DNA of 64,000 nt from Rhytidiadelphus loreus. Lineage: Eukaryota > Streptophyta > Bryopsida > Hypnales > Hylocomiaceae. The position numbers and the translations under genes were made by a program. Positions within the stretch are counted from its first letter, which is position 1, and each line of letters opens with the position of its first letter. The stretch spans positions 36,808,760-36,872,759 of the forward strand of contig OX344762.1 in assembly GCA_947034895.1 (NCBI GenBank), written 5' to 3'. This document shows, one piece after another, positions 1-64,000 of this stretch. Under the pieces are notes generated by a model that was not told the DNA's origin, searched no databases, and saw nothing but the letters and a program-made list of their open reading frames with translations.

Positions 1-410
1 TTCTATTTTATACCTACTTCTACTTAACAATTTTTTAAGAATGATAATTAATTTTTAAATTTTTTTTTTTTTTACCTAGACTCTCAATTCAATTCTCCAC
101 TATAAAAATTTAAAGCTCAAAACTCTGTAGTGCAAAAATTTTAAGTTAAAAATGTTCAAAGTCAAAAAATCTATTCCCGTAATGTGCTGAAGTACTTGTT
201 TTTTCCACTTTAAACGCAGATATCTTGCAATCTGAGCGATCAAAAATTTTGAAATTTTTTCCACACACTCTCATACTAGTTAGGTGTAAGATCCTATGGT
301 TAGATATGAAAATAAAACAATTTTCAATTTTTTTTACTCCTTGCTATAGATATGGCAGTTTTGAGTGTTTTCAGGCAGAAAAAAGGCCTTGGTCCTTTAG
401 GGGTTAAATA
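1..410. repeat. AT-rich dispersed repeat, copy 1
   Basis: This stretch matches, in order, landmarks of two other places in the window (4195-4790 and 49325-50285): a CTACTTCTACTT..ACAATTTTTT block, a GCAnATATCT..CAATCT block, GATCCTATGnTTAGAT, and a tail with GGCAGTTTTGAGTG and GGCCTTGG.CTTTAGGG. The copies are diverged and no protein is encoded. The window edge cuts this copy. Confidence 0.6.
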
Positions 411-1695
411 AAAAATCAAAAGTTGATTTTTGTCGGAAATTAAGGGCCGGTATATACACGGCCTAGGGCCGGATGGAGGGCCGGACCGATTTGCCTCTAA
501 TCCAGCCCACAATCCGGCCCCAAATCACCACTCCGGCCCCTAATAATGTAAAGATAATGTATAGGGTTGAGTCCGAATTCTGAGGCCAAATTCCAATTCA
601 TCACTCCAGCCCTAGGTAATGTAAAGTGTTGAGGCCCAATTCTAAGGCCCAATTCTTGATTAATATGTTCTTGGATTTTTGGAATGTTCAATTAAAAAAA
701 TTATAAAATACACAGTTTTTCCTTTTTCTTCCTATTTTTTCTATTTTAAAAGAATAAAAAAGATTTTTTTTGTTTTTATGCCACATTTAACTACTTTTGG
801 ACTTTTGGAGTGTCCAAAATTAGTAAAAGATTCTTTGACAATTGTAGATTTTGACTCCTATAGGTGTTATAAATCTAGGAATGATATAGATTTTGGATTG
901 ACAATGTACAATGAATTTTGATCTTAAGAGATCTATGACATCTGGAGATCTCCAGATGAATAAAGTCCAAAATTCTCCCCAAAGTCCAAAAGTAGTTAAA
1001 TTGTGCATTTTTTTTATATTTTATATTTTGTTTTTGTTTTTCTTCCTATTTATTCTATTTCAAATATAGAAAAGATAGTTTTTAGACTTTCTTTTAACCT
1101 TTTCCTTTTTATTCCTACTTTATCTATAAAAAATTGACTTATTCATGAAGTAAAATTTTTATAGCACATATGATTTTGTATACATGGTCATTTTAATTTT
1201 TGTTTTCCAATTACATACAGTTGAAATTCAAAAGCACATGTTGAATGCCAACACATAAGTAACTTATTTTAGTCAAGTAGATGATAATGCTTCTTAAACA
1301 TTTGGATAATTTGTTGGTAACTTCTATGGGGTTGAATCCTTAAATTAGTCAATTTTGGAAAATATAAAACATGCACATAAAGACATGAAATCTACAATGA
1401 AAGAGAATCATTACTATTGTTAAGAAAAAAATTATATACATGATTTTTTCTACTTCAATTCACAACCTAAACTCAAATTATTGAAGAAGTTTAGGTTGAA
1501 GAAACAACTTGGTAGACATGTTATTGTACAAGAATGCACCATTTTTGAATTAGGTATTGTTGTAATTGGAACTCATGAACCCCTGTGTATGCATATGAAA
1601 ATATTTTTAGGAATATCACTTTGACTTTAATGATTGGCTTGTAAAGTGACAATCTTGGGGTAAGACAACCTTATAAGGTAGTAAGGGCAAAATGA
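411..1695. other. AT-rich non-coding stretch
   Basis: No gene is supported. Positions 440-660 contain several CCGG/GGCC-rich words (CCGGCCC, GGGCCGG) and two related sentences around TAATGTAAAG. A loosely similar CCGG-rich stretch lies at 3145-3370. The rest is AT-rich with poly-T runs. Confidence 0.5.
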
Positions 1696-1791
1696 GAGCA
1701 AGTCCATTGTGGGCAAAATTGTAATGGTGGTGTACATTTCAAAACTTGAATGTGCATGACCATTACAATTTTGCCCACAATAGTCTTGCTC
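1696..1791. repeat. Long foldback hairpin
   Basis: The arms 1696-1739 and 1746-1791 are near-complementary over about 44 bp around a loop of a few bases. GAGCAAG pairs with CTTGCTC, and a block containing TGTGGGCAAAATTGTAATGG pairs with its reverse complement. It could be a foldback MITE or a miRNA-type precursor; the sequence alone does not decide. Confidence 0.7.
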
Positions 1792-1890
1792 CCATTTTTT
1801 GCTCATAATAGAATAGTTTACCTTATATTCAAGCAACCTAATTTTACTATTTAGTGTAAATTTCTTAGAACCATGAAGATTTGGTTTTGG

Positions 1891-2473
1891 CTAGGGGAGG
1901 ACACTCTCACTACATTTGGGGTACCCACGTGTGGCGGTGGAAAAAGTAAAACATGTAATTCACCTTGAATAAACTATAATTTCATTCTAAAATTTTGAGC
2001 TTTGTTTAACAATGACTAAAGGTTTCTATTGACAAAAAATTCAATTCCAAATAACATAAGATATATTGTCTAGAAAGGGTTGAAAAATGAACTAAAATGG
2101 CATGTTCTCCAACTAAAATATTTATAGAGCTCACATGAAGATGACTATTGCATCAATATTCAACCAAAATAAACTTTCAATAGAAAGCTATTCTATATAA
2201 TTTTTTTTTCATTTTTCAAATTTTTTTTCTTATATAATATAGAGGTGTGAAAGTTATTTTCAGCTTTACAGTGTATCTTTTTTCTTCAAAAATTTATAAC
2301 TAATTACTATTAGCACAAAAAAATACCAATAATTCAAAACATAAACTTCTAAAGTAGTAAAATCTATCCATAATTTTTTTTTTGAAAAAAAAATTAAATT
2401 TTAAGGTGTATTACTTGTTTTACTTTTTCCGCCGCACGTAGGTTGCTAAAACATAGGGAGTGTCCTCCCCGGG
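1891..2473. mobile_element. hAT-like MITE with about 75-bp inverted ends
   Basis: The two ends are imperfect inverted repeats over about 75-80 bp. The left starts CTAGGGGAGGACACT and the right, reversed, starts CCCGGGGAGGACACT; both continue through GGAAAAAGTAAAAC to CACCTT. The element is flanked by the 8-bp direct repeat GGTTTTGG (1883-1890 and 2474-2481). Its 583-bp length, absence of coding sequence and 8-bp target duplication fit a non-autonomous hAT-type MITE. Confidence 0.8.
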
Positions 2474-2481
2474 GGTTTTGG

Positions 2482-4194
2482 TTATCCTCTTACTTAAAAA
2501 AAAATTCAATTCATTCAAGAAAAATTTGTATCTTAGTTGATTAACATCAAAAGTATATTGATTTTGTTCTAATAAACAAATTGTTTTTTTTGTAAGTACT
2601 GGATATCTTACTTCATCCATTATTATTTTTTCTCCCTTTTATCTAAAAATATTTTATATTTCTTATTAAAATTATAAGTAATTTATTTTCACTATTCAAC
2701 TAATTGTAACAAAAGAAAATTATATTATGTACACTTCTTTTTATTAATATTATTTTTTTATTACTGATTTTTTTAATTTACTATTCATAATTTAAATGTT
2801 TTTATTTTTAAAATTATAATTTTATGAATGCATCCAATAGGAGTTAAACCTACGAATACTCCAATTATAAGTTGGGTCAGCTTTAATTGTATGCTGTTTT
2901 TCTCAGTAAAAATTATTTTTTATTTTTTATGTTATACTATTTTTTTACTTCTTTTTTAAAGGAAAATGTATAAAACAAAAATCTGTTATGCAACATTACT
3001 TTAACCCAAATCGACAGCTCATGACTTTGGAATAATAAAGAGTCCGCACAAACAGAGATGAAATGAAACCAAAGATGAAGAAGCATTTAAAAATAAATAA
3101 ACAAAATTCTCTTTATCAATGGTAGAGATTTGTACAATCCAACGGAAGAGCCCAATCCGGCCCCAGATGGGAAATCGGGCCACCCAAAACCTCGGCCCGA
3201 TTGCTCCCTTAGAGCTGGATGGTTTGGTGCCAAAACCATGCCACCTAAGGTGACACGTAGGATGAGTGATGGTATCAATTCGGCCGTAGTATAGGATTTG
3301 GAGAAATAGAATGATCCCATTGGTTCAAACTTCAGTTGGAGAGTTCCGGCCGGCCTTCAATTCGGCCCCAAGTATATACAAGCCCTTACTTTGAGAGGAA
3401 GTTGGAAATCAAATAAGAATGTTGTGACCATTAAGCTCTATCCAATTGAATCCCAATTGAGTATTAATGCAGGTACTACATCTTTTGGTGCTCATTGTCA
3501 TTGTAACACAATGTCACAGTGAGCTCAAAAAAAGAAATTAAATTTTTAAATTTTCACATCCTCCTCCCCCTCCCCTTGCCTTCTTGTAATTTTCAAAAAG
3601 CAATGTAATTGACAAACAATGTGGGACAAACAACATCCTGTATCCCGTATCCCGTATCCCACACTTATATTTGTATTCTTATCCAATATTGTGCCATATA
3701 TGTATCCATATCTACATTCAATATTCACTATGTATTTGTATATAATATTGTACTTGTATCCAATATTCATTTTTGTATTCTTATCCGTATTGATATTTGG
3801 ACGGCTCAAATTAAATCCCACAATATCAACAACTTGTGATTTTTTGAAAAATCAACGGCAATTTCAAAGCTAGGTAAGCATTTAAAAAAAAATTAATGGC
3901 CTTTAAATTTTTTGAGAGAGGGGGCGGGGCAACTAATATCCTTGACAATATCTTTTGGGCACATTGTCCAATTGAACCCCACATCCCCACTCCAACCAAA
4001 TCCTAACTGCATTGTACAATGTGAATGTGGTTGTAGATAGGCTTTGAGAACTTGGATGCAAAAACCATTGTCAATGCCATAGTCTTTGTCCAAAGGACAC
4101 AACCAATAAATTAATGTTGTAAATATCAAACTACTAGTAAATTGGCCACATGGAAATTGCAAAATAGTAAATTCACCACCTTTTAAATTCTCTT
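2482..4194. other. AT-rich intergenic DNA
   Basis: No gene is supported. It contains a CCGG/GGCC-rich stretch (3145-3370), a short CCGTATC tandem (3640-3660) and a degenerate TATCCnATATT-type stretch to about 3800. Confidence 0.5.
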
Positions 4195-4790
4195 ATAATT
4201 AACCCCTAAAGTCTCATTGTCCCTACGGGGGACAAAACGGAATTCGGGCAGGCTCCTATGATCTCAGTTTTTACTAAAACTTTTTGAAACTTTCTCATAA
4301 GATAGATAAGCTTATGAACTTTTCGGGAATATAATTTTTATTCCAATTGGTGCCCCCAAAGAAAAAGTTATGCCACAATAACCTCAAAATGGGGGAGACT
4401 AGGCAGAAAAATAATTCACAAAAAATTGAAATAAAAATTTTAATATTTTTTTCTTGTAGATTGTATTTTATTCTAAATGGGAAGCTTTGATTCATTCCAT
4501 TTGGATTAGTGATGTGAAAGTTATGGAGTTTCTTGTTTTGTGGGCAATCATAGCAACTTCTTGAAAGAATTTTTTTCCCCCCACTTTGAATGCTAATATC
4601 TTTCAATCTACACGGTCAAACATCACAAAATTTTTTATCACATGATTTAAGACAAGTTCAAAACAAGATCCTATGATTAGATTCTAAAAAATGTTTTTTA
4701 AATGTATTTCATAGATAAACATAGCAAAAGTGGTAGTTTTGAGTGGTTTTGGCAGAAAGTGGCCTTGGGACTTTAGGGCTTAAGGCATCA
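4195..4790. repeat. AT-rich dispersed repeat, copy 2
   Basis: The order of landmarks matches 49325-50285: GGGAATATAATTTTTATT, CAATTGGTG, AAGTTATGCCACAA, TTCATTCCATTT..ATTAGTGATGTG, CACTTTGAATGCTnATATCT, CAGTTTTGA-type and GGCCTTnGGACTTTAGGG blocks. No coding capacity is seen. MULE-1 inserted just downstream. Confidence 0.65.
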
Positions 4791-4956
4791 AAATCTTGTT
4801 GAAAAAATTTGAAATTTATATCTGATTCTAAAAAACAATTGCCAAATCACATTTTTCAACTTCAATTAATTATTTAGTATAAAATGTTGAATTTGACCAT
4901 TACTACGGTAGTGATAAAATAAGAAGCATTCTCTCATGTGGATTAGAAAAGACATG

Positions 4957-5036
4957 TGTGACTATTCAGCGGTGCTAGATTGTGAGCCTGTGAGCATGAG
5001 CCCAAGAGCGGTGAGCGGGGATTATGTGAGCGGTGA
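4957..5036 (+). repeat. MULE-1 left target duplication and terminal inverted repeat
   Basis: Target duplication TGTGACTATT at 4957-4966, terminus from 4967. The terminus is followed by a run of GAGC words at 7-10 bp spacing (TGTGAGCCTGTGAGC and onward to 5033), also present at the other three MULE ends. A subterminal ATAACCGTGG lies near 5155, matching ATGACCGTGG at the other ends; these may be transposase contact sites. Confidence 0.85.
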
Positions 5037-5463
5037 ATTCAGAATTAGAAAATTATGAAGAAAAGACAATTTTGGGCTCCAAATAGACAATTATTTTAAA
5101 AATTTGTGGTCAATTACTACTTTGAAGGTTTAGAATGCCTATTATTGTGGACCTATAACCGTGGAACTATTTAGGTGTACCGATTGCTATAGACATATTA
5201 GTAGGGACTTTTAATCGTGGTTTAGAGTGAATGTTTGTAGAATTGATTATTGTCAGTATGAATTTAAATAATAGGGTATACATTAAAAAGACCAGGCACA
5301 AGAGTATATTAAAACCAAAATTGATATTTGAAATAGTTTGTATTGAGTACATTTCCAAATAGTATTCACCCAAACAGATAGTGATCATACTGAAGGTATA
5401 TCTCTAATTTCAGTCTACAATTTCTAAATTTGAAATACCAATCATTCAAGTACTATTGGTCTT

Positions 5464-8400
5464 CTAGGCTTGTTCACAACTGTCACTTGAATCCTTGATG
5501 ATACCAGCCCTAATGAGAAGCAACTTCACTTCATTGAAGCTAAAGCTTGGAGAGTGTATGAACTTGTCGACTAGTGGATTCATCTTGCAGAAATAACGGA
5601 ATAAGTAGTAAAGATGTTTGCAACTCACATACTGATGCCGACCACCAATTGCAGAGACGGCCATATCTACAAAATCAGGACAAGTGCACTCAGAGTACAT
5701 GCCAAGTGTGATTCGATAAATCTTTTGTGAAGGTTCCGCTCCAGATTGAAGAGTGATAATGGCTCCAAGTCCGGGTAAAGGGAGCATTGTAACCCCCAAA
5801 ATCAATCCTTTTACATTACCGGCACTCTCCCATTTATTGCGATGCTCTGTAGTTGGAGCATTTCCATTACGGCGAATGGCCTTGCTCCTTCGAGTTGTTG
5901 GATATGTGTCCGCATTAACCGGACTACCTTCATTGTAAAAGTGCACCTTAAAGACATTTGACATTGTAAACAACCGTCGAGGTGACATAGGTGGCCGCTC
6001 TTGCAGTTGAAAGCCGGCTTCTTGTAGTAGCAGAGTTTCTTGGCGAGTCAGATTGGTGTGACTGAGCACTGGCCACACGTCTGGTACTTGGGGCCAATCA
6101 ATAACCCAAGGACGCCTAGAGCCTCTTACGCATCGTTCAATGTCATCTGGACAGAACCAGAAGTCCGTCATGATCTCCTTGTTTCCGCCATATTGTTTCT
6201 TGCGACCACGATACGTTGGGGCTGGAGTACCTTTAGAACCCTTAGCGATTCTGGCAGTGCAACGAATGTTTGTTCCTCTCTGTTGCGCGTGACATTTACA
6301 GCTTGATTTATGAGACAATCTTGCAATGTGCCATTGTGTAGTATCACAGTCACTCTCCATTGCAGTTGAGACGTGCGGTATATGTGGCAAGTGAATGACT
6401 GCGGCTGCTTCATTGGAAGCCATTGCGGGTGTACATGTTGATCGAATTTGCACTCGTGGTTGAGAGAAGTTGACCTTATCCGGACGATGAGAATCACCAT
6501 CCGACCCGATAGGTAGGTCGAGTTTACGTTTGCTACTGCCAAACACTTCTTCGCCTTCCAAATGTGGAATACGTGTTCCAACATCACTTGGGCCAGGCAG
6601 GTCATTCAAAGCCTCTGCAATCTTCTTTGGGTCGCCGCTTCGTCTGGCGCCTCTCAACTTCAACTCCTCTTTTGATGGCCCTGACCTTGATGTTGTACCA
6701 TTCAAGAATGCTCGATAATTCGTCATTTGCATGAAGGCTCGGATACAGTCATCACAAGTCGCGGCAAACAAATCATTACCACGATTACCGGATTGCTGCA
6801 ACCACTTGTTGTGAACTGTTTCCGATAAGTTGCATGATGGCAAGTCTGCTATTTCTTCGAGACTCAACCCCTAAAAGAAAAACACATGTATAGTTAGGCA
6901 TGGCATGTAGACATATAAAAAAAAAAAAAATGTTGGTAGACCACGTCAATTTTGATCACCATAGAAAGAGGTCAAGAGTCCCCTCGGCGCCGAGGGGACA
7001 GTCCTCCATGGCTCCACTCCCTATACTGATTAGACTTTTAAATAAATTAGAAATGATAATTCTAGGTGCCCAGAAAATAAGAATGACGTAGAATTGGTTC
7101 TGTGTATACAAATGAATAAATGAGATGATAAAGGGTGTACAAGCAATTCATATATCGATTGAGAAAGGACATCTATTGAAGTACCATTTGCATGAAGCCG
7201 CCCCATTGGCGATATTGGAAGTGCCAAAATGCAAGCCACAACTCCAATTCCCTCAAAGCCTCCTCTGAAGCTGCTCCCGATGATAGCCACCAAGAGTGGA
7301 TTGCCAAGTACCGCGTCTCCGCTTCCTCCATAGTCTTTGAATCCTTGTACTGCTTGCAAAGACGACTGTGTTGGTGTTGCATGTTTGGTTTAATGAGCTT
7401 CTGTGTATGGCGGTGTAAGGAAGTATTCCAATGCAGGAGACATGTACGTTCACGATTCACCATCTCTATTTTAGAATCTCCTGTACCATACACAATGCGA
7501 ACGGCATTCCAATTTGCTTGTGCACTGTCAGCCATAAAGCCCTTGAAGTTTGGATTTGGCACTCCGTTGCGTCTCATGACCTCGTTTAAAGACCTCCACA
7601 TAATGCTCTGCACCTCAGTATCTTCGGATTGCATGTCACAGACAGCAATAGTCATGACCTTCCTACAACCCATATCATAGACATGGCATGCCATAGTTGT
7701 CCAATCCTTCACCCGTTTGACGTGGTCAAACATGACCCATGCATTCTCTAAATCTCCACCGGGTTGCATGCGCTTCACCAAGTCTACTCCACTTCCAGGA
7801 CCTTCTACCAACATCTTAAACAAGTACACCTTATCTTTCCCTTGCCCAGGGAAGACACTGTCATGAATGTAGTCAAACTTCAAATTGCGCTTCATATTCA
7901 TAATACTATCAATAACTCCACCCTTTCCTGAGCTACGGAAAGAAGTAATGATATTACGGATGTTAGGAGAACTTAGTCTTTGGAACCTATCCATGACGTC
8001 CTCTAACGATTTTCCTTGTAACAACTCTTTAGGCCCTTCACCACTGTGTATCAAGTGACTGTCTAGAAATTGCTTACTAGCTGCGAGTGCAATGGCTGAG
8101 TTAGTAGCAGTAGGAGTTTTCGCAACCTCGCTAGCGATAAGACCGGAAATAGTATCTAAAGACTCTCTACACTCTCCAGAAGCTACAGGATGCATGTGAT
8201 TCCCTAAATGAATGCATGCTCTCGTCATCAACGCATTATCGCTAAACACGTAATATATTCTAGCGTCACACATACTAACACAACTTGGCGGATCTTTGCA
8301 TATCTTGCAAAGAATACTTGATTCTTTTGGGGCATCAGAGCCAACTTGAAATGGAGCAACAGTATATCCGCACCACTCTGTCTCGTTCCGCTTGGAGAAC

Positions 8401-9344
8401 CGTTGGAAGTATGAACAGTCAGAATTAGTACATACCAGATGACCCGCACAAGATGATTTTCTGAACTTCAACCCATCGTCGTTGTGGATATTAGATGTCA
8501 TGGTGCGACACCAAACATGACCATCGTATCGTTTATCCATCCCTTGAAGATTACCCCTACTACATGACGAAGAAGAGACACGAATTGATGGCAATTCGAA
8601 TACTACGTCTCCATCAAAGGCTGCAGGAAGGTACTGCACTTTGTGGTGGATTAGTGAATTGTAATCTAATGCAGCAACTTCATTCCTCGATCTTCGAACT
8701 GATGCAAGATTCCTTAGGCACCCAACTATACTAGTCGCTCCAATACTATTTGGATACGTCGGTGGACGAGAGCGAGTTGAAACCGGAAGACTATCGGATG
8801 GTGTACTGTATGTACCTGAAGCAGTTCTGTGGCCACCTTCATGTACTTCACTAGGAAGCATTGCTTCTACACGCGGCTGGCTAGGGGACTCTCCCTCTGA
8901 TTCACTAGATATATCAATGACAGGATCAAGGACTTCTTTCTCCATCTTAATATGATCAGGTGGTGTGCTAGTAATCGTGAAGGGCTGTCGTCCCAAAGAA
9001 TTATCAACATCATGTCGAGCAGGAGGCATATCAACGGTAGAATGATCTGACCGATGATGTACAATGGCTGTGGAGGCACCCATCATGAGAGACGACAATC
9101 CGTAAGCTCTGTAGCGACCACGACCAAGGTGCCAGACATGACCGTCCTCGACTTCTATCCTTAGCATGTGGACATACTCCTTCAATTGACCTGAATCGAA
9201 CATGACCTCCTCTTCAACATATATACTGGACTGGAGAAAACCAAAACGGACATGAAGAAGGTGTGAAGACACTACAGCATATCCTTCTATTCCAAGAGGA
9301 AGGACAACTGGAATTTCATGACCATCTGCACGAATAGAGGCCAT
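5464..9344 (-). CDS. Gene A (MULE-1): MULE-type transposase with SWIM zinc finger
   Basis: Two exons, 9344-7185 and 6870-5464, with a 314-bp intron (donor GTACTT, acceptor TTTTAG) join in phase to give about 1188 residues with no internal stop. The ATG at 9344 is chosen because MASIRADGHE aligns with MACIRVDGHE of A'. Features in order: a SUMO-interaction-like VIDISSESEGE near residue 142; clustered Cys and a final HMH (about 290-390) resembling a WRKY/GCM-type finger; a MULE DDE-like core with Asp in MFDHVKR (about 540), Asp in FMADSAQANW (about 606), then CLLHW and candidate Glu near 690; after the intron, a conserved SCNLSETVHNKW; and a SWIM finger CTC...CKH at about 1115-1139. By family it would cut and move the element in the nucleus. 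It is the most intact gene of the window. The intron holds the MULE-1 palindrome. Confidence 0.88.
6978..6999. promoter_or_regulatory. 22-bp perfect palindrome in gene A intron
   Basis: This is a perfect palindrome with centre TCGGCGCCGA and arms GTCCCC/GGGGAC. The same centre recurs six times in the first intron of gene B (11708-12290). MULE-2 carries the related centre TCGGATCCGA at the equivalent intron of A'. The role is unknown; it could be a protein site or an RNA hairpin. Confidence 0.75.
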
Positions 9345-10409
9345 CGACAGAAGATGGAGGATGAAGCCCAAAGAGAGATGGAGGACTAAACCCCAGACAA
9401 TATAGGAGATGGTGTGACTGAATGGGGTTCATATGTATACAAGATAGAAGCACGAGAATGACGTTTAAGAGGATATGATGAATGCTGGAAGTAAAGTTAA
9501 TAAGATATGTACAGACGTTGCTGATACAGATATTCCAAAAAGATTGAGGGCAGGCAAGGCGTCTCACATACCTAACTCATAAACAAGAGTTAGGCACAAA
9601 CTAAAGTACAGGTTAGGTGTCAGTACATGAGGGGCGCACTCGCAATTCCTATGCAACATCAATCCCGTTCATAGTACCCATCGAAGGACCCAGAAAATTC
9701 ATTACATCAGTCCGAGACTTAACTGCATATATCTTCAAATATGTCATCAAAGCATTCCTGTGTAAAACTAGAGTTGGACAACAAGAAATTGGATATTACA
9801 ATTCAAAAGCACCTCTATGTCAATAATGATGGTCTACCAATCATTCAATATAGAAATCTAACGACAACAAAGATCAAATCAAGAAAAAATCAATGTAATT
9901 CAAAATGTCAGATATATGCAAATCTTTTTTAGGGACAAATTTCTTAAACCATGAAGAGTGCCCTAAAGACATCTCTTAGTGTTAATTGCACTGTACCTAC
10001 AGAACATCCCTACTACTCTAATTAAAGTAGCATGACAGAGGGGTTAGATCTTAGAAGGAATAACCGGTTTAGGTGGATCTTCAAATTTTATAACGACCAC
10101 CATGAGTTTTCCATTATGGAATACATAATGGTGATGAGTACAGAAATATGGGATGTCAGATTTTAAAAAATTTGAAATTACAACTTCAAGATGATTATCA
10201 CAAGAAACCGTACTTCCAACTATCTTATAAAATGAAACCGAAACTGAGCATTCCTCAATTCTAGTGGACATGGTAGGACTTACTTATTATTGAGAGTAGC
10301 ATGTATATTATGTGAAGTAGTTGGAATCCATATTTCTGTATGTATCTCTATATTCTTATAGATTCATATCCATTTTCTTAGTTCATCTGCAATATGTGCA
10401 ACTAGTCTC
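9345..10409. other. Divergent intergenic region between A and E
   Basis: It should hold the promoters of A (leftward) and E (rightward). I see no clear TATA box. A short open frame on the minus strand (10271-10044, 75 residues) and another on the plus strand (9617-9826) have no counterpart in MULE-2 and are not called. Confidence 0.45.
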
Positions 10410-10783
10410 ATGCATGCTGCAAGAGGCATTATCGAAAGTGATGTAGAACATAGGATTAGGAAGAGGAGGAAACGAAGGAAACTCCTATATTCTTCGCGGA
10501 AACAATTGCTACGGTCTCGACGAAGAGGCAAGATTGTTCTAGTAACCACTACAACAATTCTGCAGGGAACCTCCACACTAGATGTAGAAAACGATTATCT
10601 ACTAGCTGATAGTACACATGGAAGTCACCGGGAGGCATCAAACATTGGTGAGGAGACATTGGCACAGTGCAGCCTAGGCTCAACTTCTAATTTCTACGTA
10701 AGTGAACATTTCTTGGGAAATTTTGTCAAGTCAATATTGCAATGGTTTAGGATATTTCTGATGTACTACAAATGTACAATTGA
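10410..10783 (+). CDS. Gene E (MULE-1): small basic protein, probably short or truncated
   Basis: A plus-strand exon 10410-10697 (96 codons) ends at a GTAAGT donor in phase 0. A possible second exon 10751-10783 follows a 53-bp intron and ends in TGA. The stretch RKRRKRRKLLYSSRKQLLRS aligns with KRRSRRRSLYFSSSRELRRS of the MULE-2 protein, which also has a phase-0 GTAAGT donor and a short intron. The location between A and B and the orientation with B are the same in both elements. The N-terminal 60 residues of the MULE-2 form are not found upstream. The basic tract suggests nucleic-acid binding or nuclear targeting; the function is unknown. Confidence 0.5.
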
Positions 10784-11504
10784 GAATTATCAAATCCTCA
10801 TGGTACTAGAAAATCCCTTACATCTCACAATAACATGAATTGTAGGTTGTTAATATATATGAAATCGTGTTGAGCACTGAAACATCTCTAACAACAGAAT
10901 GTCCAGATTAATTTCAACTGATTCATATTTACAAAATAATGGTTAAGGAATTTAAAACATTGGGAACTATAAACTACCTCCCTGCCCAATGAAATGGTAT
11001 TCATACATGTTGAGTATTCGTATCATGTACTACCGTACAATGGGCGTATTTTGGGGATTACGGTAATTCTAGATCCCTAGCTCATGTTTACTCTAGATTT
11101 TACAGAGCACCCAAATAAATGGATTTCCATGTGCAATAAACCGATTTCAATTAATGGTGAAGGAAGGGTTACATAGTATGATAAAATAAATGAAGACCGA
11201 ATTCGAGGAAGGTCTCTCGATAGGTAGGAGGAGGTCAACGACTACGGCACTGTGGATGAGGTCATTGGGACACGGGCTCGGGATGGGGTCTACGTGCCGA
11301 CCACACCTACCTGGTCACATTCGTTCGAGCCGGATTATTCCAAGGTTTTGTTGCGCCGTGTTGCACCCTTGCCGGTCAGTCTGCTTGAGATTAGGTTATG
11401 TTGGTAAGATAATTTCCTCCTGATCGAGTTCGGCATACATTCAAATTTTTCAGTCCCCTTCGTCTTGCGCTTTTGTTTCCCTTTTTTTGTAGAAAGTGGA
11501 GGCA

Positions 11505-14500
11505 ATGGCGCGAAGACCGGCCACTCGACGAGCGGCAATGGAAGGTCATCAGAATCAAGCCGATGGAGGCGGAAGGCGGGACGACGCAGGAATCCCTCTT
11601 GCGAACAACGAACCAGAATCGGAGACGATGTACCCTGTAAGTACCCTGATCAATTCTCTCCGCTTGTACTGAAGTTGAATACCCTCGATTACCCTGACCC
11701 TCGCTAACCCTCGGCGCCGACGGGAGAGTCCTGATCATGGCGTTGCGGGGAGGGTGGCTGAATCCTTGAAGCCCGAGCCGCTCGCTTGACCCCAGCTGCT
11801 GCCCTCGGCGCCGACGGGAGGAATCTGTGCATGGGGGAGGGGCTCATGGACTGCCCAAATCTTCTGTCCCATCGCCCGAAGCCTTGAATTCCGAGCTGCT
11901 CGCTTGACCCCAGCTGTTGCCCTCGGCGCCGACGGGAGGAAGCTGTGCACGGAGGAGGGGCTCATGGACTGCCCAAATCTGCTGTCCCATCGCCCGATTC
12001 CTTGATGTCTGAGCTGCTCGCTTGACCCCAGCTGTTGCCCTCGGCGCCGACGGGAGGAAGCTGTGCATGGGGGAGGGGCTCATGGACTGCCCAAATCTGC
12101 TGTCCCATCGCCCGAATCCTTGATGTCCGAGCTGCTTGCTTGACCCCAGCTGCTACCCTCGGCGCCGACGGGAGGAAGCTGTCCACGGAGGAGGGGCTCA
12201 TGGACTGCCCAAATCTGCTGTCCCATCGCCCGAATCCTTGATGTCCGAGCTGCTTGCTTGACCCCAGCTGCTGCCCTCGGCGCCGACGGGAGGAAGCTGT
12301 ACATGGGGGAGGGGCACACAAGGTCTTGCCGAAATCGAGAAGCTTCCCCGACTGAAGCTGTTGGTTGTGAGGATAAAACCTGGACGTGGCCTCTCGATGT
12401 CTCTGGCAGCTGGATCAATACCAAATTTACCCTAAATGTTAATGCATTTTCTTCTCGTTTCGGCGCTGATGAGATCTGGATCATGACCCTGGTGCTCGAG
12501 GTTGAGTGTCAAGGGCACTGGGTGGTTGTCCCATACATTAATTAGGTGATGTTGGGAGGTTTGGGTCAAGCATCAAAGCCTCTGTTTTAGTCATCCACGA
12601 CGTCAATCCAGTTCAGATCCTAAGAATCATGCCTCGATGCCTGGGAGCCGAGGGGAAACTAACGGGGAACCAACTTTGAGTTATACAGATCTGTAATATG
12701 ATCTGAGTAGTGATTGTTCGATTTGTATACCTTTGATTACACAGTGAGTTCGGATTTAATAATGAATTCAGCATCGATCTTCATGACCAGTAGTCCCCAT
12801 TACTGACGTCATTTTTTCCTGTAGGAGGTGCATGCTCAAGTCGACAAGCCTATGTCAGAGTCCGCGGAGGGTGCGCAGCCAGTGTCGCTGGTCGTGGAGG
12901 GTGCGGAGCCTTTTTCCTAGGCCGTGGAGGGTGCGCAGCCTGTGTCCCAGGACGTAGAGGTTGAAGAATGTGGTGGAGACCAAGGTGAGGAGGAGAGATC
13001 CATTGACGACGACTCTGAGAATACCAATCGTGACTTCACCACGAAGGACGCATTTCGGAAAGCGCAGAAAGTAAATTCTGTTGCATCCATTGGCACATTG
13101 AGATTGAAGCCACACTCCATATCTCGTCTCCGCATTCCTCTATGCCGACTTTCTCAGATGCCGATGGTTCGTCCTGCTCTTAAATGTGACCTCATACGAC
13201 TTGAGCAGGAATTTGTTCACGGTTACAGAGATGGATCATCTGTATTTTACGTATCCGCCACTAACGAGCAGGGAGAGACACAACAAGTTTCTGAGGCCGA
13301 GAAGGATGCCTGGGGTCCTATATGGACTGCCGAGAATGACGATTTTGATGCCATACTGAATGCAACACCCGGGTTGGCCCACTTGCAAGGCTCCAAGTTT
13401 TTTGTGTGCGATGGGAACCACAGGCTATTGGCGTGGTCATCATACATTTTGAAACATCATGCTGGTGACAAAGATTGGCACATTTCTGTCGACTCTATAA
13501 TTTTGGAGACCAAGGGGAGAATTGGGGACGTCATGCATGCTATGCATGATATCAACAAGTACGTGCAATTGATTTTCTTGTATTATTTTATATCTGTCTC
13601 TAGAACTATTTTTGTATGTACTAATCTTCTTCTGTTGTTTTTGAAGGCAAACAGAGAATTCGTTTATAAAAACAAGTCTTGTACACACGTTATACCGTGT
13701 CCAGAAATATGGAATTCTTCCTCTTGAGAAGTTTGCCGAGCATTTGAGTGCTTCGGAGATGACACAATGCCAGCAAAATACGCGAAAGAGCTGGTACACA
13801 ATGTCCCTGGAGGTGTTTATGTCATTTATTTTTCGGGTAAATATCTTCATTGATCTCATTCATGAAGTGATCATTTCCTAATATATTCCTTTTACTATGC
13901 TAACATGCAATTGGTTTTGTAGTATGAGATAGCGGCAGCTTCTGATACAGCTGTTCGAAAATACAAGGAAGAGACTGTGATTGAGGATCAGTCAGAGGAA
14001 GGAGTTTTGACTGCTATGCGTCATGGTACCAAGGAGCAGACTTCAAAACTGATTTAGAAGCTGGGCAAGATGACAGCGGTTGCAAATCCGAATTTAGGGA
14101 GCGAGTGGCTCAAAGAGGTATAATCATTTTCTGTATAGACTTCTTCATCTGATTTATCTTCTTTTGTAATGATTTTAATATAAATGTTTTGGTTAAACAG
14201 ATTGAGCGCCATTGGAGCTCCAATATAGTTCCCGAAATGACCCTTGACAAGTTGCAGATGATTGCTACTTGCAACGTCAAGAGTGAACACAAGGTGAGGT
14301 GGTTGAAATGGTGGAATTCTTCAGTTCAAACGCGAGAGGCTAGACGGTTTCCTCTGAAGCTAGTTGAAGAGAATGACTTGAAGTCATTCTTGACAAAGGC
14401 TTGCTGGTATGCCGGGGTATGTGTTACTCATTACTTTACATTCCTCTATATTCTTTCAGTCCTTGCTATTCGTTATGTCATTCTAAATGGTTTTTTCGAA

Positions 14501-17293
14501 TATCTCTCATGCATAGAATTGAACTCCTTCCATTGCGCAGATTGAAGACACCGGTTTCGAAATGTTTGATGACATTGTGAAGAAGGATCAGTTGGCATTG
14601 TCTATGGATTCTCCCACCGAACCAGACAGTTTCGTTGATTACATTGAAGGATGGAAAATTAGAGTGTGGGACAAGGCGTTCTTGTCCAATTTTAAGGGGC
14701 AAGACGTGTTCAGGAAGTCAGATGACTTCAAGAGACGCAAGGACACTGATCTAGTTGTAAAGCGTGCAATTTACCGGTATATATTATTTCCTATAATTCC
14801 ACACTTCATTGATGGTTGTTGTTATCGTCAAATCTTTGACACCATTTTCCTTAGACTGATCCAAATTTTTTGTACAGGTACTTCAAATATGAGCTCCTTC
14901 CAAAAGGGGCCATATTGAAGCGAGATCTTCCTCCTTTTCTCGGAACATGGTTGGATATCTCCTCCGAGCATTGCATGTTCTCAGCCTCGCAGCTAAAGTG
15001 GTGGACTAGCTCACATTTGAAATCCGGCGCTTGGTATTTGGACTGCCCACCAGAGTTTACACCGCCATCGGAGGAGCACCTCAAACAATCCAACCATTCT
15101 CATGAGGTTTCTCAAGACGGGAACGACTTCGTCGGACTTGATGAAGATGCCAAAGCAAGGGCTTTGAAGAAGAGAGAGGAAGTTGACAAGAAGATAGCAT
15201 TGAAGAACTCGGAGGCAGTGGAGAAGGCAAAGGAGAGGATCGCTAAGAAGGCTGCAAAACTTGCTGAAACTGGGGAGGCATCTGCAACTAAGCAAACAAA
15301 GGGCAAAAAGGGTAAACAACAAATTGTGCCCTCTACCACTAAAGACGAGGGCTCTCATCACCAGCAATCCGTTTCACGAGGTACCAAGCGTGATGTTGAG
15401 TACATTTCACTTAGCGATGGTGGCATGGTGCACGGTCCCTCAGCTGTGGAGGTCCTAAATGACTTAGAGATTTCGATCCACGAGTTGATTCTTAATTTTT
15501 CACTACAACATGTATTGGGTGATCCACTACCCCAAGTGTACCACAACGTTTTGAGTTTTGTTGATAAGGTTAGCACTTCACTTTCCTTCATTAGTTTTTA
15601 TTGAAATTTGGTTGGTAATTGAATATACTTTTCTGTACTGATTACCATCACTTGGTTGCAGCACAAAGGAGACAAACTTCGATTTTTCAAAGGAGTGAAG
15701 AGTGATAAACCACGCATTGATCTCATAATTGCAGACATGCCAGAGGGATTACCTGTCCCAGATTTGTCGGTGCCTGTGACTAGCATTCCAAAATGGAATG
15801 TGGATGACCCTCTTTGGTTGGAGTCGGTGTTTGAATTTGCAGATGGTCACCTGCATGACGATGGAGCTCTCATAATTATCTATCCTTTGAGGGCCATTAC
15901 TAAAGCCACTATTCTCAAGTATGGTACTACTTACTCTTTTGAGAAGATGAAGGACTGGTGGGGAATGAACTGGCTACATTTGGCCTCCCCGGTTTGTATC
16001 TCAAGAACGGTATATGATTTTTCAATTTCAATTTTCAGTTTATCGTATTTGAATTGCATGCCTTCATTTGTTTTAGTTACTATCAATTTTAATTGAAGTT
16101 GTTGCATTCCAATTATTCTCATTCCGTGGCCGCACTCTAGTTTGTGCAAATTTCTTAATTGAGTTCATTCATGCAGACACAACGATTTGGGATATCATTG
16201 TTGGTGAGGAACTTCTCTGGGATTGGCCCTTCCAAGTTCAAATTCCAACCATGCCCGACTTTGAAGAAATTAGGGGTGGATGTAGCCCGAGACGATGTTC
16301 TACAGAATTTCACGAAAGTAGAGACATTGAGTATGGACCGGAACTCCAAGCCTTGGAGAGGGGCACGAGAAAAGGATCCTCGATTTCTGCAAATGTTGAT
16401 TGAAGCATGCTCACTCCCGAACGATGTTGTTCTAGACTGCACTGCTGCAACAGGTTATATCAAATGCCTTCACAACGTATTTTATACAACCCTTATTTCT
16501 ATTTTGTCTTAGACTCTATCAATTTTGTTTATTGACTTGATTGTTGTGTTATATTGGTGGTGCTATTAGGTGCCTCCATCCATGCTTGCAGGATTTTGAG
16601 TAGGCACATTGTTGCACTTGAGGAAGACAAAGGCATCTTTGATGCAATTTTGGCCCCAATGATTCGCATATCTCCAAGTGCTCCAACATCAACCCCAGAA
16701 ATTGTGGAGAATTTTGACGATGATGACTCTCTGGAAGTTGATGTTCCCCACATTGTCAAGAAATCTCGATTCAGTAAGTAAGTCTATCCAGTACTAGCAT
16801 TTTCAGTATATGTCAAAGTCATCTTCTTAACCATTATTAAAAGTTCACTTTCTACTTCTGTTCATTCCATTCAACCCTATGCAATGGATTTGCATATAAT
16901 TTCTAATTTTTTTCGGTTGATTGCAGCATGATTTCTAAGAAGGCTGGTCATCGCCCTTTCTTCAGTTTACCTAGTTTTTTCCCAAGCCCAGAGAAGACAT
17001 TCATGTTGCCGTCGTATGCAGAGGCTTTAGCTTCAACATATGCATGTCAACCCAATGCTCCTGTGAAGAAGAATTCAAGGTCAATAGAGCCACGAGTCTT
17101 GCAATTCGTAGACGTCATAGCCTTAGAATCAGACAATGAGACATCATTGTCTCATAGTAGTGATCACTCTCAGTCTATGTCATCATCTATTCATCTTCTA
17201 CTTGATTCATTTTGGGTTTGCATTGCACTACTTGCCATTCATTTTATTGTCTATGATATGTTATTTTCTACCCATTTGTCATCAACATTCTAG
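11505..17293 (+). pseudogene. Gene B (MULE-1): ParB-like plus methyltransferase-like protein, two in-frame TAGs
   Basis: The exons I place are 11505-11636, 12825-13558, 13647-13836, 13923-14117, 14201-14416, 14541-14776, 14878-15568, 15662-16009, 16177-16453, 16570-16777 and 16927-17293. All junctions keep phase and most exon lengths equal those of B'. The product would be about 1197 residues. It begins with a basic MARRPATRRA segment. A ParB/sulfiredoxin-fold-like FFVCDGNHRLLAW lies near 236-246, and a Lys/Glu-rich linker follows. A region where an N4/N6 methylase has DPPY shows IADMPEGLP near 823, and the SAM-site-like LDCTAATG with following helix lies near 1000. The order catalytic motif then SAM motif is that of beta-class methylases. 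In-frame TAGs at 12918-12920 and 14055-14057 suggest a dead copy. The C-terminus runs past the B' stop into a hydrophobic tail, which may be stop loss. Confidence 0.7.
11700..12320. repeat. 118-bp tandem array carrying the TCGGCGCCGA palindrome
   Basis: CCCTCGGCGCCGACGGGAG recurs at 11708, 11802, 11920, 12038, 12156 and 12274. The last four intervals are 118 bp and the first is 94 bp. Each unit nests the palindrome inside C-rich and G-rich arms (CCCCAGCT before, AGCT..GGGG after). The array lies in the long first intron of gene B, between the MARRPATRRA exon and the 12825 exon. Open frames across it are products of the repeat and are not genes. Confidence 0.85.
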
Positions 17294-19600
17294 ATAATCT
17301 ACATGATTGTTGTATTCAAAGTTTAACCACCTTGTTAACATTTGATGTTCTATCTGAAATTGTATGTAGTTTCTTGTACAACTTCGAGAATGTAAGCCTC
17401 AATTTCTGAAATACTTGGTAGAGCTTTAATATGACTACTAACTTCTACGATGACTAATAATCATTGTATTTTATGTTCTTGTAGTCATATGATCTATAGT
17501 GTAAACGTGCATAGTTGTAAATTTTTGGCAATTTTCCAATTTTGCTATAGTACTAGTATGGTTGCAATGGTTAAGCCCGGTTATTATCTTTTTAGTGCGG
17601 TTTTATGTGGTTTATTATCAATGGATGTTAGTTGTGGTGGATGAATGGGATGCAATTGGTTGTGGTGGTTACTGGCGGTTATCTTTGGAGGGGGTTAAAA
17701 TCAATTGTCAGCGGAGTTGCCTTGGAGTCTGGAGAGGAGAGTCCAGAGCTCCTGCGCGATGGTTGGCCGGCAGTGGTTTTTATGTGAGCGATTGTTGTGT
17801 TTGTGTGAGTGTAGTGTGTGTGTAGGGAGCGGAATCTATTGTTTTGTTGCTATTGTGTGGTGGTTGTGCATTTGGGGCCGGATCTATAGTCATTACGTCA
17901 GTGCATGGGTTAATGCTATAGTGCTGGGTTCGGTGTCTTGAGATGGTGCTAGATCGATAGATTTTACGGAGTGGAGTTGGATAGGAGCGGTGAACTATTG
18001 TAATATTCTATGTAATGAAATCTAAGCCGGAGATTATGGATTAAATGTTTTGTGCTCAATTGTTTGGAATTAAAGTTGTGTGTATGAATCTGTGTGGTTG
18101 GAATCTATTGTGCATTAAAGTGATAATGTAATGGGCTGATGTTCAGTGGTGTTTGAAGGACGATTGAGAATTGTGAACAATGGAATATGTATCGATTGTG
18201 TTTGCTGTAATAAGGGCTGAGCGTTAGATCTATAGATACAGTTTTGGAGAATTTACAGTCTATGGTATGAGGAAGAAATGAATTCACATGTTGGCTGTTT
18301 CCAACTGGATTATCCATTGTGGTAGAATGGAGCATGCAGCATGAGGGATAATGTAGAAATTATATCAATAGTTTAAATGCAATAGTTCAGGATCTTGAGT
18401 GATGGGAATATAGACATGAGCGGAATCAATAGCAATTGCAGTAAGTGCAAACTCTGTTGTAAAGAAAATTACATCAAAAAGACCTGCGGAGAATCCAGAG
18501 ATGGAATTGAAGATCAATTGAGACTGAGGCAACAAGGAACAAAACAAACAGAAGAAATATCTATTGATGCTGTCAAGCCGGAGATGAAAGCTAAAGAACA
18601 ATAGATCCTGTAAATGGAAGGAGAATTCAATAGAGACTAAAGAATGACATTTATAATGATGGGATAAGTTCTCCCACCTTGGGCTAATTATAATAATATG
18701 GCTTAATCTATTGTTTGGGTTAAGATGGAATTATTCTCCCGATCCTTTCAATTGTGCATAATCTGGGAAATGGATTAAATCCATTACCTTATAGAATTAT
18801 CCATAGCACTTTGCCTCCCTGAGAACGAACTTAAAACTATAGGAATTTATTTATGTTCATCCATAGTAAATTCCCATCTACAGTTCTCTTCAATCGGAGT
18901 TGGAGATAATCAAATAACAGTTCTCGTCATAGGTGACGTCATATGCCTATACACAATTTTGGCAGAATATATTTCTGACGACCCTAATCCAAAAATTACA
19001 ATTAATTTAGAACATTCAAAATGAAGAGTTTTCCAGTGCGCATGTCTGCATTAGTCTCAATGCATGGAGAATGAAACAAATGTTCCCTAAATAACCCTTA
19101 ATCCTTGTTCTGTTATTTTAGTGTCATATGTCATTGTATGTTGTGTTATACAAACCCTGAAAATCCCTTTTTCTCCTTTACATCATTCATGCAAAAATTG
19201 TTACAATTATAACTTTCTATTTCTGTGAAGTATTTCAGTTTGAACCCTCTAAGCAATTTTGGAATTGTAGCGCTAATGGCAGTTTGTAACCTACATTTTA
19301 ACGATTGAATTTACCACTATCCCCTAATCAACTAGAACTGGCCAACATACCCTAAGAAGATAATTCAAGGATTTAGTGTGAACATGATTTATAATTACTC
19401 TAATTTGTAAGAAGGAAATTGAAAAGGAATCTTCCTCTGCATGTCCCAAACTCTCTAATATAAAAATATACTTGACCTTTTTTTTTCCACCTTACACTCT
19501 ATGGTCCCGCCATTATTCTAAAGTCCACGGTCATGGGTACTTCATCAATTTTAAAACTGCAAAAATATCCACTTGTAAACTCCTAGGCTCACAGTCCCAT
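17294..19600. other. MULE-1 right arm, non-coding
   Basis: This lies between the end of B and the right terminus. The first part (17.5-18.3 kb) is TG-rich. A 69-residue open frame at 18395-18604 has no counterpart in MULE-2 and is not called. A subterminal CCACGGTCATGGG at about 19527-19539 matches the subterminal motif at the other ends. Confidence 0.5.
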
Positions 19601-19647
19601 GCTCGCAGGCTCACAGGCTCACAAAATAGCAACCCTGTGTGACTATT
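19590..19647 (-). repeat. MULE-1 right terminal inverted repeat and target duplication
   Basis: Reading inward on the minus strand from 19637: CAGGGTTGCTATTTTGTGAG followed by CCTGTGAGCCTGCGAGC. Target duplication TGTGACTATT at 19638-19647 repeats 4957-4966. Confidence 0.88.
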
Positions 19648-20096
19648 CAAGGAAAAGCCATCTTCTATGACTTCTTTGGAATTACAAATCTATGTAGAAG
19701 TTTTGAGGATTCACATGTTGACTTCAATAGACATATTCTTCCCAAAAAGGAACAATTGTCTATCTCTTTGTTCAACATCTTGTAATAATATCTCATTGAT
19801 TATAAGCTAAGGTATTTACACCTACTATTAGGAGGAATTTGAACTTACAAAGAGGCTTTGAGTTTTTTTACTAATTTTAATACTAATTGAATGAATATGA
19901 AGGTGGCCATATCCTCATTACAACCACCACGTGGTGTATGCACCATCCTTCATGATGGAACCATCATGAGATTTATGAAATCATGGAGATGAATTGGATA
20001 ATGATGACCATCATGCAATTCTTGACCCAACTATCTTTTCATTTGTTTTTGTAATGATCAAATAATTTCTTTTCAATTTTGAAGTGTCAAATCTAA

Positions 20097-20163
20097 TTTG
20101 TAAATCCTTTTCATACAAGTGTGAAGCCCAATAATTCACACTAGTATAAAAAGGGTTTACAAA
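20097..20163. repeat. Short hairpin
   Basis: Arms 20097-20125 and 20135-20163 pair at 26 of 29 positions around a 9-base loop (TTTGTAAA...GTGTGAA against TTCACAC...TTTACAAA). Likely a foldback element or structured RNA. Confidence 0.65.
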
Positions 20164-21070
20164 CATGATATGAATGAAGTCAATTTGGTAGGATTGGAAG
20201 AATGGTGATTAGGCATGGTGACCTTTTAAATCGAATATTAGACAAGTTATCATGCAACTCTTGAGTTCATATCATGTCGTGTATGACTCAATGACAATTT
20301 GTATTAGTATATTCTTTCACTTAATCAACAAAAATTATATAGTCTAATTGCAAAGTTTGTGTCTTGTGTATATCAATTTGCTTGAATAATGGCTAAGTTA
20401 TTATTATGCTTATTTGTGGGTATGGAGACTTGAGTTGTGTTTGTCAAATCATCAATTAATTATTTATGAGCCACAAGACAAAGTAGTTGTCAAGGAGTGT
20501 GCTTGAGGAGATTGTCAAGTTGAGAGTTTGGAAGGTGCAAACTAACTAGGAGGGTCAAATTGTCATTGTTGAGGATAAAGCAAAGTCCAAGATGGATTGG
20601 AAGTTGCAGGTTTGGAAGATTGACAAAGGAGTCAAGGCTTGTGCTGCTATCAATTTGTTGAGCAAGATGAGATTTCCTTACTAATTATATTGATTGAAGA
20701 TGAAATAAATTTTGGAAAGATATAGTGATTGTATCTATTTGTTTGTATTGTATTGAAGTAGTGTTAGTTGTACTCATGTTGAATTGTTTTTATTTAATTG
20801 AAAATAAATTGTTAATCTTTAAGATAGATGAACTATCTGTGATTGAACAAATGGTGTTGTAATGCTACTTGTAGCTTGCTATGAGAGCATTTGTTGTTTA
20901 ATTGATAGTATAGTAGGTCGAATAGGCTTGTGGTTTCAATTAAAGGGGACAATAAGTCTATTCAATGTTCTATACCTGACCAAAATTGTCATTAGGAAAA
21001 ATTCGAGGCTAGCAAAGGGCCGCAAGTTTTGGGTGGCAACAATGCAATAACATGGAAAAATTGGTTAAAT

Positions 21071-21126
<56 letters not shown>

Positions 21127-21130
21127 CATA
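21071..21130. repeat. TA dinucleotide microsatellite
   Basis: An almost pure run of TA repeats, ending TATGTATATACATA. Confidence 0.95.
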
Positions 21131-23517
21131 TTTTATTATTGAATTTTGAATTTGATGCAACACTACTAGTGCCATGTCAGATTGGTGATTTGAAAAATAA
21201 TATTTTTTTTTTCAAAAATTAAAAATTAAAAAAATTAAAAAAATTAATATTTCATTTCCTTGTAATTGCATCACGGCCAGAATTTAAACATTTCTACAAC
21301 AGCCTTGTTGAGGCCTCATATTTTTTGTAATGATATTGCTATCGTTAGATCATTAATTAAGTGTCTAATTGTTTGAGCAAAATTATAGGCGGCCCGTAGT
21401 GATTTTGCACTTGGTGTCTGAGTACTCAAATTAGCAACTTCTAATGATGATTTTGAGTCAAATTGCCATAGATACTTCTGAATTAAGCCGTGGAATTAAA
21501 GAAGAATGAATGGTTTTAGAGTTGGGAATGAACAATCTTGCAAGGGCGAACGCAAACGTGTTCGTTGTCTAATTGATTAAAATTGTACAAAAAAGATGAA
21601 TTAAATGTTTGGAGACTAATTGTCTCAAAAAATTATAGTTTAATAAGCTGTAATTCTGGGTTGGTATTTCAATGGTGAGTTGAACTTTATCTATGTAGGA
21701 CTAGGCTCTTAGTCTAATTGTCCAACATATCGTGTACACAAATTAATTTGTCTGTCCATTGAAATTGTCAAGTGGCTTGTAAGTTGAATAAAATTATGTG
21801 AATAATGTAATGTTAAGGAAAATTGCCAAATTGAATAAATTAAATTAAATATGACAAGTATTGTAGTCAAACTATTGAGATGGTTAAAAAATTGTGAGAT
21901 TGAATGATTTGCTGCAATGTTTATTATTATTGAAGTTGAGTTGTAATCAAAACTTTAACTAAACAATTAACTTGTTGTAGTAGGATTATCAATGATGAAT
22001 GGTGCCTGATATGGAGTTTGATGGCCTAATATGTGTGAATGAATTTTATATATATTGAATTATATAATTGGTTGAACTAGTTGAACATTGTATCGAATTG
22101 ACTCAAGTGTTGGTGAAGAATTTGTACATGCATAGTGCTTCTTAAATTGGAGTTTGAAAATTGTTGCATCATCAATGGTCAATCTGATGCTTAGTGCAAG
22201 ATTGATTGATTTCTTGGCTTGCGTGTTTGTATGACCATTTGTCCAAAACATCACACAATCATTAGATGGTTTTTGAGGCCTCTAAGAGACTGCGGATTCC
22301 CCTACTACGAGAGCGCAGGGAACAAGACAGCTGGCCTGCCACCTCAACGTCTTGCGTGGTCGAGAGGCGACGAGGTCATTTCCGGGATTTTTTATTTTTA
22401 TTTTTATTTATTTTTCGACAGTCAGTTGTCCTTCACTGCGGGGAACAGTGAGGGGAACAGCCTTGAAATGGACTCTCCCAAGCCTCAAAAACATGTAATG
22501 CTTGCACTACATCTCATTGAACAATTAGTCTTGTGTAGTTAGAAGAAAAGAAGAGTGAGCTCAATTGTAAGTAAGTTGTTGGAGACAAGTAGCCAAATAA
22601 CACCTTCCACAAAGAAATTAGTAGCCAAAATGTTGAACCAAATGAATTGATGTACGTAAAGCGAGTTGAAATAAACGACCAAATAAATTTCTAGGAATGC
22701 CACTCACATTTCTTACCATGCATAGTGGGACAAATTAACAAAATCAAATGGATTGTAAATTAGCATTCATGCACCAACTAGCAATTAGGCTAGTTAACCA
22801 GTTATCGGCCAAATTGACAAAATTTTAAAGCAAAATATAAGAAGTAATTAAAGAACCCACAATGATATATATTTATATATTGGCATTTTGATTATGTTGT
22901 ATGCATATGATAAATTAACCAACCTTGATAATTTGATCGAGAATTTGACTTGCCGCTAAATAGGTATTGAGTAGGACCAGAACAACATCATAGAGTCAAT
23001 AGCATTGGTAATGGACAAAAAATATATAAACAATGGGATATTGAGAAAATTGACAATCACATATATTATAAGCCCTATTCTACTTGAAAATGACCTTAGA
23101 CACCTAAATGAAATTTTTTCTTGAAAATAACCTCTATACTAGTATCCTTGGATTTTGTCTTAGGGAGAAAATAATCCAATCTACACTATCTTTAAAAAAT
23201 ACATGCTAAAACAATTTAAAATTCTAATATGACTTTCATCAAGAGTCAACAAAGACTTTGTCGTACCTTTAAATTTTCAATTTTTTGTCCATTTGACTCC
23301 TGTAGTGTGAAAAGAGTAAATAGAATGCATTGTTTCCATTTGTAAGTCGAATAGCCTTGAAGATTTCACATAAGAATGGAAACATTGGAATTTGAGGTTT
23401 AGAAAGAGTCAATTAGACAAGATATGTAAAGAGTCAAATAGCCCTACAATAGTAGCTATCGGTGAAGAGTTGTCTTCACCAAATTTTGGGACTATAAGTC
23501 CAAAGGTCCAATTGCTC

Positions 23518-23570
23518 ATTTTTCAGCAGGGTTGCTACCGTGCGAGCTTGAAAGCATGAGCTTGTGAGCG
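23518..23570 (+). repeat. MULE-2 left target duplication and terminal inverted repeat
   Basis: Target duplication ATTTTTCAG at 23518-23526, then the terminus with GAGC words (TGCGAGCTTGAAAGCATGAG). Confidence 0.88.
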
Positions 23571-24565
23571 GGAAAAAAAAATTTGAAAAAAAAGAGTGAG
23601 GTGCCCATGACCGTGGATGTACCTATGACCGTGCATGCATTGAATTTGCATTGAATCTGAATGGTTAAGCTCTTTTTCTTTCAAATGTTGAGTATCTTAT
23701 GAATTGAAGGAAAAAAACATGCTTCAACATTTGCATTGGGGTTTAGAACTCTTTGGCTATTTGGAAAGTGTCCATACATGACTTGCTCATATCTTATATT
23801 CATATTCATTTTTGTAAGACACTTATGATGGAGTATTATTTTTAAGGGACACCCTCTTATTTTTCATAAATACATCCTTTGATTTGTGTGAATTTTTTCT
23901 CTTTTGACACCGTCTTTGTAATATTGGAAGCTCAGTGGATTGTATTCATTTTGGATGGTGTAAACATTATTTTCTTTCTCACATTCATTTTTTGTATGGA
24001 TTATATGTACGGGTACGTATATGGATTTAGTTTTTTTACATCCTATGTTTTGATAAGATACGATGTTTGTTTAAAATGATATTTTTATCTCACACTCCAT
24101 CTTGCTCTCAAAGACTCTATTGCTATAGTAGCTTCTTTCCACCCTCTATTTCTTCGGCAAACACATATGGAATAGCATGAAAATATATTTGTTGTTCTAA
24201 CACAGAATCATTTTTGATAAGAAAACTATAGTTACTATTCAAATTTTTGAAGGACACCGTAGTTATTGATGTAGGAGTTATTTGCTTGGAGTAAGGAGAT
24301 AATTTATTTATGATACTAATTGACTAACTGCAAACTTTTTTATTTGTTAAGCGTTTAGGGTGGTATACATTTATTTCACTCTTCCTCTTCCATTCCCAGT
24401 ATTGGAGACCCCGTGGATCATACTCGATTGCTAGCCAACATCCGAAATGCAAAGGTGTGAAAGTAAATAAATTATACAACATGTAGCCATAAAACACACA
24501 AATCCAATAATCATGAAAATGAAAACATAATGGTTTGACTCATAAGATACGTCAATCTCATGAGT
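23571..24565. other. MULE-2 left arm, non-coding
   Basis: AT-rich. Apart from the subterminal ATGACCGTGG motifs I see nothing recognisable up to the stop codon of B'. Confidence 0.5.
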
Positions 24566-26936
24566 CTAACTTGCCGTAGATTCGGTCACAGAATCCTTGT
24601 CACTAGAAGAATCAGAAGTCTCTCCACCCTCGGAAGTTGATCCGTCTATGAATTGCAAGACATTTAGAGCGTAGGAAGGAGTACGGCGTTTGGGTTTTGA
24701 AGTACCAAACTCAGCAAACGCCGATGCTAACTGCTCTGCATAGACGGGAAGATCAAATGACTTCTCCGGACTCAAGATAAGTCTTCGTATCTTCTTCACG
24801 ACCCCCGGTGCCATCAATCCTTCGTTGCTGCAAACACAAATGATTGAGTGTTAGATTCTTGAAAGCTTACAAGTATCATGCAAATCAATCATTTGAAAAC
24901 AAAGAAACTTACTTACTAGGTCTATCTCGCCGAACAAACTTCCGCACTTTTATAGTCATAGCGTCTGGATCCTGCGAAACTACAACTGGTTGCGTTTCGG
25001 AAACTACAGCTGTCGCAACAGGAGGAATGGTCTTCTTCATAGGCTCAAGAATGCCTGCAAAAATCATCTTATCTGCCTCTAATGCCAAAATGTGGCGCCC
25101 TGTCGCACGACATGCCGTAATAGAGGCACCTAAAAAAAACAAAAATGATGTCACTACCAAATATCATTTTGAGTACAACATACACATGGAATATACACAT
25201 GTTCACTCGAAACTCACCTATGGATGCTGTGCAGTCAAGAACAACATCTCCTTCGTCGGTGGTTCCTTCAATGATGTGCCGCAATAAGCGGGCGTCCTTC
25301 TCTCGAGCCCCTCGCCATGGCATTCGATCCATGTCGTTCATTAACATGGAATCCTCGGTGGTGTAGTTCATGAGCAAGTCATCAAGCCTGAGGTCGACTT
25401 TGGCCTTCAACATTGTTGGTGAGCGCTTAAAAAAGAATTTTGATTTTCCTCTGTCACCGAGGTCTTTGATCAAAAGTGTGATGCCGAACTTCAAAGTCTG
25501 TAAGCATTAAATCAAACACATTAAAAAATTGAGAGAAAATATAAAATGAAAAGGACACATTACATTGATTTTGTTAAAAAAATGATCATACCGTGCTCTT
25601 TTGGTCTATGGCCGAAGTCAAATGCACTCGATTCATGCCCATCCATTCTTTCTTCTTTACCATTGTGGGGTACCCTTCACAGAGTCCAGCAATGGTGCTT
25701 TTGGCATCCACGCTCCACGAGTGGAACACCACAATGCAGCCATGGTCCTGCAAATGTTTTTCAGCAAAGAAAAATGCTTCATTAATCATGTTGTACTCTG
25801 GATCCGAGTTCCAGTAAGGCACGTGATTAGGTGTAGTTGACACGTCCGGCACCGGCAAATTCTCCTGGCAATCAAAGAGCATGAGGTCAAATCCCGGCCA
25901 CCGATTGACTACGCCATCAAACACCCTGGCCTTTCCTTTCACCATCTGCAAATACAAATTGATCGGTGTTAATTCCATGTCAAGAGTAAGGTATAGCTTT
26001 TTATTTGGAATATCAAATTATTAATTACAAATACATGTACATTACCTTCTTCAGAAAATCCATAACTTCGGTGTAGCAATTGGAGCCTTGCGTTTTTTCA
26101 TTGTCGACAACCTCTTCAATAGAGACATTTAGCACCAACTCTTCCGAGGTCACGTTGTCATCGACACCAATTTGTATCACTTGTATACCTTGTGTAACAA
26201 CGTCTTCTGAAAACTCTGGCAACACGGCCTTCCTCTTCATCCCCACGTGAACACCACCTTCCATCTGCGTGTTCTGATCCTCTTTTGGTGATGTCGGAGC
26301 GCTGTCTCCATCGTCTTGCTTTTTCTTCCCTTTTGCCTTGGCCTTCTCTTCCTTCTCCTTCTCCTTCTCCTTCTCAGCCACCTTGGCCACACGCTCTGCC
26401 TCCTTCTTCTCTTTGTTTTCCAGAGCAACTTGGAGTCGAGCTGCTTTCTTCCTGTCAAGGTTATCCCTCCTTGCGATGGCCCTCTCCCTTTGCTTATCAT
26501 CAAGGCCTGCAAACTCGTCCACCTCCATGTCAATAGTCCCAATTCCATCCAAAGACAGCCGTAGTTGTACCTCAGATGGATGAGTGTAGGCAATGGGGCA
26601 ATCAATGTACCATCCGCCGCCACTGAGGTGAGCCGTGGTAAATGTCCGCAGATGGTTTGGCATGTACATGCAATCTGCGGAACTACGATCCAAAAAATTT
26701 GTGAGGAATGTGGGCAAGTCTTTTTTCTCTATTGCCTTTTTTGCCTCTAGCTCATACTTGAAGTATCTGCCAAATAAGAGAACACAACGTCCGTTAAAGA
26801 CCAACAACAAAGCACCGAGTAGGCCACAATTCCATTTCAACATCATACAGTTCTACATCAACACATAACTTAGAATATCCCCCAAAATATTGTGATGGAA
26901 AAATTTTCATTTATGGACTTCGAGGCATCAAAGTTA

Positions 26937-27009
26937 GGGGGTCCACCAAGTACTACTCTAACCATTGTCGGATCCGACAGTGGACTGGCTTGGTACCATA
27001 GGGACCTCC
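26937..27009. repeat. Nested palindrome, copy 1 (B' intron)
   Basis: GGGGGTCC... centre GTCGGATCCGAC (26967-26978) ...GGGACC. Outer arms GGTCC and CCAAG pair with CTTGG and GGGACC. It lies in the intron 27139-26767 of gene B'. Confidence 0.75.
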
Positions 27010-29401
27010 AAAATTTTTGACCTCGCCTACATTTCTATTTTTTCCAAAATAAATAATTCCAAAAGAAACATAAATATTGCATAATTCACAATTTTCACAT
27101 CTTATAAAATCAAATATTTTTTAAGTAATTGAGAGATACCGGAATAGGACCCTTCGCACTGCTTGCTTCCCACCCTCGAAACTCGTGAAATTGTCATTTT
27201 TCTTGAAGTAGTTCATTCCTCTGAGGTGAGCCATGAAGCCTTGATCCCAGATCTTTCTCCTCCACCCTTCCAGATAATCTGACGTCTCAGGTTTCAGTGG
27301 AGTAGTCATGGTGATGTTGATGTTGTCCTGCTGCACTGTTTTGTTGAAGTATTCAACGGCTGCGTCTTCAATCTATAAAATCCGATAATTAGTTCATACC
27401 AATAAATATAACTTGTGCTACAAGAATATATAGAGTACATAATTTTATTTATTCCAAAGTCTTAGGTTCTCAAATGCAACTCATTTTCATTTGAAACACT
27501 TACCCCAGCATACCACACGCATCTGTTTAAGAAAGGGCCCAATAGTGTCTCCGATACGGGCTTCGGTGGAAGCCGAATAGCATCACGTGTAAGCATTGAG
27601 GAATTCCACCACTTCAAAAATTTGGTCTTGTGGAAAGGAGTGGTGTTGGAAGTGGCTACCATTTGAAGCTTCTCAAGAGTCATCTCCGGAACCTCATTTG
27701 CGCTCCAATGTTTCTCCACCTGCCTCAAGAACATCCACAATGCAAATTATAATTTGAATTCCATCCAAGATGATTGACATCCAATGAAAATGTGTGCATG
27801 AAACATACCTCAGCTAGGAATTCAGGCTGTAGGGTCGGATTAGCCACCGTCACCAACTTCATCATCTTCACATTCAATTTCCCTGTTCTTTCATTTGCAC
27901 CATCTCTCATGGCATGCGCGAGTCTCTGGGGAATCTTTTCCTTCTCTAGTGTAGTCTCATTGTATTTTCGAACTGCAGCATCCATTGCTTGGGATATCTC
28001 TTGCTACAAAAGACCAATGACAAGAATGAGCATCAAATTAATGATCATTATAGAAGCATAAAACAAATCGACAAAGAATTTTCACTTCATAGTCAAAATA
28101 AAACTAGAATAACTATATTTATGTAGAAGCAAGAATGAATTATAGTGCTGTGATCCAAACCACTTCTCACCCGAAAAACAAAAGTAGTAAAGACCTCCAG
28201 GGGCATAGAGTACCAAGTCCGTCTTGATTTTGGTATGCTACACCTTTTGAGCTTCGATGGCCTGAGCATCTCATTGAATTTCTCAATGGGAAGAAGTCCA
28301 TACTTTTGAACGCGGTATAAAGTGTGGACCAAGTTGGTTTTCACATGGGAATCCTCTGTGGACCTGCGAATGATAAAATCAATTTCATTTCAAAGATTGA
28401 GCAGCAGATTGGACATTTTTTAATTAAAATCAAAATCAAAATTTATACCCTTTCACAAAGTTTGTATGAAATACTCACTTGTTTATGTCATGCATTACAT
28501 GCATGACCAACTCTGTCTTCCCTTTTGTATCCAGAACAATTGAGTCCACGGAACAATGCCAGTCCCAATCTTTGGAGTGTTTCCTGGAGATAAAACTCAT
28601 CCAAGAAAGGAGCCTGTGATTACCGTCACAAACAAAAAACTTCAAGTGCTTGAGAAACCTCAACTCTGGTATGGCATCAACCACAGCGTTGAAGATGTCA
28701 TTCTTTCTTTTCCACAATGGATCCCACCCTTGCATCTCTTCCTCAGTGAATGCTAGGGTCTCTCCAGATTCATTTGTTGTTGTCACGTAGAAAACCGCAG
28801 CTCCATCTCGGTATCCTATATTGAACTCCTGCTCTAGCAACTTCAAGTCACAAGCAAGCGTTGGCCTTACCATAGGCATGGCAACCATTCGGCAGAGTGG
28901 GATCCGTAGTCGAAAGAGATGATCGGGCTTCATCCTTAATGACGCAATGGTCTTCACCGAATCCACCTTGTGATATGACCGCAATTCATCCTCATCCAAG
29001 CCTTTATCATCTTCCTCCAAGACATGTACTTCCACCTCCTCTTCCACAAACTCTCCTTCATCTTCACCTCCAATGTCCGGCTAGGGGGTGTCATCGTTCA
29101 CTTGGGTCTCCAGTATAGTTTCGTCCTGTGATAAAATAGGAGATGCATCCATCTGCTAGCAAAAAAAAATTATGATCCGTGTCAAACTTCATCTTCATAA
29201 TCATGGCCCCATATTCAATACATGCATTGTGAATTTTGATGAATAAATCAAGGACTTTAAATGGAATGAAATGGCAATGTTTAACCACTGATGAATTAAA
29301 AATAGGTAAATGAAATATCCGTATTAAATGTAGAAGTATCTACATCATTGTGTGCACAAAATGATTCCAAGTCAATGGGATCAATCAATGTCAACATCCA
29401 C

Positions 29402-29833
29402 CTCCGAGTCGGAGCTAATATGAATGATGACAACCTCCTGTCTACCTTGAACTTGGCTAGAGTCACACATGTAGAAGTCCTCTATTGCTGGACCATCAAT
29501 AGTGATGGAATCCTGACTGTTTGAGCTGTATTCAGTTTCGGAACTCTTAGGAGACATGAATGGTCTCATTGGATCCCTATTTCTAGCCATCATCATGACC
29601 CTATCCAATCGCTCACGACGTCTGCGCGCCCCTGGGTCACTCACCCGACTCATTACTGAGCTCTCAAAGGCATCAACTACTCGATCTGCGGCATCCATAA
29701 CATCAGAGAAACTTACCACATCTTCTTTCTCAATTTCATCGTCTTTTCCATCACTGCAGATGTCCATGGATGTATTTGCCGGTGTGAATGGTTGAGATGG
29801 ACCCTCTCCATGATCAGGTGGAAGATCATCGAG
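29402..29833 (-). CDS. Ser/acidic exon with SUMO-interaction-like motif, probably part of B'
   Basis: An acceptor TTTTTTGCAG precedes LDDLPPDHGEG and the frame runs 144 codons to a possible GAG/GTGGAT donor in phase 0. That fits both the first exon of B' and the exon at 29155. If the donor is not used the frame ends at TGA 29381-29383 after VDVDID, giving a short alternative product. The end, VVIIHISSDSE, has the form of a SUMO-interaction motif: a hydrophobic core followed by acid and serine. The middle has an Arg-rich ARRRRERLDR. No counterpart was found in MULE-1. Confidence 0.5.
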
Positions 29834-30452
29834 CTGCAAAAAGGGTACTGATGTGCTCACTCCTCACCCTCCCTGTTTTTCAAAAAACAAATTCCATGAA
29901 TTCTATTTTTCAAATAAATCATTCTAGTAGGACAAGACCAAGAAGGCACTAACTTGGAAAGACTAGCTTTTGATGAAAACTCTTATCATGAAAAGCGATA
30001 ACGATAAAACAATATTTTGCCCAAAGAAATACGCTCATATCAAGGCCTTCTATAGAACTGACATGAGAATTTGATGACCATGAATGACGGTCATACATGG
30101 GAATAATGAAGACAACTATAAGGCGTCTATGACAAAAATTAGACAACTAAGACGGTCATGAGTCAGATCTTTAGTCTCAATCATAGGACCTCCAAAAAAA
30201 TAAAGTACTTACATATTAAACACAAAAAATTAGTGACTGCGTTAGTAGTAGAAATACATGCATATTGTTATTAGTTTATTGGACCACTACATGATCAATT
30301 AACAAAAGCTAGCATGAATCCAAAGAATAAGATTGCTTGCGAAGACGTGAATGCATAATCACAGAAGCATATGTACAGGCCCACTAAATTTTGATGAACA
30401 CAATTTTGAACACAGACTTTCTAAAAAAAAAGGGTCATGAAAGTCATATTTT

Positions 30453-30526
30453 GGGGGGTCAAGTAGATTGAGCCTATATGACCGTCGGATCCGACAGTCA
30501 AGTGGCGGCAATTTCGATGACCCCCC
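30453..30526. repeat. Nested palindrome, copy 2 (B' first intron)
   Basis: GGGGGGTCA and TGACCCCCC form the outer arms. The centre is GAC-c-GTCGGATCCGAC-a-GTC (core 30484-30495). Confidence 0.85.
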
Positions 30527-30761
30527 AAAATTTGTAGCTCCATAACTAAACCTCGAACATCAGCACAATTTCAAAATCCAAGAAGAATGAAAGCTCAGAG
30601 AATATGAACAGACATTCCATGAGTACTCGCTAGGTCGGCTATTTTGGATGCACAAAAGTCCTATAATTAAACACTAATGTAAAGCGTAAAGCCAGAAATG
30701 GCCCGGATGTGGATTTTCATCATGATCAAACGGGTCTGGTGAGAACCACCTTAAGGAAATT

Positions 30762-30835
30762 GGGGGGGTCAAGCAAAGATAATTGAATCAAGTGTCGGAT
30801 CCGACACTAGGATTACCTAAAGCCGTCCGACCCCC
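30762..30835. repeat. Nested palindrome, copy 3 (B' first intron)
   Basis: The centre GTGTCGGATCCGACAC is perfect over 16 bp (30792-30807). The outer arms are GGGGGGTC and GACCCCC. Confidence 0.85.
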
Positions 30836-31154
30836 AAGAATTCTACAACTTCACCCTATAATTTCAGATTCTGAACCCCTGCATTCCAAAACCGTGGGCA
30901 GCTAGACAGTCCGCTCAAGCAAACATAGCCAATCGAGGCAGAAATGCACATACCAGTTAAAAAACAAATCCCTAAACCAGACATGCAGTCAATTGGGACT
31001 CGAAGCTGCTTCATCGAGCTTCAACTTCCAGGCCGTCGTTGGAATATTGATCGCCTTGTGGAGTGCAACCAGCTACAGACGAGCCTATTCAACGCGGCAA
31101 TGGAGTATCGATGCGTATTCACAGAAGCGTGAAAACCAAAGAAATGTCAGTTTT

Positions 31155-31225
31155 GGGGGTCCTGCTGATTCACGGAAGAAGACTGTCGGATCCGATGGTC
31201 ACTCCGGTGGAATCAGTAGGACCCC
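31155..31225. repeat. Nested palindrome, copy 4 (B' first intron)
   Basis: The outer arms GGGGTCCTGCTGATTC and GAATCAGTAGGACCCC pair with one mismatch. The centre is TCGGATCCGA (31186-31195). Copy 5 lies about 432 bp away in a similar context, so the two share a local duplication. Confidence 0.85.
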
Positions 31226-31587
31226 GAGATTCTTTCCCGTCATTGTGACCGTGCCTATGGATGCACACTTAAACTGCCACCCCGCTTGGATACGTTTTGA
31301 AGATCAACGTCAATCTGGATCAACGTCAACTTGGAGTGCCCGTCAATCTACATCTCGGTCGATTTGGCATCCTCATCTAATCGGTTGCCCTGGAAGCCTG
31401 TGCAGGCAATCCCGAACTGAAATTCTGAAGCAACCGTGTTGGAACTCATGTGAGAAATTCGGAGTTTCGAGCATCAGATTTGATGAAAAACGCATATGCA
31501 AGCTGGAATTCATACCTTCACAACGCCACGTTGGTGTACATGGAGGCGGATTCAGATGGTACGAATAAACATTAAAATGTTAGTTTT

Positions 31588-31659
31588 GGGGGGTCTTGTA
31601 CATTCGCTCAAGAAGACTGTCGGATCTGATGGTGAGTCTGTCCGAGTGAACAGGACCCC
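31588..31659. repeat. Nested palindrome, copy 5, decayed centre
   Basis: Same layout as copy 4, with centre TCGGATCTGA (31620-31629, one change) and outer arms GGGGTCTTGT and ACAGGACCCC. Confidence 0.75.
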
Positions 31660-32042
31660 GATATTCTTTCGGTCGCTCCTCCGACAGTTGGATGCAAACT
31701 ACCTAAACCGACCCGCTTCCGACCTGCTTGGATACGGTTTCATGAAGAACTTGTCGGCGGATCCTCGAGTGCCCGTCAATCTACATCTCAGACTATATGA
31801 ATTCTAGCATACTGATCTACTGAGCTGTCCTCGAAGCCTGTCCAGCCAATCCTCACTGCAATTCTGAAGCAACCAAGGTGGAATGAAGTCGGGAAATTCA
31901 AGGTTTCAAGAACCAGATTTGAAGCAACGCATGTCCAAGTCCAAAATTTTACCTTCATAACGCGGCGTTGAGTACTCTCCCCTCCAGTAGCAGGCTGCAA
32001 ACTGGAATCTTCACGCGCGCGACTTCGGGTGGTGCGGGTCAT

Positions 32043-33512
32043 TGTAAACACCTGAAGGCCACAAAAGAAATTCAGTCACTGTGAGCAAGGGCGTCGCCAC
32101 TTCGGTGAGTTCGAGATGATTGTGGATTAGCTCGGAGATGGAAGAAATCCGAAATCCGATCACTTGGTGATCCAGGCTTCACGGTTCCGTGATACTCGGA
32201 CGTTGATATTCAAGGTTCGGTCAACCACTTGTCATCCCGTAGTCTGGAAAGGTGGGTTAGTCTGAGATTTTGAATTGGCGCACAGATTCAGAAATTTACG
32301 GTACCTCACATTTGGAAATGAGGAAGCACCTGCAGGCATGCTTGTAGCGGCTTGTCAGGTGGTCATCGAAATTCAACTTTCAACCTGTGTAATTCCAGTT
32401 CTTGAACTGAATGTCCTAGTGCACCTACACTCCCAGTTAGCAGTCGAAGACTTTCCGAGTACTGAGGACTATAAAGTGAATAAGAACTTCAAGTCCGCAA
32501 GAAATCTTTGATGAGTGTGAATATGTATCGGCCTTACCGTTCATTCTTTGAGAGTATGAGTTGGCTCAGTGTGCCTTGTGAGCTGGATGGTCCGAGATTT
32601 TATTTATCTAGATAATCAGAACGGATAAAAAAATGTTGTTTTTGCCAGTGCAGGTACTTCTTAGACTAGATTTTATTCCATATCAATATATGAAATGCTC
32701 AATTAGAGTTCCGGTTCTTCAATTATTGAAAGACATATCCATTCTATTTGTAGTTATTCTTCACGCTTCCTTGTTCTTTTTTTTCTACAACCATGGAAGA
32801 ATCTGTTAGAAAGTGTTTGGATTCTTAATAAATTAGACTCCATCTCACAGTATTGACCTTAAGATTTCATTTTCAACATAGTATTCTAGTGAGTTCTAAT
32901 TCTAATGATATCGACATTTCTAGAAATAGGCACGTATGATTCCATATTATAATTCAGCTTCTATAAATGCTATATTAGAAGGATAAAGTCTTCAGCAATG
33001 AATATGTATATATTCCCTTATACGTTGGGGATTGCTCAATCAGTGATTAGCAATTATCACATCATTAAACAAATTATTCTTAAAAAGGTAGAGAATATTG
33101 GTAGAGAATATTGGGAAATCCTTTTCATTCTTTTATTTCATGTACAGCCAAGTACTGAAATGGGGTTTCAAATTCCCTCCATATATTTGTTAAGACAATG
33201 AGGCAATTTTCCTATGTACATTCTGAATTTAGTTAGTACGCACTTCCTAAAACTGTGAGCTCTAACATTGAAGCAAGGAAGCCAAGATCAGGAACATTTG
33301 ACCACTAGTCTAATATTTCTAGAAGTATGTACATATTTTCTCTAAAGCCCAGGAAAAAATTATAATTCAAAATTGCTCAAATATAGGAAGGTAAAATATT
33401 GTAACATGAATCAATCTTGTAATTTCTACAGCTATTCATGTACGCATCTTAAAAAGGATGCTTCAGTAAAAAGGAAAGATTCATAATCATAGCAATCACC
33501 ATTGTCTGCTCC
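32043..33512. other. Region between B' start and E' end
   Basis: It holds the presumed promoter of B' and the 3' end of E'. I see no further gene. GCGACTTCGGGTGGTGCGGG overlaps the first codons of B' (32019-32039) and repeats the array word found at 41.6, 52.7 and 58.4 kb. Confidence 0.45.
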
Positions 33513-34125
33513 TCATTTAAAGATGCTAGCCAAAGAAGTAAAATGATTTTTCAAACACTCGAGGATCTGTCTCTGATCCATAGAGTCCTTGAAAAAAAAA
33601 TTTGAAGAAGATATAGCAAATACAGAAAACACAAGAGAATAATGTACAGCAACTGTAACTTACATTTGCATTGTCTTCTTGTCTCCTTAGATGTTGACCC
33701 TGTGTTGTATCCACGGAAATCTCCTGCACTTCATCCAAGTTGTTCACGCCCTCATTGTCCTCCTCGCTCGTACCTCCAATACCAAAGTGCAACACTTTGC
33801 AAAGGTCATCTCCAGTAGAATTACTTGTCTTCGACACAAGCTTCTTCCCGCGGGTCATTCTAGATCTTCTCAATTCTCTTGAAGATGAAAAATACAAAGA
33901 CCTACGCCGACTCCTTCTCTTTGTGAACAACTTGCGAGATGTAGACGTGACAAACTGCTCTACAAGCATGAGGAAGATCACTTCAAAGAGACTCTCCGTC
34001 GACTCAACTCCGGTGCAAGCAAGACCCCAAACTGTGAATGCCTCTAATGGGAAGAATGCCATCTTCTTATAGTCTTGAGGGAGACAACATGAAGCATTGG
34101 GTACCCTATAGTACACTAGGGCCAT
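33513..34125 (-). CDS. Gene E' (MULE-2): small basic protein
   Basis: Exon 34125-33664 (154 codons, ATG start) ends at a GTAAGT donor in phase 0. A 76-bp intron ends TTTTTCAAG, and exon 33587-33513 adds 24 residues to a TGA, giving 178 residues with no internal stop. The N-terminal third is hydrophobic and aromatic (FEVIFLMLVEQF), followed by an Arg/Ser/Lys tract (KRRSRRRSLYFSSSRELRRS) and an acidic tail (TSEEDNEGVNNLDEVQE). I recognise no family. Its position beside A', its direction with B' and the likeness of its basic tract to gene E in MULE-1 argue that it is a genuine third gene of the element. Confidence 0.65.
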
Positions 34126-35089
34126 GACAGAGTTCTTTCAAGGCAGTGGCTACGTGGTACAAAACAAATGGCTCACGCGTCGCGAAAATAAAACGTGTAC
34201 TTGATGCGAATTTCAAAGAAGCACTGACACTTCGATGGATGTGCAATGGAATGGAATAGGCGGAGAAACTTGCTATGTGACTGTTGTAATGAAGTAAACA
34301 CAGATTTCTAAGAAACCTTGACACCTTGGAGGATGTGCACTGCAATTGAATAGGCGCCACAACATAATTTCTGACTGTTAATAAGAAGGTGAATCAAATT
34401 TCAAACGAACCCTGACACCTCGCTTGATGTGTTATTTTATGAAAGAGCCGTCAAAATTGAACTTCTGACTGCTATGAAGAACGTGACGTGGAAGTGTAAA
34501 AGAACCTGACTTCCACCTGGATGTGCCAAGGTATCTACAACGCGGTGAAGCTGAATTTCAAATCGTTATAAAGAAGGTTACGCCATTTGTAAGACAACCT
34601 AACACCTTTCTGGATGAGTAATGGTATCAAAGAGGCGCCGAAATTATATTTCTGACTGTTGTAAGGAATGAGGCCATAATGGGTGTGGATGGTGGTAGCG
34701 GACAAGGCTATGTTGAACGGATGCACATGGTAGGTAAAGTTTATTGTACAAAAGGGAAATGGTAGGGGGATACTCATAAATAGATACAACTGACGGCCTT
34801 CTTCAAGAATTCTATTATCTTTGGCTTTTGTAGGTGGTAATATATTGGCCGGTTGTAGACGGTGACACTGTAATGATCATGGCGGCCAATATTTAAGCAG
34901 AGGAAGTATATAAAGGTCCATTTTGCAAGACAAACAATTGACTACAAGACTGGTAGTACTAAACTCTACTTTTGTATATGTGTTGATGATAGACTCTCTA
35001 GGGGTACAGAAGTTCTATTCTTCTTCATATTATGCTTAGGACTTAGTCCGAGACTTCTCCTTTCACACTTCCGTTTATGATTTCTGAAG
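34126..35089. promoter_or_regulatory. Divergent A'/E' intergenic region with TATA box for A'
   Basis: TATATAAAG at about 34907-34915 sits about 175 bp upstream of the A' start codon and is a good core promoter candidate. No clear box is seen for E'. Loosely repeated CTGACACCT/CTGACTGTTnT sentences occur at 34.2-34.7 kb. Confidence 0.6.
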
Positions 35090-38000
35090 ATGGCTTGCAT
35101 TCGAGTAGATGGTCATGAGGTACCTCTTCTTTTTCTGATGGAGGACAGAGGACACGCTAGAGTTCTCAGTCATCTTCTGCACGTCCGATTTAGATTTGTA
35201 GAGAATTCCATCTATGTTGAAAAAGAAAGGATGTCGGAGTCGGGCAAAGTCAAGGAGTTTGTCCCCATCATTAAATCTGCGGAAGATGAAGGTCACTGCT
35301 GGTACCTTTTGCCAAGGAACTATAGAGCATACGGACTTCCTCTTTCTATGGTCAATGCTTCCATTGAGATTTTGAGTTGCCAATCAGATAATTCAACAGT
35401 AAATATGCCGTATACAGTCAAACCTGTTTCACCTAATGTAGGTCTTTCAGCTTCTCCGGTCCTTATGAAGCCTTCATTACTTCATGTTGTGAAGGTAGAG
35501 AAATTAGATCCAATCATAGAACTATCTAGTGAATCGGAAGGAGAGTCTCCTCAGGTGATTCTAGAGAATATAGGAGGTTTGATCGGAACTAGAACTGAAA
35601 AGAAGGTTGTATTGGATTCAATATCTAACAGCCCTTCGAGCAATCAAGTGCAATCTATAATGCCTCGGACTCCGTTGCATCCATATCCAGCTTCCAAAGT
35701 TAGCATAATGGATTGCTTGCGGAAACTAGCCAACATGCGTCGATCTCGGAATGAGTTGTCTACAGTGGATCTGAACATTATGAAACACCATCATGTTTTC
35801 TTTCTTCCAGTCGTTTATGATGGAGATGTCATCTTTGAACTGCCACCGTGCCGATCTACTTCATCTTCATCAGCGGCGCGGAGCTTAGAAGGAATGGATA
35901 AGCGCTATGATGGACATCCGTGGTGTAGGGTCATGACTACAAACATCAGCAACTCCGACAATCTCAAGTTCCGTAAGTCTCTCTGTGCTGGCCATCTTGC
36001 TTGTATGAACCCGAACTGTGATTACTAAGCAAGATCTTCCAAGAAGAATGAAACAGAGTGGTCTGGCTTCACATCATTTCCTTTTGCAGTTGGAAATGGT
36101 CCTCCTAAAGACTCTACTCTAGTTTGTAAGGTGTGCAAGATATCACCTTCATGTCTTCACACTTGCACTGCTAGGATGTACTATTGTTTTGGTGATAATC
36201 CAGAAATGAGTAGGGCTGCTATTCACTTTGGAGAGCACAACCACCCGGTTGCGAAGGGGATGTACAGAGATTCCACACAGGAAATCTTTGGACTTCTAGA
36301 AGAGCAAGTTTCCAAAACACCGTCGGCCACAAACTCCGCAATTGTACTATCTGCTAGTAAAGAGTTTCTGACTAATCATCTATTTCACAACGGAGAAGGA
36401 GAGAAGAAGATGCTGAAGGGGGAGGAAATGGAAGAAGTGATGGAACGCTTCCAATATCTTTCATCTCCAAGTATTCGGAATGTGATCTCGTCATTTCGCT
36501 CAAACAATCGAGGAGGGATCATTGACAACATCATGACAATGAAGAAGGAGTCGAAGTTCGAATTCATACATGACAGCGTCTTTCCAGGTCAGGGCAAGGA
36601 GAAGGTTTACATTTTTAAAATGCTCACGGAAGGACCTGGAAGTGGAGTGGACCTCGTCAAGCGCATGCAACCAGGAGGGAATCTACAGAACGCGTGGTTG
36701 ATGTTTGATCACATGAAGCGCGTGAAGGATTGGACCGCAATGGCTTGCCACGTATACGATGCCGAGTACAAAAAGGTGATGACCATTGCAATGTGTGATA
36801 TGCAATCCGAAGATACCGTGGTGCAGATACAGTTTTGGAAGAGTTTAAATGCTGTCATGGAGCAACATGGAGTGCCTCAGCCAAACTTTAAAGGATTCAT
36901 GGCAGATAGTGCCATGGCCAATTGGAACGCTGTCCGTATAGTTTACGGAAATGGCTCTGCCAATGAGGAAATGGCAAATCGTGAGAGAACATGTTTGCTG
37001 CATTGGAGTAGTTCTCTTCATAAACACACCCAGAAGTATATCAAAGAAGCACTTCAACATCAACATATTTCTCTGTGTAAACAGTACAAAGATTCCATGA
37101 ATATGGACCAGGCAGAGACACGATACAGTGCAATACGATCTTGGTGGCTATCATCTGGAGTTGCAAATGAAGAATCGCTTCATCACTTAGACCATTGGCT
37201 AGCATTCTGGCATTTTCGGTACCGGCAATGGGGAGGCTTCATGGACATGGTGAGTGAATTCATTAGTTCAATGTTTGCAAATATATTTATTTGAGGAGAT
37301 GCATTTATTATATACAACCCAAAACCTGTATTGCTTCATGTAATTTTCTGTAATTTACAGTTGTTGACAAAATATAAAGAAACCACTTTATTTTTTTTTA
37401 AGTTGTTGATAATTTTTTTTAAAGTATTCGAATTGTGGTGGTCCCTCAAATACTGAAGATACATCCGTCGGATCCGACGGTTGTTTTTTTGGTGTTTGGT
37501 GAACCTCTTGATTTTTTCAACCTCGAATACAACTTCAAATTAGTAGGAGTACAATTTCTGAATGTCAGTATGGCCTATATTTTCCTATATGAAGAAATTG
37601 GGTAAATATTCTGTTTTTTTCTTTTGATATAGTAATATATTTCTAAATGAATTTTTCTTTGACTGTCCTTCATTTCATAAGAGGATATATTAAGTGGATC
37701 ACAATTGAGTTTGAAAATACGAAAGTCTGTTAAGTTTATAAAGTGAACTGCTAACTAACCCTTGTACTTGCTTGAATATGTAGAAATTGAATTTAGAAGA
37801 GATGCTGGACTTACCGTCATGCAATTTATCCGAAACGGTCCATAACAAGTGGCTGCAAATGTCCGGGAAAAGAGGTAACAACTTGTTTGATGCCACTTGT
37901 GACGACAGTATTCGTGCTTGGATGCAAATGACGAACTATCGGGCCTACCTTAGAGGTCATGCATGTGGTTCTGGTCCTTCCAAGGAAGAATTGAGGTTGA

Positions 38001-39172
38001 GGGCTGCCACACGAAGCAGAGATCCAAAGAAAATTGCAGAAGCATTGAACACTTTACCTGGAGCAGAGGGGCTTGGAAATCGTGTACCGCATTTGGAAGG
38101 AGAAGAAATCTTTGGAAGTACAAAGAGGAAGTTAGATGTACCCATTGGAGATGCTGGAGATTCACACAGACCAGATAAAGTGAATTTTAGTCAACCGCGG
38201 GTGCGAACGAGGTCTACAACAACTTCTAATGACATCTTTCAAGAGAAAGGTAAAGAGCCGGACGCTAACAGTTCTCCACATGTCACTATTGCGTGCGAAA
38301 GTGACTGTGACATATCGAAGTGGCATATTGCAAGGATTAGCCACAAATCGAATGCAAAATGTCACGCTCAACAGAAAGGGTCAAATATCAAGTGTACTGG
38401 CAAAATTGCAAGGGGAAAGAAAGGAACTCCAGCTCCAACATATCGAGGTAGAAAAGTAGAGTATGGAAGTAAGCAAGAGGTGGTGGTGGACTTCTGGTTT
38501 TGTTGGGATGATATAGAACGATGTGTCAAAGGCTCAAAACGGAAGTGGATAATAGATTGGCCGGAGGTGCCAGAGGTTTGGCCAGTTCTATCAGGAACAC
38601 ATCTCAATCGGGAGGAAACTTTGATCTTACAACATGTAGGATTCCAACTCCAACAACGCCCTACACTGTCGCCTCGTCGACTTTTCAATATGTCAAAGAT
38701 TTTCAACACTATTTTATTTGACTAACCACCACCAAAGAATCCAGATGTGTATCCAACGGTTAGGAATAGCCGAAACATTCGAAGGATTGCAAATGCACCA
38801 ACTACAGAACAACGGAATAAGTGGGAGAGTGCAGGAAACATTAAAGGTCAAATTCTGGGAGTAACCTTAATCCCCAATCCGGGTTTAGGTGCAGTAGTGT
38901 CACTAGAGACAGGGGCAGATCATAACAAAAACGTCTATCGAATTACAGTCGGCCTATTTCCCATGTGTACATGCCCAGACTTTGTAAATATGGTTGTTTC
39001 TACTATTGGAGGTCGACAGCAATATGTAAATTGCAAACACCTGTACTACTTGTATAGGTACTTCTGCAAGATGGACGTGAATGAAGACAAATTCATTCAT
39101 GCACCCAGTTATAGCTTCAATGAGTTGAAGCTACTTCTAGTTCGAGCAGGAATTATTACAATTCCCGAATAG
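35090..39172 (+). pseudogene. Gene A' (MULE-2): MULE-type transposase with two in-frame TAA codons
   Basis: Exons 35090-37249 and 37784-39172 (donor GTGAGT, acceptor ATGTAG) join at the same place as in gene A, after GGFMDM. Exon 1 has exactly the same length as in gene A (2160 bases). The order of parts is the same: PIIELSSESEGE, Cys/His-rich region ending HNHP, MFDHMKRVKDW, FMADSAMANW, CLLHW, SCNLSETVHNKW and a SWIM finger CTC...CKH near the C-terminus. In-frame TAA codons lie at 36026-36028 (inside the zinc region, between NCDY and ARSSKK) and 38723-38725 (after TILFD). The frame is otherwise open and closely conserved, so the copy died recently or is read through. The 534-bp intron holds a palindrome. 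Confidence 0.85.
37436..37505. repeat. Nested palindrome, copy 6 (A' intron)
   Basis: The centre CCGTCGGATCCGACGG is perfect over 16 bp (37465-37480), with outer GGTCC and GAACC arms. It occupies the intron equivalent to the one holding the MULE-1 palindrome in gene A. Confidence 0.85.
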
Positions 39173-40499
39173 GCATAGGCGCATTTTCAAATGTACTTCA
39201 TTTGTATGGTATTTATTTAAGTATACTTCGATTGAAATAACCCTAAACCCCTAATATTGAAAATAGGTAAGCTTTTTTTTGGGCCTTCATTCGTTTTTTG
39301 TTTTCCTCAAACCCTTATCTTCTATTCTTTTCTCTTCATTGTCCAGACTCGTAGCTTAATTCTTTATTGCATTCTGTATTTTTGTGAATGCACTGGGATT
39401 TCCATTTGTTCTAAGCGGAAAAAAGAATGAGTAGGTATTTATAAAGTATAGGAAATTGAAAACATGTCTCATAAGTCTCATTAGTACACTGTTGTAAGGT
39501 GAGTTCTTGCGAATTATCCTAAACCCCTATCTAGTATTACACTTATGAATATGAAAATCATTTTCACTGAATCCATCTCGTCGATTTTATTGCCCTACTT
39601 CACTTTTTTTCCTTATCTTTTCCTATTTTTTTTGTCTCTTCTTACTTTTTTTCCATTTCATTTAAATTTTTCTCATTTTTCCTTTCATTTTTCCTTTCCT
39701 TTTTCCTTTTTTTCCTTTTCCATTTTTTTTTCCTTTTCCATTTTTATTTCTTTTCCAATTTTTTTTCATTTTCCATTTTTTTTTCATTTTCATTTTTCAT
39801 TTTTCATTTTTTCCTTTCATTTTTCCTTTCATTTTTCATTTTTTTCCCTTTTCCCTTTTTTTTTCTTTCATAATTTTTTTCATTTCCCTTCCATTTGTAT
39901 TTCCATTTCTTTCTTGTTTTCCTTTCATTTGTAATTCTCAATTTTTATTTCCATTCAATTTCGATAAACCCTAAACCTTCTTTTCTTTTTTCTTTTTAAT
40001 CCACCTTTTTTTTCATTCATTTCATTCGTTGAGGTTCTCACTTTCTTCATCTTTTTTTCTAGTACAACGCCTTCCATTTCTAAACCCTAAACCCCTAAAC
40101 TTTCTCTTCTTCAATTTTGTACAAATTTTTTTAAGATGTGAACATGAGGTAGGATATTACAAATTTACAACGAGTCCTTGAAATTAATTTCAAAATTTTA
40201 AACTCTATATGCTAAGGCCTGCAAACATTGGAGTCATATGCCTACAACAATGATATGAGGTATTCATCTGAACGTACCCTTGAAGCTGTGGTATTCATCT
40301 GAACCTACAACTTGAAGACATAGAAAATAAAAAATTTAAGACAATAAAAATAAAAATTTAACCGAATCCACGGTTTTAGGAGCCACGGTCATAGGTCGCA
40401 ATACTTACTATAAATAGTAACTTTTTTTCTATTTTAGGCAATTTTTTGAAAACTTTCCTTTTTTAAACATCATTAACAAAATTTATATAATTTTGGATC
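39173..40499. other. MULE-2 right arm: pyrimidine tract and teloboxes
   Basis: Positions 39590-39960 are almost pure T/C on the plus strand (TTTTTCC and TTTTTCATT words). AAACCCTAA/AAACCCCTAA-type words occur near 39240, 39520, 39967 and 40083. The open frame across the tract is low complexity and not a gene. Confidence 0.7.
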
Positions 40500-40578
40500 T
40501 CTATGCTCGCAAACTTGACGCTCACAGCTCGCAGGCTCGCTGCTCCAAGCTCGCATGCTAGCGTCGTTGATTTTTCAG
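40500..40578 (-). repeat. MULE-2 right terminal inverted repeat and target duplication
   Basis: Reading inward from 40569 on the minus strand: CAACGACGCTAGCATGCGAG, followed by more GAGC words. Target duplication ATTTTTCAG at 40570-40578. Confidence 0.88.
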
Positions 40579-41559
40579 TTCATACAGGTAGTACGACTCA
40601 ATGTACTTACACGTTTTGAATTGAAAAGTATATTTGCAGCTTCTAATTGATTCCGTGAGTACACTAGAAGTTTTGTTGGTCAAATTGACCGCTTGTGTGA
40701 GACTGTGCATCGAGCGGGTGTATGTCAAATTGTTGTGTGTAGCATCTTGAGGACTTGTGGGAAGCTGTGGTCTAATTGATTGAGTGTTAAATCTATAACC
40801 GAGTGTATGATTTATTGTCTAATTGACTGAATTCAAGTGTGTCTATATACTCGTTTGAAAACTGAGTTTGGCTCAATTGAATCCGTCTATTTACATGAGT
40901 CATTGTTGTGATCGAATTATTGTGGTCAAGTAGCTGCGTTTGAACTTACTGCTTAGGTCGTTGAGTTATGGACTTACAGTATAGTCTAATTGAGTGGATT
41001 AATTCTGTCTAGTTGCTCAATGGTGGACTGAGCCGGTGTCAAATAGACTACCTGAGACTTAATTGAGATTGTCTAGTGGTATAATTAAGGACTGAATTTG
41101 TATAACGTCAATCCTGTTACAATGAAAAATTTAAGTAATTGCTTGTTGTGATTGAGCATGGTAAGTAATGTTTAATTAAAAATTGCAAGCTTAATTTCAG
41201 TATAGATGAAGAGCAGGTCTGTTGGCTAAGCGGTCCAATTGCCTAAGGGATGTTACGGTCAAGTTGTCTGCAAGTGATTGCGAGAAAGAATTGTAAACTG
41301 TCTATTTAAGGGAGTGAAATGTGTTAAGAAATTTAATGAGTGGAAGGTTGAAGCGGCGATTGGCAAGCATGGTCTACTTACCAGGGTTGTCTACCCGGAC
41401 AACTCGACAACTCGACAAACTCGACGTCGAAGACGTCTAGTAGAGGGTCCCGTCCATCTAATAGAGTCAACTTTACCCTTTGACTTTTCTGGAATTTACC
41501 CCCCATTTACCTAGGCTTACCTGGCTGCCATGTGGCAGCCACGTGGCAAATGTAGGGCG
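40579..41559. other. TAATTG-rich non-coding stretch
   Basis: No gene. It is rich in GTCTAATTG/AATTGA words and similar in texture to 21.3-22.6 kb. TGTTGGCTAAGCGG near 41219 resembles a tRNA A box, but no tRNA fold follows. Confidence 0.4.
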
Positions 41560-42015
41560 ACCTCGGGTGAGGGCGACTTCGGGTAGGGGGCGACTTCGGG
41601 TGGGGCGACCTCGGGTGAGGGCGACTTCGGGTGGGGTGACTTCGGGTGGGGGCGACTTCGGGTGTGAGGCGACCGCGGGTCCGGGGCGACTTCGGGTAGG
41701 GGCGACTGCGGGTATGGGGCGACTATAGGTCTTGGGCGAACACGGGTACTAGGTCGCGGTCGCCGATACCCGCACCCGTCGGCGCACTTGCCCTCATCCA
41801 AGACCCGCACTCGCCCTTCGTCACTTGCACGCGCCCCCCCAGGACTTACGGTCACCCCCAGGACCCGCGGTCACCCCTCCAGGACCCGCAGTCGCCCCCC
41901 CCAGGACCCGCAGTCGCCCCCCCAGGACCGCTGGTCGCCCCTCCAGAACCGCTGGTTGCCTACGTGACCCGCACGCGCCCATTTTGCATCCACACCCGGG
42001 TTCGCCTATATATGA
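41560..42015 (+). promoter_or_regulatory. GCGACTTCGGGT array and TATA box before gene C
   Basis: From 41560 to about 41755 the plus strand repeats GGGCGACTTCGGGT-like units. From 41760 to 41990 the complementary form (GACCCGCAGTCGCCC-like) takes over, so the block is a large imperfect palindrome. TATATAT at 42007-42013 follows, about 190 bp before the start codon of gene C. Similar arrays precede C' and D. Likely a promoter block. Confidence 0.65.
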
Positions 42016-42260
42016 AGTCGCCGAATCTTCATTCTCCCATGTTCATCACTAAGGCTTCTTGGCTTGTATCCCTTTCTGGCTACATGCATAAGCATTTGGT
42101 GTTGAAAATTTACTATTGACTACTTTCATCCAAGGTTCTTTTTCTAGTGGTTTGATTTCAACAATCCCTCTACATTTTTTAGGACCTTCATTTCAACAAC
42201 CCACCATGGCTAGTGGAGACAATACCACTAGAGAATTTCTTGCTGAAGCCCCTCCACCGG

Positions 42261-45200
42261 TGTGGGCGCTTAATTACCCACCCTTGGTAATTAATCGGAC
42301 ACAAACAGGTTCTAGGGGTTAACTAAATTCTAACCTAACGGGTGACTAAACGTCGGTCCATTGTGCCTTCCAAGCAATGGATCTTCTTTTCTAAGTTCCT
42401 AGTTTCCGCGGGTGACAATGGAGTTGTCCCCAATTGGCGAGGGAATAGTTTGGGATAACCGTCCCCTAACGGCAAGCTATACGAACTACCACCGAATCTA
42501 TCCTAATCTATGGGAATCTAAGGCTAATTGACCTCCCCTAGGACTGAGGAGAGATTATCTAAGTCCCTTCCATGGTTTCCTGAGTTGATTGGGTCTCTTC
42601 CTAATCTAAGTTATCTTTTTCCCTAATTTAATTTTCTAATTTAATTTATCTAAATTACTTCCTAATTTAATCTTCTAATTTAATTGATCTAATTTATCTT
42701 CTAATTTAAATGATCTAATTTATCTTCTAATTTATCTTCTAATTTAACTTATCTTTTTTCCTAATTTATTTTCTAATCTAATTTATCTTTTTTCCTAATT
42801 TAATTTCCTAATTTAATCTTCTAATTTTAATTTATCTTTTCTCCTAATTTAATTTTCTAAGGCAAGGTCCGTTTTGCTAAATTAACCCGAGCTCCTAATT
42901 GGATTATTTTGTCTTAATCTAGTGTTCGTTTCTTGGTTGAGTGCTAACCTTAACGGTTACTAATTCCTAGTCCTATCCTACTCTACTCTAATTTGGTTGC
43001 TCTGATGGTTAACTTCTATGTGTGAGATGGGTTGGATACTTCTATCGATAACCTTCTATGCCTAAACTTAAGGCCTATCCCTAATCCCTCTTTGCTAATC
43101 AAAATTATTCACTATCTAACAGAGCCTAACGTAAATTAGAAGGAAAAAAAAAAGACACCGGGGATCTGTTTAATGACTCACCTGATCGTCGTTAGCATGT
43201 GCGGCATTCTCCTCCATACCTCCAACCGCGTGCTCGTATTCCATAGTCGACAAGTATTTTGACGTAGTAAAATGCCAACGGCTTAGTCCTCGGCGAAGTG
43301 GTACACCTTAAAGACCTTTAATGGTTCCTTCCTTCCTCCTTGCCTCTTCTTCTTTTCTTTCAACACTATTCCTACCAACCCTTTAAATGAGACCTTACAC
43401 CATATGACGCTAATCTAATGGAAGAATCACCTATTCCCTTACGTCGTCATTTTGGTGTCATCCTAATCTCCTTCCCAATGGTTGTAAGAAGCTTGTGAGA
43501 TTTCCTACCTAATCCTATGACGCAACACTATTTATCGTCTCTCCCTTCTTCCTCTCCTATAACTACCCCCTTCCTAATTTTGTCATCATTGTGTGAAGTG
43601 GCTTGTTGGTGAGGGACTTTGAGAGGTTGTGCAGGTTTGGACGCGTGGGATGGCGACTTCTCTTCCCCCCTTCTTCCTTTAGCCTTGAGTTGGTCTTTCG
43701 TTAGTTTTTCACTAGACCCCGGGTTTCAATCTTAGTGTGATGAAAACCCCCAAAAAAGGTGTGGTGGGGCCCCGCAGGGCATCGTCCCGTAGTGCTGAAT
43801 TTAGTTGAGGTAAGGATTTCTCCCTTTCCCCCCCCTTTAGACTCCCAACTCCCTGGCCCTCCCCCTTGAACTCCCAACTCCCTAGCCCTCCCGAACTGGC
43901 CCTCCCCAAATTGGCTCCCCGAACTGGCTCCCCCCCGACTGGCTCCCCCCCCCGAACTGGCTCCCCGATACCCGGCCCCCCCTTACAGCTGGCTGACTGC
44001 TCCCTTACGGGCTGGCTGACTGCTCCCTTACGGGCCTCCCCTTACGGGCTGGCTGACTGCTCCCTTACGGGCCTCCCCTTACGGGCTGGCTGACTACTCC
44101 CTTACGGGCCTCCCCTTGGGCTGGCTCACTGCTCCCTTACGGGCCTCCCCTTGGGCTGGCTGACTGCTCCCTTACGGGCCTCCCCTTGGGGCGGGCTGGC
44201 TGCTCTTTTACGGGCCTCCCCTTGGGGCTGGTCCCAAGTATTTTTACTACAATCCTTCCTCTCCGGGTTCCCGTATGGGAACCCACTACACAACTTAAAA
44301 TTGGACAGGTCAGGGTCAAAGCTTCGCCGTCTAGGGGAAATAGACAAAAAGTTTTAACAACTAGCAAAACAACGGCCTAGTGGCGGGGTTTCTCCCTATA
44401 CTTGTCTACCACCTAGGGCACTCTTGGGGGCTAAACTTTGGCTTTTCCCAAGAAGATCTTGGGAACTAAACTTTGGAACCAAAAAGTATAGGGGGTTCAA
44501 AGCTTCGCTGTCGAATTGGTTTTGACACCAACTCTAAGACTGGTGACGCCCCCCGGGTCCAAAGCTTCGCCGTCTAAGGCCTGTTTTTGACACACACTCT
44601 AAGACTAGGGTAGGTTACAGGTTCAAAGCTTCGCCGCCTCAAGGGCGGTGGGGTCCACTCGTAAACAACACGGCAAGGGTGACTATGGTTAGGACTTACA
44701 CAAGAGGCAACCGAATCCACAAGGTAAACATAAACAAGGCAATACTCATGTACTAAAGGCCCCCCAAAGCGGCATCGCCAAGGTACGGGGGGGGGGTGTG
44801 ATTTTAGGATTAGTACAAGACACCCAAAAAGATACACGGAAAACACACGCAAGTAGATGGAAACCGCTTGACTCACACACGTACAAGGTAAGGTAGAAGG
44901 ACCTCAAGGACTTCAAAGAGCTTGAAATAAAACGACAATGGGAGCCAAAAGTGCTCCGAAAACACCGTAGAGGTTTTTTTGGCTTGAAACGCCAAAAATT
45001 CCAAGATAACTTGGACCCACGGACCCAAAACAAGTATTGGGGGTGTTTTGGGAGAGAGAAGGGCCCCCTTTTATAGGTTTCCAAGGGCCCACTCCCCCCC
45101 TCGACGAGTAACCTCATCCATCCGGATTTTCATCCAACTTTGAGATTTTCACCTAATCTTGGGTTTTACGCTGGTCCTAGTTTCTAACTTTTGGAGTTTA

Positions 45201-46337
45201 GCTCGGAATTGAAAATGGATTGCGCCAATGGCTTCAGAATGCCATTTTTAGCCTAAGGGACCCCCTACCCCTATTTCTATCACAAAAAAACCCTCGGAAA
45301 CTAGTGCCAACTGGAGCCAATTAAAAGGGTAAAAACCTAACTTTTGGGGTTTACCTCTTTTGGCTTGGGTAACTAGCTAGGGTTGTTGGGGAGGTTCTAG
45401 GGAGTAAGAAAAGGCTCCTTGATGTCTTTGTTCCGACTTCGTACGCTCCCGGGACGCCGGTCAACCCCGCAAAGATCCTGCCGTAAATATTAATTGGGGG
45501 GATGTTGTCAGTTTCGGCTGCTTCCCGCTATTGGAACGCCATGAAATTTGTCGGGGCGCGTTATTAACATAAAAGATGCTAGTCTAATTTTTAGTGAGAT
45601 TTTACCGTGGCCTGGGTATTTTCTATGAATTTCCCAACGTGGCCTTTGGCGGTTGACCGCTCGGAAAAAGATCCTTTGGAGATCAGAAAAAACCGAGACT
45701 TTTTGGGGAACCTCTCATGGAGTCCTCCAAGCCACGTGCCAAGTCTTAGGCTATTCTGGCACACAGTTGGTGGCAAGGTGAAAACTGACTTCGGTTGAAT
45801 CACCGGCAGTCAGGGAATCTTTCACATGTGAGGGAATCTTGGCGAATGGGTTTTGCCGTGGATATCCCGACATGCTCCAGATCCGAGAACACTATCCGGC
45901 GGCTGTGGATTCCTCCATGCGGCCTGTCTGAGACAAGTAACACCTACAAGCTAACAATTTGGATTCCTAATGTTTCATCGGTGGAATGGGGAAACTAGAA
46001 TCTATCTTTGGAGATTTATGTGGAGACCTCCCCCACTCTCCTAAGACTTAATTTAGCCTATCATGGTCACATGCACTAGGGTTTGGGCTATTTTGGATAA
46101 GTTCCCAGTAGCCCTGTTGTTTCCCACTAATTACGGGTTCTAACCTATATACAAGTGGGTTTCATGGGTAATCTATGGATAAAAGGCTATTTATGACCAA
46201 ATGCTATACTGGTACGTGACATACCTATTTTGGTTCTACACTCTTTTTTGGGCTTTTTGTACTACTTTATGCCTTAATTTGTAATAAACTAAAAAAAAGA
46301 AAACAATGAGTCCCAAGTGACGAATTTGGGGCTCACA
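42261..46337 (-). mobile_element. Giant solo-LTR-like element, copy 1, inside gene C
   Basis: 4077 bp with TG...CA ends and the 5-bp target duplication ACCGG (42256-42260, 46338-46342). It is nearly identical to 53095-57111 in opposite orientation. There is no pol-type coding sequence. The transcription direction (minus here) is inferred from a TATAAAAG box. It contains an AT tract of TTTAATTTTCTAA words (42610-42870), a tandem GGCTGGCTGACTGCTCCC region (43985-44230) and four GACGGCGAAGCTTTG words. TG/CA ends plus a 5-bp duplication fit a solo LTR; 4 kb is unusually long. Confidence 0.85.
43182..43244 (-). other. Possible start exon inside element copy 1
   Basis: ATG at 43244 opens 21 codons (MEYEHAVGGMEENAAHANDD, then Q) ending exactly at a GTGAGT donor. 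The same occurs in copy 2 (56128-56190). It might be the first exon of the parent retroelement transcript. Confidence 0.4.
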
Positions 46338-48768
46338 ACCGGCTCCACGTCCACGTCGTGGTTTGGGATTGCGAAAGATTGAAAAAGAGAAGGAACAGAA
46401 GCGTAGGGATACTTGTCACCGAAAGCGATTGCATGTGTTGAATAGTGCTGACCACATTGCTTTCAAGGGGTGGAACGAGGAGCCTGAGCCATGGTCAATA
46501 CAAACTTGCAAAGATTACATTGAGTGGTGCCACATCAGCAAGTTCTTTCCAGCATGGCGTCATCATCATCATCGACACACCAACAAGGCGAACTTGAAGT
46601 TCTGTGAGAATGAAATATTCGTGAACAGGTGCATTGAATTGTGGCAAGCTCTCTACAATACGACCTCTGTAGAAAGGAATGAGGCCCCTCTTTTCCTTGC
46701 CAGAGGAGCCTATGCTGAAGTGGCATTGAAGAAAGAAGTCGATTGGAGCACAATCAAATCCAGTCCTCACGTAAAACGTCCAGAGGACGGGTGCATACCA
46801 AAAAGAATTCTCCTTTTTCCAGAGGGTGGATTGGGTCCTTTTCGAAGTGTTCCTAGGAATCAGGCCCAGGTTGAAATTGACATAGAGTCATCAGAAGAGG
46901 ATGACAATTCAGATGGTACGCGGGTGCTTCGGGTAGAACGAGCCACGGAACTACCTATCGGCCTCCCCCCAAATCAGAATGAAATTGTCCACGGCGTCGG
47001 AATATCACGGGGACGTAAATCGGGACAATTGTCAAGAGTGCGACGTTCCACTACACGAATTGGACCACAAGGGGCTTCTCCATCAGCTTCGAATCCACCA
47101 TTGCCTGCACAGAACCCAAGTGATGTCTTCGAATTCAGTTGCAACGATGAAGGGCCCAGTGAAACAATTGTTGGTGCACCAACTTTTCAATCCCGAGTGG
47201 ATGTAGATCACAACACTTTGACCCTAGCAAAGGCTCAAAACCTCATACAGATCAAAGACAACAAGATTGCTTCATTGGAAAGTGACTTGAAGAAATTGCA
47301 AGGACAATGCCAACTGAAAGATGCTCTCATTGCACGACAATCTACCGAGCTTCAAGCCCTACGAGAAAATCAGGCTGGCGCTTTCACTTTGTTAGATATG
47401 GATGAGGCTTTTGTTGACCATGATCCACATCATCTAGACAAAGTTGTGGGGGACCTTACCGACGATGTTCCTTGCCATCCACCACCTTCCAAGCGTGCTA
47501 AGGTTTTGCAAAATAATCGAAGTGCGTTCCTCACTACGATTGGCGGAGACACGACCACTGACACGAACGATATTCATGGGACCCAAGATTCACTCTCATT
47601 TCCAACAGTTCAACAATCAAGGCAGAGTGACAAAGAAAGAGACCTTGAAAAGTAGAACGAAAAGCTTCAACAACGGTTGGATCAATTGGTTGCCACATAC
47701 TACCATTGGAAGGTGGCGTGCATTCTCTCCGTGGACAGATCGCAGCAAATAGCCAAGGAATTAGATAAGGTTTCAAAGAATTTTGTTGCAGCTTTACCTA
47801 AACGTGAGAATGGACTCACATCCTGGGCACTCTTAGATGACATGTTTCTTGAAAACATGCCGATGTTGGCAGACACAAATATTATAGATTGGGCACAACA
47901 GGAATGGGACCATGCAAAGCAAATGTCTAGTCACATGGAGGTGAAGGACCAAAAGCTACTATGGCCACAACCTGCAGCTTTCGTACTCGACCATACAAAA
48001 TGCCCCATTTGTCAAGAGCAATTTGGCCCTGAAGGTGGTTGGGCTCTCGGGTCATGTGCACATGTGTACCATCCTCAATGCCTCCTTATGGGATGCCTCA
48101 TTAGACGACGTTGTGTACTTTGTTCAGCACCATTCCATGATCGCTTGTATGCCATGTTCAACTTGATGACGTACATGCCACCTTCTTGGGAACATAGCGT
48201 TGAAACGACGACTAATACGACACTGTGGGGTCGTGACCTCGTTTGGAGCTGGCATCAAGGGCTACATGATGATGAAAAGGCACCTAGTAGCTCTCAATTG
48301 ACCTGGGAAACTGACCCGGCGGAGATTGTCAAAGTGACACCGAAGTTGATGGGAAAAGGTCCACACAATGAAGGGAGAAGGGCATTCTTCTACCAATGCC
48401 TTGGTGGATACTTCAAGAAGAGCTCGGGAGAATTCAAATGGGATCCTCATCCGGAAGGACACCGTTGGGATAATGAAGGTAAAAGGGGACCCGATCGCAA
48501 TCAATTTGCCTCTCTTGAAGACATGAATAACATGGCTTGCATGGACTCTACGTATGGACCTTATTACCAAAGTCAAGCATTGGACTATCTTTTGGAAGCA
48601 CATTCCCCACAAACCACAAGGACCCTACAAGCTCTCCAAGATTCCAACGTCCTGGAATTCATTTTGAATGCGGAAGGGCCAGCTTCACGAACTCGTGCAA
48701 AGAAGAAGATAGTCCTTCAAGAGGCACTTCAACCTTCACATGGTGAAGCAAGTTCTTCTAAGAAGTAA

Positions 48769-50730
48769 AAACAATCCAAATGGATTTGACGTCTGAGAAT
48801 TTAATGATGGACTTCATTTCTCCTTTGGTTACTTGGTTTACGTCCAAGGATATATAATGTCAAACCCCTAGTATATAGAAGCGTATTATATATGGTAGAA
48901 GCGTGTAGCTCTCAGTCTTTTTGTTTTGTTCCACATAGGCCAACTTCGAGCCTTCTATGATTGTATGCTACACATTTGTATTGCAATATTACCGAGAATA
49001 TTACAGTGCCTTCATTTTTGAAACATATTTTACATTATTTTCTACTCCAAAGACTTCACTATGTTCGAACAAAATCAAATATGTGGTACAACTGATTGTA
49101 TGAAGCTTATTATCAAAGAGCTATTAAAGTTGAAGTTCACTTTGACATTGTCATTTGCATTGACATTTAAGCTTCTAAAATTAATTCAACTGTAAACTTT
49201 AAATTTTATTACTTAGAATTCAAAATTGTATATCATTGTAAGCAATCTCATTATCTCAATTCATTTCATGGAAGATTGTAATTGTTATCATTTTAGTTCC
49301 ATAAACAGAAAAAGTGAACATGATGAACCCCTTAAGTCCCATTGTTCCCTCTAGAGACAATTTGGAATTTGGGCAAGTTTCTATGGGTTGAAATTGTACC
49401 CTAATTTTTTGAAATTTTTTGTGAAAAGATAAAATCTGATAAGCTTTGAGGGAATATAATTTTTATTTCAATTGGTGTCCGGAAGCAAAAGTTACGCCAC
49501 AAAATACCTAGAACTAAACTCGGCAGGCAGTACAAAAAAGATTGCAAAAATCCAAAATAGATTTAATTTTGTTCATGTTTTTGCTAACATTATGTTTTTG
49601 TCTACATAAAAAGATTTCATTCATTCCATTTTCATTAGTGATGTGCAAGTTAAGAACCCTGTTCTTTTTAAGGCAATGTAAACAAATATTTCAAAAAATA
49701 ACTTATAGAATTCATTTGAAAATGCAATTTTCAAATTTTCTCTAATTAGTTTATTTTAAAGGAGAAGTTTGCTTCCTACAACAATCTCACCGTTGGGACT
49801 AACGGATTATTGTGTTCCAATCCCATGTAAGAGCTATTATCAATTTAGTTTTTCTTTTAACCTTGGATCTACTTCTACTTGACAATTTTTTGAAGTATGA
49901 AAAGGAAGTTATTATTTTTTGAATATTTTTTCCTACACTCCCAACTCAATTCTTCAACACAATAAATTTTAAATTAAAATTCCATAGTGCACATTTTTGG
50001 AAGAAATAGCAATCAAAGTCGTTTGAAAGTGTAGTCCAGTGTTGCAAAAAAATTGCTTCTTCAACTTTGAATGCTCATATCTCTAAATCTGTACAGTCAA
50101 ACATCGTACAATTTTAACCACAAAATCTTAAACAAGTGAAGTTCAAGATCTTCAGCTTCAGTTCCACAAAAGTTAAGTTTTTTCTTTGGACAAACACAAT
50201 AGAATTATAGAAATGACAGTTTTGATTTTTTCTTCACCTAAAAATGGCCTTCGGACTTTATGGGTTTAGAAAAACACTGAAAATGGAAAAAACCTATTGG
50301 AATCATTTGAAAATTCACCAAGCCATGTAAGTAGCGATGGAAATTAGCTAGAAAAAGAAGCAATTGGTTATTTTAACTGTAGAGGGTTAGGTCTTTAGGG
50401 CTATGTTTTCACCCAATAAATATCAAGATATACATTTCTAGAACAAATCCAGAATAAAATGACATAACAAAACTGATTTGAGCAACATTAGGTCTTTTGT
50501 TCTTGTACTACATTGGTTTCAAAAGCTGTGACTAAATATTTCGCGAATACACTAAGTTCAGAAATCTGCAATACACATTACAAAGTGTACAATAATTATT
50601 AAAAAACCACGTGAACTTTGAATGCCAAAAAAATTGTAGCATATTCTTTACTAAATCACGAGAGAGCCGCAATATCCAAAATTGGGTCTTACTTACAAAT
50701 TTACAATATTGTTCACCAAAATGCGGTACA
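48769..50730. other. Intergenic DNA between convergent C and C'
   Basis: AT-rich; no gene. The dispersed repeat copy 3 occupies 49325-50285. Confidence 0.5.
49325..50285. repeat. AT-rich dispersed repeat, copy 3
   Basis: The longest copy. Its first part matches 4195-4650, its middle (CTACTTCTACTTGACAATTT, ACTCCCAACTCAATTCT) matches 1-130, and its end (GGCCTTCGGACTTTATGGG) matches the ends of both. This defines a family about 950 bp long, of unknown class. Confidence 0.65.
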
Positions 50731-52231
50731 CTACTTTCTAAAAACCTCTTTTGGGTTTAGGAAGTCACTCATATTAGGAGGAGGACCCACTTTCTCGTAT
50801 TCTTCACCTCTCTTTCCCGTTGTATCTTTCATCCACTTCATCCACTGCGTATAATACTCGCTTTCGGCTCTCAGATCTACAAACTCGTCTTCCAACACTT
50901 GTACTCTAGTCTCATGGAACTTCACCAAATTCCGAAGCATTTCTAACTCCTCTGGTAGATTACCGTATGTCGAGGCCGTTGCCAAAACGTCCACCTCCTT
51001 GACATGTTTTTTGGCCGCTTCGTAATATTTCTTTTCTTCTTCGGTAATTTGAACACGCAGTGCTCGCCGCTCATTCTGTGCTTTCCTACGTCTGCGTTGC
51101 AGGGTTTCTAATTTTGATTCCCACAATAAACAATGGTCAGCTTGCGACAATTTCCCGGTACTCTGCTTAGTTAAATACTGGTCTCCATTCTTCTTAAAAG
51201 CAACAAAATCGTCATCTTTCTCTTTGAGTATTTGGTTGAGAGACCTCAATTGTTGCTTCAAATAAGCTTCAGTGGGAGAAGACACTTCGCGTTCCTTCAA
51301 ATTCTTCAGTTCCTCACTCTTTGTACTCAATGATAAACGTGCACTCTCGATTTTGGCAATCAAGGTCTCCTCATTGTCTGATGAATCACTATCACCTTCT
51401 AGCATCGCACACTCCTCTGTGAAAAAGTCCTCCACTTCCATGGGGTCAACTTTTTCCAAGACTTCTTCATGGCTGGTTGAGGTAATGGGCTCTTTTCCAC
51501 GATCTTTCTTCTTCTGAAGGCCCACATCCAAAGACTTCTTGGAGTCGGTGATAAAAACATCTTCATCATCGCTAGAGAAGGAATATCCGTTGTACTCATG
51601 GGTGTGCTCGTCCGAGGAAGAAGTGGAAGACCAAACTACTTCTTCATCAGCAACAAATGATGCTCCACGCTTAATCGGTGTCATCATCTTGCTTATATCA
51701 AGAGGATACTTTGTCCACAAGTTGGAGGCTTCCTCCCACTCTTTTTGGTCCGGACGGACCGCAATAGGCATTTCTGGGAGTGTTGTCCAATCGACTACCT
51801 TCTTCAAAACAACTTCGGCAATCGGCATACACCATTCGTACAAGAAAGAAACTGAAATTATCGTTTCTGTACACCTTGGTCTCCAAATATAGAAGGGTCC
51901 ATACTTCACAGCATCTACGCATGAACCTTGTGTCCGTAGCATACGCAAGGTTAACCTTTTGGTTTTGAACGTGCAAAGGGTGACGACACAGCGGAAATAA
52001 CTTGCTGATGTGGCACCAATCCACATACTTCGCAACAGTCCGGTAACTCCAAGGCTCTGGTTCATCCCTCCAACCCTTAAAAGCCTTAATCTTCGGATGA
52101 AGTAATATGGCCACGCGCTTCTTGTGCTTCTTGCCTGACCGTTTTCGACCCTTGTCCTTCATCGCCCTTTTCTCTTGCGGAGTCAATGGAGTAGGTATGG
52201 TAGGAGGAGATGGCGAGGTCGTACGCTCCAT
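50731..52231 (-). pseudogene. Gene C': frameshifted relative of gene C without RING finger
   Basis: The ATG at 52231 opens a basic head (KDKGRKRSGKKHKKR) and then FKGWRDEPEPWSYRTVAKY and DWCHISKLFPLCRH, clearly related to gene C. Near 51815-51830 the frame is lost: a GCCGATTGCC sequence looks like a 7-bp insertion compared with gene C. The homologous EVVLKKVVDWTTLP and everything after it continue in another frame to a stop at 50731. The rest is acidic and coiled coil (about 51330-50860), with no RING finger. The gene converges on C and has its own upstream GCGAC array. It is a relic, or a truncated paralogue whose product starts at an internal codon. Confidence 0.75.
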
Positions 52232-52595
52232 GTTTTAACAACGTATGTATAACTAAGCAATATATACTATATAAAAGTCTCAATGCCAAAATACTTACTC
52301 TAACTAAGTGAAACTAGTAATCATACGTGTGACACATTTACAAATATCGAAGCAAAAGTAGATGTTCAAGGTTCAAAGATCGTAGCGGATAGGGTCAAGT
52401 TTACGAAACACCGCGGTTTAGACATGCATGGAATGAGAAGAATGAAATTCCTTCATTCCCCAATCCCTGCCTCACGCACATGCAGTCAACCACTTCAAGG
52501 TGGATGACAACCTTTGCACAGAAGCAGGGGGCTGACGACCGCAAGTCCACCCCACCCCATTTGTACTGGGACTAGCGGTCGCGGGAGGGCGAGTG
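52232..52595 (-). promoter_or_regulatory. Upstream region of C'
   Basis: An AT-rich TTTTATATAGTATATATTGC on the minus strand about 30-45 bp before the ATG may serve as a TATA box. The remainder to 52595 shows nothing further. Confidence 0.4.
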
Positions 52596-52795
52596 CGGGT
52601 CCCCCGACTGAACAAGGGTGACTGCGGGTACCCAGGCGACCACGGGTCCACAAGGCGACCGCGAGTGCGGATCCCTGGGCAACTTCGGGTGCGGGTCCCT
52701 GGGCGACTTCGGGTGTGGATCCCTGGGCGACTTCGGGTGCGGGTCTCTAGGCGACTTCGGGTGCGGGTCCCTAGGCGACTTCAGGTGATTTTTCA
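52596..52795. repeat. GCGACTTCGGGT array upstream of C'
   Basis: Units of about 27 bp, GGCGACTTCGGGTGCGGGTC-like, repeat about five times at the right side and become less regular at the left. Same word as the arrays before C and D. Confidence 0.75.
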
Positions 52796-54356
52796 GGCAA
52801 AGACAAATAAAAGAGGAATCTAACACAAGTGGTTTCATATTTTTGGAAGTATTTTATAATTACTTATAAATTTCCAAAGGACTTCTGTCATAGGTCCCTA
52901 TTTATGCCCCTAGGTCTTCCGCAAAATGTTCACTTGCAACTTCTAAACATAAATGGGAAAGTAAAGATAATGGATTGGCTCTTACAATTCATAATTTTTT
53001 TTTCTCGAATCGTTTAATGATTATGGAGGTCAATTTCTGAACTACAGATTGTCCATTTCAAAGCCACTTATAGAGTCCATTATTAATGCCCGCTTGTGAG
53101 CCCCAAATTCGTCACTTGGGACTCATTGTTTTCTTTTTTTTAGTTTATTACAAATTAAGGCATAAAGTAGTACAAAAAGCCCAAAAAAGAGTGTAGAACC
53201 AAAATAGGTATGTCACGTACCAGTATAGCATTTGGTCATAAATAGCCTTTTATCCATAGATTACCCATGAAACCCACTTGTATATAGGTTAGAACCCGTA
53301 ATTAGTGGGAAACAACAGGGCTACTGGGAACTTACCCAAAATAGCCCAAACCCTAGTGCATGTGACCATGATAGGCTAAATTAAGTCTTAGGAGAGTGGG
53401 GGAGGTCTCCACATAAATCTCCAAAGATAGGTTCTAGTTTCCCCATTCCACCGATGAAACATTAGGAATCCAAATTGTTAGCTTGTAGGTGTTACTTGTC
53501 TCAGACAGGCCGCATGGAGGAATCCACAGCCGCCGGATAGTGTTCTCGGATCTGGAGCATGTCGGGATATCCACGGCAAAACCCATTCGCCAAGATTCCC
53601 TCACATGTGAAAGATTCCCTGACTGCCGGTGATTCAACCGAAGTCAGTTTTCACCTTGCCACCAACTGTGTGCCAGAATAGCCTAAGACTTGGCACGTGG
53701 CTTGGAGGACTCCATGAGAGGTTCCCCAAAAAGTCTCGGTTTTTTCTGATCTCCAAAGGATCTTTTTCCGAGCGGTCAACCGCCAAAGGCCACGTTGGGA
53801 AATTCATAGAAAATACCCAGGCCACGGTAAAATCTCACTAAAAATTAGACTAGCATCTTTTATGTTAATAACGCGCCCCGACAAATTTCATGGCGTTCCA
53901 ATAGCGGGAAGCAGCCGAAACTGACAACATCCCCCCAATTAATATTTACGGCAGGATCTTTGCGGGGTTGACCGGCGTCCCGGGAGCGTACGAAGTCGGA
54001 ACAAAGACATCAAGGAGCCTTTTCTTACTCCCTAGAACCTCCCCAACAACCCTAGCTAGTTACCCAAGCCAAAAGAGGTAAACCCCAAAAGTTAGGTTTT
54101 TACCCTTTTAATTGGCTCCAGTTGGCACTAGTTTCCGAGGGTTTTTTTGTGATAGAAATAGGGGTAGGGGGTCCCTTAGGCTAAAAATGGCATTCTGAAG
54201 CCATTGGCGCAATCCATTTTCAATTCCGAGCTAAACTCCAAAAGTTAGAAACTAGGACCAGCGTAAAACCCAAGATTAGGTGAAAATCTCAAAGTTGGAT
54301 GAAAATCCGGATGGATGAGGTTACTCGTCGAGGGGGGGAGTGGGCCCTTGGAAACC

Positions 54357-54363
54357 TATAAAA
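54357..54363 (+). promoter_or_regulatory. TATA box of the LTR-like element
   Basis: TATAAAAGGGGGCCC followed by a pyrimidine-rich CTTCTCTCTCCC is a typical core promoter layout. It would place U3 at about 53095-54385. Confidence 0.6.
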
Positions 54364-54791
54364 GGGGGCCCTTCTCTCTCCCAAAACACCCCCAATACTT
54401 GTTTTGGGTCCGTGGGTCCAAGTTATCTTGGAATTTTTGGCGTTTCAAGCCAAAAAAACCTCTACGGTGTTTTCGGAGCACTTTTGGCTCCCATTGTCGT
54501 TTTATTTCAAGCTCTTTGAAGTCCTTGAGGTCCTTCTACCTTACCTTGTACGTGTGTGAGTCAAGCGGTTTCCATCTACTTGCGTGTGTTTTCCGTGTAT
54601 CTTTTTGGGTGTCTTGTACTAATCCTAAAATCACCCCCCCCCCCCGTACCTTGGCGATGCCGCTTTGGGGGGCCTTTAGTACATGAGTATTGCCTTGTTT
54701 ATGTTTACCTTGTGGATTCGGTTGCCTCTTGTGTAAGTCCTAACCATAGTCACCCTTGCCGTGTTGTTTACGAGTGGACCCCACCGCCCTT

Positions 54792-55115
54792 GAGGCGGCG
54801 AAGCTTTGAACCTGTAACCTACCCTAGTCTTAGAGTGTGTGTCAAAAACAGGCCTTAGACGGCGAAGCTTTGGACCCGGGGGGCGTCACCAGTCTTAGAG
54901 TTGGTGTCAAAACCAATTCGACGGCGAAGCTTTGAACCCCCTATACTTTTTGGTTCCAAAGTTTAGTTCCCAAGATCTTCTTGGGAAAAGCCAAAGTTTA
55001 GCCCCCAAGAGTGCCCTAGGTGGTAGACAAGTATAGGGAGAAACCCCGCCACTAGGCCGTTGTTTTGCTAGTTGTTAAAACTTTTTGTCTATTTCCCCTA
55101 GACGGCGAAGCTTTG
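54792..55115 (+). repeat. Dispersed GGCGAAGCTTTG words in the LTR-like element
   Basis: ACGGCGAAGCTTTG-like words occur near 54793, 54858, 54919 and 55101, each after or before CTTAGAGTnnGTGTCAAAA sentences. They lie downstream of the inferred start of transcription. Confidence 0.6.
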
Positions 55116-56127
55116 ACCCTGACCTGTCCAATTTTAAGTTGTGTAGTGGGTTCCCATACGGGAACCCGGAGAGGAAGGATTGTAGTAAAAATACTTGGGA
55201 CCAGCCCCAAGGGGAGGCCCGTAAAAGAGCAGCCAGCCCGCCCCAAGGGGAGGCCCGTAAGGGAGCAGTCAGCCAGCCCAAAGGGAGGCCCGTAAGGGAG
55301 CAGTGAGCCAGCCCAAGGGGAGGCCCGTAAGGGAGTAGTCAGCCAGCCCGTAAGGGGAGGCCCGTAAGGGAGCAGTCAGCCAGCCGTAAGGGGGGGCCGG
55401 GTATCGGGGAGCCAGTTCGGGGGGGGGAGCCAGTCGGGGGGGAGCCAGTTCGGGGAGCCAATTTGGGGAGGGCCAGTTCGGGAGGGCTAGGGAGTTGGGA
55501 GTTCAAGGGGGAGGGCCAGGGAGTTGGGAGTCTAAAGGGGGGGGAAAGGGAGAAATCCTTACCTCAACTAAATTCAGCACTACGGGACGATGCCCTGCGG
55601 GGCCCCACCACACCTTTTTTGGGGGTTTTCATCACACTAAGATTGAAACCCGGGGTCTAGTGAAAAACTAACGAAAGACCAACTCAAGGCTAAAGGAAGA
55701 AGGGGGGAAGAGAAGTCGCCATCCCACGCGTCCAAACCTGCACAACCTCTCAAAGTCCCTCACCAACAAGCCACTTCACACAATGATGACAAAATTAGGA
55801 AGGGGGTAGTTATAGGAGAGGAAGAAGGGAGAGACGATAAATAGTGTTGCGTCATAGGATTAGGTAGGAAATCTCACAAGCTTCTTACAACCATTGGGAA
55901 GGAGATTAGGATGACACCAAAATGACGACGTAAGGGAATAGGTGATTCTTCCATTAGATTAGCGTCATATGGTGTAAGGTCTCATTTAAAGGGTTGGTAG
56001 GAATAGTGTTGAAAGAAAAGAAGAAGAGGCAAGGAGGAAGGAAGGAACCATTAAAGGTCTTTAAGGTGTACCACTTCGCCGAGGACTAAGCCGTTGGCAT
56101 TTTACTACGTCAAAATACTTGTCGACT

Positions 56128-56190
56128 ATGGAATACGAGCACGCGGTTGGAGGTATGGAGGAGAATGCCGCACATGCTAACGACGATCAG
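56128..56190 (+). other. Possible start exon inside element copy 2
   Basis: Same 21-codon frame and GTGAGT donor as in copy 1. See 43182-43244. Confidence 0.4.
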
Positions 56191-57544
56191 GTGAGTCATT
56201 AAACAGATCCCCGGTGTCTTTTTTTTTTCCTTCTAATTTACGTTAGGCTCTGTTAGATAGTGAATAATTTTGATTAGCAAAGAGGGATTAGGGATAGGCC
56301 TTAAGTTTAGGCATAGAAGGTTATCGATAGAAGTATCCAACCCATCTCACACATAGAAGTTAACCATCAGAGCAACCAAATTAGAGTAGAGTAGGATAGG
56401 ACTAGGAATTAGTAACCGTTAAGGTTAGCACTCAACCAAGAAACGAACACTAGATTAAGACAAAATAATCCAATTAGGAGCTCGGGTTAATTTAGCAAAA
56501 CGGACCTTGCCTTAGAAAATTAAATTAGGAGAAAAGATAAATTAAAATTAGAAGATTAAATTAGGAAATTAAATTAGGAAAAAAGATAAATTAGATTAGA
56601 AAATAAATTAGGAAAAAAGATAAGTTAAATTAGAAGATAAATTAGAAGATAAATTAGATCATTTAAATTAGAAGATAAATTAGATCAATTAAATTAGAAG
56701 ATTAAATTAGGAAGTAATTTAGATAAATTAAATTAGAAAATTAAATTAGGGAAAAAGATAACTTAGATTAGGAAGAGACCCAATCAACTCAGGAAACCAT
56801 GGAAGGGACTTAGATAATCTCTCCTCAGTCCTAGGGGAGGTCAATTAGCCTTAGATTCCCATAGATTAGGATAGATTCGGTGGTAGTTCGTATAGCTTGC
56901 CGTTAGGGGACGGTTATCCCAAACTATTCCCTCGCCAATTGGGGACAACTCCATTGTCACCCGCGGAAACTAGGAACTTAGAAAAGAAGATCCATTGCTT
57001 GGAAGGCACAATGGACCGACGTTTAGTCACCCGTTAGGTTAGAATTTAGTTAACCCCTAGAACCTGTTTGTGTCCGATTAATTACCAAGGGTGGGTAATT
57101 AAGCGCCCACACCGCTTCATTTCAAAGTCTTCTACCTTATCTTTACTTTCACATCCACACAAATGGAGAAAGGAACCCTCTTTAAAATCCAATGGACGTC
57201 GGATTTGGAGAAACTCGCCAACTAAAAAAATATTTACGATAGTGTTTCCTTGAGTGTCAAATGCTTCAATGCACACCCTTGCCTGAGCAAAAAAATTTAT
57301 GTATCAATGAATAGGTGGTAGTGAAATCGTGGGCCACCAGAATTAAAAATATTCCCAACCTGTAATGAGTTTAATAGCTATTCAAGTGATATTAAGTTTT
57401 GGAAGAGAACATTTTAGAGTGCCAATATAATTTGTAGTTCTTCATTTCACCTTCAATCCCAATTTTCTTTTATAAGCAATACAATCAATAAAGAAAATGA
57501 AAGTTTTCTTGGTTATCATCTCACAACTCTTATCCAATTTTGCA

Positions 57545-58270
57545 CTCAAAGGAAACGTGCATACTAAAACACAAGCTAATTAAACATTCATACGGTTAGA
57601 TTTTTGAGTTATAAAACTTGCTTCAATGGCAATTACTATAAGTCCATGCTCAATTTTCATAGGAAAAATACAAGAGGGAAAGGCTTAAGGCACTTAGGAC
57701 TTTATTAGTAATGCACTCTAATTGTTAAGTTAAACTTATCTTTTGACCCTACATAGATTAAGCAAACACCCCGTATTGTAAAATCAAATTTCATTCGCAA
57801 GTACATCTTCGTCATTGTCCATAATGACGAACAATTCTAATTAAATAAAGATTTAGCACAATTGAATTCTAAAATACTCTATATCATTACGAATTAGATA
57901 CTTTAAAGTTTCAAAAAATCCTATGAAGACCTCGGTATAGGCCACGCGACGTGCTTCGAGGATTGAGCCAAGGGGCACTTCGAATTTTGCACTGAAATGT
58001 TTTTCATCTCAGTGCGAAATTCAAAGTGCCCCTTGACCGAACCCGTAAGACCCAACTATAACCTCCTACATCATGCACACGGAGTTGGGAATCGAACCGC
58101 AGACCTCCCAGACTCCACTTGAGTTCGAAGAAGTTGACCCTTGTGTGAGAATCCCTTCCACTACTTCACCTTCCTGTTGGTCACATCGGGAATCACCTTT
58201 GATGCACCACTCCTTGTCCATCCCATTTTTATTCCTTTTTTTTCTTTGATTCTATTGGCTTCAAAATACC
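57545..58270 (-). repeat. Composite tRNA-like/hairpin repeat, copy 1
   Basis: On the minus strand it contains, in order, ATCAAAGAAAAAAA, GTGATTCCCGATGTGACCAAC, a Pol III B-box-like GCGGTTCGATTCCC, a long hairpin (57970-58034), TTTGAAACTTTAAAGTA, and an AT-rich tail to ACCGTATGAATGTTTAA. Copies 2 and 3 on the plus strand have the same order. Probably a SINE-like or composite non-autonomous element. Confidence 0.7.
57970..58034. repeat. Hairpin of composite repeat copy 1
   Basis: Arms of 30 bp pair at 27 positions (AAGGGGCACTT...CTGAAATG against CATCTCAG...AAGTGCCCCTT), with a loop of 5 bases. Confidence 0.85.
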
Positions 58271-58620
58271 CGAAGTCGCCCAACACAAAATAGTCTCCCA
58301 GTCGCCCCACGGCTCCATAGCCCCACCCGAAGTCGCCCCACTCGAAGTCGCCCTACCCGAAGTTGCCCCACCCGAAGTCGCCCACCCGAAGTCGCCTACC
58401 CGAAGTTGCCCCAGTCGAGGTCGCCCCAGCACCAAAAAAGCTGGAAGTCCCAAGTTCCAGGGCGACCTCGGGTATAGGGGGCGACCTCGGGTTCAGGTTT
58501 CAGGACCGCTTTGGTACCCGCGGTCGCCCTTACCCGCACGCGCCCTGTCACCCGCTCGCGCCCCTATGGCGACCGCGGGTACTTAAGCGGTCGCCCCACC
58601 CGCATTTGCCAGTCTTGGTC
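58271..58620. promoter_or_regulatory. GCGACTTCGGGT array upstream of gene D
   Basis: The first part has the ACCCGAAGTCGCCCC orientation. From 58460 the GGCGACCTCGGGT orientation appears, followed by mixed ACCCGCGGTCGCCC and GGCGACCGCGGGT. The block ends about 145 bp before the start of gene D. Confidence 0.7.
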
Positions 58621-58763
58621 CTGTGCTACGGCTTTCATCCACCTTGTAGTGGCTGAATGCGAGCTTGTGGGCCAAGGCGGTGATTGGGGGGTGGACTTGT
58701 TGCCCTTTTTTTCCACGACTCTATTTATTCATCGATTGTAGGTAACTTTGTGAAGGAAGAGCT

Positions 58764-60404
58764 ATGTCTAATCCAGGAGAAGGGAGTAGTACAATGCGTC
58801 CGTCTCTATGGGATATTAACCACGATGACCCCCGGGAATGGGAGAATGCTACAAGGAAATATGTAAGGGGCACCGACCTTGACAATCCCGCGGAGTTCCA
58901 AGTGACTATTGACTCGTACGAGTCAACGGGTGGAGAGTCATCATCAAAGTCAAAGAAGTCAAAGACGGCACATGATAAGGACCCAATTTATCCTCCACGT
59001 GATTATTCAATATTTGCACAGCGAGTGTGTTTCGAATGGTACGAGGGACGCACTGTGGAATTCCTAGAGTCTACATACTTGAGGCATAAAGAATCAAGCA
59101 TCATTAAGTTGAAGAGAGATTTGAGCACTTTTATTCTAAAAAAGTGCAAAGAATCTCCGAAATATGCTGACGTGGATGAAACGTACTTTGGCAACTATGA
59201 GAAGTGGATGGAGAACGTGCTCATGGAAATCATTTTCAATACCAAATAAATCATTTTAGAGCACCGACCTATAGTCCTTGGGTGTGAAAATAAGGAGACC
59301 ATCGAATTCCACACAAAAATGGCATGGTGGCAGAAAGCGGCGTCTAGACTATCGAAGATTGTATCTAGGGCGATGGGGTGGCAGTTGGACGCATTGACGG
59401 CTGCTCTTTCTCAAAACAGTGGATCGTCTCTCATGTGGATCAATTCTAGTGCAAAAGTGGTTCCGCTTAGTGGATATGACCAACAAGGGGGGTATGGAAA
59501 GGTGCGTAAGGTATACATTGATGGCATGTCTACAATACCCAAGCATGTACATTTTGCGGGGAAGGTGTCAAAGCAAACGAACACGCGTGATGCGAGATAT
59601 GAACGATCCATTGAGGCCTTGGTGTGTCCTTTAAATCACCCAGCCATTGTTAAATTTGTGGCTATCCACGCCAATACAATGGAGGCCTACACGTTGTGGT
59701 GGAATGGTGGTAATTTGAACAAACTTGTTCGCTTGAATGAGAAGGTCGTGCCACATGCCGATTGGCACGAAATCAAGTTGGTGAAGGAACTTCAACAAGA
59801 GCAGGTGAAGCAAATTAGCCTCTTTCAAAGGCACAAGGCGAAGTTGGCATGGGCCCTTGTTTATGTGACAAGTCTTGTACACAATGAAGGTGTTCTACAC
59901 AACGATTTGTCTCCCAACAACATATTAATCCATTATCTGCCGTACTCGGATGATGTTATAAACATTGGGATTTGCGATTGGGGAATTGCCAGTCGTATAC
60001 AAGAGGGAGCTCCCTCACATTTTGGATACAAAACCACGAAAGAGAGGGATGACATGTTGAAAGGCAGATGGTGGGTGGTTCCAGAGTTGTTCTATATGTT
60101 TGGGCCAAAGGGTTCAGAAACGAGCCTTGACAAGATGCAAGCCAGGCACAAGTATACGGTTAAGTCTGATTCATTTTCTATTGGTAAATTGATTTGGAAC
60201 ATGAAAATTGGTTATATGGGTGAATTTGACAGGGAACTATTCAAAAACCCTGAGTCGGGAAAGTTCTTTACAATGAAGTTACATGCGCTTATGGATCTTG
60301 ACTTACAGACGAGACTCACATGCTCTGAGGTGGTAGCTTCACTCATGCTTCCACCCTGGAATATGAAGCCTCCAGAATTAGTTTTTTGGGATTCCGTGTT
60401 GTAG
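58764..60404 (+). pseudogene. Gene D: protein-kinase-like gene with one in-frame TAA
   Basis: The ATG at 58764 opens 161 codons of no known family (Ser/Lys-rich ESSSKSKKSKTAH, then YFGNYEKWMENVLMEII). TAA at 59247-59249 interrupts, and the same frame continues through 59250 to TAG at 60404. The second part has the parts of a protein kinase: glycine loop GGYGKV, Lys in HFAGKV, Glu in YERSIEAL, catalytic HNDLSPNNIL (HND in place of HRD; Asp and Asn present) and metal-binding CDWG (DWG in place of DFG). All key residues are present, so the domain could be active if made, perhaps from the ATG at 59319. It may instead be two genes. Its neighbours are copies of the composite repeat in opposite orientation on the two sides. 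Confidence 0.75.
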
Positions 60405-61150
60405 TGTGATAGAAGAATACCATAGTATCATTTTGGAGTAGTACTTCTAGTACATGTAATCAAATTTTAATATGAAGTGCCATTTTCCCCAAATTGGCAA
60501 TATTGTGGATCTATTCTTCATGGTATGTTGTATTGAATCTCTCATATCAATGTTTGTATTTTGCTGCAATGAATGAATTAAATAGGCTCAATGTTCCAGT
60601 AAGATATCCTATAGTAAGATATATAGCCTTGGAATAATGGAGCCCATTTTCCTTCTAAAAAGCATTGACAATCGGCACTTGTATTGGTTCATCCGGCAAA
60701 AAGGGATGACTTTCTTGTAATCTTAATAGGTTTTTGGCAATAAAAACGACATTTCTCAATTGGTTTGAATGGGCCAGAAAAAATGGGAACATAAGGGTTA
60801 AATGCAATACACCATTTTTAGGTGAAATTAATTTCACCTTTATATGTAGAAATTACGTTTTCTCTCAACAAAACCATTTTGGTCTACAAATTAAAAATTA
60901 AATTTTGAATTTGCCTTTTAATGTTTCACAAAACATTTTTACAAAGAGTACCTTGAAGGCTTCTTCCAGGTTCATTACTTTTGAATACAAGGTCAAAATA
61001 TTCTTGCAAGATCTATATGTTTGAGCCATAATCGAAAACTAATAAAAGTTTCTTTAGATGTGAATTTAACCCCTGAAGTTCGAAGGCCATTATAGGTTCA
61101 GAACAACTAAAAACCGTCACTTTGGCTACTTTGAGAAAAAATCTTGAAGT
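60405..61150. other. Non-coding DNA after gene D
   Basis: AT-rich; no gene or clear signal seen. Confidence 0.5.
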
Positions 61151-61604
61151 GCATTACAATAAGAGTGCATTAATTATTAAGCCCTATGTGCCTAAGCCTT
61201 TCCCTCTTGTATTTTTCCTATGAAAAAAAAGCATGGACTTACAGTAATTGGGATTGAAGCAAGTTTCCTATTTATTTTTTAATCTAACCGTATGAATGTT
61301 TAAACAACTTGCTTGTTAGTAGGCACATATAATGTTGACTTCTTGTACAATTTAAAGCAAATTCATAAAACATCCTAAAATGCATTGGGCATTTGAGGGT
61401 TACGGTTTGGATTCTAGGGTTCTACTTTGCGAGGGCTTTGTCGGGTTTTCGGTTCATGATTGTAGGGCTTCAAAATATTGAAGCCTTGTGAGGGACCATT
61501 TAATAAAATGATCATGTGATATAATTGTAAGCTATCTAGAAAATATTCTATGATCTCACCTACCATGACAGTAGTCTTCTGTAAGTGATTCTTTCAAATA
61601 CTGA

Positions 61605-61790
61605 TGTAGGGGCGACCGCGGGTCCAGAGAAGGGGGAGATTGGGGACTTCTTTCTGCGGTACTGGGGCGCCCTCGGGTGGGGCGACCGCGGGTAGGGCGA
61701 CTACGGGTCTAGAGAAGGGGGAAATTGGGGACTTCTTTCTGCGGTGCTGGGGCGACTTCGGGTGGGGCGACTTCGGGTCCAAAACTGGGA
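61605..61790 (+). repeat. GCGAC array in copy 2
   Basis: GGGGCGACCGCGGGTCCAGAGAAGGGGGA-type units recur twice, with GGGCGACTTCGGGT units following. No gene starts downstream. Confidence 0.7.
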
Positions 61791-62051
61791 GATTAATTTG
61801 TGTTCGGCGGCTCATGGTGTTTTGAAGACCCGTACAATCAAAGAAAAAAAAAGAATAAAAATGGGATGGACAAGGAGTGGTGCATCAAAGGTGATTCCCG
61901 ATGTGACCAACGGGAAGGTGAAGTAGTGGAAGGGATTCTCACACAAGGGTCGACTTCTTCAAACTCAAGTGGAGTCTAGGAGGTCTGCGGTTCGATTTCC
62001 AACCTCGGTGTATATGATGTACGAGGTTCCGGTTTGGTTTATAGGTTCGAT

Positions 62052-62118
62052 CAAGGGCCACTTTGAGTTCAGAAGTGAGATGACAAACATCTCACTTCTA
62101 AATTCGAAGTTGTCCTTG
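62052..62118. repeat. Hairpin of composite repeat copy 2
   Basis: Arms of 31 bp pair at about 26 positions, inner part CAGAAGTGAGATG with CATCTCACTTCT. Loop of 5 bases. Confidence 0.8.
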
Positions 62119-63174
62119 GCCCAATCCTCGAAGCACGTCGCGTGGCCTAGACCAAGGTCTTCACGGGATTTTTTGAAACTTTAAAGTAACTAATTTGTAA
62201 TGATATAGAGTATTTTAGAATTCAATTGTGCTAAATCTTTAATTAATTAGAATTGTTCATTTTTATGGACAATGACAAACATTTCACTTCTCATTTCAAA
62301 GTGGTCCTTCGCCCAATCCACAAAGTACATCACCTGGCCTATACTCAGGTCTTCATGGGATTTTTTGAAACTTTAAAGTAACTAATTCGTAATGATATAG
62401 AGTATTTTAGAATTCAATTGTGCTAAAATTTTAATTAATTAGAATTGTTCATTTTTATGGACAATGATGAGTAAATGAAATTTGATTTTACAAGAAGGAT
62501 GTTTGCATAATCTATTTAGTGTCAAAAGATAAATTTAACTTAACTATTAGAGTGCATTACTAATTAGGCCCTACGTGCCTAAGCCTTTCCCTCTTGTATT
62601 TGTCCTATTAAAAAAAAGCATGGACTTATAGTAATTCCCATTGAAGCAAGTTTCCTATTTATTTTTGAATCTAACCGTATGAATGTTTAAAGAACTTGCT
62701 TGTTAGTGTGCACGTTAATTTTGAGTGCAAAATTGCGTAAGTGTTGTAAGATTATAACAAGAGAATAAGAGAAATGTACATTTTTTACTTCAAGTGTATT
62801 ATCCCCCTCCACAACAATTTGATAATTTGCACAAATAAAGTTTTTTGGCATTGGAGGAAAAATGAAGAAGTACAAAGAAATTGATTCTATAATTCAAAAT
62901 GTTGGCTTCTTGTTGATGTTAAAGCACATTCATAAAACATCCTAAAATGGGTTGGACATTCAAGGGTTTAGGTTTGGGTATGGATTCTAGTTTGCGAGGG
63001 CTTTGTAGGGTTTGGAGTTTATGACTGTAGGACTTGAGGATATTGAAGCCTTGTTAGGGACCATTTAATAAAATGATCATGTGTTATAATTGTAAGCTAT
63101 GTAGAAAATATTCTATGATCTCACCTACCATTGATGACAGCAATGTTCTCTAAGTGACTCTTTCAAATACTGAT

Positions 63175-63410
63175 GTAGGGGCGACCGCGGGTGGGGCGAC
63201 CGCGGGGCCAGAGAAGGGGGAAATTGGGGACTTCCTTCAGCGGTGTTGGGGCGACCACGGCTGGGGCGACTGCGGGTAGGGCGACTTCGGGTGGGGCGAC
63301 CGCGGGTCCAGAGAGGAGGGAAAAACTCACGCATTTTTGCTTCCCTCTTTTCTGGGACTTGGGCGACCTCGGGTAAGGCGACTTCGGGTGGGGCGACTTC
63401 AGATCCAAAA
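63175..63410 (+). repeat. GCGAC array in copy 3
   Basis: Several GGGGCGACCGCGGGT and GGGCGACTTCGGGT units, including two separated AGAG(A/G)(A/G)GGGG spacers as in copy 2. Confidence 0.75.
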
Positions 63411-63680
63411 CAGGGAGACTAATTTTTGTTGGGTGGCTGATGGTATTTTGAAGCCCCGTAGAATCAAAGAAAAAAATGAATAAAGATGGGATGGACAAGG
63501 AGTGGTGCATCGAAGGTGATTCCCGATGTGACCAACGAGAAGGTGAAGTAGTGGAAGGGATTCTCTAACAAGGGTCGACTTCTTCGAATTCAAGTGGAGT
63601 CTGGGAGGTCTACGGTTCGATTCCCAACCCGGTGTACATGATGTACGAGGTTCTGGTTTGGGCTTATGGGTTCGGTCAAG

Positions 63681-63739
63681 GACCTCTTCGACCTCCGCAG
63701 TGAGATAGAAAACATCTCACTGCGGAGGTCGAGGAGGTC
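63681..63739. repeat. Hairpin of composite repeat copy 3
   Basis: Arms of 26 bp pair with one mismatch (GACCTCTTCGACCTCCGCAG against CTGCGGAGGTCGAGGAGGTC). The arm sequence differs strongly from copies 1 and 2, yet pairing is kept. Confidence 0.9.
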
Positions 63740-64000
63740 TTTGGTCAAACCTTCGAAGCACGACACCTGGCCTAGACCGAGGTCTTTACGGGAATTTTTG
63801 AAACTTTAAAGTAACTAATTTGTAATGATATACAGTATTTTAGAATTCACTTGTGCTAAATCATTATTTAATTAGAATTATTCGTCATTATGGACAATGA
63901 CGAAGATGTACTTGCGAATGAAATTTGATTTTAGAAGAGGGGTGTTTGCATAATCTATTTAGAGTCAAAAGATAAGTTTAGCTTAACAATTAGAATGCAT

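Follow-up and report, generated by a model that had tools for sequence, protein, structure and literature searches.

Among described transposons with accessory genes, the Ectocarpus element Sola1-1_Ec32 carries a gene for a 1104-aa ParB-plus-methylase protein; green and red algal cases are cited in the available part of the same 2025 report, where such accessory proteins are suggested to bind and modify their own transposon and Pack-MULEs are also mentioned (PMC12477816). DNA-methylase genes are likewise described in retrotransposons, namely a dinoflagellate LINE and DIRS, the DIRS with a Dam-like methylase, and a charophyte Gypsy (PMC5890265, available text). The extra ORFs of Mutator-like elements named in the accessible portion of a further source include PMD, FAR1, SET, an ovarian tumour gene and MutB, with a methylase not among them (PMC6446971). 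No report of a MULE with a ParB-methylase gene was found in the open PMC literature at the level of titles and abstract openings.

Two elements and their genome-wide family

In the window, the whole 64,000-nucleotide stretch of DNA analysed here, element 1 spans 4967-19637 and element 2 spans 23527-40569, each with 22-bp termini and flanked by target duplications of 10 bp (TGTGACTATT) and 9 bp (ATTTTTCAG), respectively, within the 8-11 bp expected of Mutator/IS256-like transposons. This upholds the initial annotation, which had described two elements with matching termini and duplications of these lengths; the A-side terminus of element 2 is more diverged from the CAGCGGTGCTAGATTGTGAGCC / CAGGGTTGCTATTTTGTGAGCC pattern of element 1. 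Phased GAGC boxes lie at both element ends and are probably recognised by the transposase encoded by gene A, which would insert the element with a 9-10 bp duplication.

4957..4966, unstranded: left target duplication TGTGACTATT, element 1
4967..4988, + strand: A-end terminus CAGCGGTGCTAGATTGTGAGCC, element 1
4984..5031, + strand: GAGC boxes, A end of element 1, at 18, 26, 32, 40, 47 and 62 from the end
19587..19620, - strand: GAGC boxes, B end of element 1, at 18, 26, 34 and 48 from the end
19616..19637, - strand: B-end terminus CAGGGTTGCTATTTTGTGAGCC, element 1
19638..19647, unstranded: right target duplication, element 1
23518..23526, unstranded: left target duplication ATTTTTCAG, element 2
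23527..23548, + strand: B-end terminus, element 2
40548..40569, - strand: A-end terminus, element 2, diverged; GAGC boxes at 18, 25, 32, 40, 47 and 62 from the end
40570..40578, unstranded: right target duplication, element 2

The supposed recurrence of these termini across the genome was found as well: with 20 kb read per copy, eight of ten further copies each show exactly one pair of termini flanked by a duplication of 9-10 bp, no pair turned up in the other two, and a control in which wider ranges were scanned in 90 cross-copy pairs gave three matches. Both window elements are damaged, element 1 by one in-frame stop in B and element 2 by two in A.

The divergent three-gene plan proposed for the two elements holds for the orientation of A and B, which lie on opposite strands in both, and fails for E as a gene common to both.

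5464..9344, - strand: gene A, element 1, exons 9344-7185 and 6870-5464, 1188 aa without in-frame stop
10362..10838, + strand: E, short basic ORF, element 1
33526..34137, - strand: ORF at the E position, element 2
35090..39172, + strand: gene A, element 2, exons 35090-37249 and 37784-39172, two in-frame stops

In element 1, E is a fast-evolving ORF of coding-like character, with matches in eight of 11 other elements (ten under laxer scoring); its similarity to the ORF of element 2 is insignificant (BLASTP E 0.74), and a gene E shared by the two window elements was dropped.

After a second piece was dropped from the 144 B matches (143 loci) and two pieces were joined among the 61 A matches (60 loci), B was found divergently upstream of A, within 12 kb, at 52 of the 60 scored A loci, as the expected co-occurrence of A with B would have it. 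Both genes are under purifying selection, about as strong on B as on the transposase, and B is strongly constrained across deep divergence; the conservation claimed for this long gene is a long-term one. MULEs capture host genes, and B could on that ground be a passively carried captured gene in the manner of Pack-MULEs; its presence beside 52 of 60 A loci, always in the divergent position, and the strength of its constraint make this highly improbable. The two window elements belong to a large, numerous cut-and-paste DNA transposon family.

The initial annotation had called A a MULE transposase, a reading that stands at the level of structure and does not extend to the Pfam MULE profile. The predicted fold of A is nearest to the IS256-type ISCth4 (Foldseek E 5.1e-4), the VIA-align fold comparison speaking only to the fold families listed there, and at the level of fold and structure A is a DDE transposase of the IS256/Mutator kind. 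In element 1, A has D568 and D634 (P0002 numbering) and, in exon 2, CNLSETVHN, the third catalytic residue being read by eye, as was a CxC...CxH finger near the C end; CxC...CxH is likewise seen by eye in A of element 2 and in P0004. Exon 2 matches no Pfam family at E up to 1; neither A nor 16 family members match PF10551 (MULE) at E up to 10, and a single one of the 16 members profiled reaches 0.18 to Transposase_mut. Against the PF10551 MULE loci of the same genome, neither a core HMM nor an hhalign profile comparison (E 0.12) gave a significant match; assignment of A as a MULE by sequence was therefore set aside, and its assignment as a Mutator/IS256-type transposase is supported by predicted fold. 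Among prokaryote genomes, one relative of A was found; its contig, 4.1 kb long and assigned to a cyanobacterial MAG, is probably stray plant DNA. A viral origin was also considered and rejected, viral contigs scanned with A and B patterns having yielded relatives of neither.

Gene B and its altered methylase motif

Gene B was modelled with ten exons in each element, the exon order of element 1 being backed by alignment to the moss protein P0003, which is the nearest named relative of B and the sole return of sequence searches that brought up none of the Sola1, EnSpm or green algal accessory proteins.

12921..17293, + strand: gene B, element 1, ten modelled exons, in-frame stop in exon 3, 5' end provisional
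24566..29080, - strand: gene B, element 2, ten modelled exons, 1090 aa from the open-frame start, 5' end provisional
29381..29863, - strand: 160-aa ORF, possible upstream exon of B, element 2

The model of element 2 is free of in-frame stops, a stop in its aligned exon 1 lying at 29083, just above the modelled frame; the 160-aa ORF matches nothing in Pfam with E up to 1. The beta-class-order methylase domain originally proposed for B was confirmed: motifs occur in the order IV, X, I, II, and matches were obtained to PF01555 (E 1e-4 and 0.002, both short of Pfam's own cut-off), to CcrM (2.8e-5) and to phage methylase families (best 1.8e-7).

B is clearly homologous to CcrM, DpnA and phage methylases, which would suit an active enzyme that marks the DNA of its own element by N6-adenine or N4-cytosine methylation, guided by a DNA-binding domain, the role suggested for the algal ParB-methylase accessory proteins. 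The same reading would be suited by a two-domain plan and length like those given for the Ectocarpus Sola1 protein in the available text (PMC12477816) and the retention of the aromatic residue by P0003 (D-T-P-F). Motif IV, the DPPY box, speaks against such activity: it reads D-x-x-E or D-x-x-K in all 24 copies where it was found, and the aromatic of the catalytic [DNS]PP[YFW] is absent from 22 of 22 fetched exon-bearing copies and from both window copies. The altered box is itself conserved, as D-x-P-E-x-L-P-V-P in 14 of the 22 fetched copies. METTL14, in which EPPL replaces DPPW, is inactive according to the available text (PMC5023411); B resembles it as a methylase fold lacking the aromatic catalytic box, whereas METTL14 is an RNA m6A writer partner, and homology is not claimed. 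We therefore consider B probably a catalytically inactive pseudo-methylase and an active enzyme unlikely. The suggestion that B is a DNA-marking partner is weakened because motif IV is degenerate in these 24 copies.

A ParB-like domain, also part of the original description of B, was not supported by profile searches. The sole basis of this reading is the DGNHR motif, whose domain is highly conserved; Pfam, PHROG and PDB profile searches and hhalign gave no support, the last setting DGNHR on ParB GERRxRA with a probability of 0.08%. An own-genome search with PF02195 (ParB_N) placed all five of its matches on contigs C199-C308 and none at B, and tblastn of the P0003 DGNHR domain against phages returned zero matches. 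The AF2 model of B, built with three sequences, has a mean pLDDT of 39 and is too poor for a fold call.

Palindromic arrays as candidate binding sites

All 12 elements contain TCGGNNCCGA palindromes, at 5-20 per element, and 32 kb of flanking DNA contains none. The sites are enriched far above chance and lie mostly in noncoding arrays before B. In 11 of the 12 elements, the stretch between A and B holds a tandem array with units of 85-127 bp, and the box is inside the unit in ten of those.

6984..6993, unstranded: TCGGCGCCGA palindrome in the A intron, element 1, within CCCTCGGCGCCGAGGG
11711..12286: six TCGGCGCCGA palindromes, element 1, starting at 11711, 11805, 11923, 12041, 12159 and 12277
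11760..12315, unstranded: tandem array of 4.7 units of 118 bp, between E and B, element 1
26968..26977, unstranded: TCGGATCCGA palindrome in a B intron, element 2
30485..31195: three TCGGATCCGA palindromes, element 2, starting at 30485, 30795 and 31186
37468..37477, unstranded: TCGGATCCGA palindrome in the A intron, element 2

Only two sites genome-wide carry the element 2 palindrome in its 18-bp form, a rarity that leaves the family-specific box resting mainly on copies of the element 1 type.

By analogy with VANC, we propose, at a probability of roughly 0.55, that A moves the element and that B, as a pseudo-methylase, binds the element's own TCGGNNCCGA palindromes. The element-borne B, probably an inactive beta-class amino-methylase fold joined to the conserved DGNHR domain, would contact sites in noncoding DNA, in the arrays upstream of B and in the A intron; such binding may keep the element transcribable, as VANC does for VANDALs, or aid assembly.

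The same arrays could instead be bound by E or A, or serve as promoter elements of the divergent A and E/B genes, with B lacking specific DNA binding and acting, for example, as a transposase cofactor. Palindromes are a common operator shape, E is a basic, fast-evolving ORF, and most sites (113 of 123) are upstream of where A starts, the majority in the array before B; however, element 2 has the palindrome and no recognisable E, and nine of the 12 elements carry a site in the A intron, away from the promoters. We judge this alternative rather doubtful.

A more elaborate version of binding by B is entertained tentatively, as a possibility well short of an even chance: B might form a eukaryotic transposon-borne parS/ParB-like system, a site-specific pseudo-methylase loading on 16-18 bp palindromes (built on a TCGG-NN-CCGA core whose centre and flanks differ by family) arrayed in the element, spreading or clustering, and shielding the element from silencing or joining its ends. 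Co-evolution of B with the centre and flanks would keep families apart, and short noncoding derivatives would survive through the box; two derivatives of ~1.1 kb keep the element ends and the palindrome.

Comparison with known transposon systems

The distinctness assumed in the initial annotation is less than it appeared, as algal ParB-methylase transposon genes are already reported in the available text of PMC12477816. B shares with these genes its location on a transposon, opposite the transposase strand, and its methylase domain. Like Sola1-1_Ec32, judged from that text, the present elements are giant DNA transposons with an accessory gene of ~1100 aa and an N4C/N6A methylase domain; a ParB-like domain is reported for the Sola1-1_Ec32 protein, and B is likened to it by description, not by sequence. 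Unlike Sola1-1_Ec32, with its Sola1 transposase, they have a Mutator/IS256-like transposase with 9-10 bp duplications, a lost catalytic motif and the palindromic arrays described here.

With Mutator-like elements, as presented in the accessible portion of PMC6446971, the family shares 9-10 bp duplications, a DDE fold, a WRKY-like zinc domain, a CxC...CxH motif, putatively of SWIM type, and an extra antisense ORF. Unlike them, A lacks a Pfam MULE match and has an N-terminal ubiquitin-like fold. PB1 is one kind of ubiquitin-like fold. As in methyltransferase retrotransposons, a selfish element carries a DNA-methylase gene, and charophyte copies are under purifying selection; those are, in contrast, retroelements with cytosine or Dam-type enzymes, one of them described as able to methylate de novo (PMC5890265, available text).

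VANDAL elements with VANC are, as here, MULE-type transposons with accessory genes (PMC10398659; see also PMC5735166). Their noncoding DNA holds tandem repeats whose short motifs differ from one family to the next (PMC10398659); such repeats with short motifs are present in our elements. B differs from VANC in being a methylase-fold protein, and anti-silencing by VANC is proven experimentally, the likeness being one of element layout (PMC10398659). Relative to these systems, the ParB-methylase-like gene found here accompanies another kind of transposase, belongs to a plant-like genome, has a relative in moss, is present in a very large number of copies and has no methylase catalytic box. The palindrome, enriched and repeated in 12 of 12 elements, is a candidate binding site of a kind not found in print for such an accessory protein, and it makes the function of transposon methylase-like genes a testable question.

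Two window elements and their copies across the genome

The window (G000:C2:36808760-36872759, in a genome of 407 Mb in 489 contigs) holds two large transposons, each carrying a transposase gene of Mutator/IS256-type predicted fold (A) and, divergent from it, a methylase-like gene with a DGNHR motif (B). A short basic open reading frame, E, lies between them in element 1.

Elements and neighboring repeats in the window
Element 1: 4967-19637, perfect 10-bp target duplication at both flanks
Element 2: 23527-40569, perfect 9-bp target duplication at both flanks
GGGCGACTTCGGGT / GGGCGACCGCGGGT repeats: 41555-41724, 52654-52787, 58320-58428, 61610-61778, 63178-63400

An open reading frame with a protein kinase domain (59250-60404; PF00069, E 1.8e-14) lies near repeats rich in these units, and two inverted arms (42258-46342 and 53090-57114; 4.1 kb each, 98.2% identical) surround 6.7 kb; among the open reading frames between or within these arms is one like a RING finger (47656-48768), whose Pfam match (E 4e-5) stays under the cut-off.

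When the two elements were spliced by hand side by side, they gave an A model of two exons (1188 aa) and, in element 2, a B model of ten exons (1090 aa, its 5' end provisional); the splicing of B is supported by an annotated moss protein, whose alignment covers the DGNHR region, the middle part and the methylase region. Both window elements are damaged, each in a different gene: element 2 has two in-frame stops in A, and element 1 a single one in B. The search for exons covered 11 of them, leaving aside the last exon of B and any at its 5' end; all 11 are kept in 12 of 12 elements, two of which are stop-free across these exons without a split match.

A has 52 relatives, mainly nameless metagenome open reading frames covering its first exon. 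In the genome, that exon has at least 61 scored matches among 1758 candidates (73-100% identity) and the first exon of B at least 144 among 1495. Both lists are partial and pair counts refer to the loci listed: among these matches, a B match lies divergently upstream within 12 kb at 52 of 60 A loci, and among the 56 pairs of A and B no more than 30 kb apart, 53 are divergent with B upstream. Eight of ten fetched copies, 12.0-15.9 kb long, are bounded by a single clear pair of termini and a duplication of 9-10 bp, while the other two have none within the 20 kb read; cross-paired termini, scanned over wider ranges as a control, gave 3 matches in 90. Genome-wide there are 391 matches to the pattern of the B-end terminus and 0 to its reversed control. 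The termini recur across the genome, as does the pairing of A with B, which the initial annotation had proposed to check.

Selection on the element genes

Compared with element 1, dN/dS of A was 0.11-0.20 in 9 of 11 comparisons, the remaining two being a near-identical copy (0.43) and a saturated one. Segments of B gave 0.06-0.26 where neither near-identical nor saturated, and 0.39-1.33 in the near-identical copy, at dS of 0.01-0.03; E gave 0.34-0.86 in eight comparisons and 0.17 in the near-identical copy. Between elements 1 and 2, synonymous sites are saturated in both A and B, and amino-acid identity is 62% for A and 44% for B. Given the low dN/dS, the identity kept despite saturated synonymous sites and the retained exons, B is a gene of the element and not a passive passenger, in line with the earlier argument from its conservation that it serves the element.

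Separately, in 8 of 11 comparisons (copies c2-c8 and c10 against element 1; saturated segments scored as high), dS across the initial two thirds of B exceeds that of A and of B's methylase third, a hint in the sequences that suggests recombination between families.

A methylase-like domain with an altered catalytic box

The protein-database search with B, covering entries close to it in length and with short words in common, returned a single relative, M758_1G295400 of the moss Ceratodon purpureus (E 4.6e-111, 30% identity). Judged by sequence, the C-terminal third of B is a beta-class amino-methylase: it matches PF01555 (E 1e-4 and 0.002, both below Pfam's own cut-off), CcrM (2.8e-5, spanning motifs IV to II) and six phage methylase families, matched by all three sequences (best 1.8e-7). 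The methylase-like domain of the initial annotation is therefore upheld, with its catalytic DPPY box altered. Among 32 stretches examined, the exon was found in 22 copies, which read DMPE, DMPK, DCPE, DCHE, DCPK, DCLE or DVPE; the window copies have DMPE and DCQE, and the moss protein DTPF. As 14 of the 22 share D-x-P-E-x-L-P-V-P, the altered box is not random. In METTL14, described as an inactive partner subunit, EPPL replaces DPPW (PMC5023411). By this precedent and its altered box, B is probably a pseudo-methylase, with part of motif I still present (D-C-T-A-x-x-G in most copies).

Constraint within B is strongest in the N-terminal segment that bears DGNHR (dN/dS 0.06-0.12, seven comparisons). 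The ParB-like domain once read into it comes down to a resemblance of motif, since no profile connects the segment to ParB: Pfam, PHROG and PDB profile searches gave no link, hhalign to ParB returned a probability of 0.08%, and all five matches of a whole-genome ParB_N search fell on contigs C199-C308, none at B. An AF2 model of B, from only 3 sequences, had a mean pLDDT of 39, too low to judge the fold by. ParA-ParB genes of bacterial type are present on contigs C199, C234, C293 and C308 (loci L044-L047), which are high-numbered in the assembly and are probably bacterial contamination.

Palindromes, end boxes and known systems

In 11 of 12 elements, the stretch separating A from B holds a tandem array with units of 85-127 bp (just 1.9 copies in one of them). 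Unit sequences differ, and a palindrome is common to them in 10 of those 11; the array of element 2 lacks it. Each of the 12 elements has 5-20 copies of the palindrome, TCGGNNCCGA (123 in total, two untrimmed 20-kb stretches included); under Markov models the mean counts were 0.04-0.13 and the highest was 2. The palindrome is absent from the 32 kb of window flanks and from 26 kb of loci L001-L008, and all 12 window sites lie inside the two elements. When 256 half-sites at spacings of 0-6 were scanned without bias, it was the sole motif present at least three times in 12/12 elements, and likewise the only one across the six that diverge most. Most sites (113/123) are upstream of the A start, the other ten lying in the A intron of 9 of the 12 elements. 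Center and flanks vary by lineage, with CCCTCGGCGCCGAGGG and near forms in element 1-like copies, a GG center in one copy and AT in element 2.

The genome contains 146 copies of CCCTCGGCGCCGAGGG and 0 of its reversed control. Of the 33 sites from contig C1 and the beginning of C2, 12 are located inward of a B-end terminus by no more than 1 kb (0.1% at random), 7 are separated from a scored A exon by 127-188 bp, and for 13 there is neither feature within 20 kb; the exact 16-mer lies within 1 kb of 11 of 100 B-end termini among the matches listed. Two of four short loci fetched from these sites or termini are complete derivatives of 1.07-1.14 kb, which leaves no room for A or B; they keep a terminus at each end, target duplications of 9-10 bp, GAGC boxes and the palindrome. 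The other two were not delimited within 1.3 kb. By eye, the ~1.1-kb derivatives L049 and L050 have a TCGGCGCCGA box inside a longer stretch of inverted symmetry.

The GAGC boxes are separate phased repeats that point inward at both ends (104 forward and 2 reversed, counted over the outermost 110 bp at either end of 10 elements). A-end positions 18, 26, 32, 40, 47 and 62 are exact in five of the ten; elsewhere there is an extra box in one element, one box missing in two, three missing in one and, in element 2, one off by a base. B-end positions (18, 26, 32, 40, 48) vary more. The 10 delimited elements contain a second box, AT[AG]ACCGTG, at 17 sites, each of them pointing inward and 81-189 bp from an end; none is in an element interior.

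Anatomy, recurrence, selection and the enrichment of the boxes are shown by the data, and every step of binding and function is inferred. The simplest reading would be a division of labor in which A acts at the ends and B on the internal palindromes. The bacterial parS site is, like CCCTCGGCGCCGAGGG, a 16-bp palindrome, so that ParB-like loading of B on palindromes would be an attractive, if unproven, model. VANC proteins are described as binding noncoding tandem repeats in the VANDAL elements that encode them and removing silencing marks (PMC10398659). The B elements have a similar setting of noncoding arrays, lineage-specific boxes and a conserved N-terminal domain, into which a methylase fold whose catalytic box is lost would also fit.

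A gene of this kind is already known: Ectocarpus Sola1-1_Ec32 has a 1104-aa ParB-methylase gene opposite its transposase, and green and red algal cases are cited with it (PMC12477816). The table of a MULE review lists other extra open reading frames, and the words methyltransferase and ParB are absent from its main text (PMC6446971). Whereas the Ectocarpus carrier is a Sola1 element, the present one is Mutator/IS256-like; this carrier, a genome in which the nearest named relative of B is a moss protein, the loss of the catalytic box, the fixed end boxes and the palindrome arrays are new.
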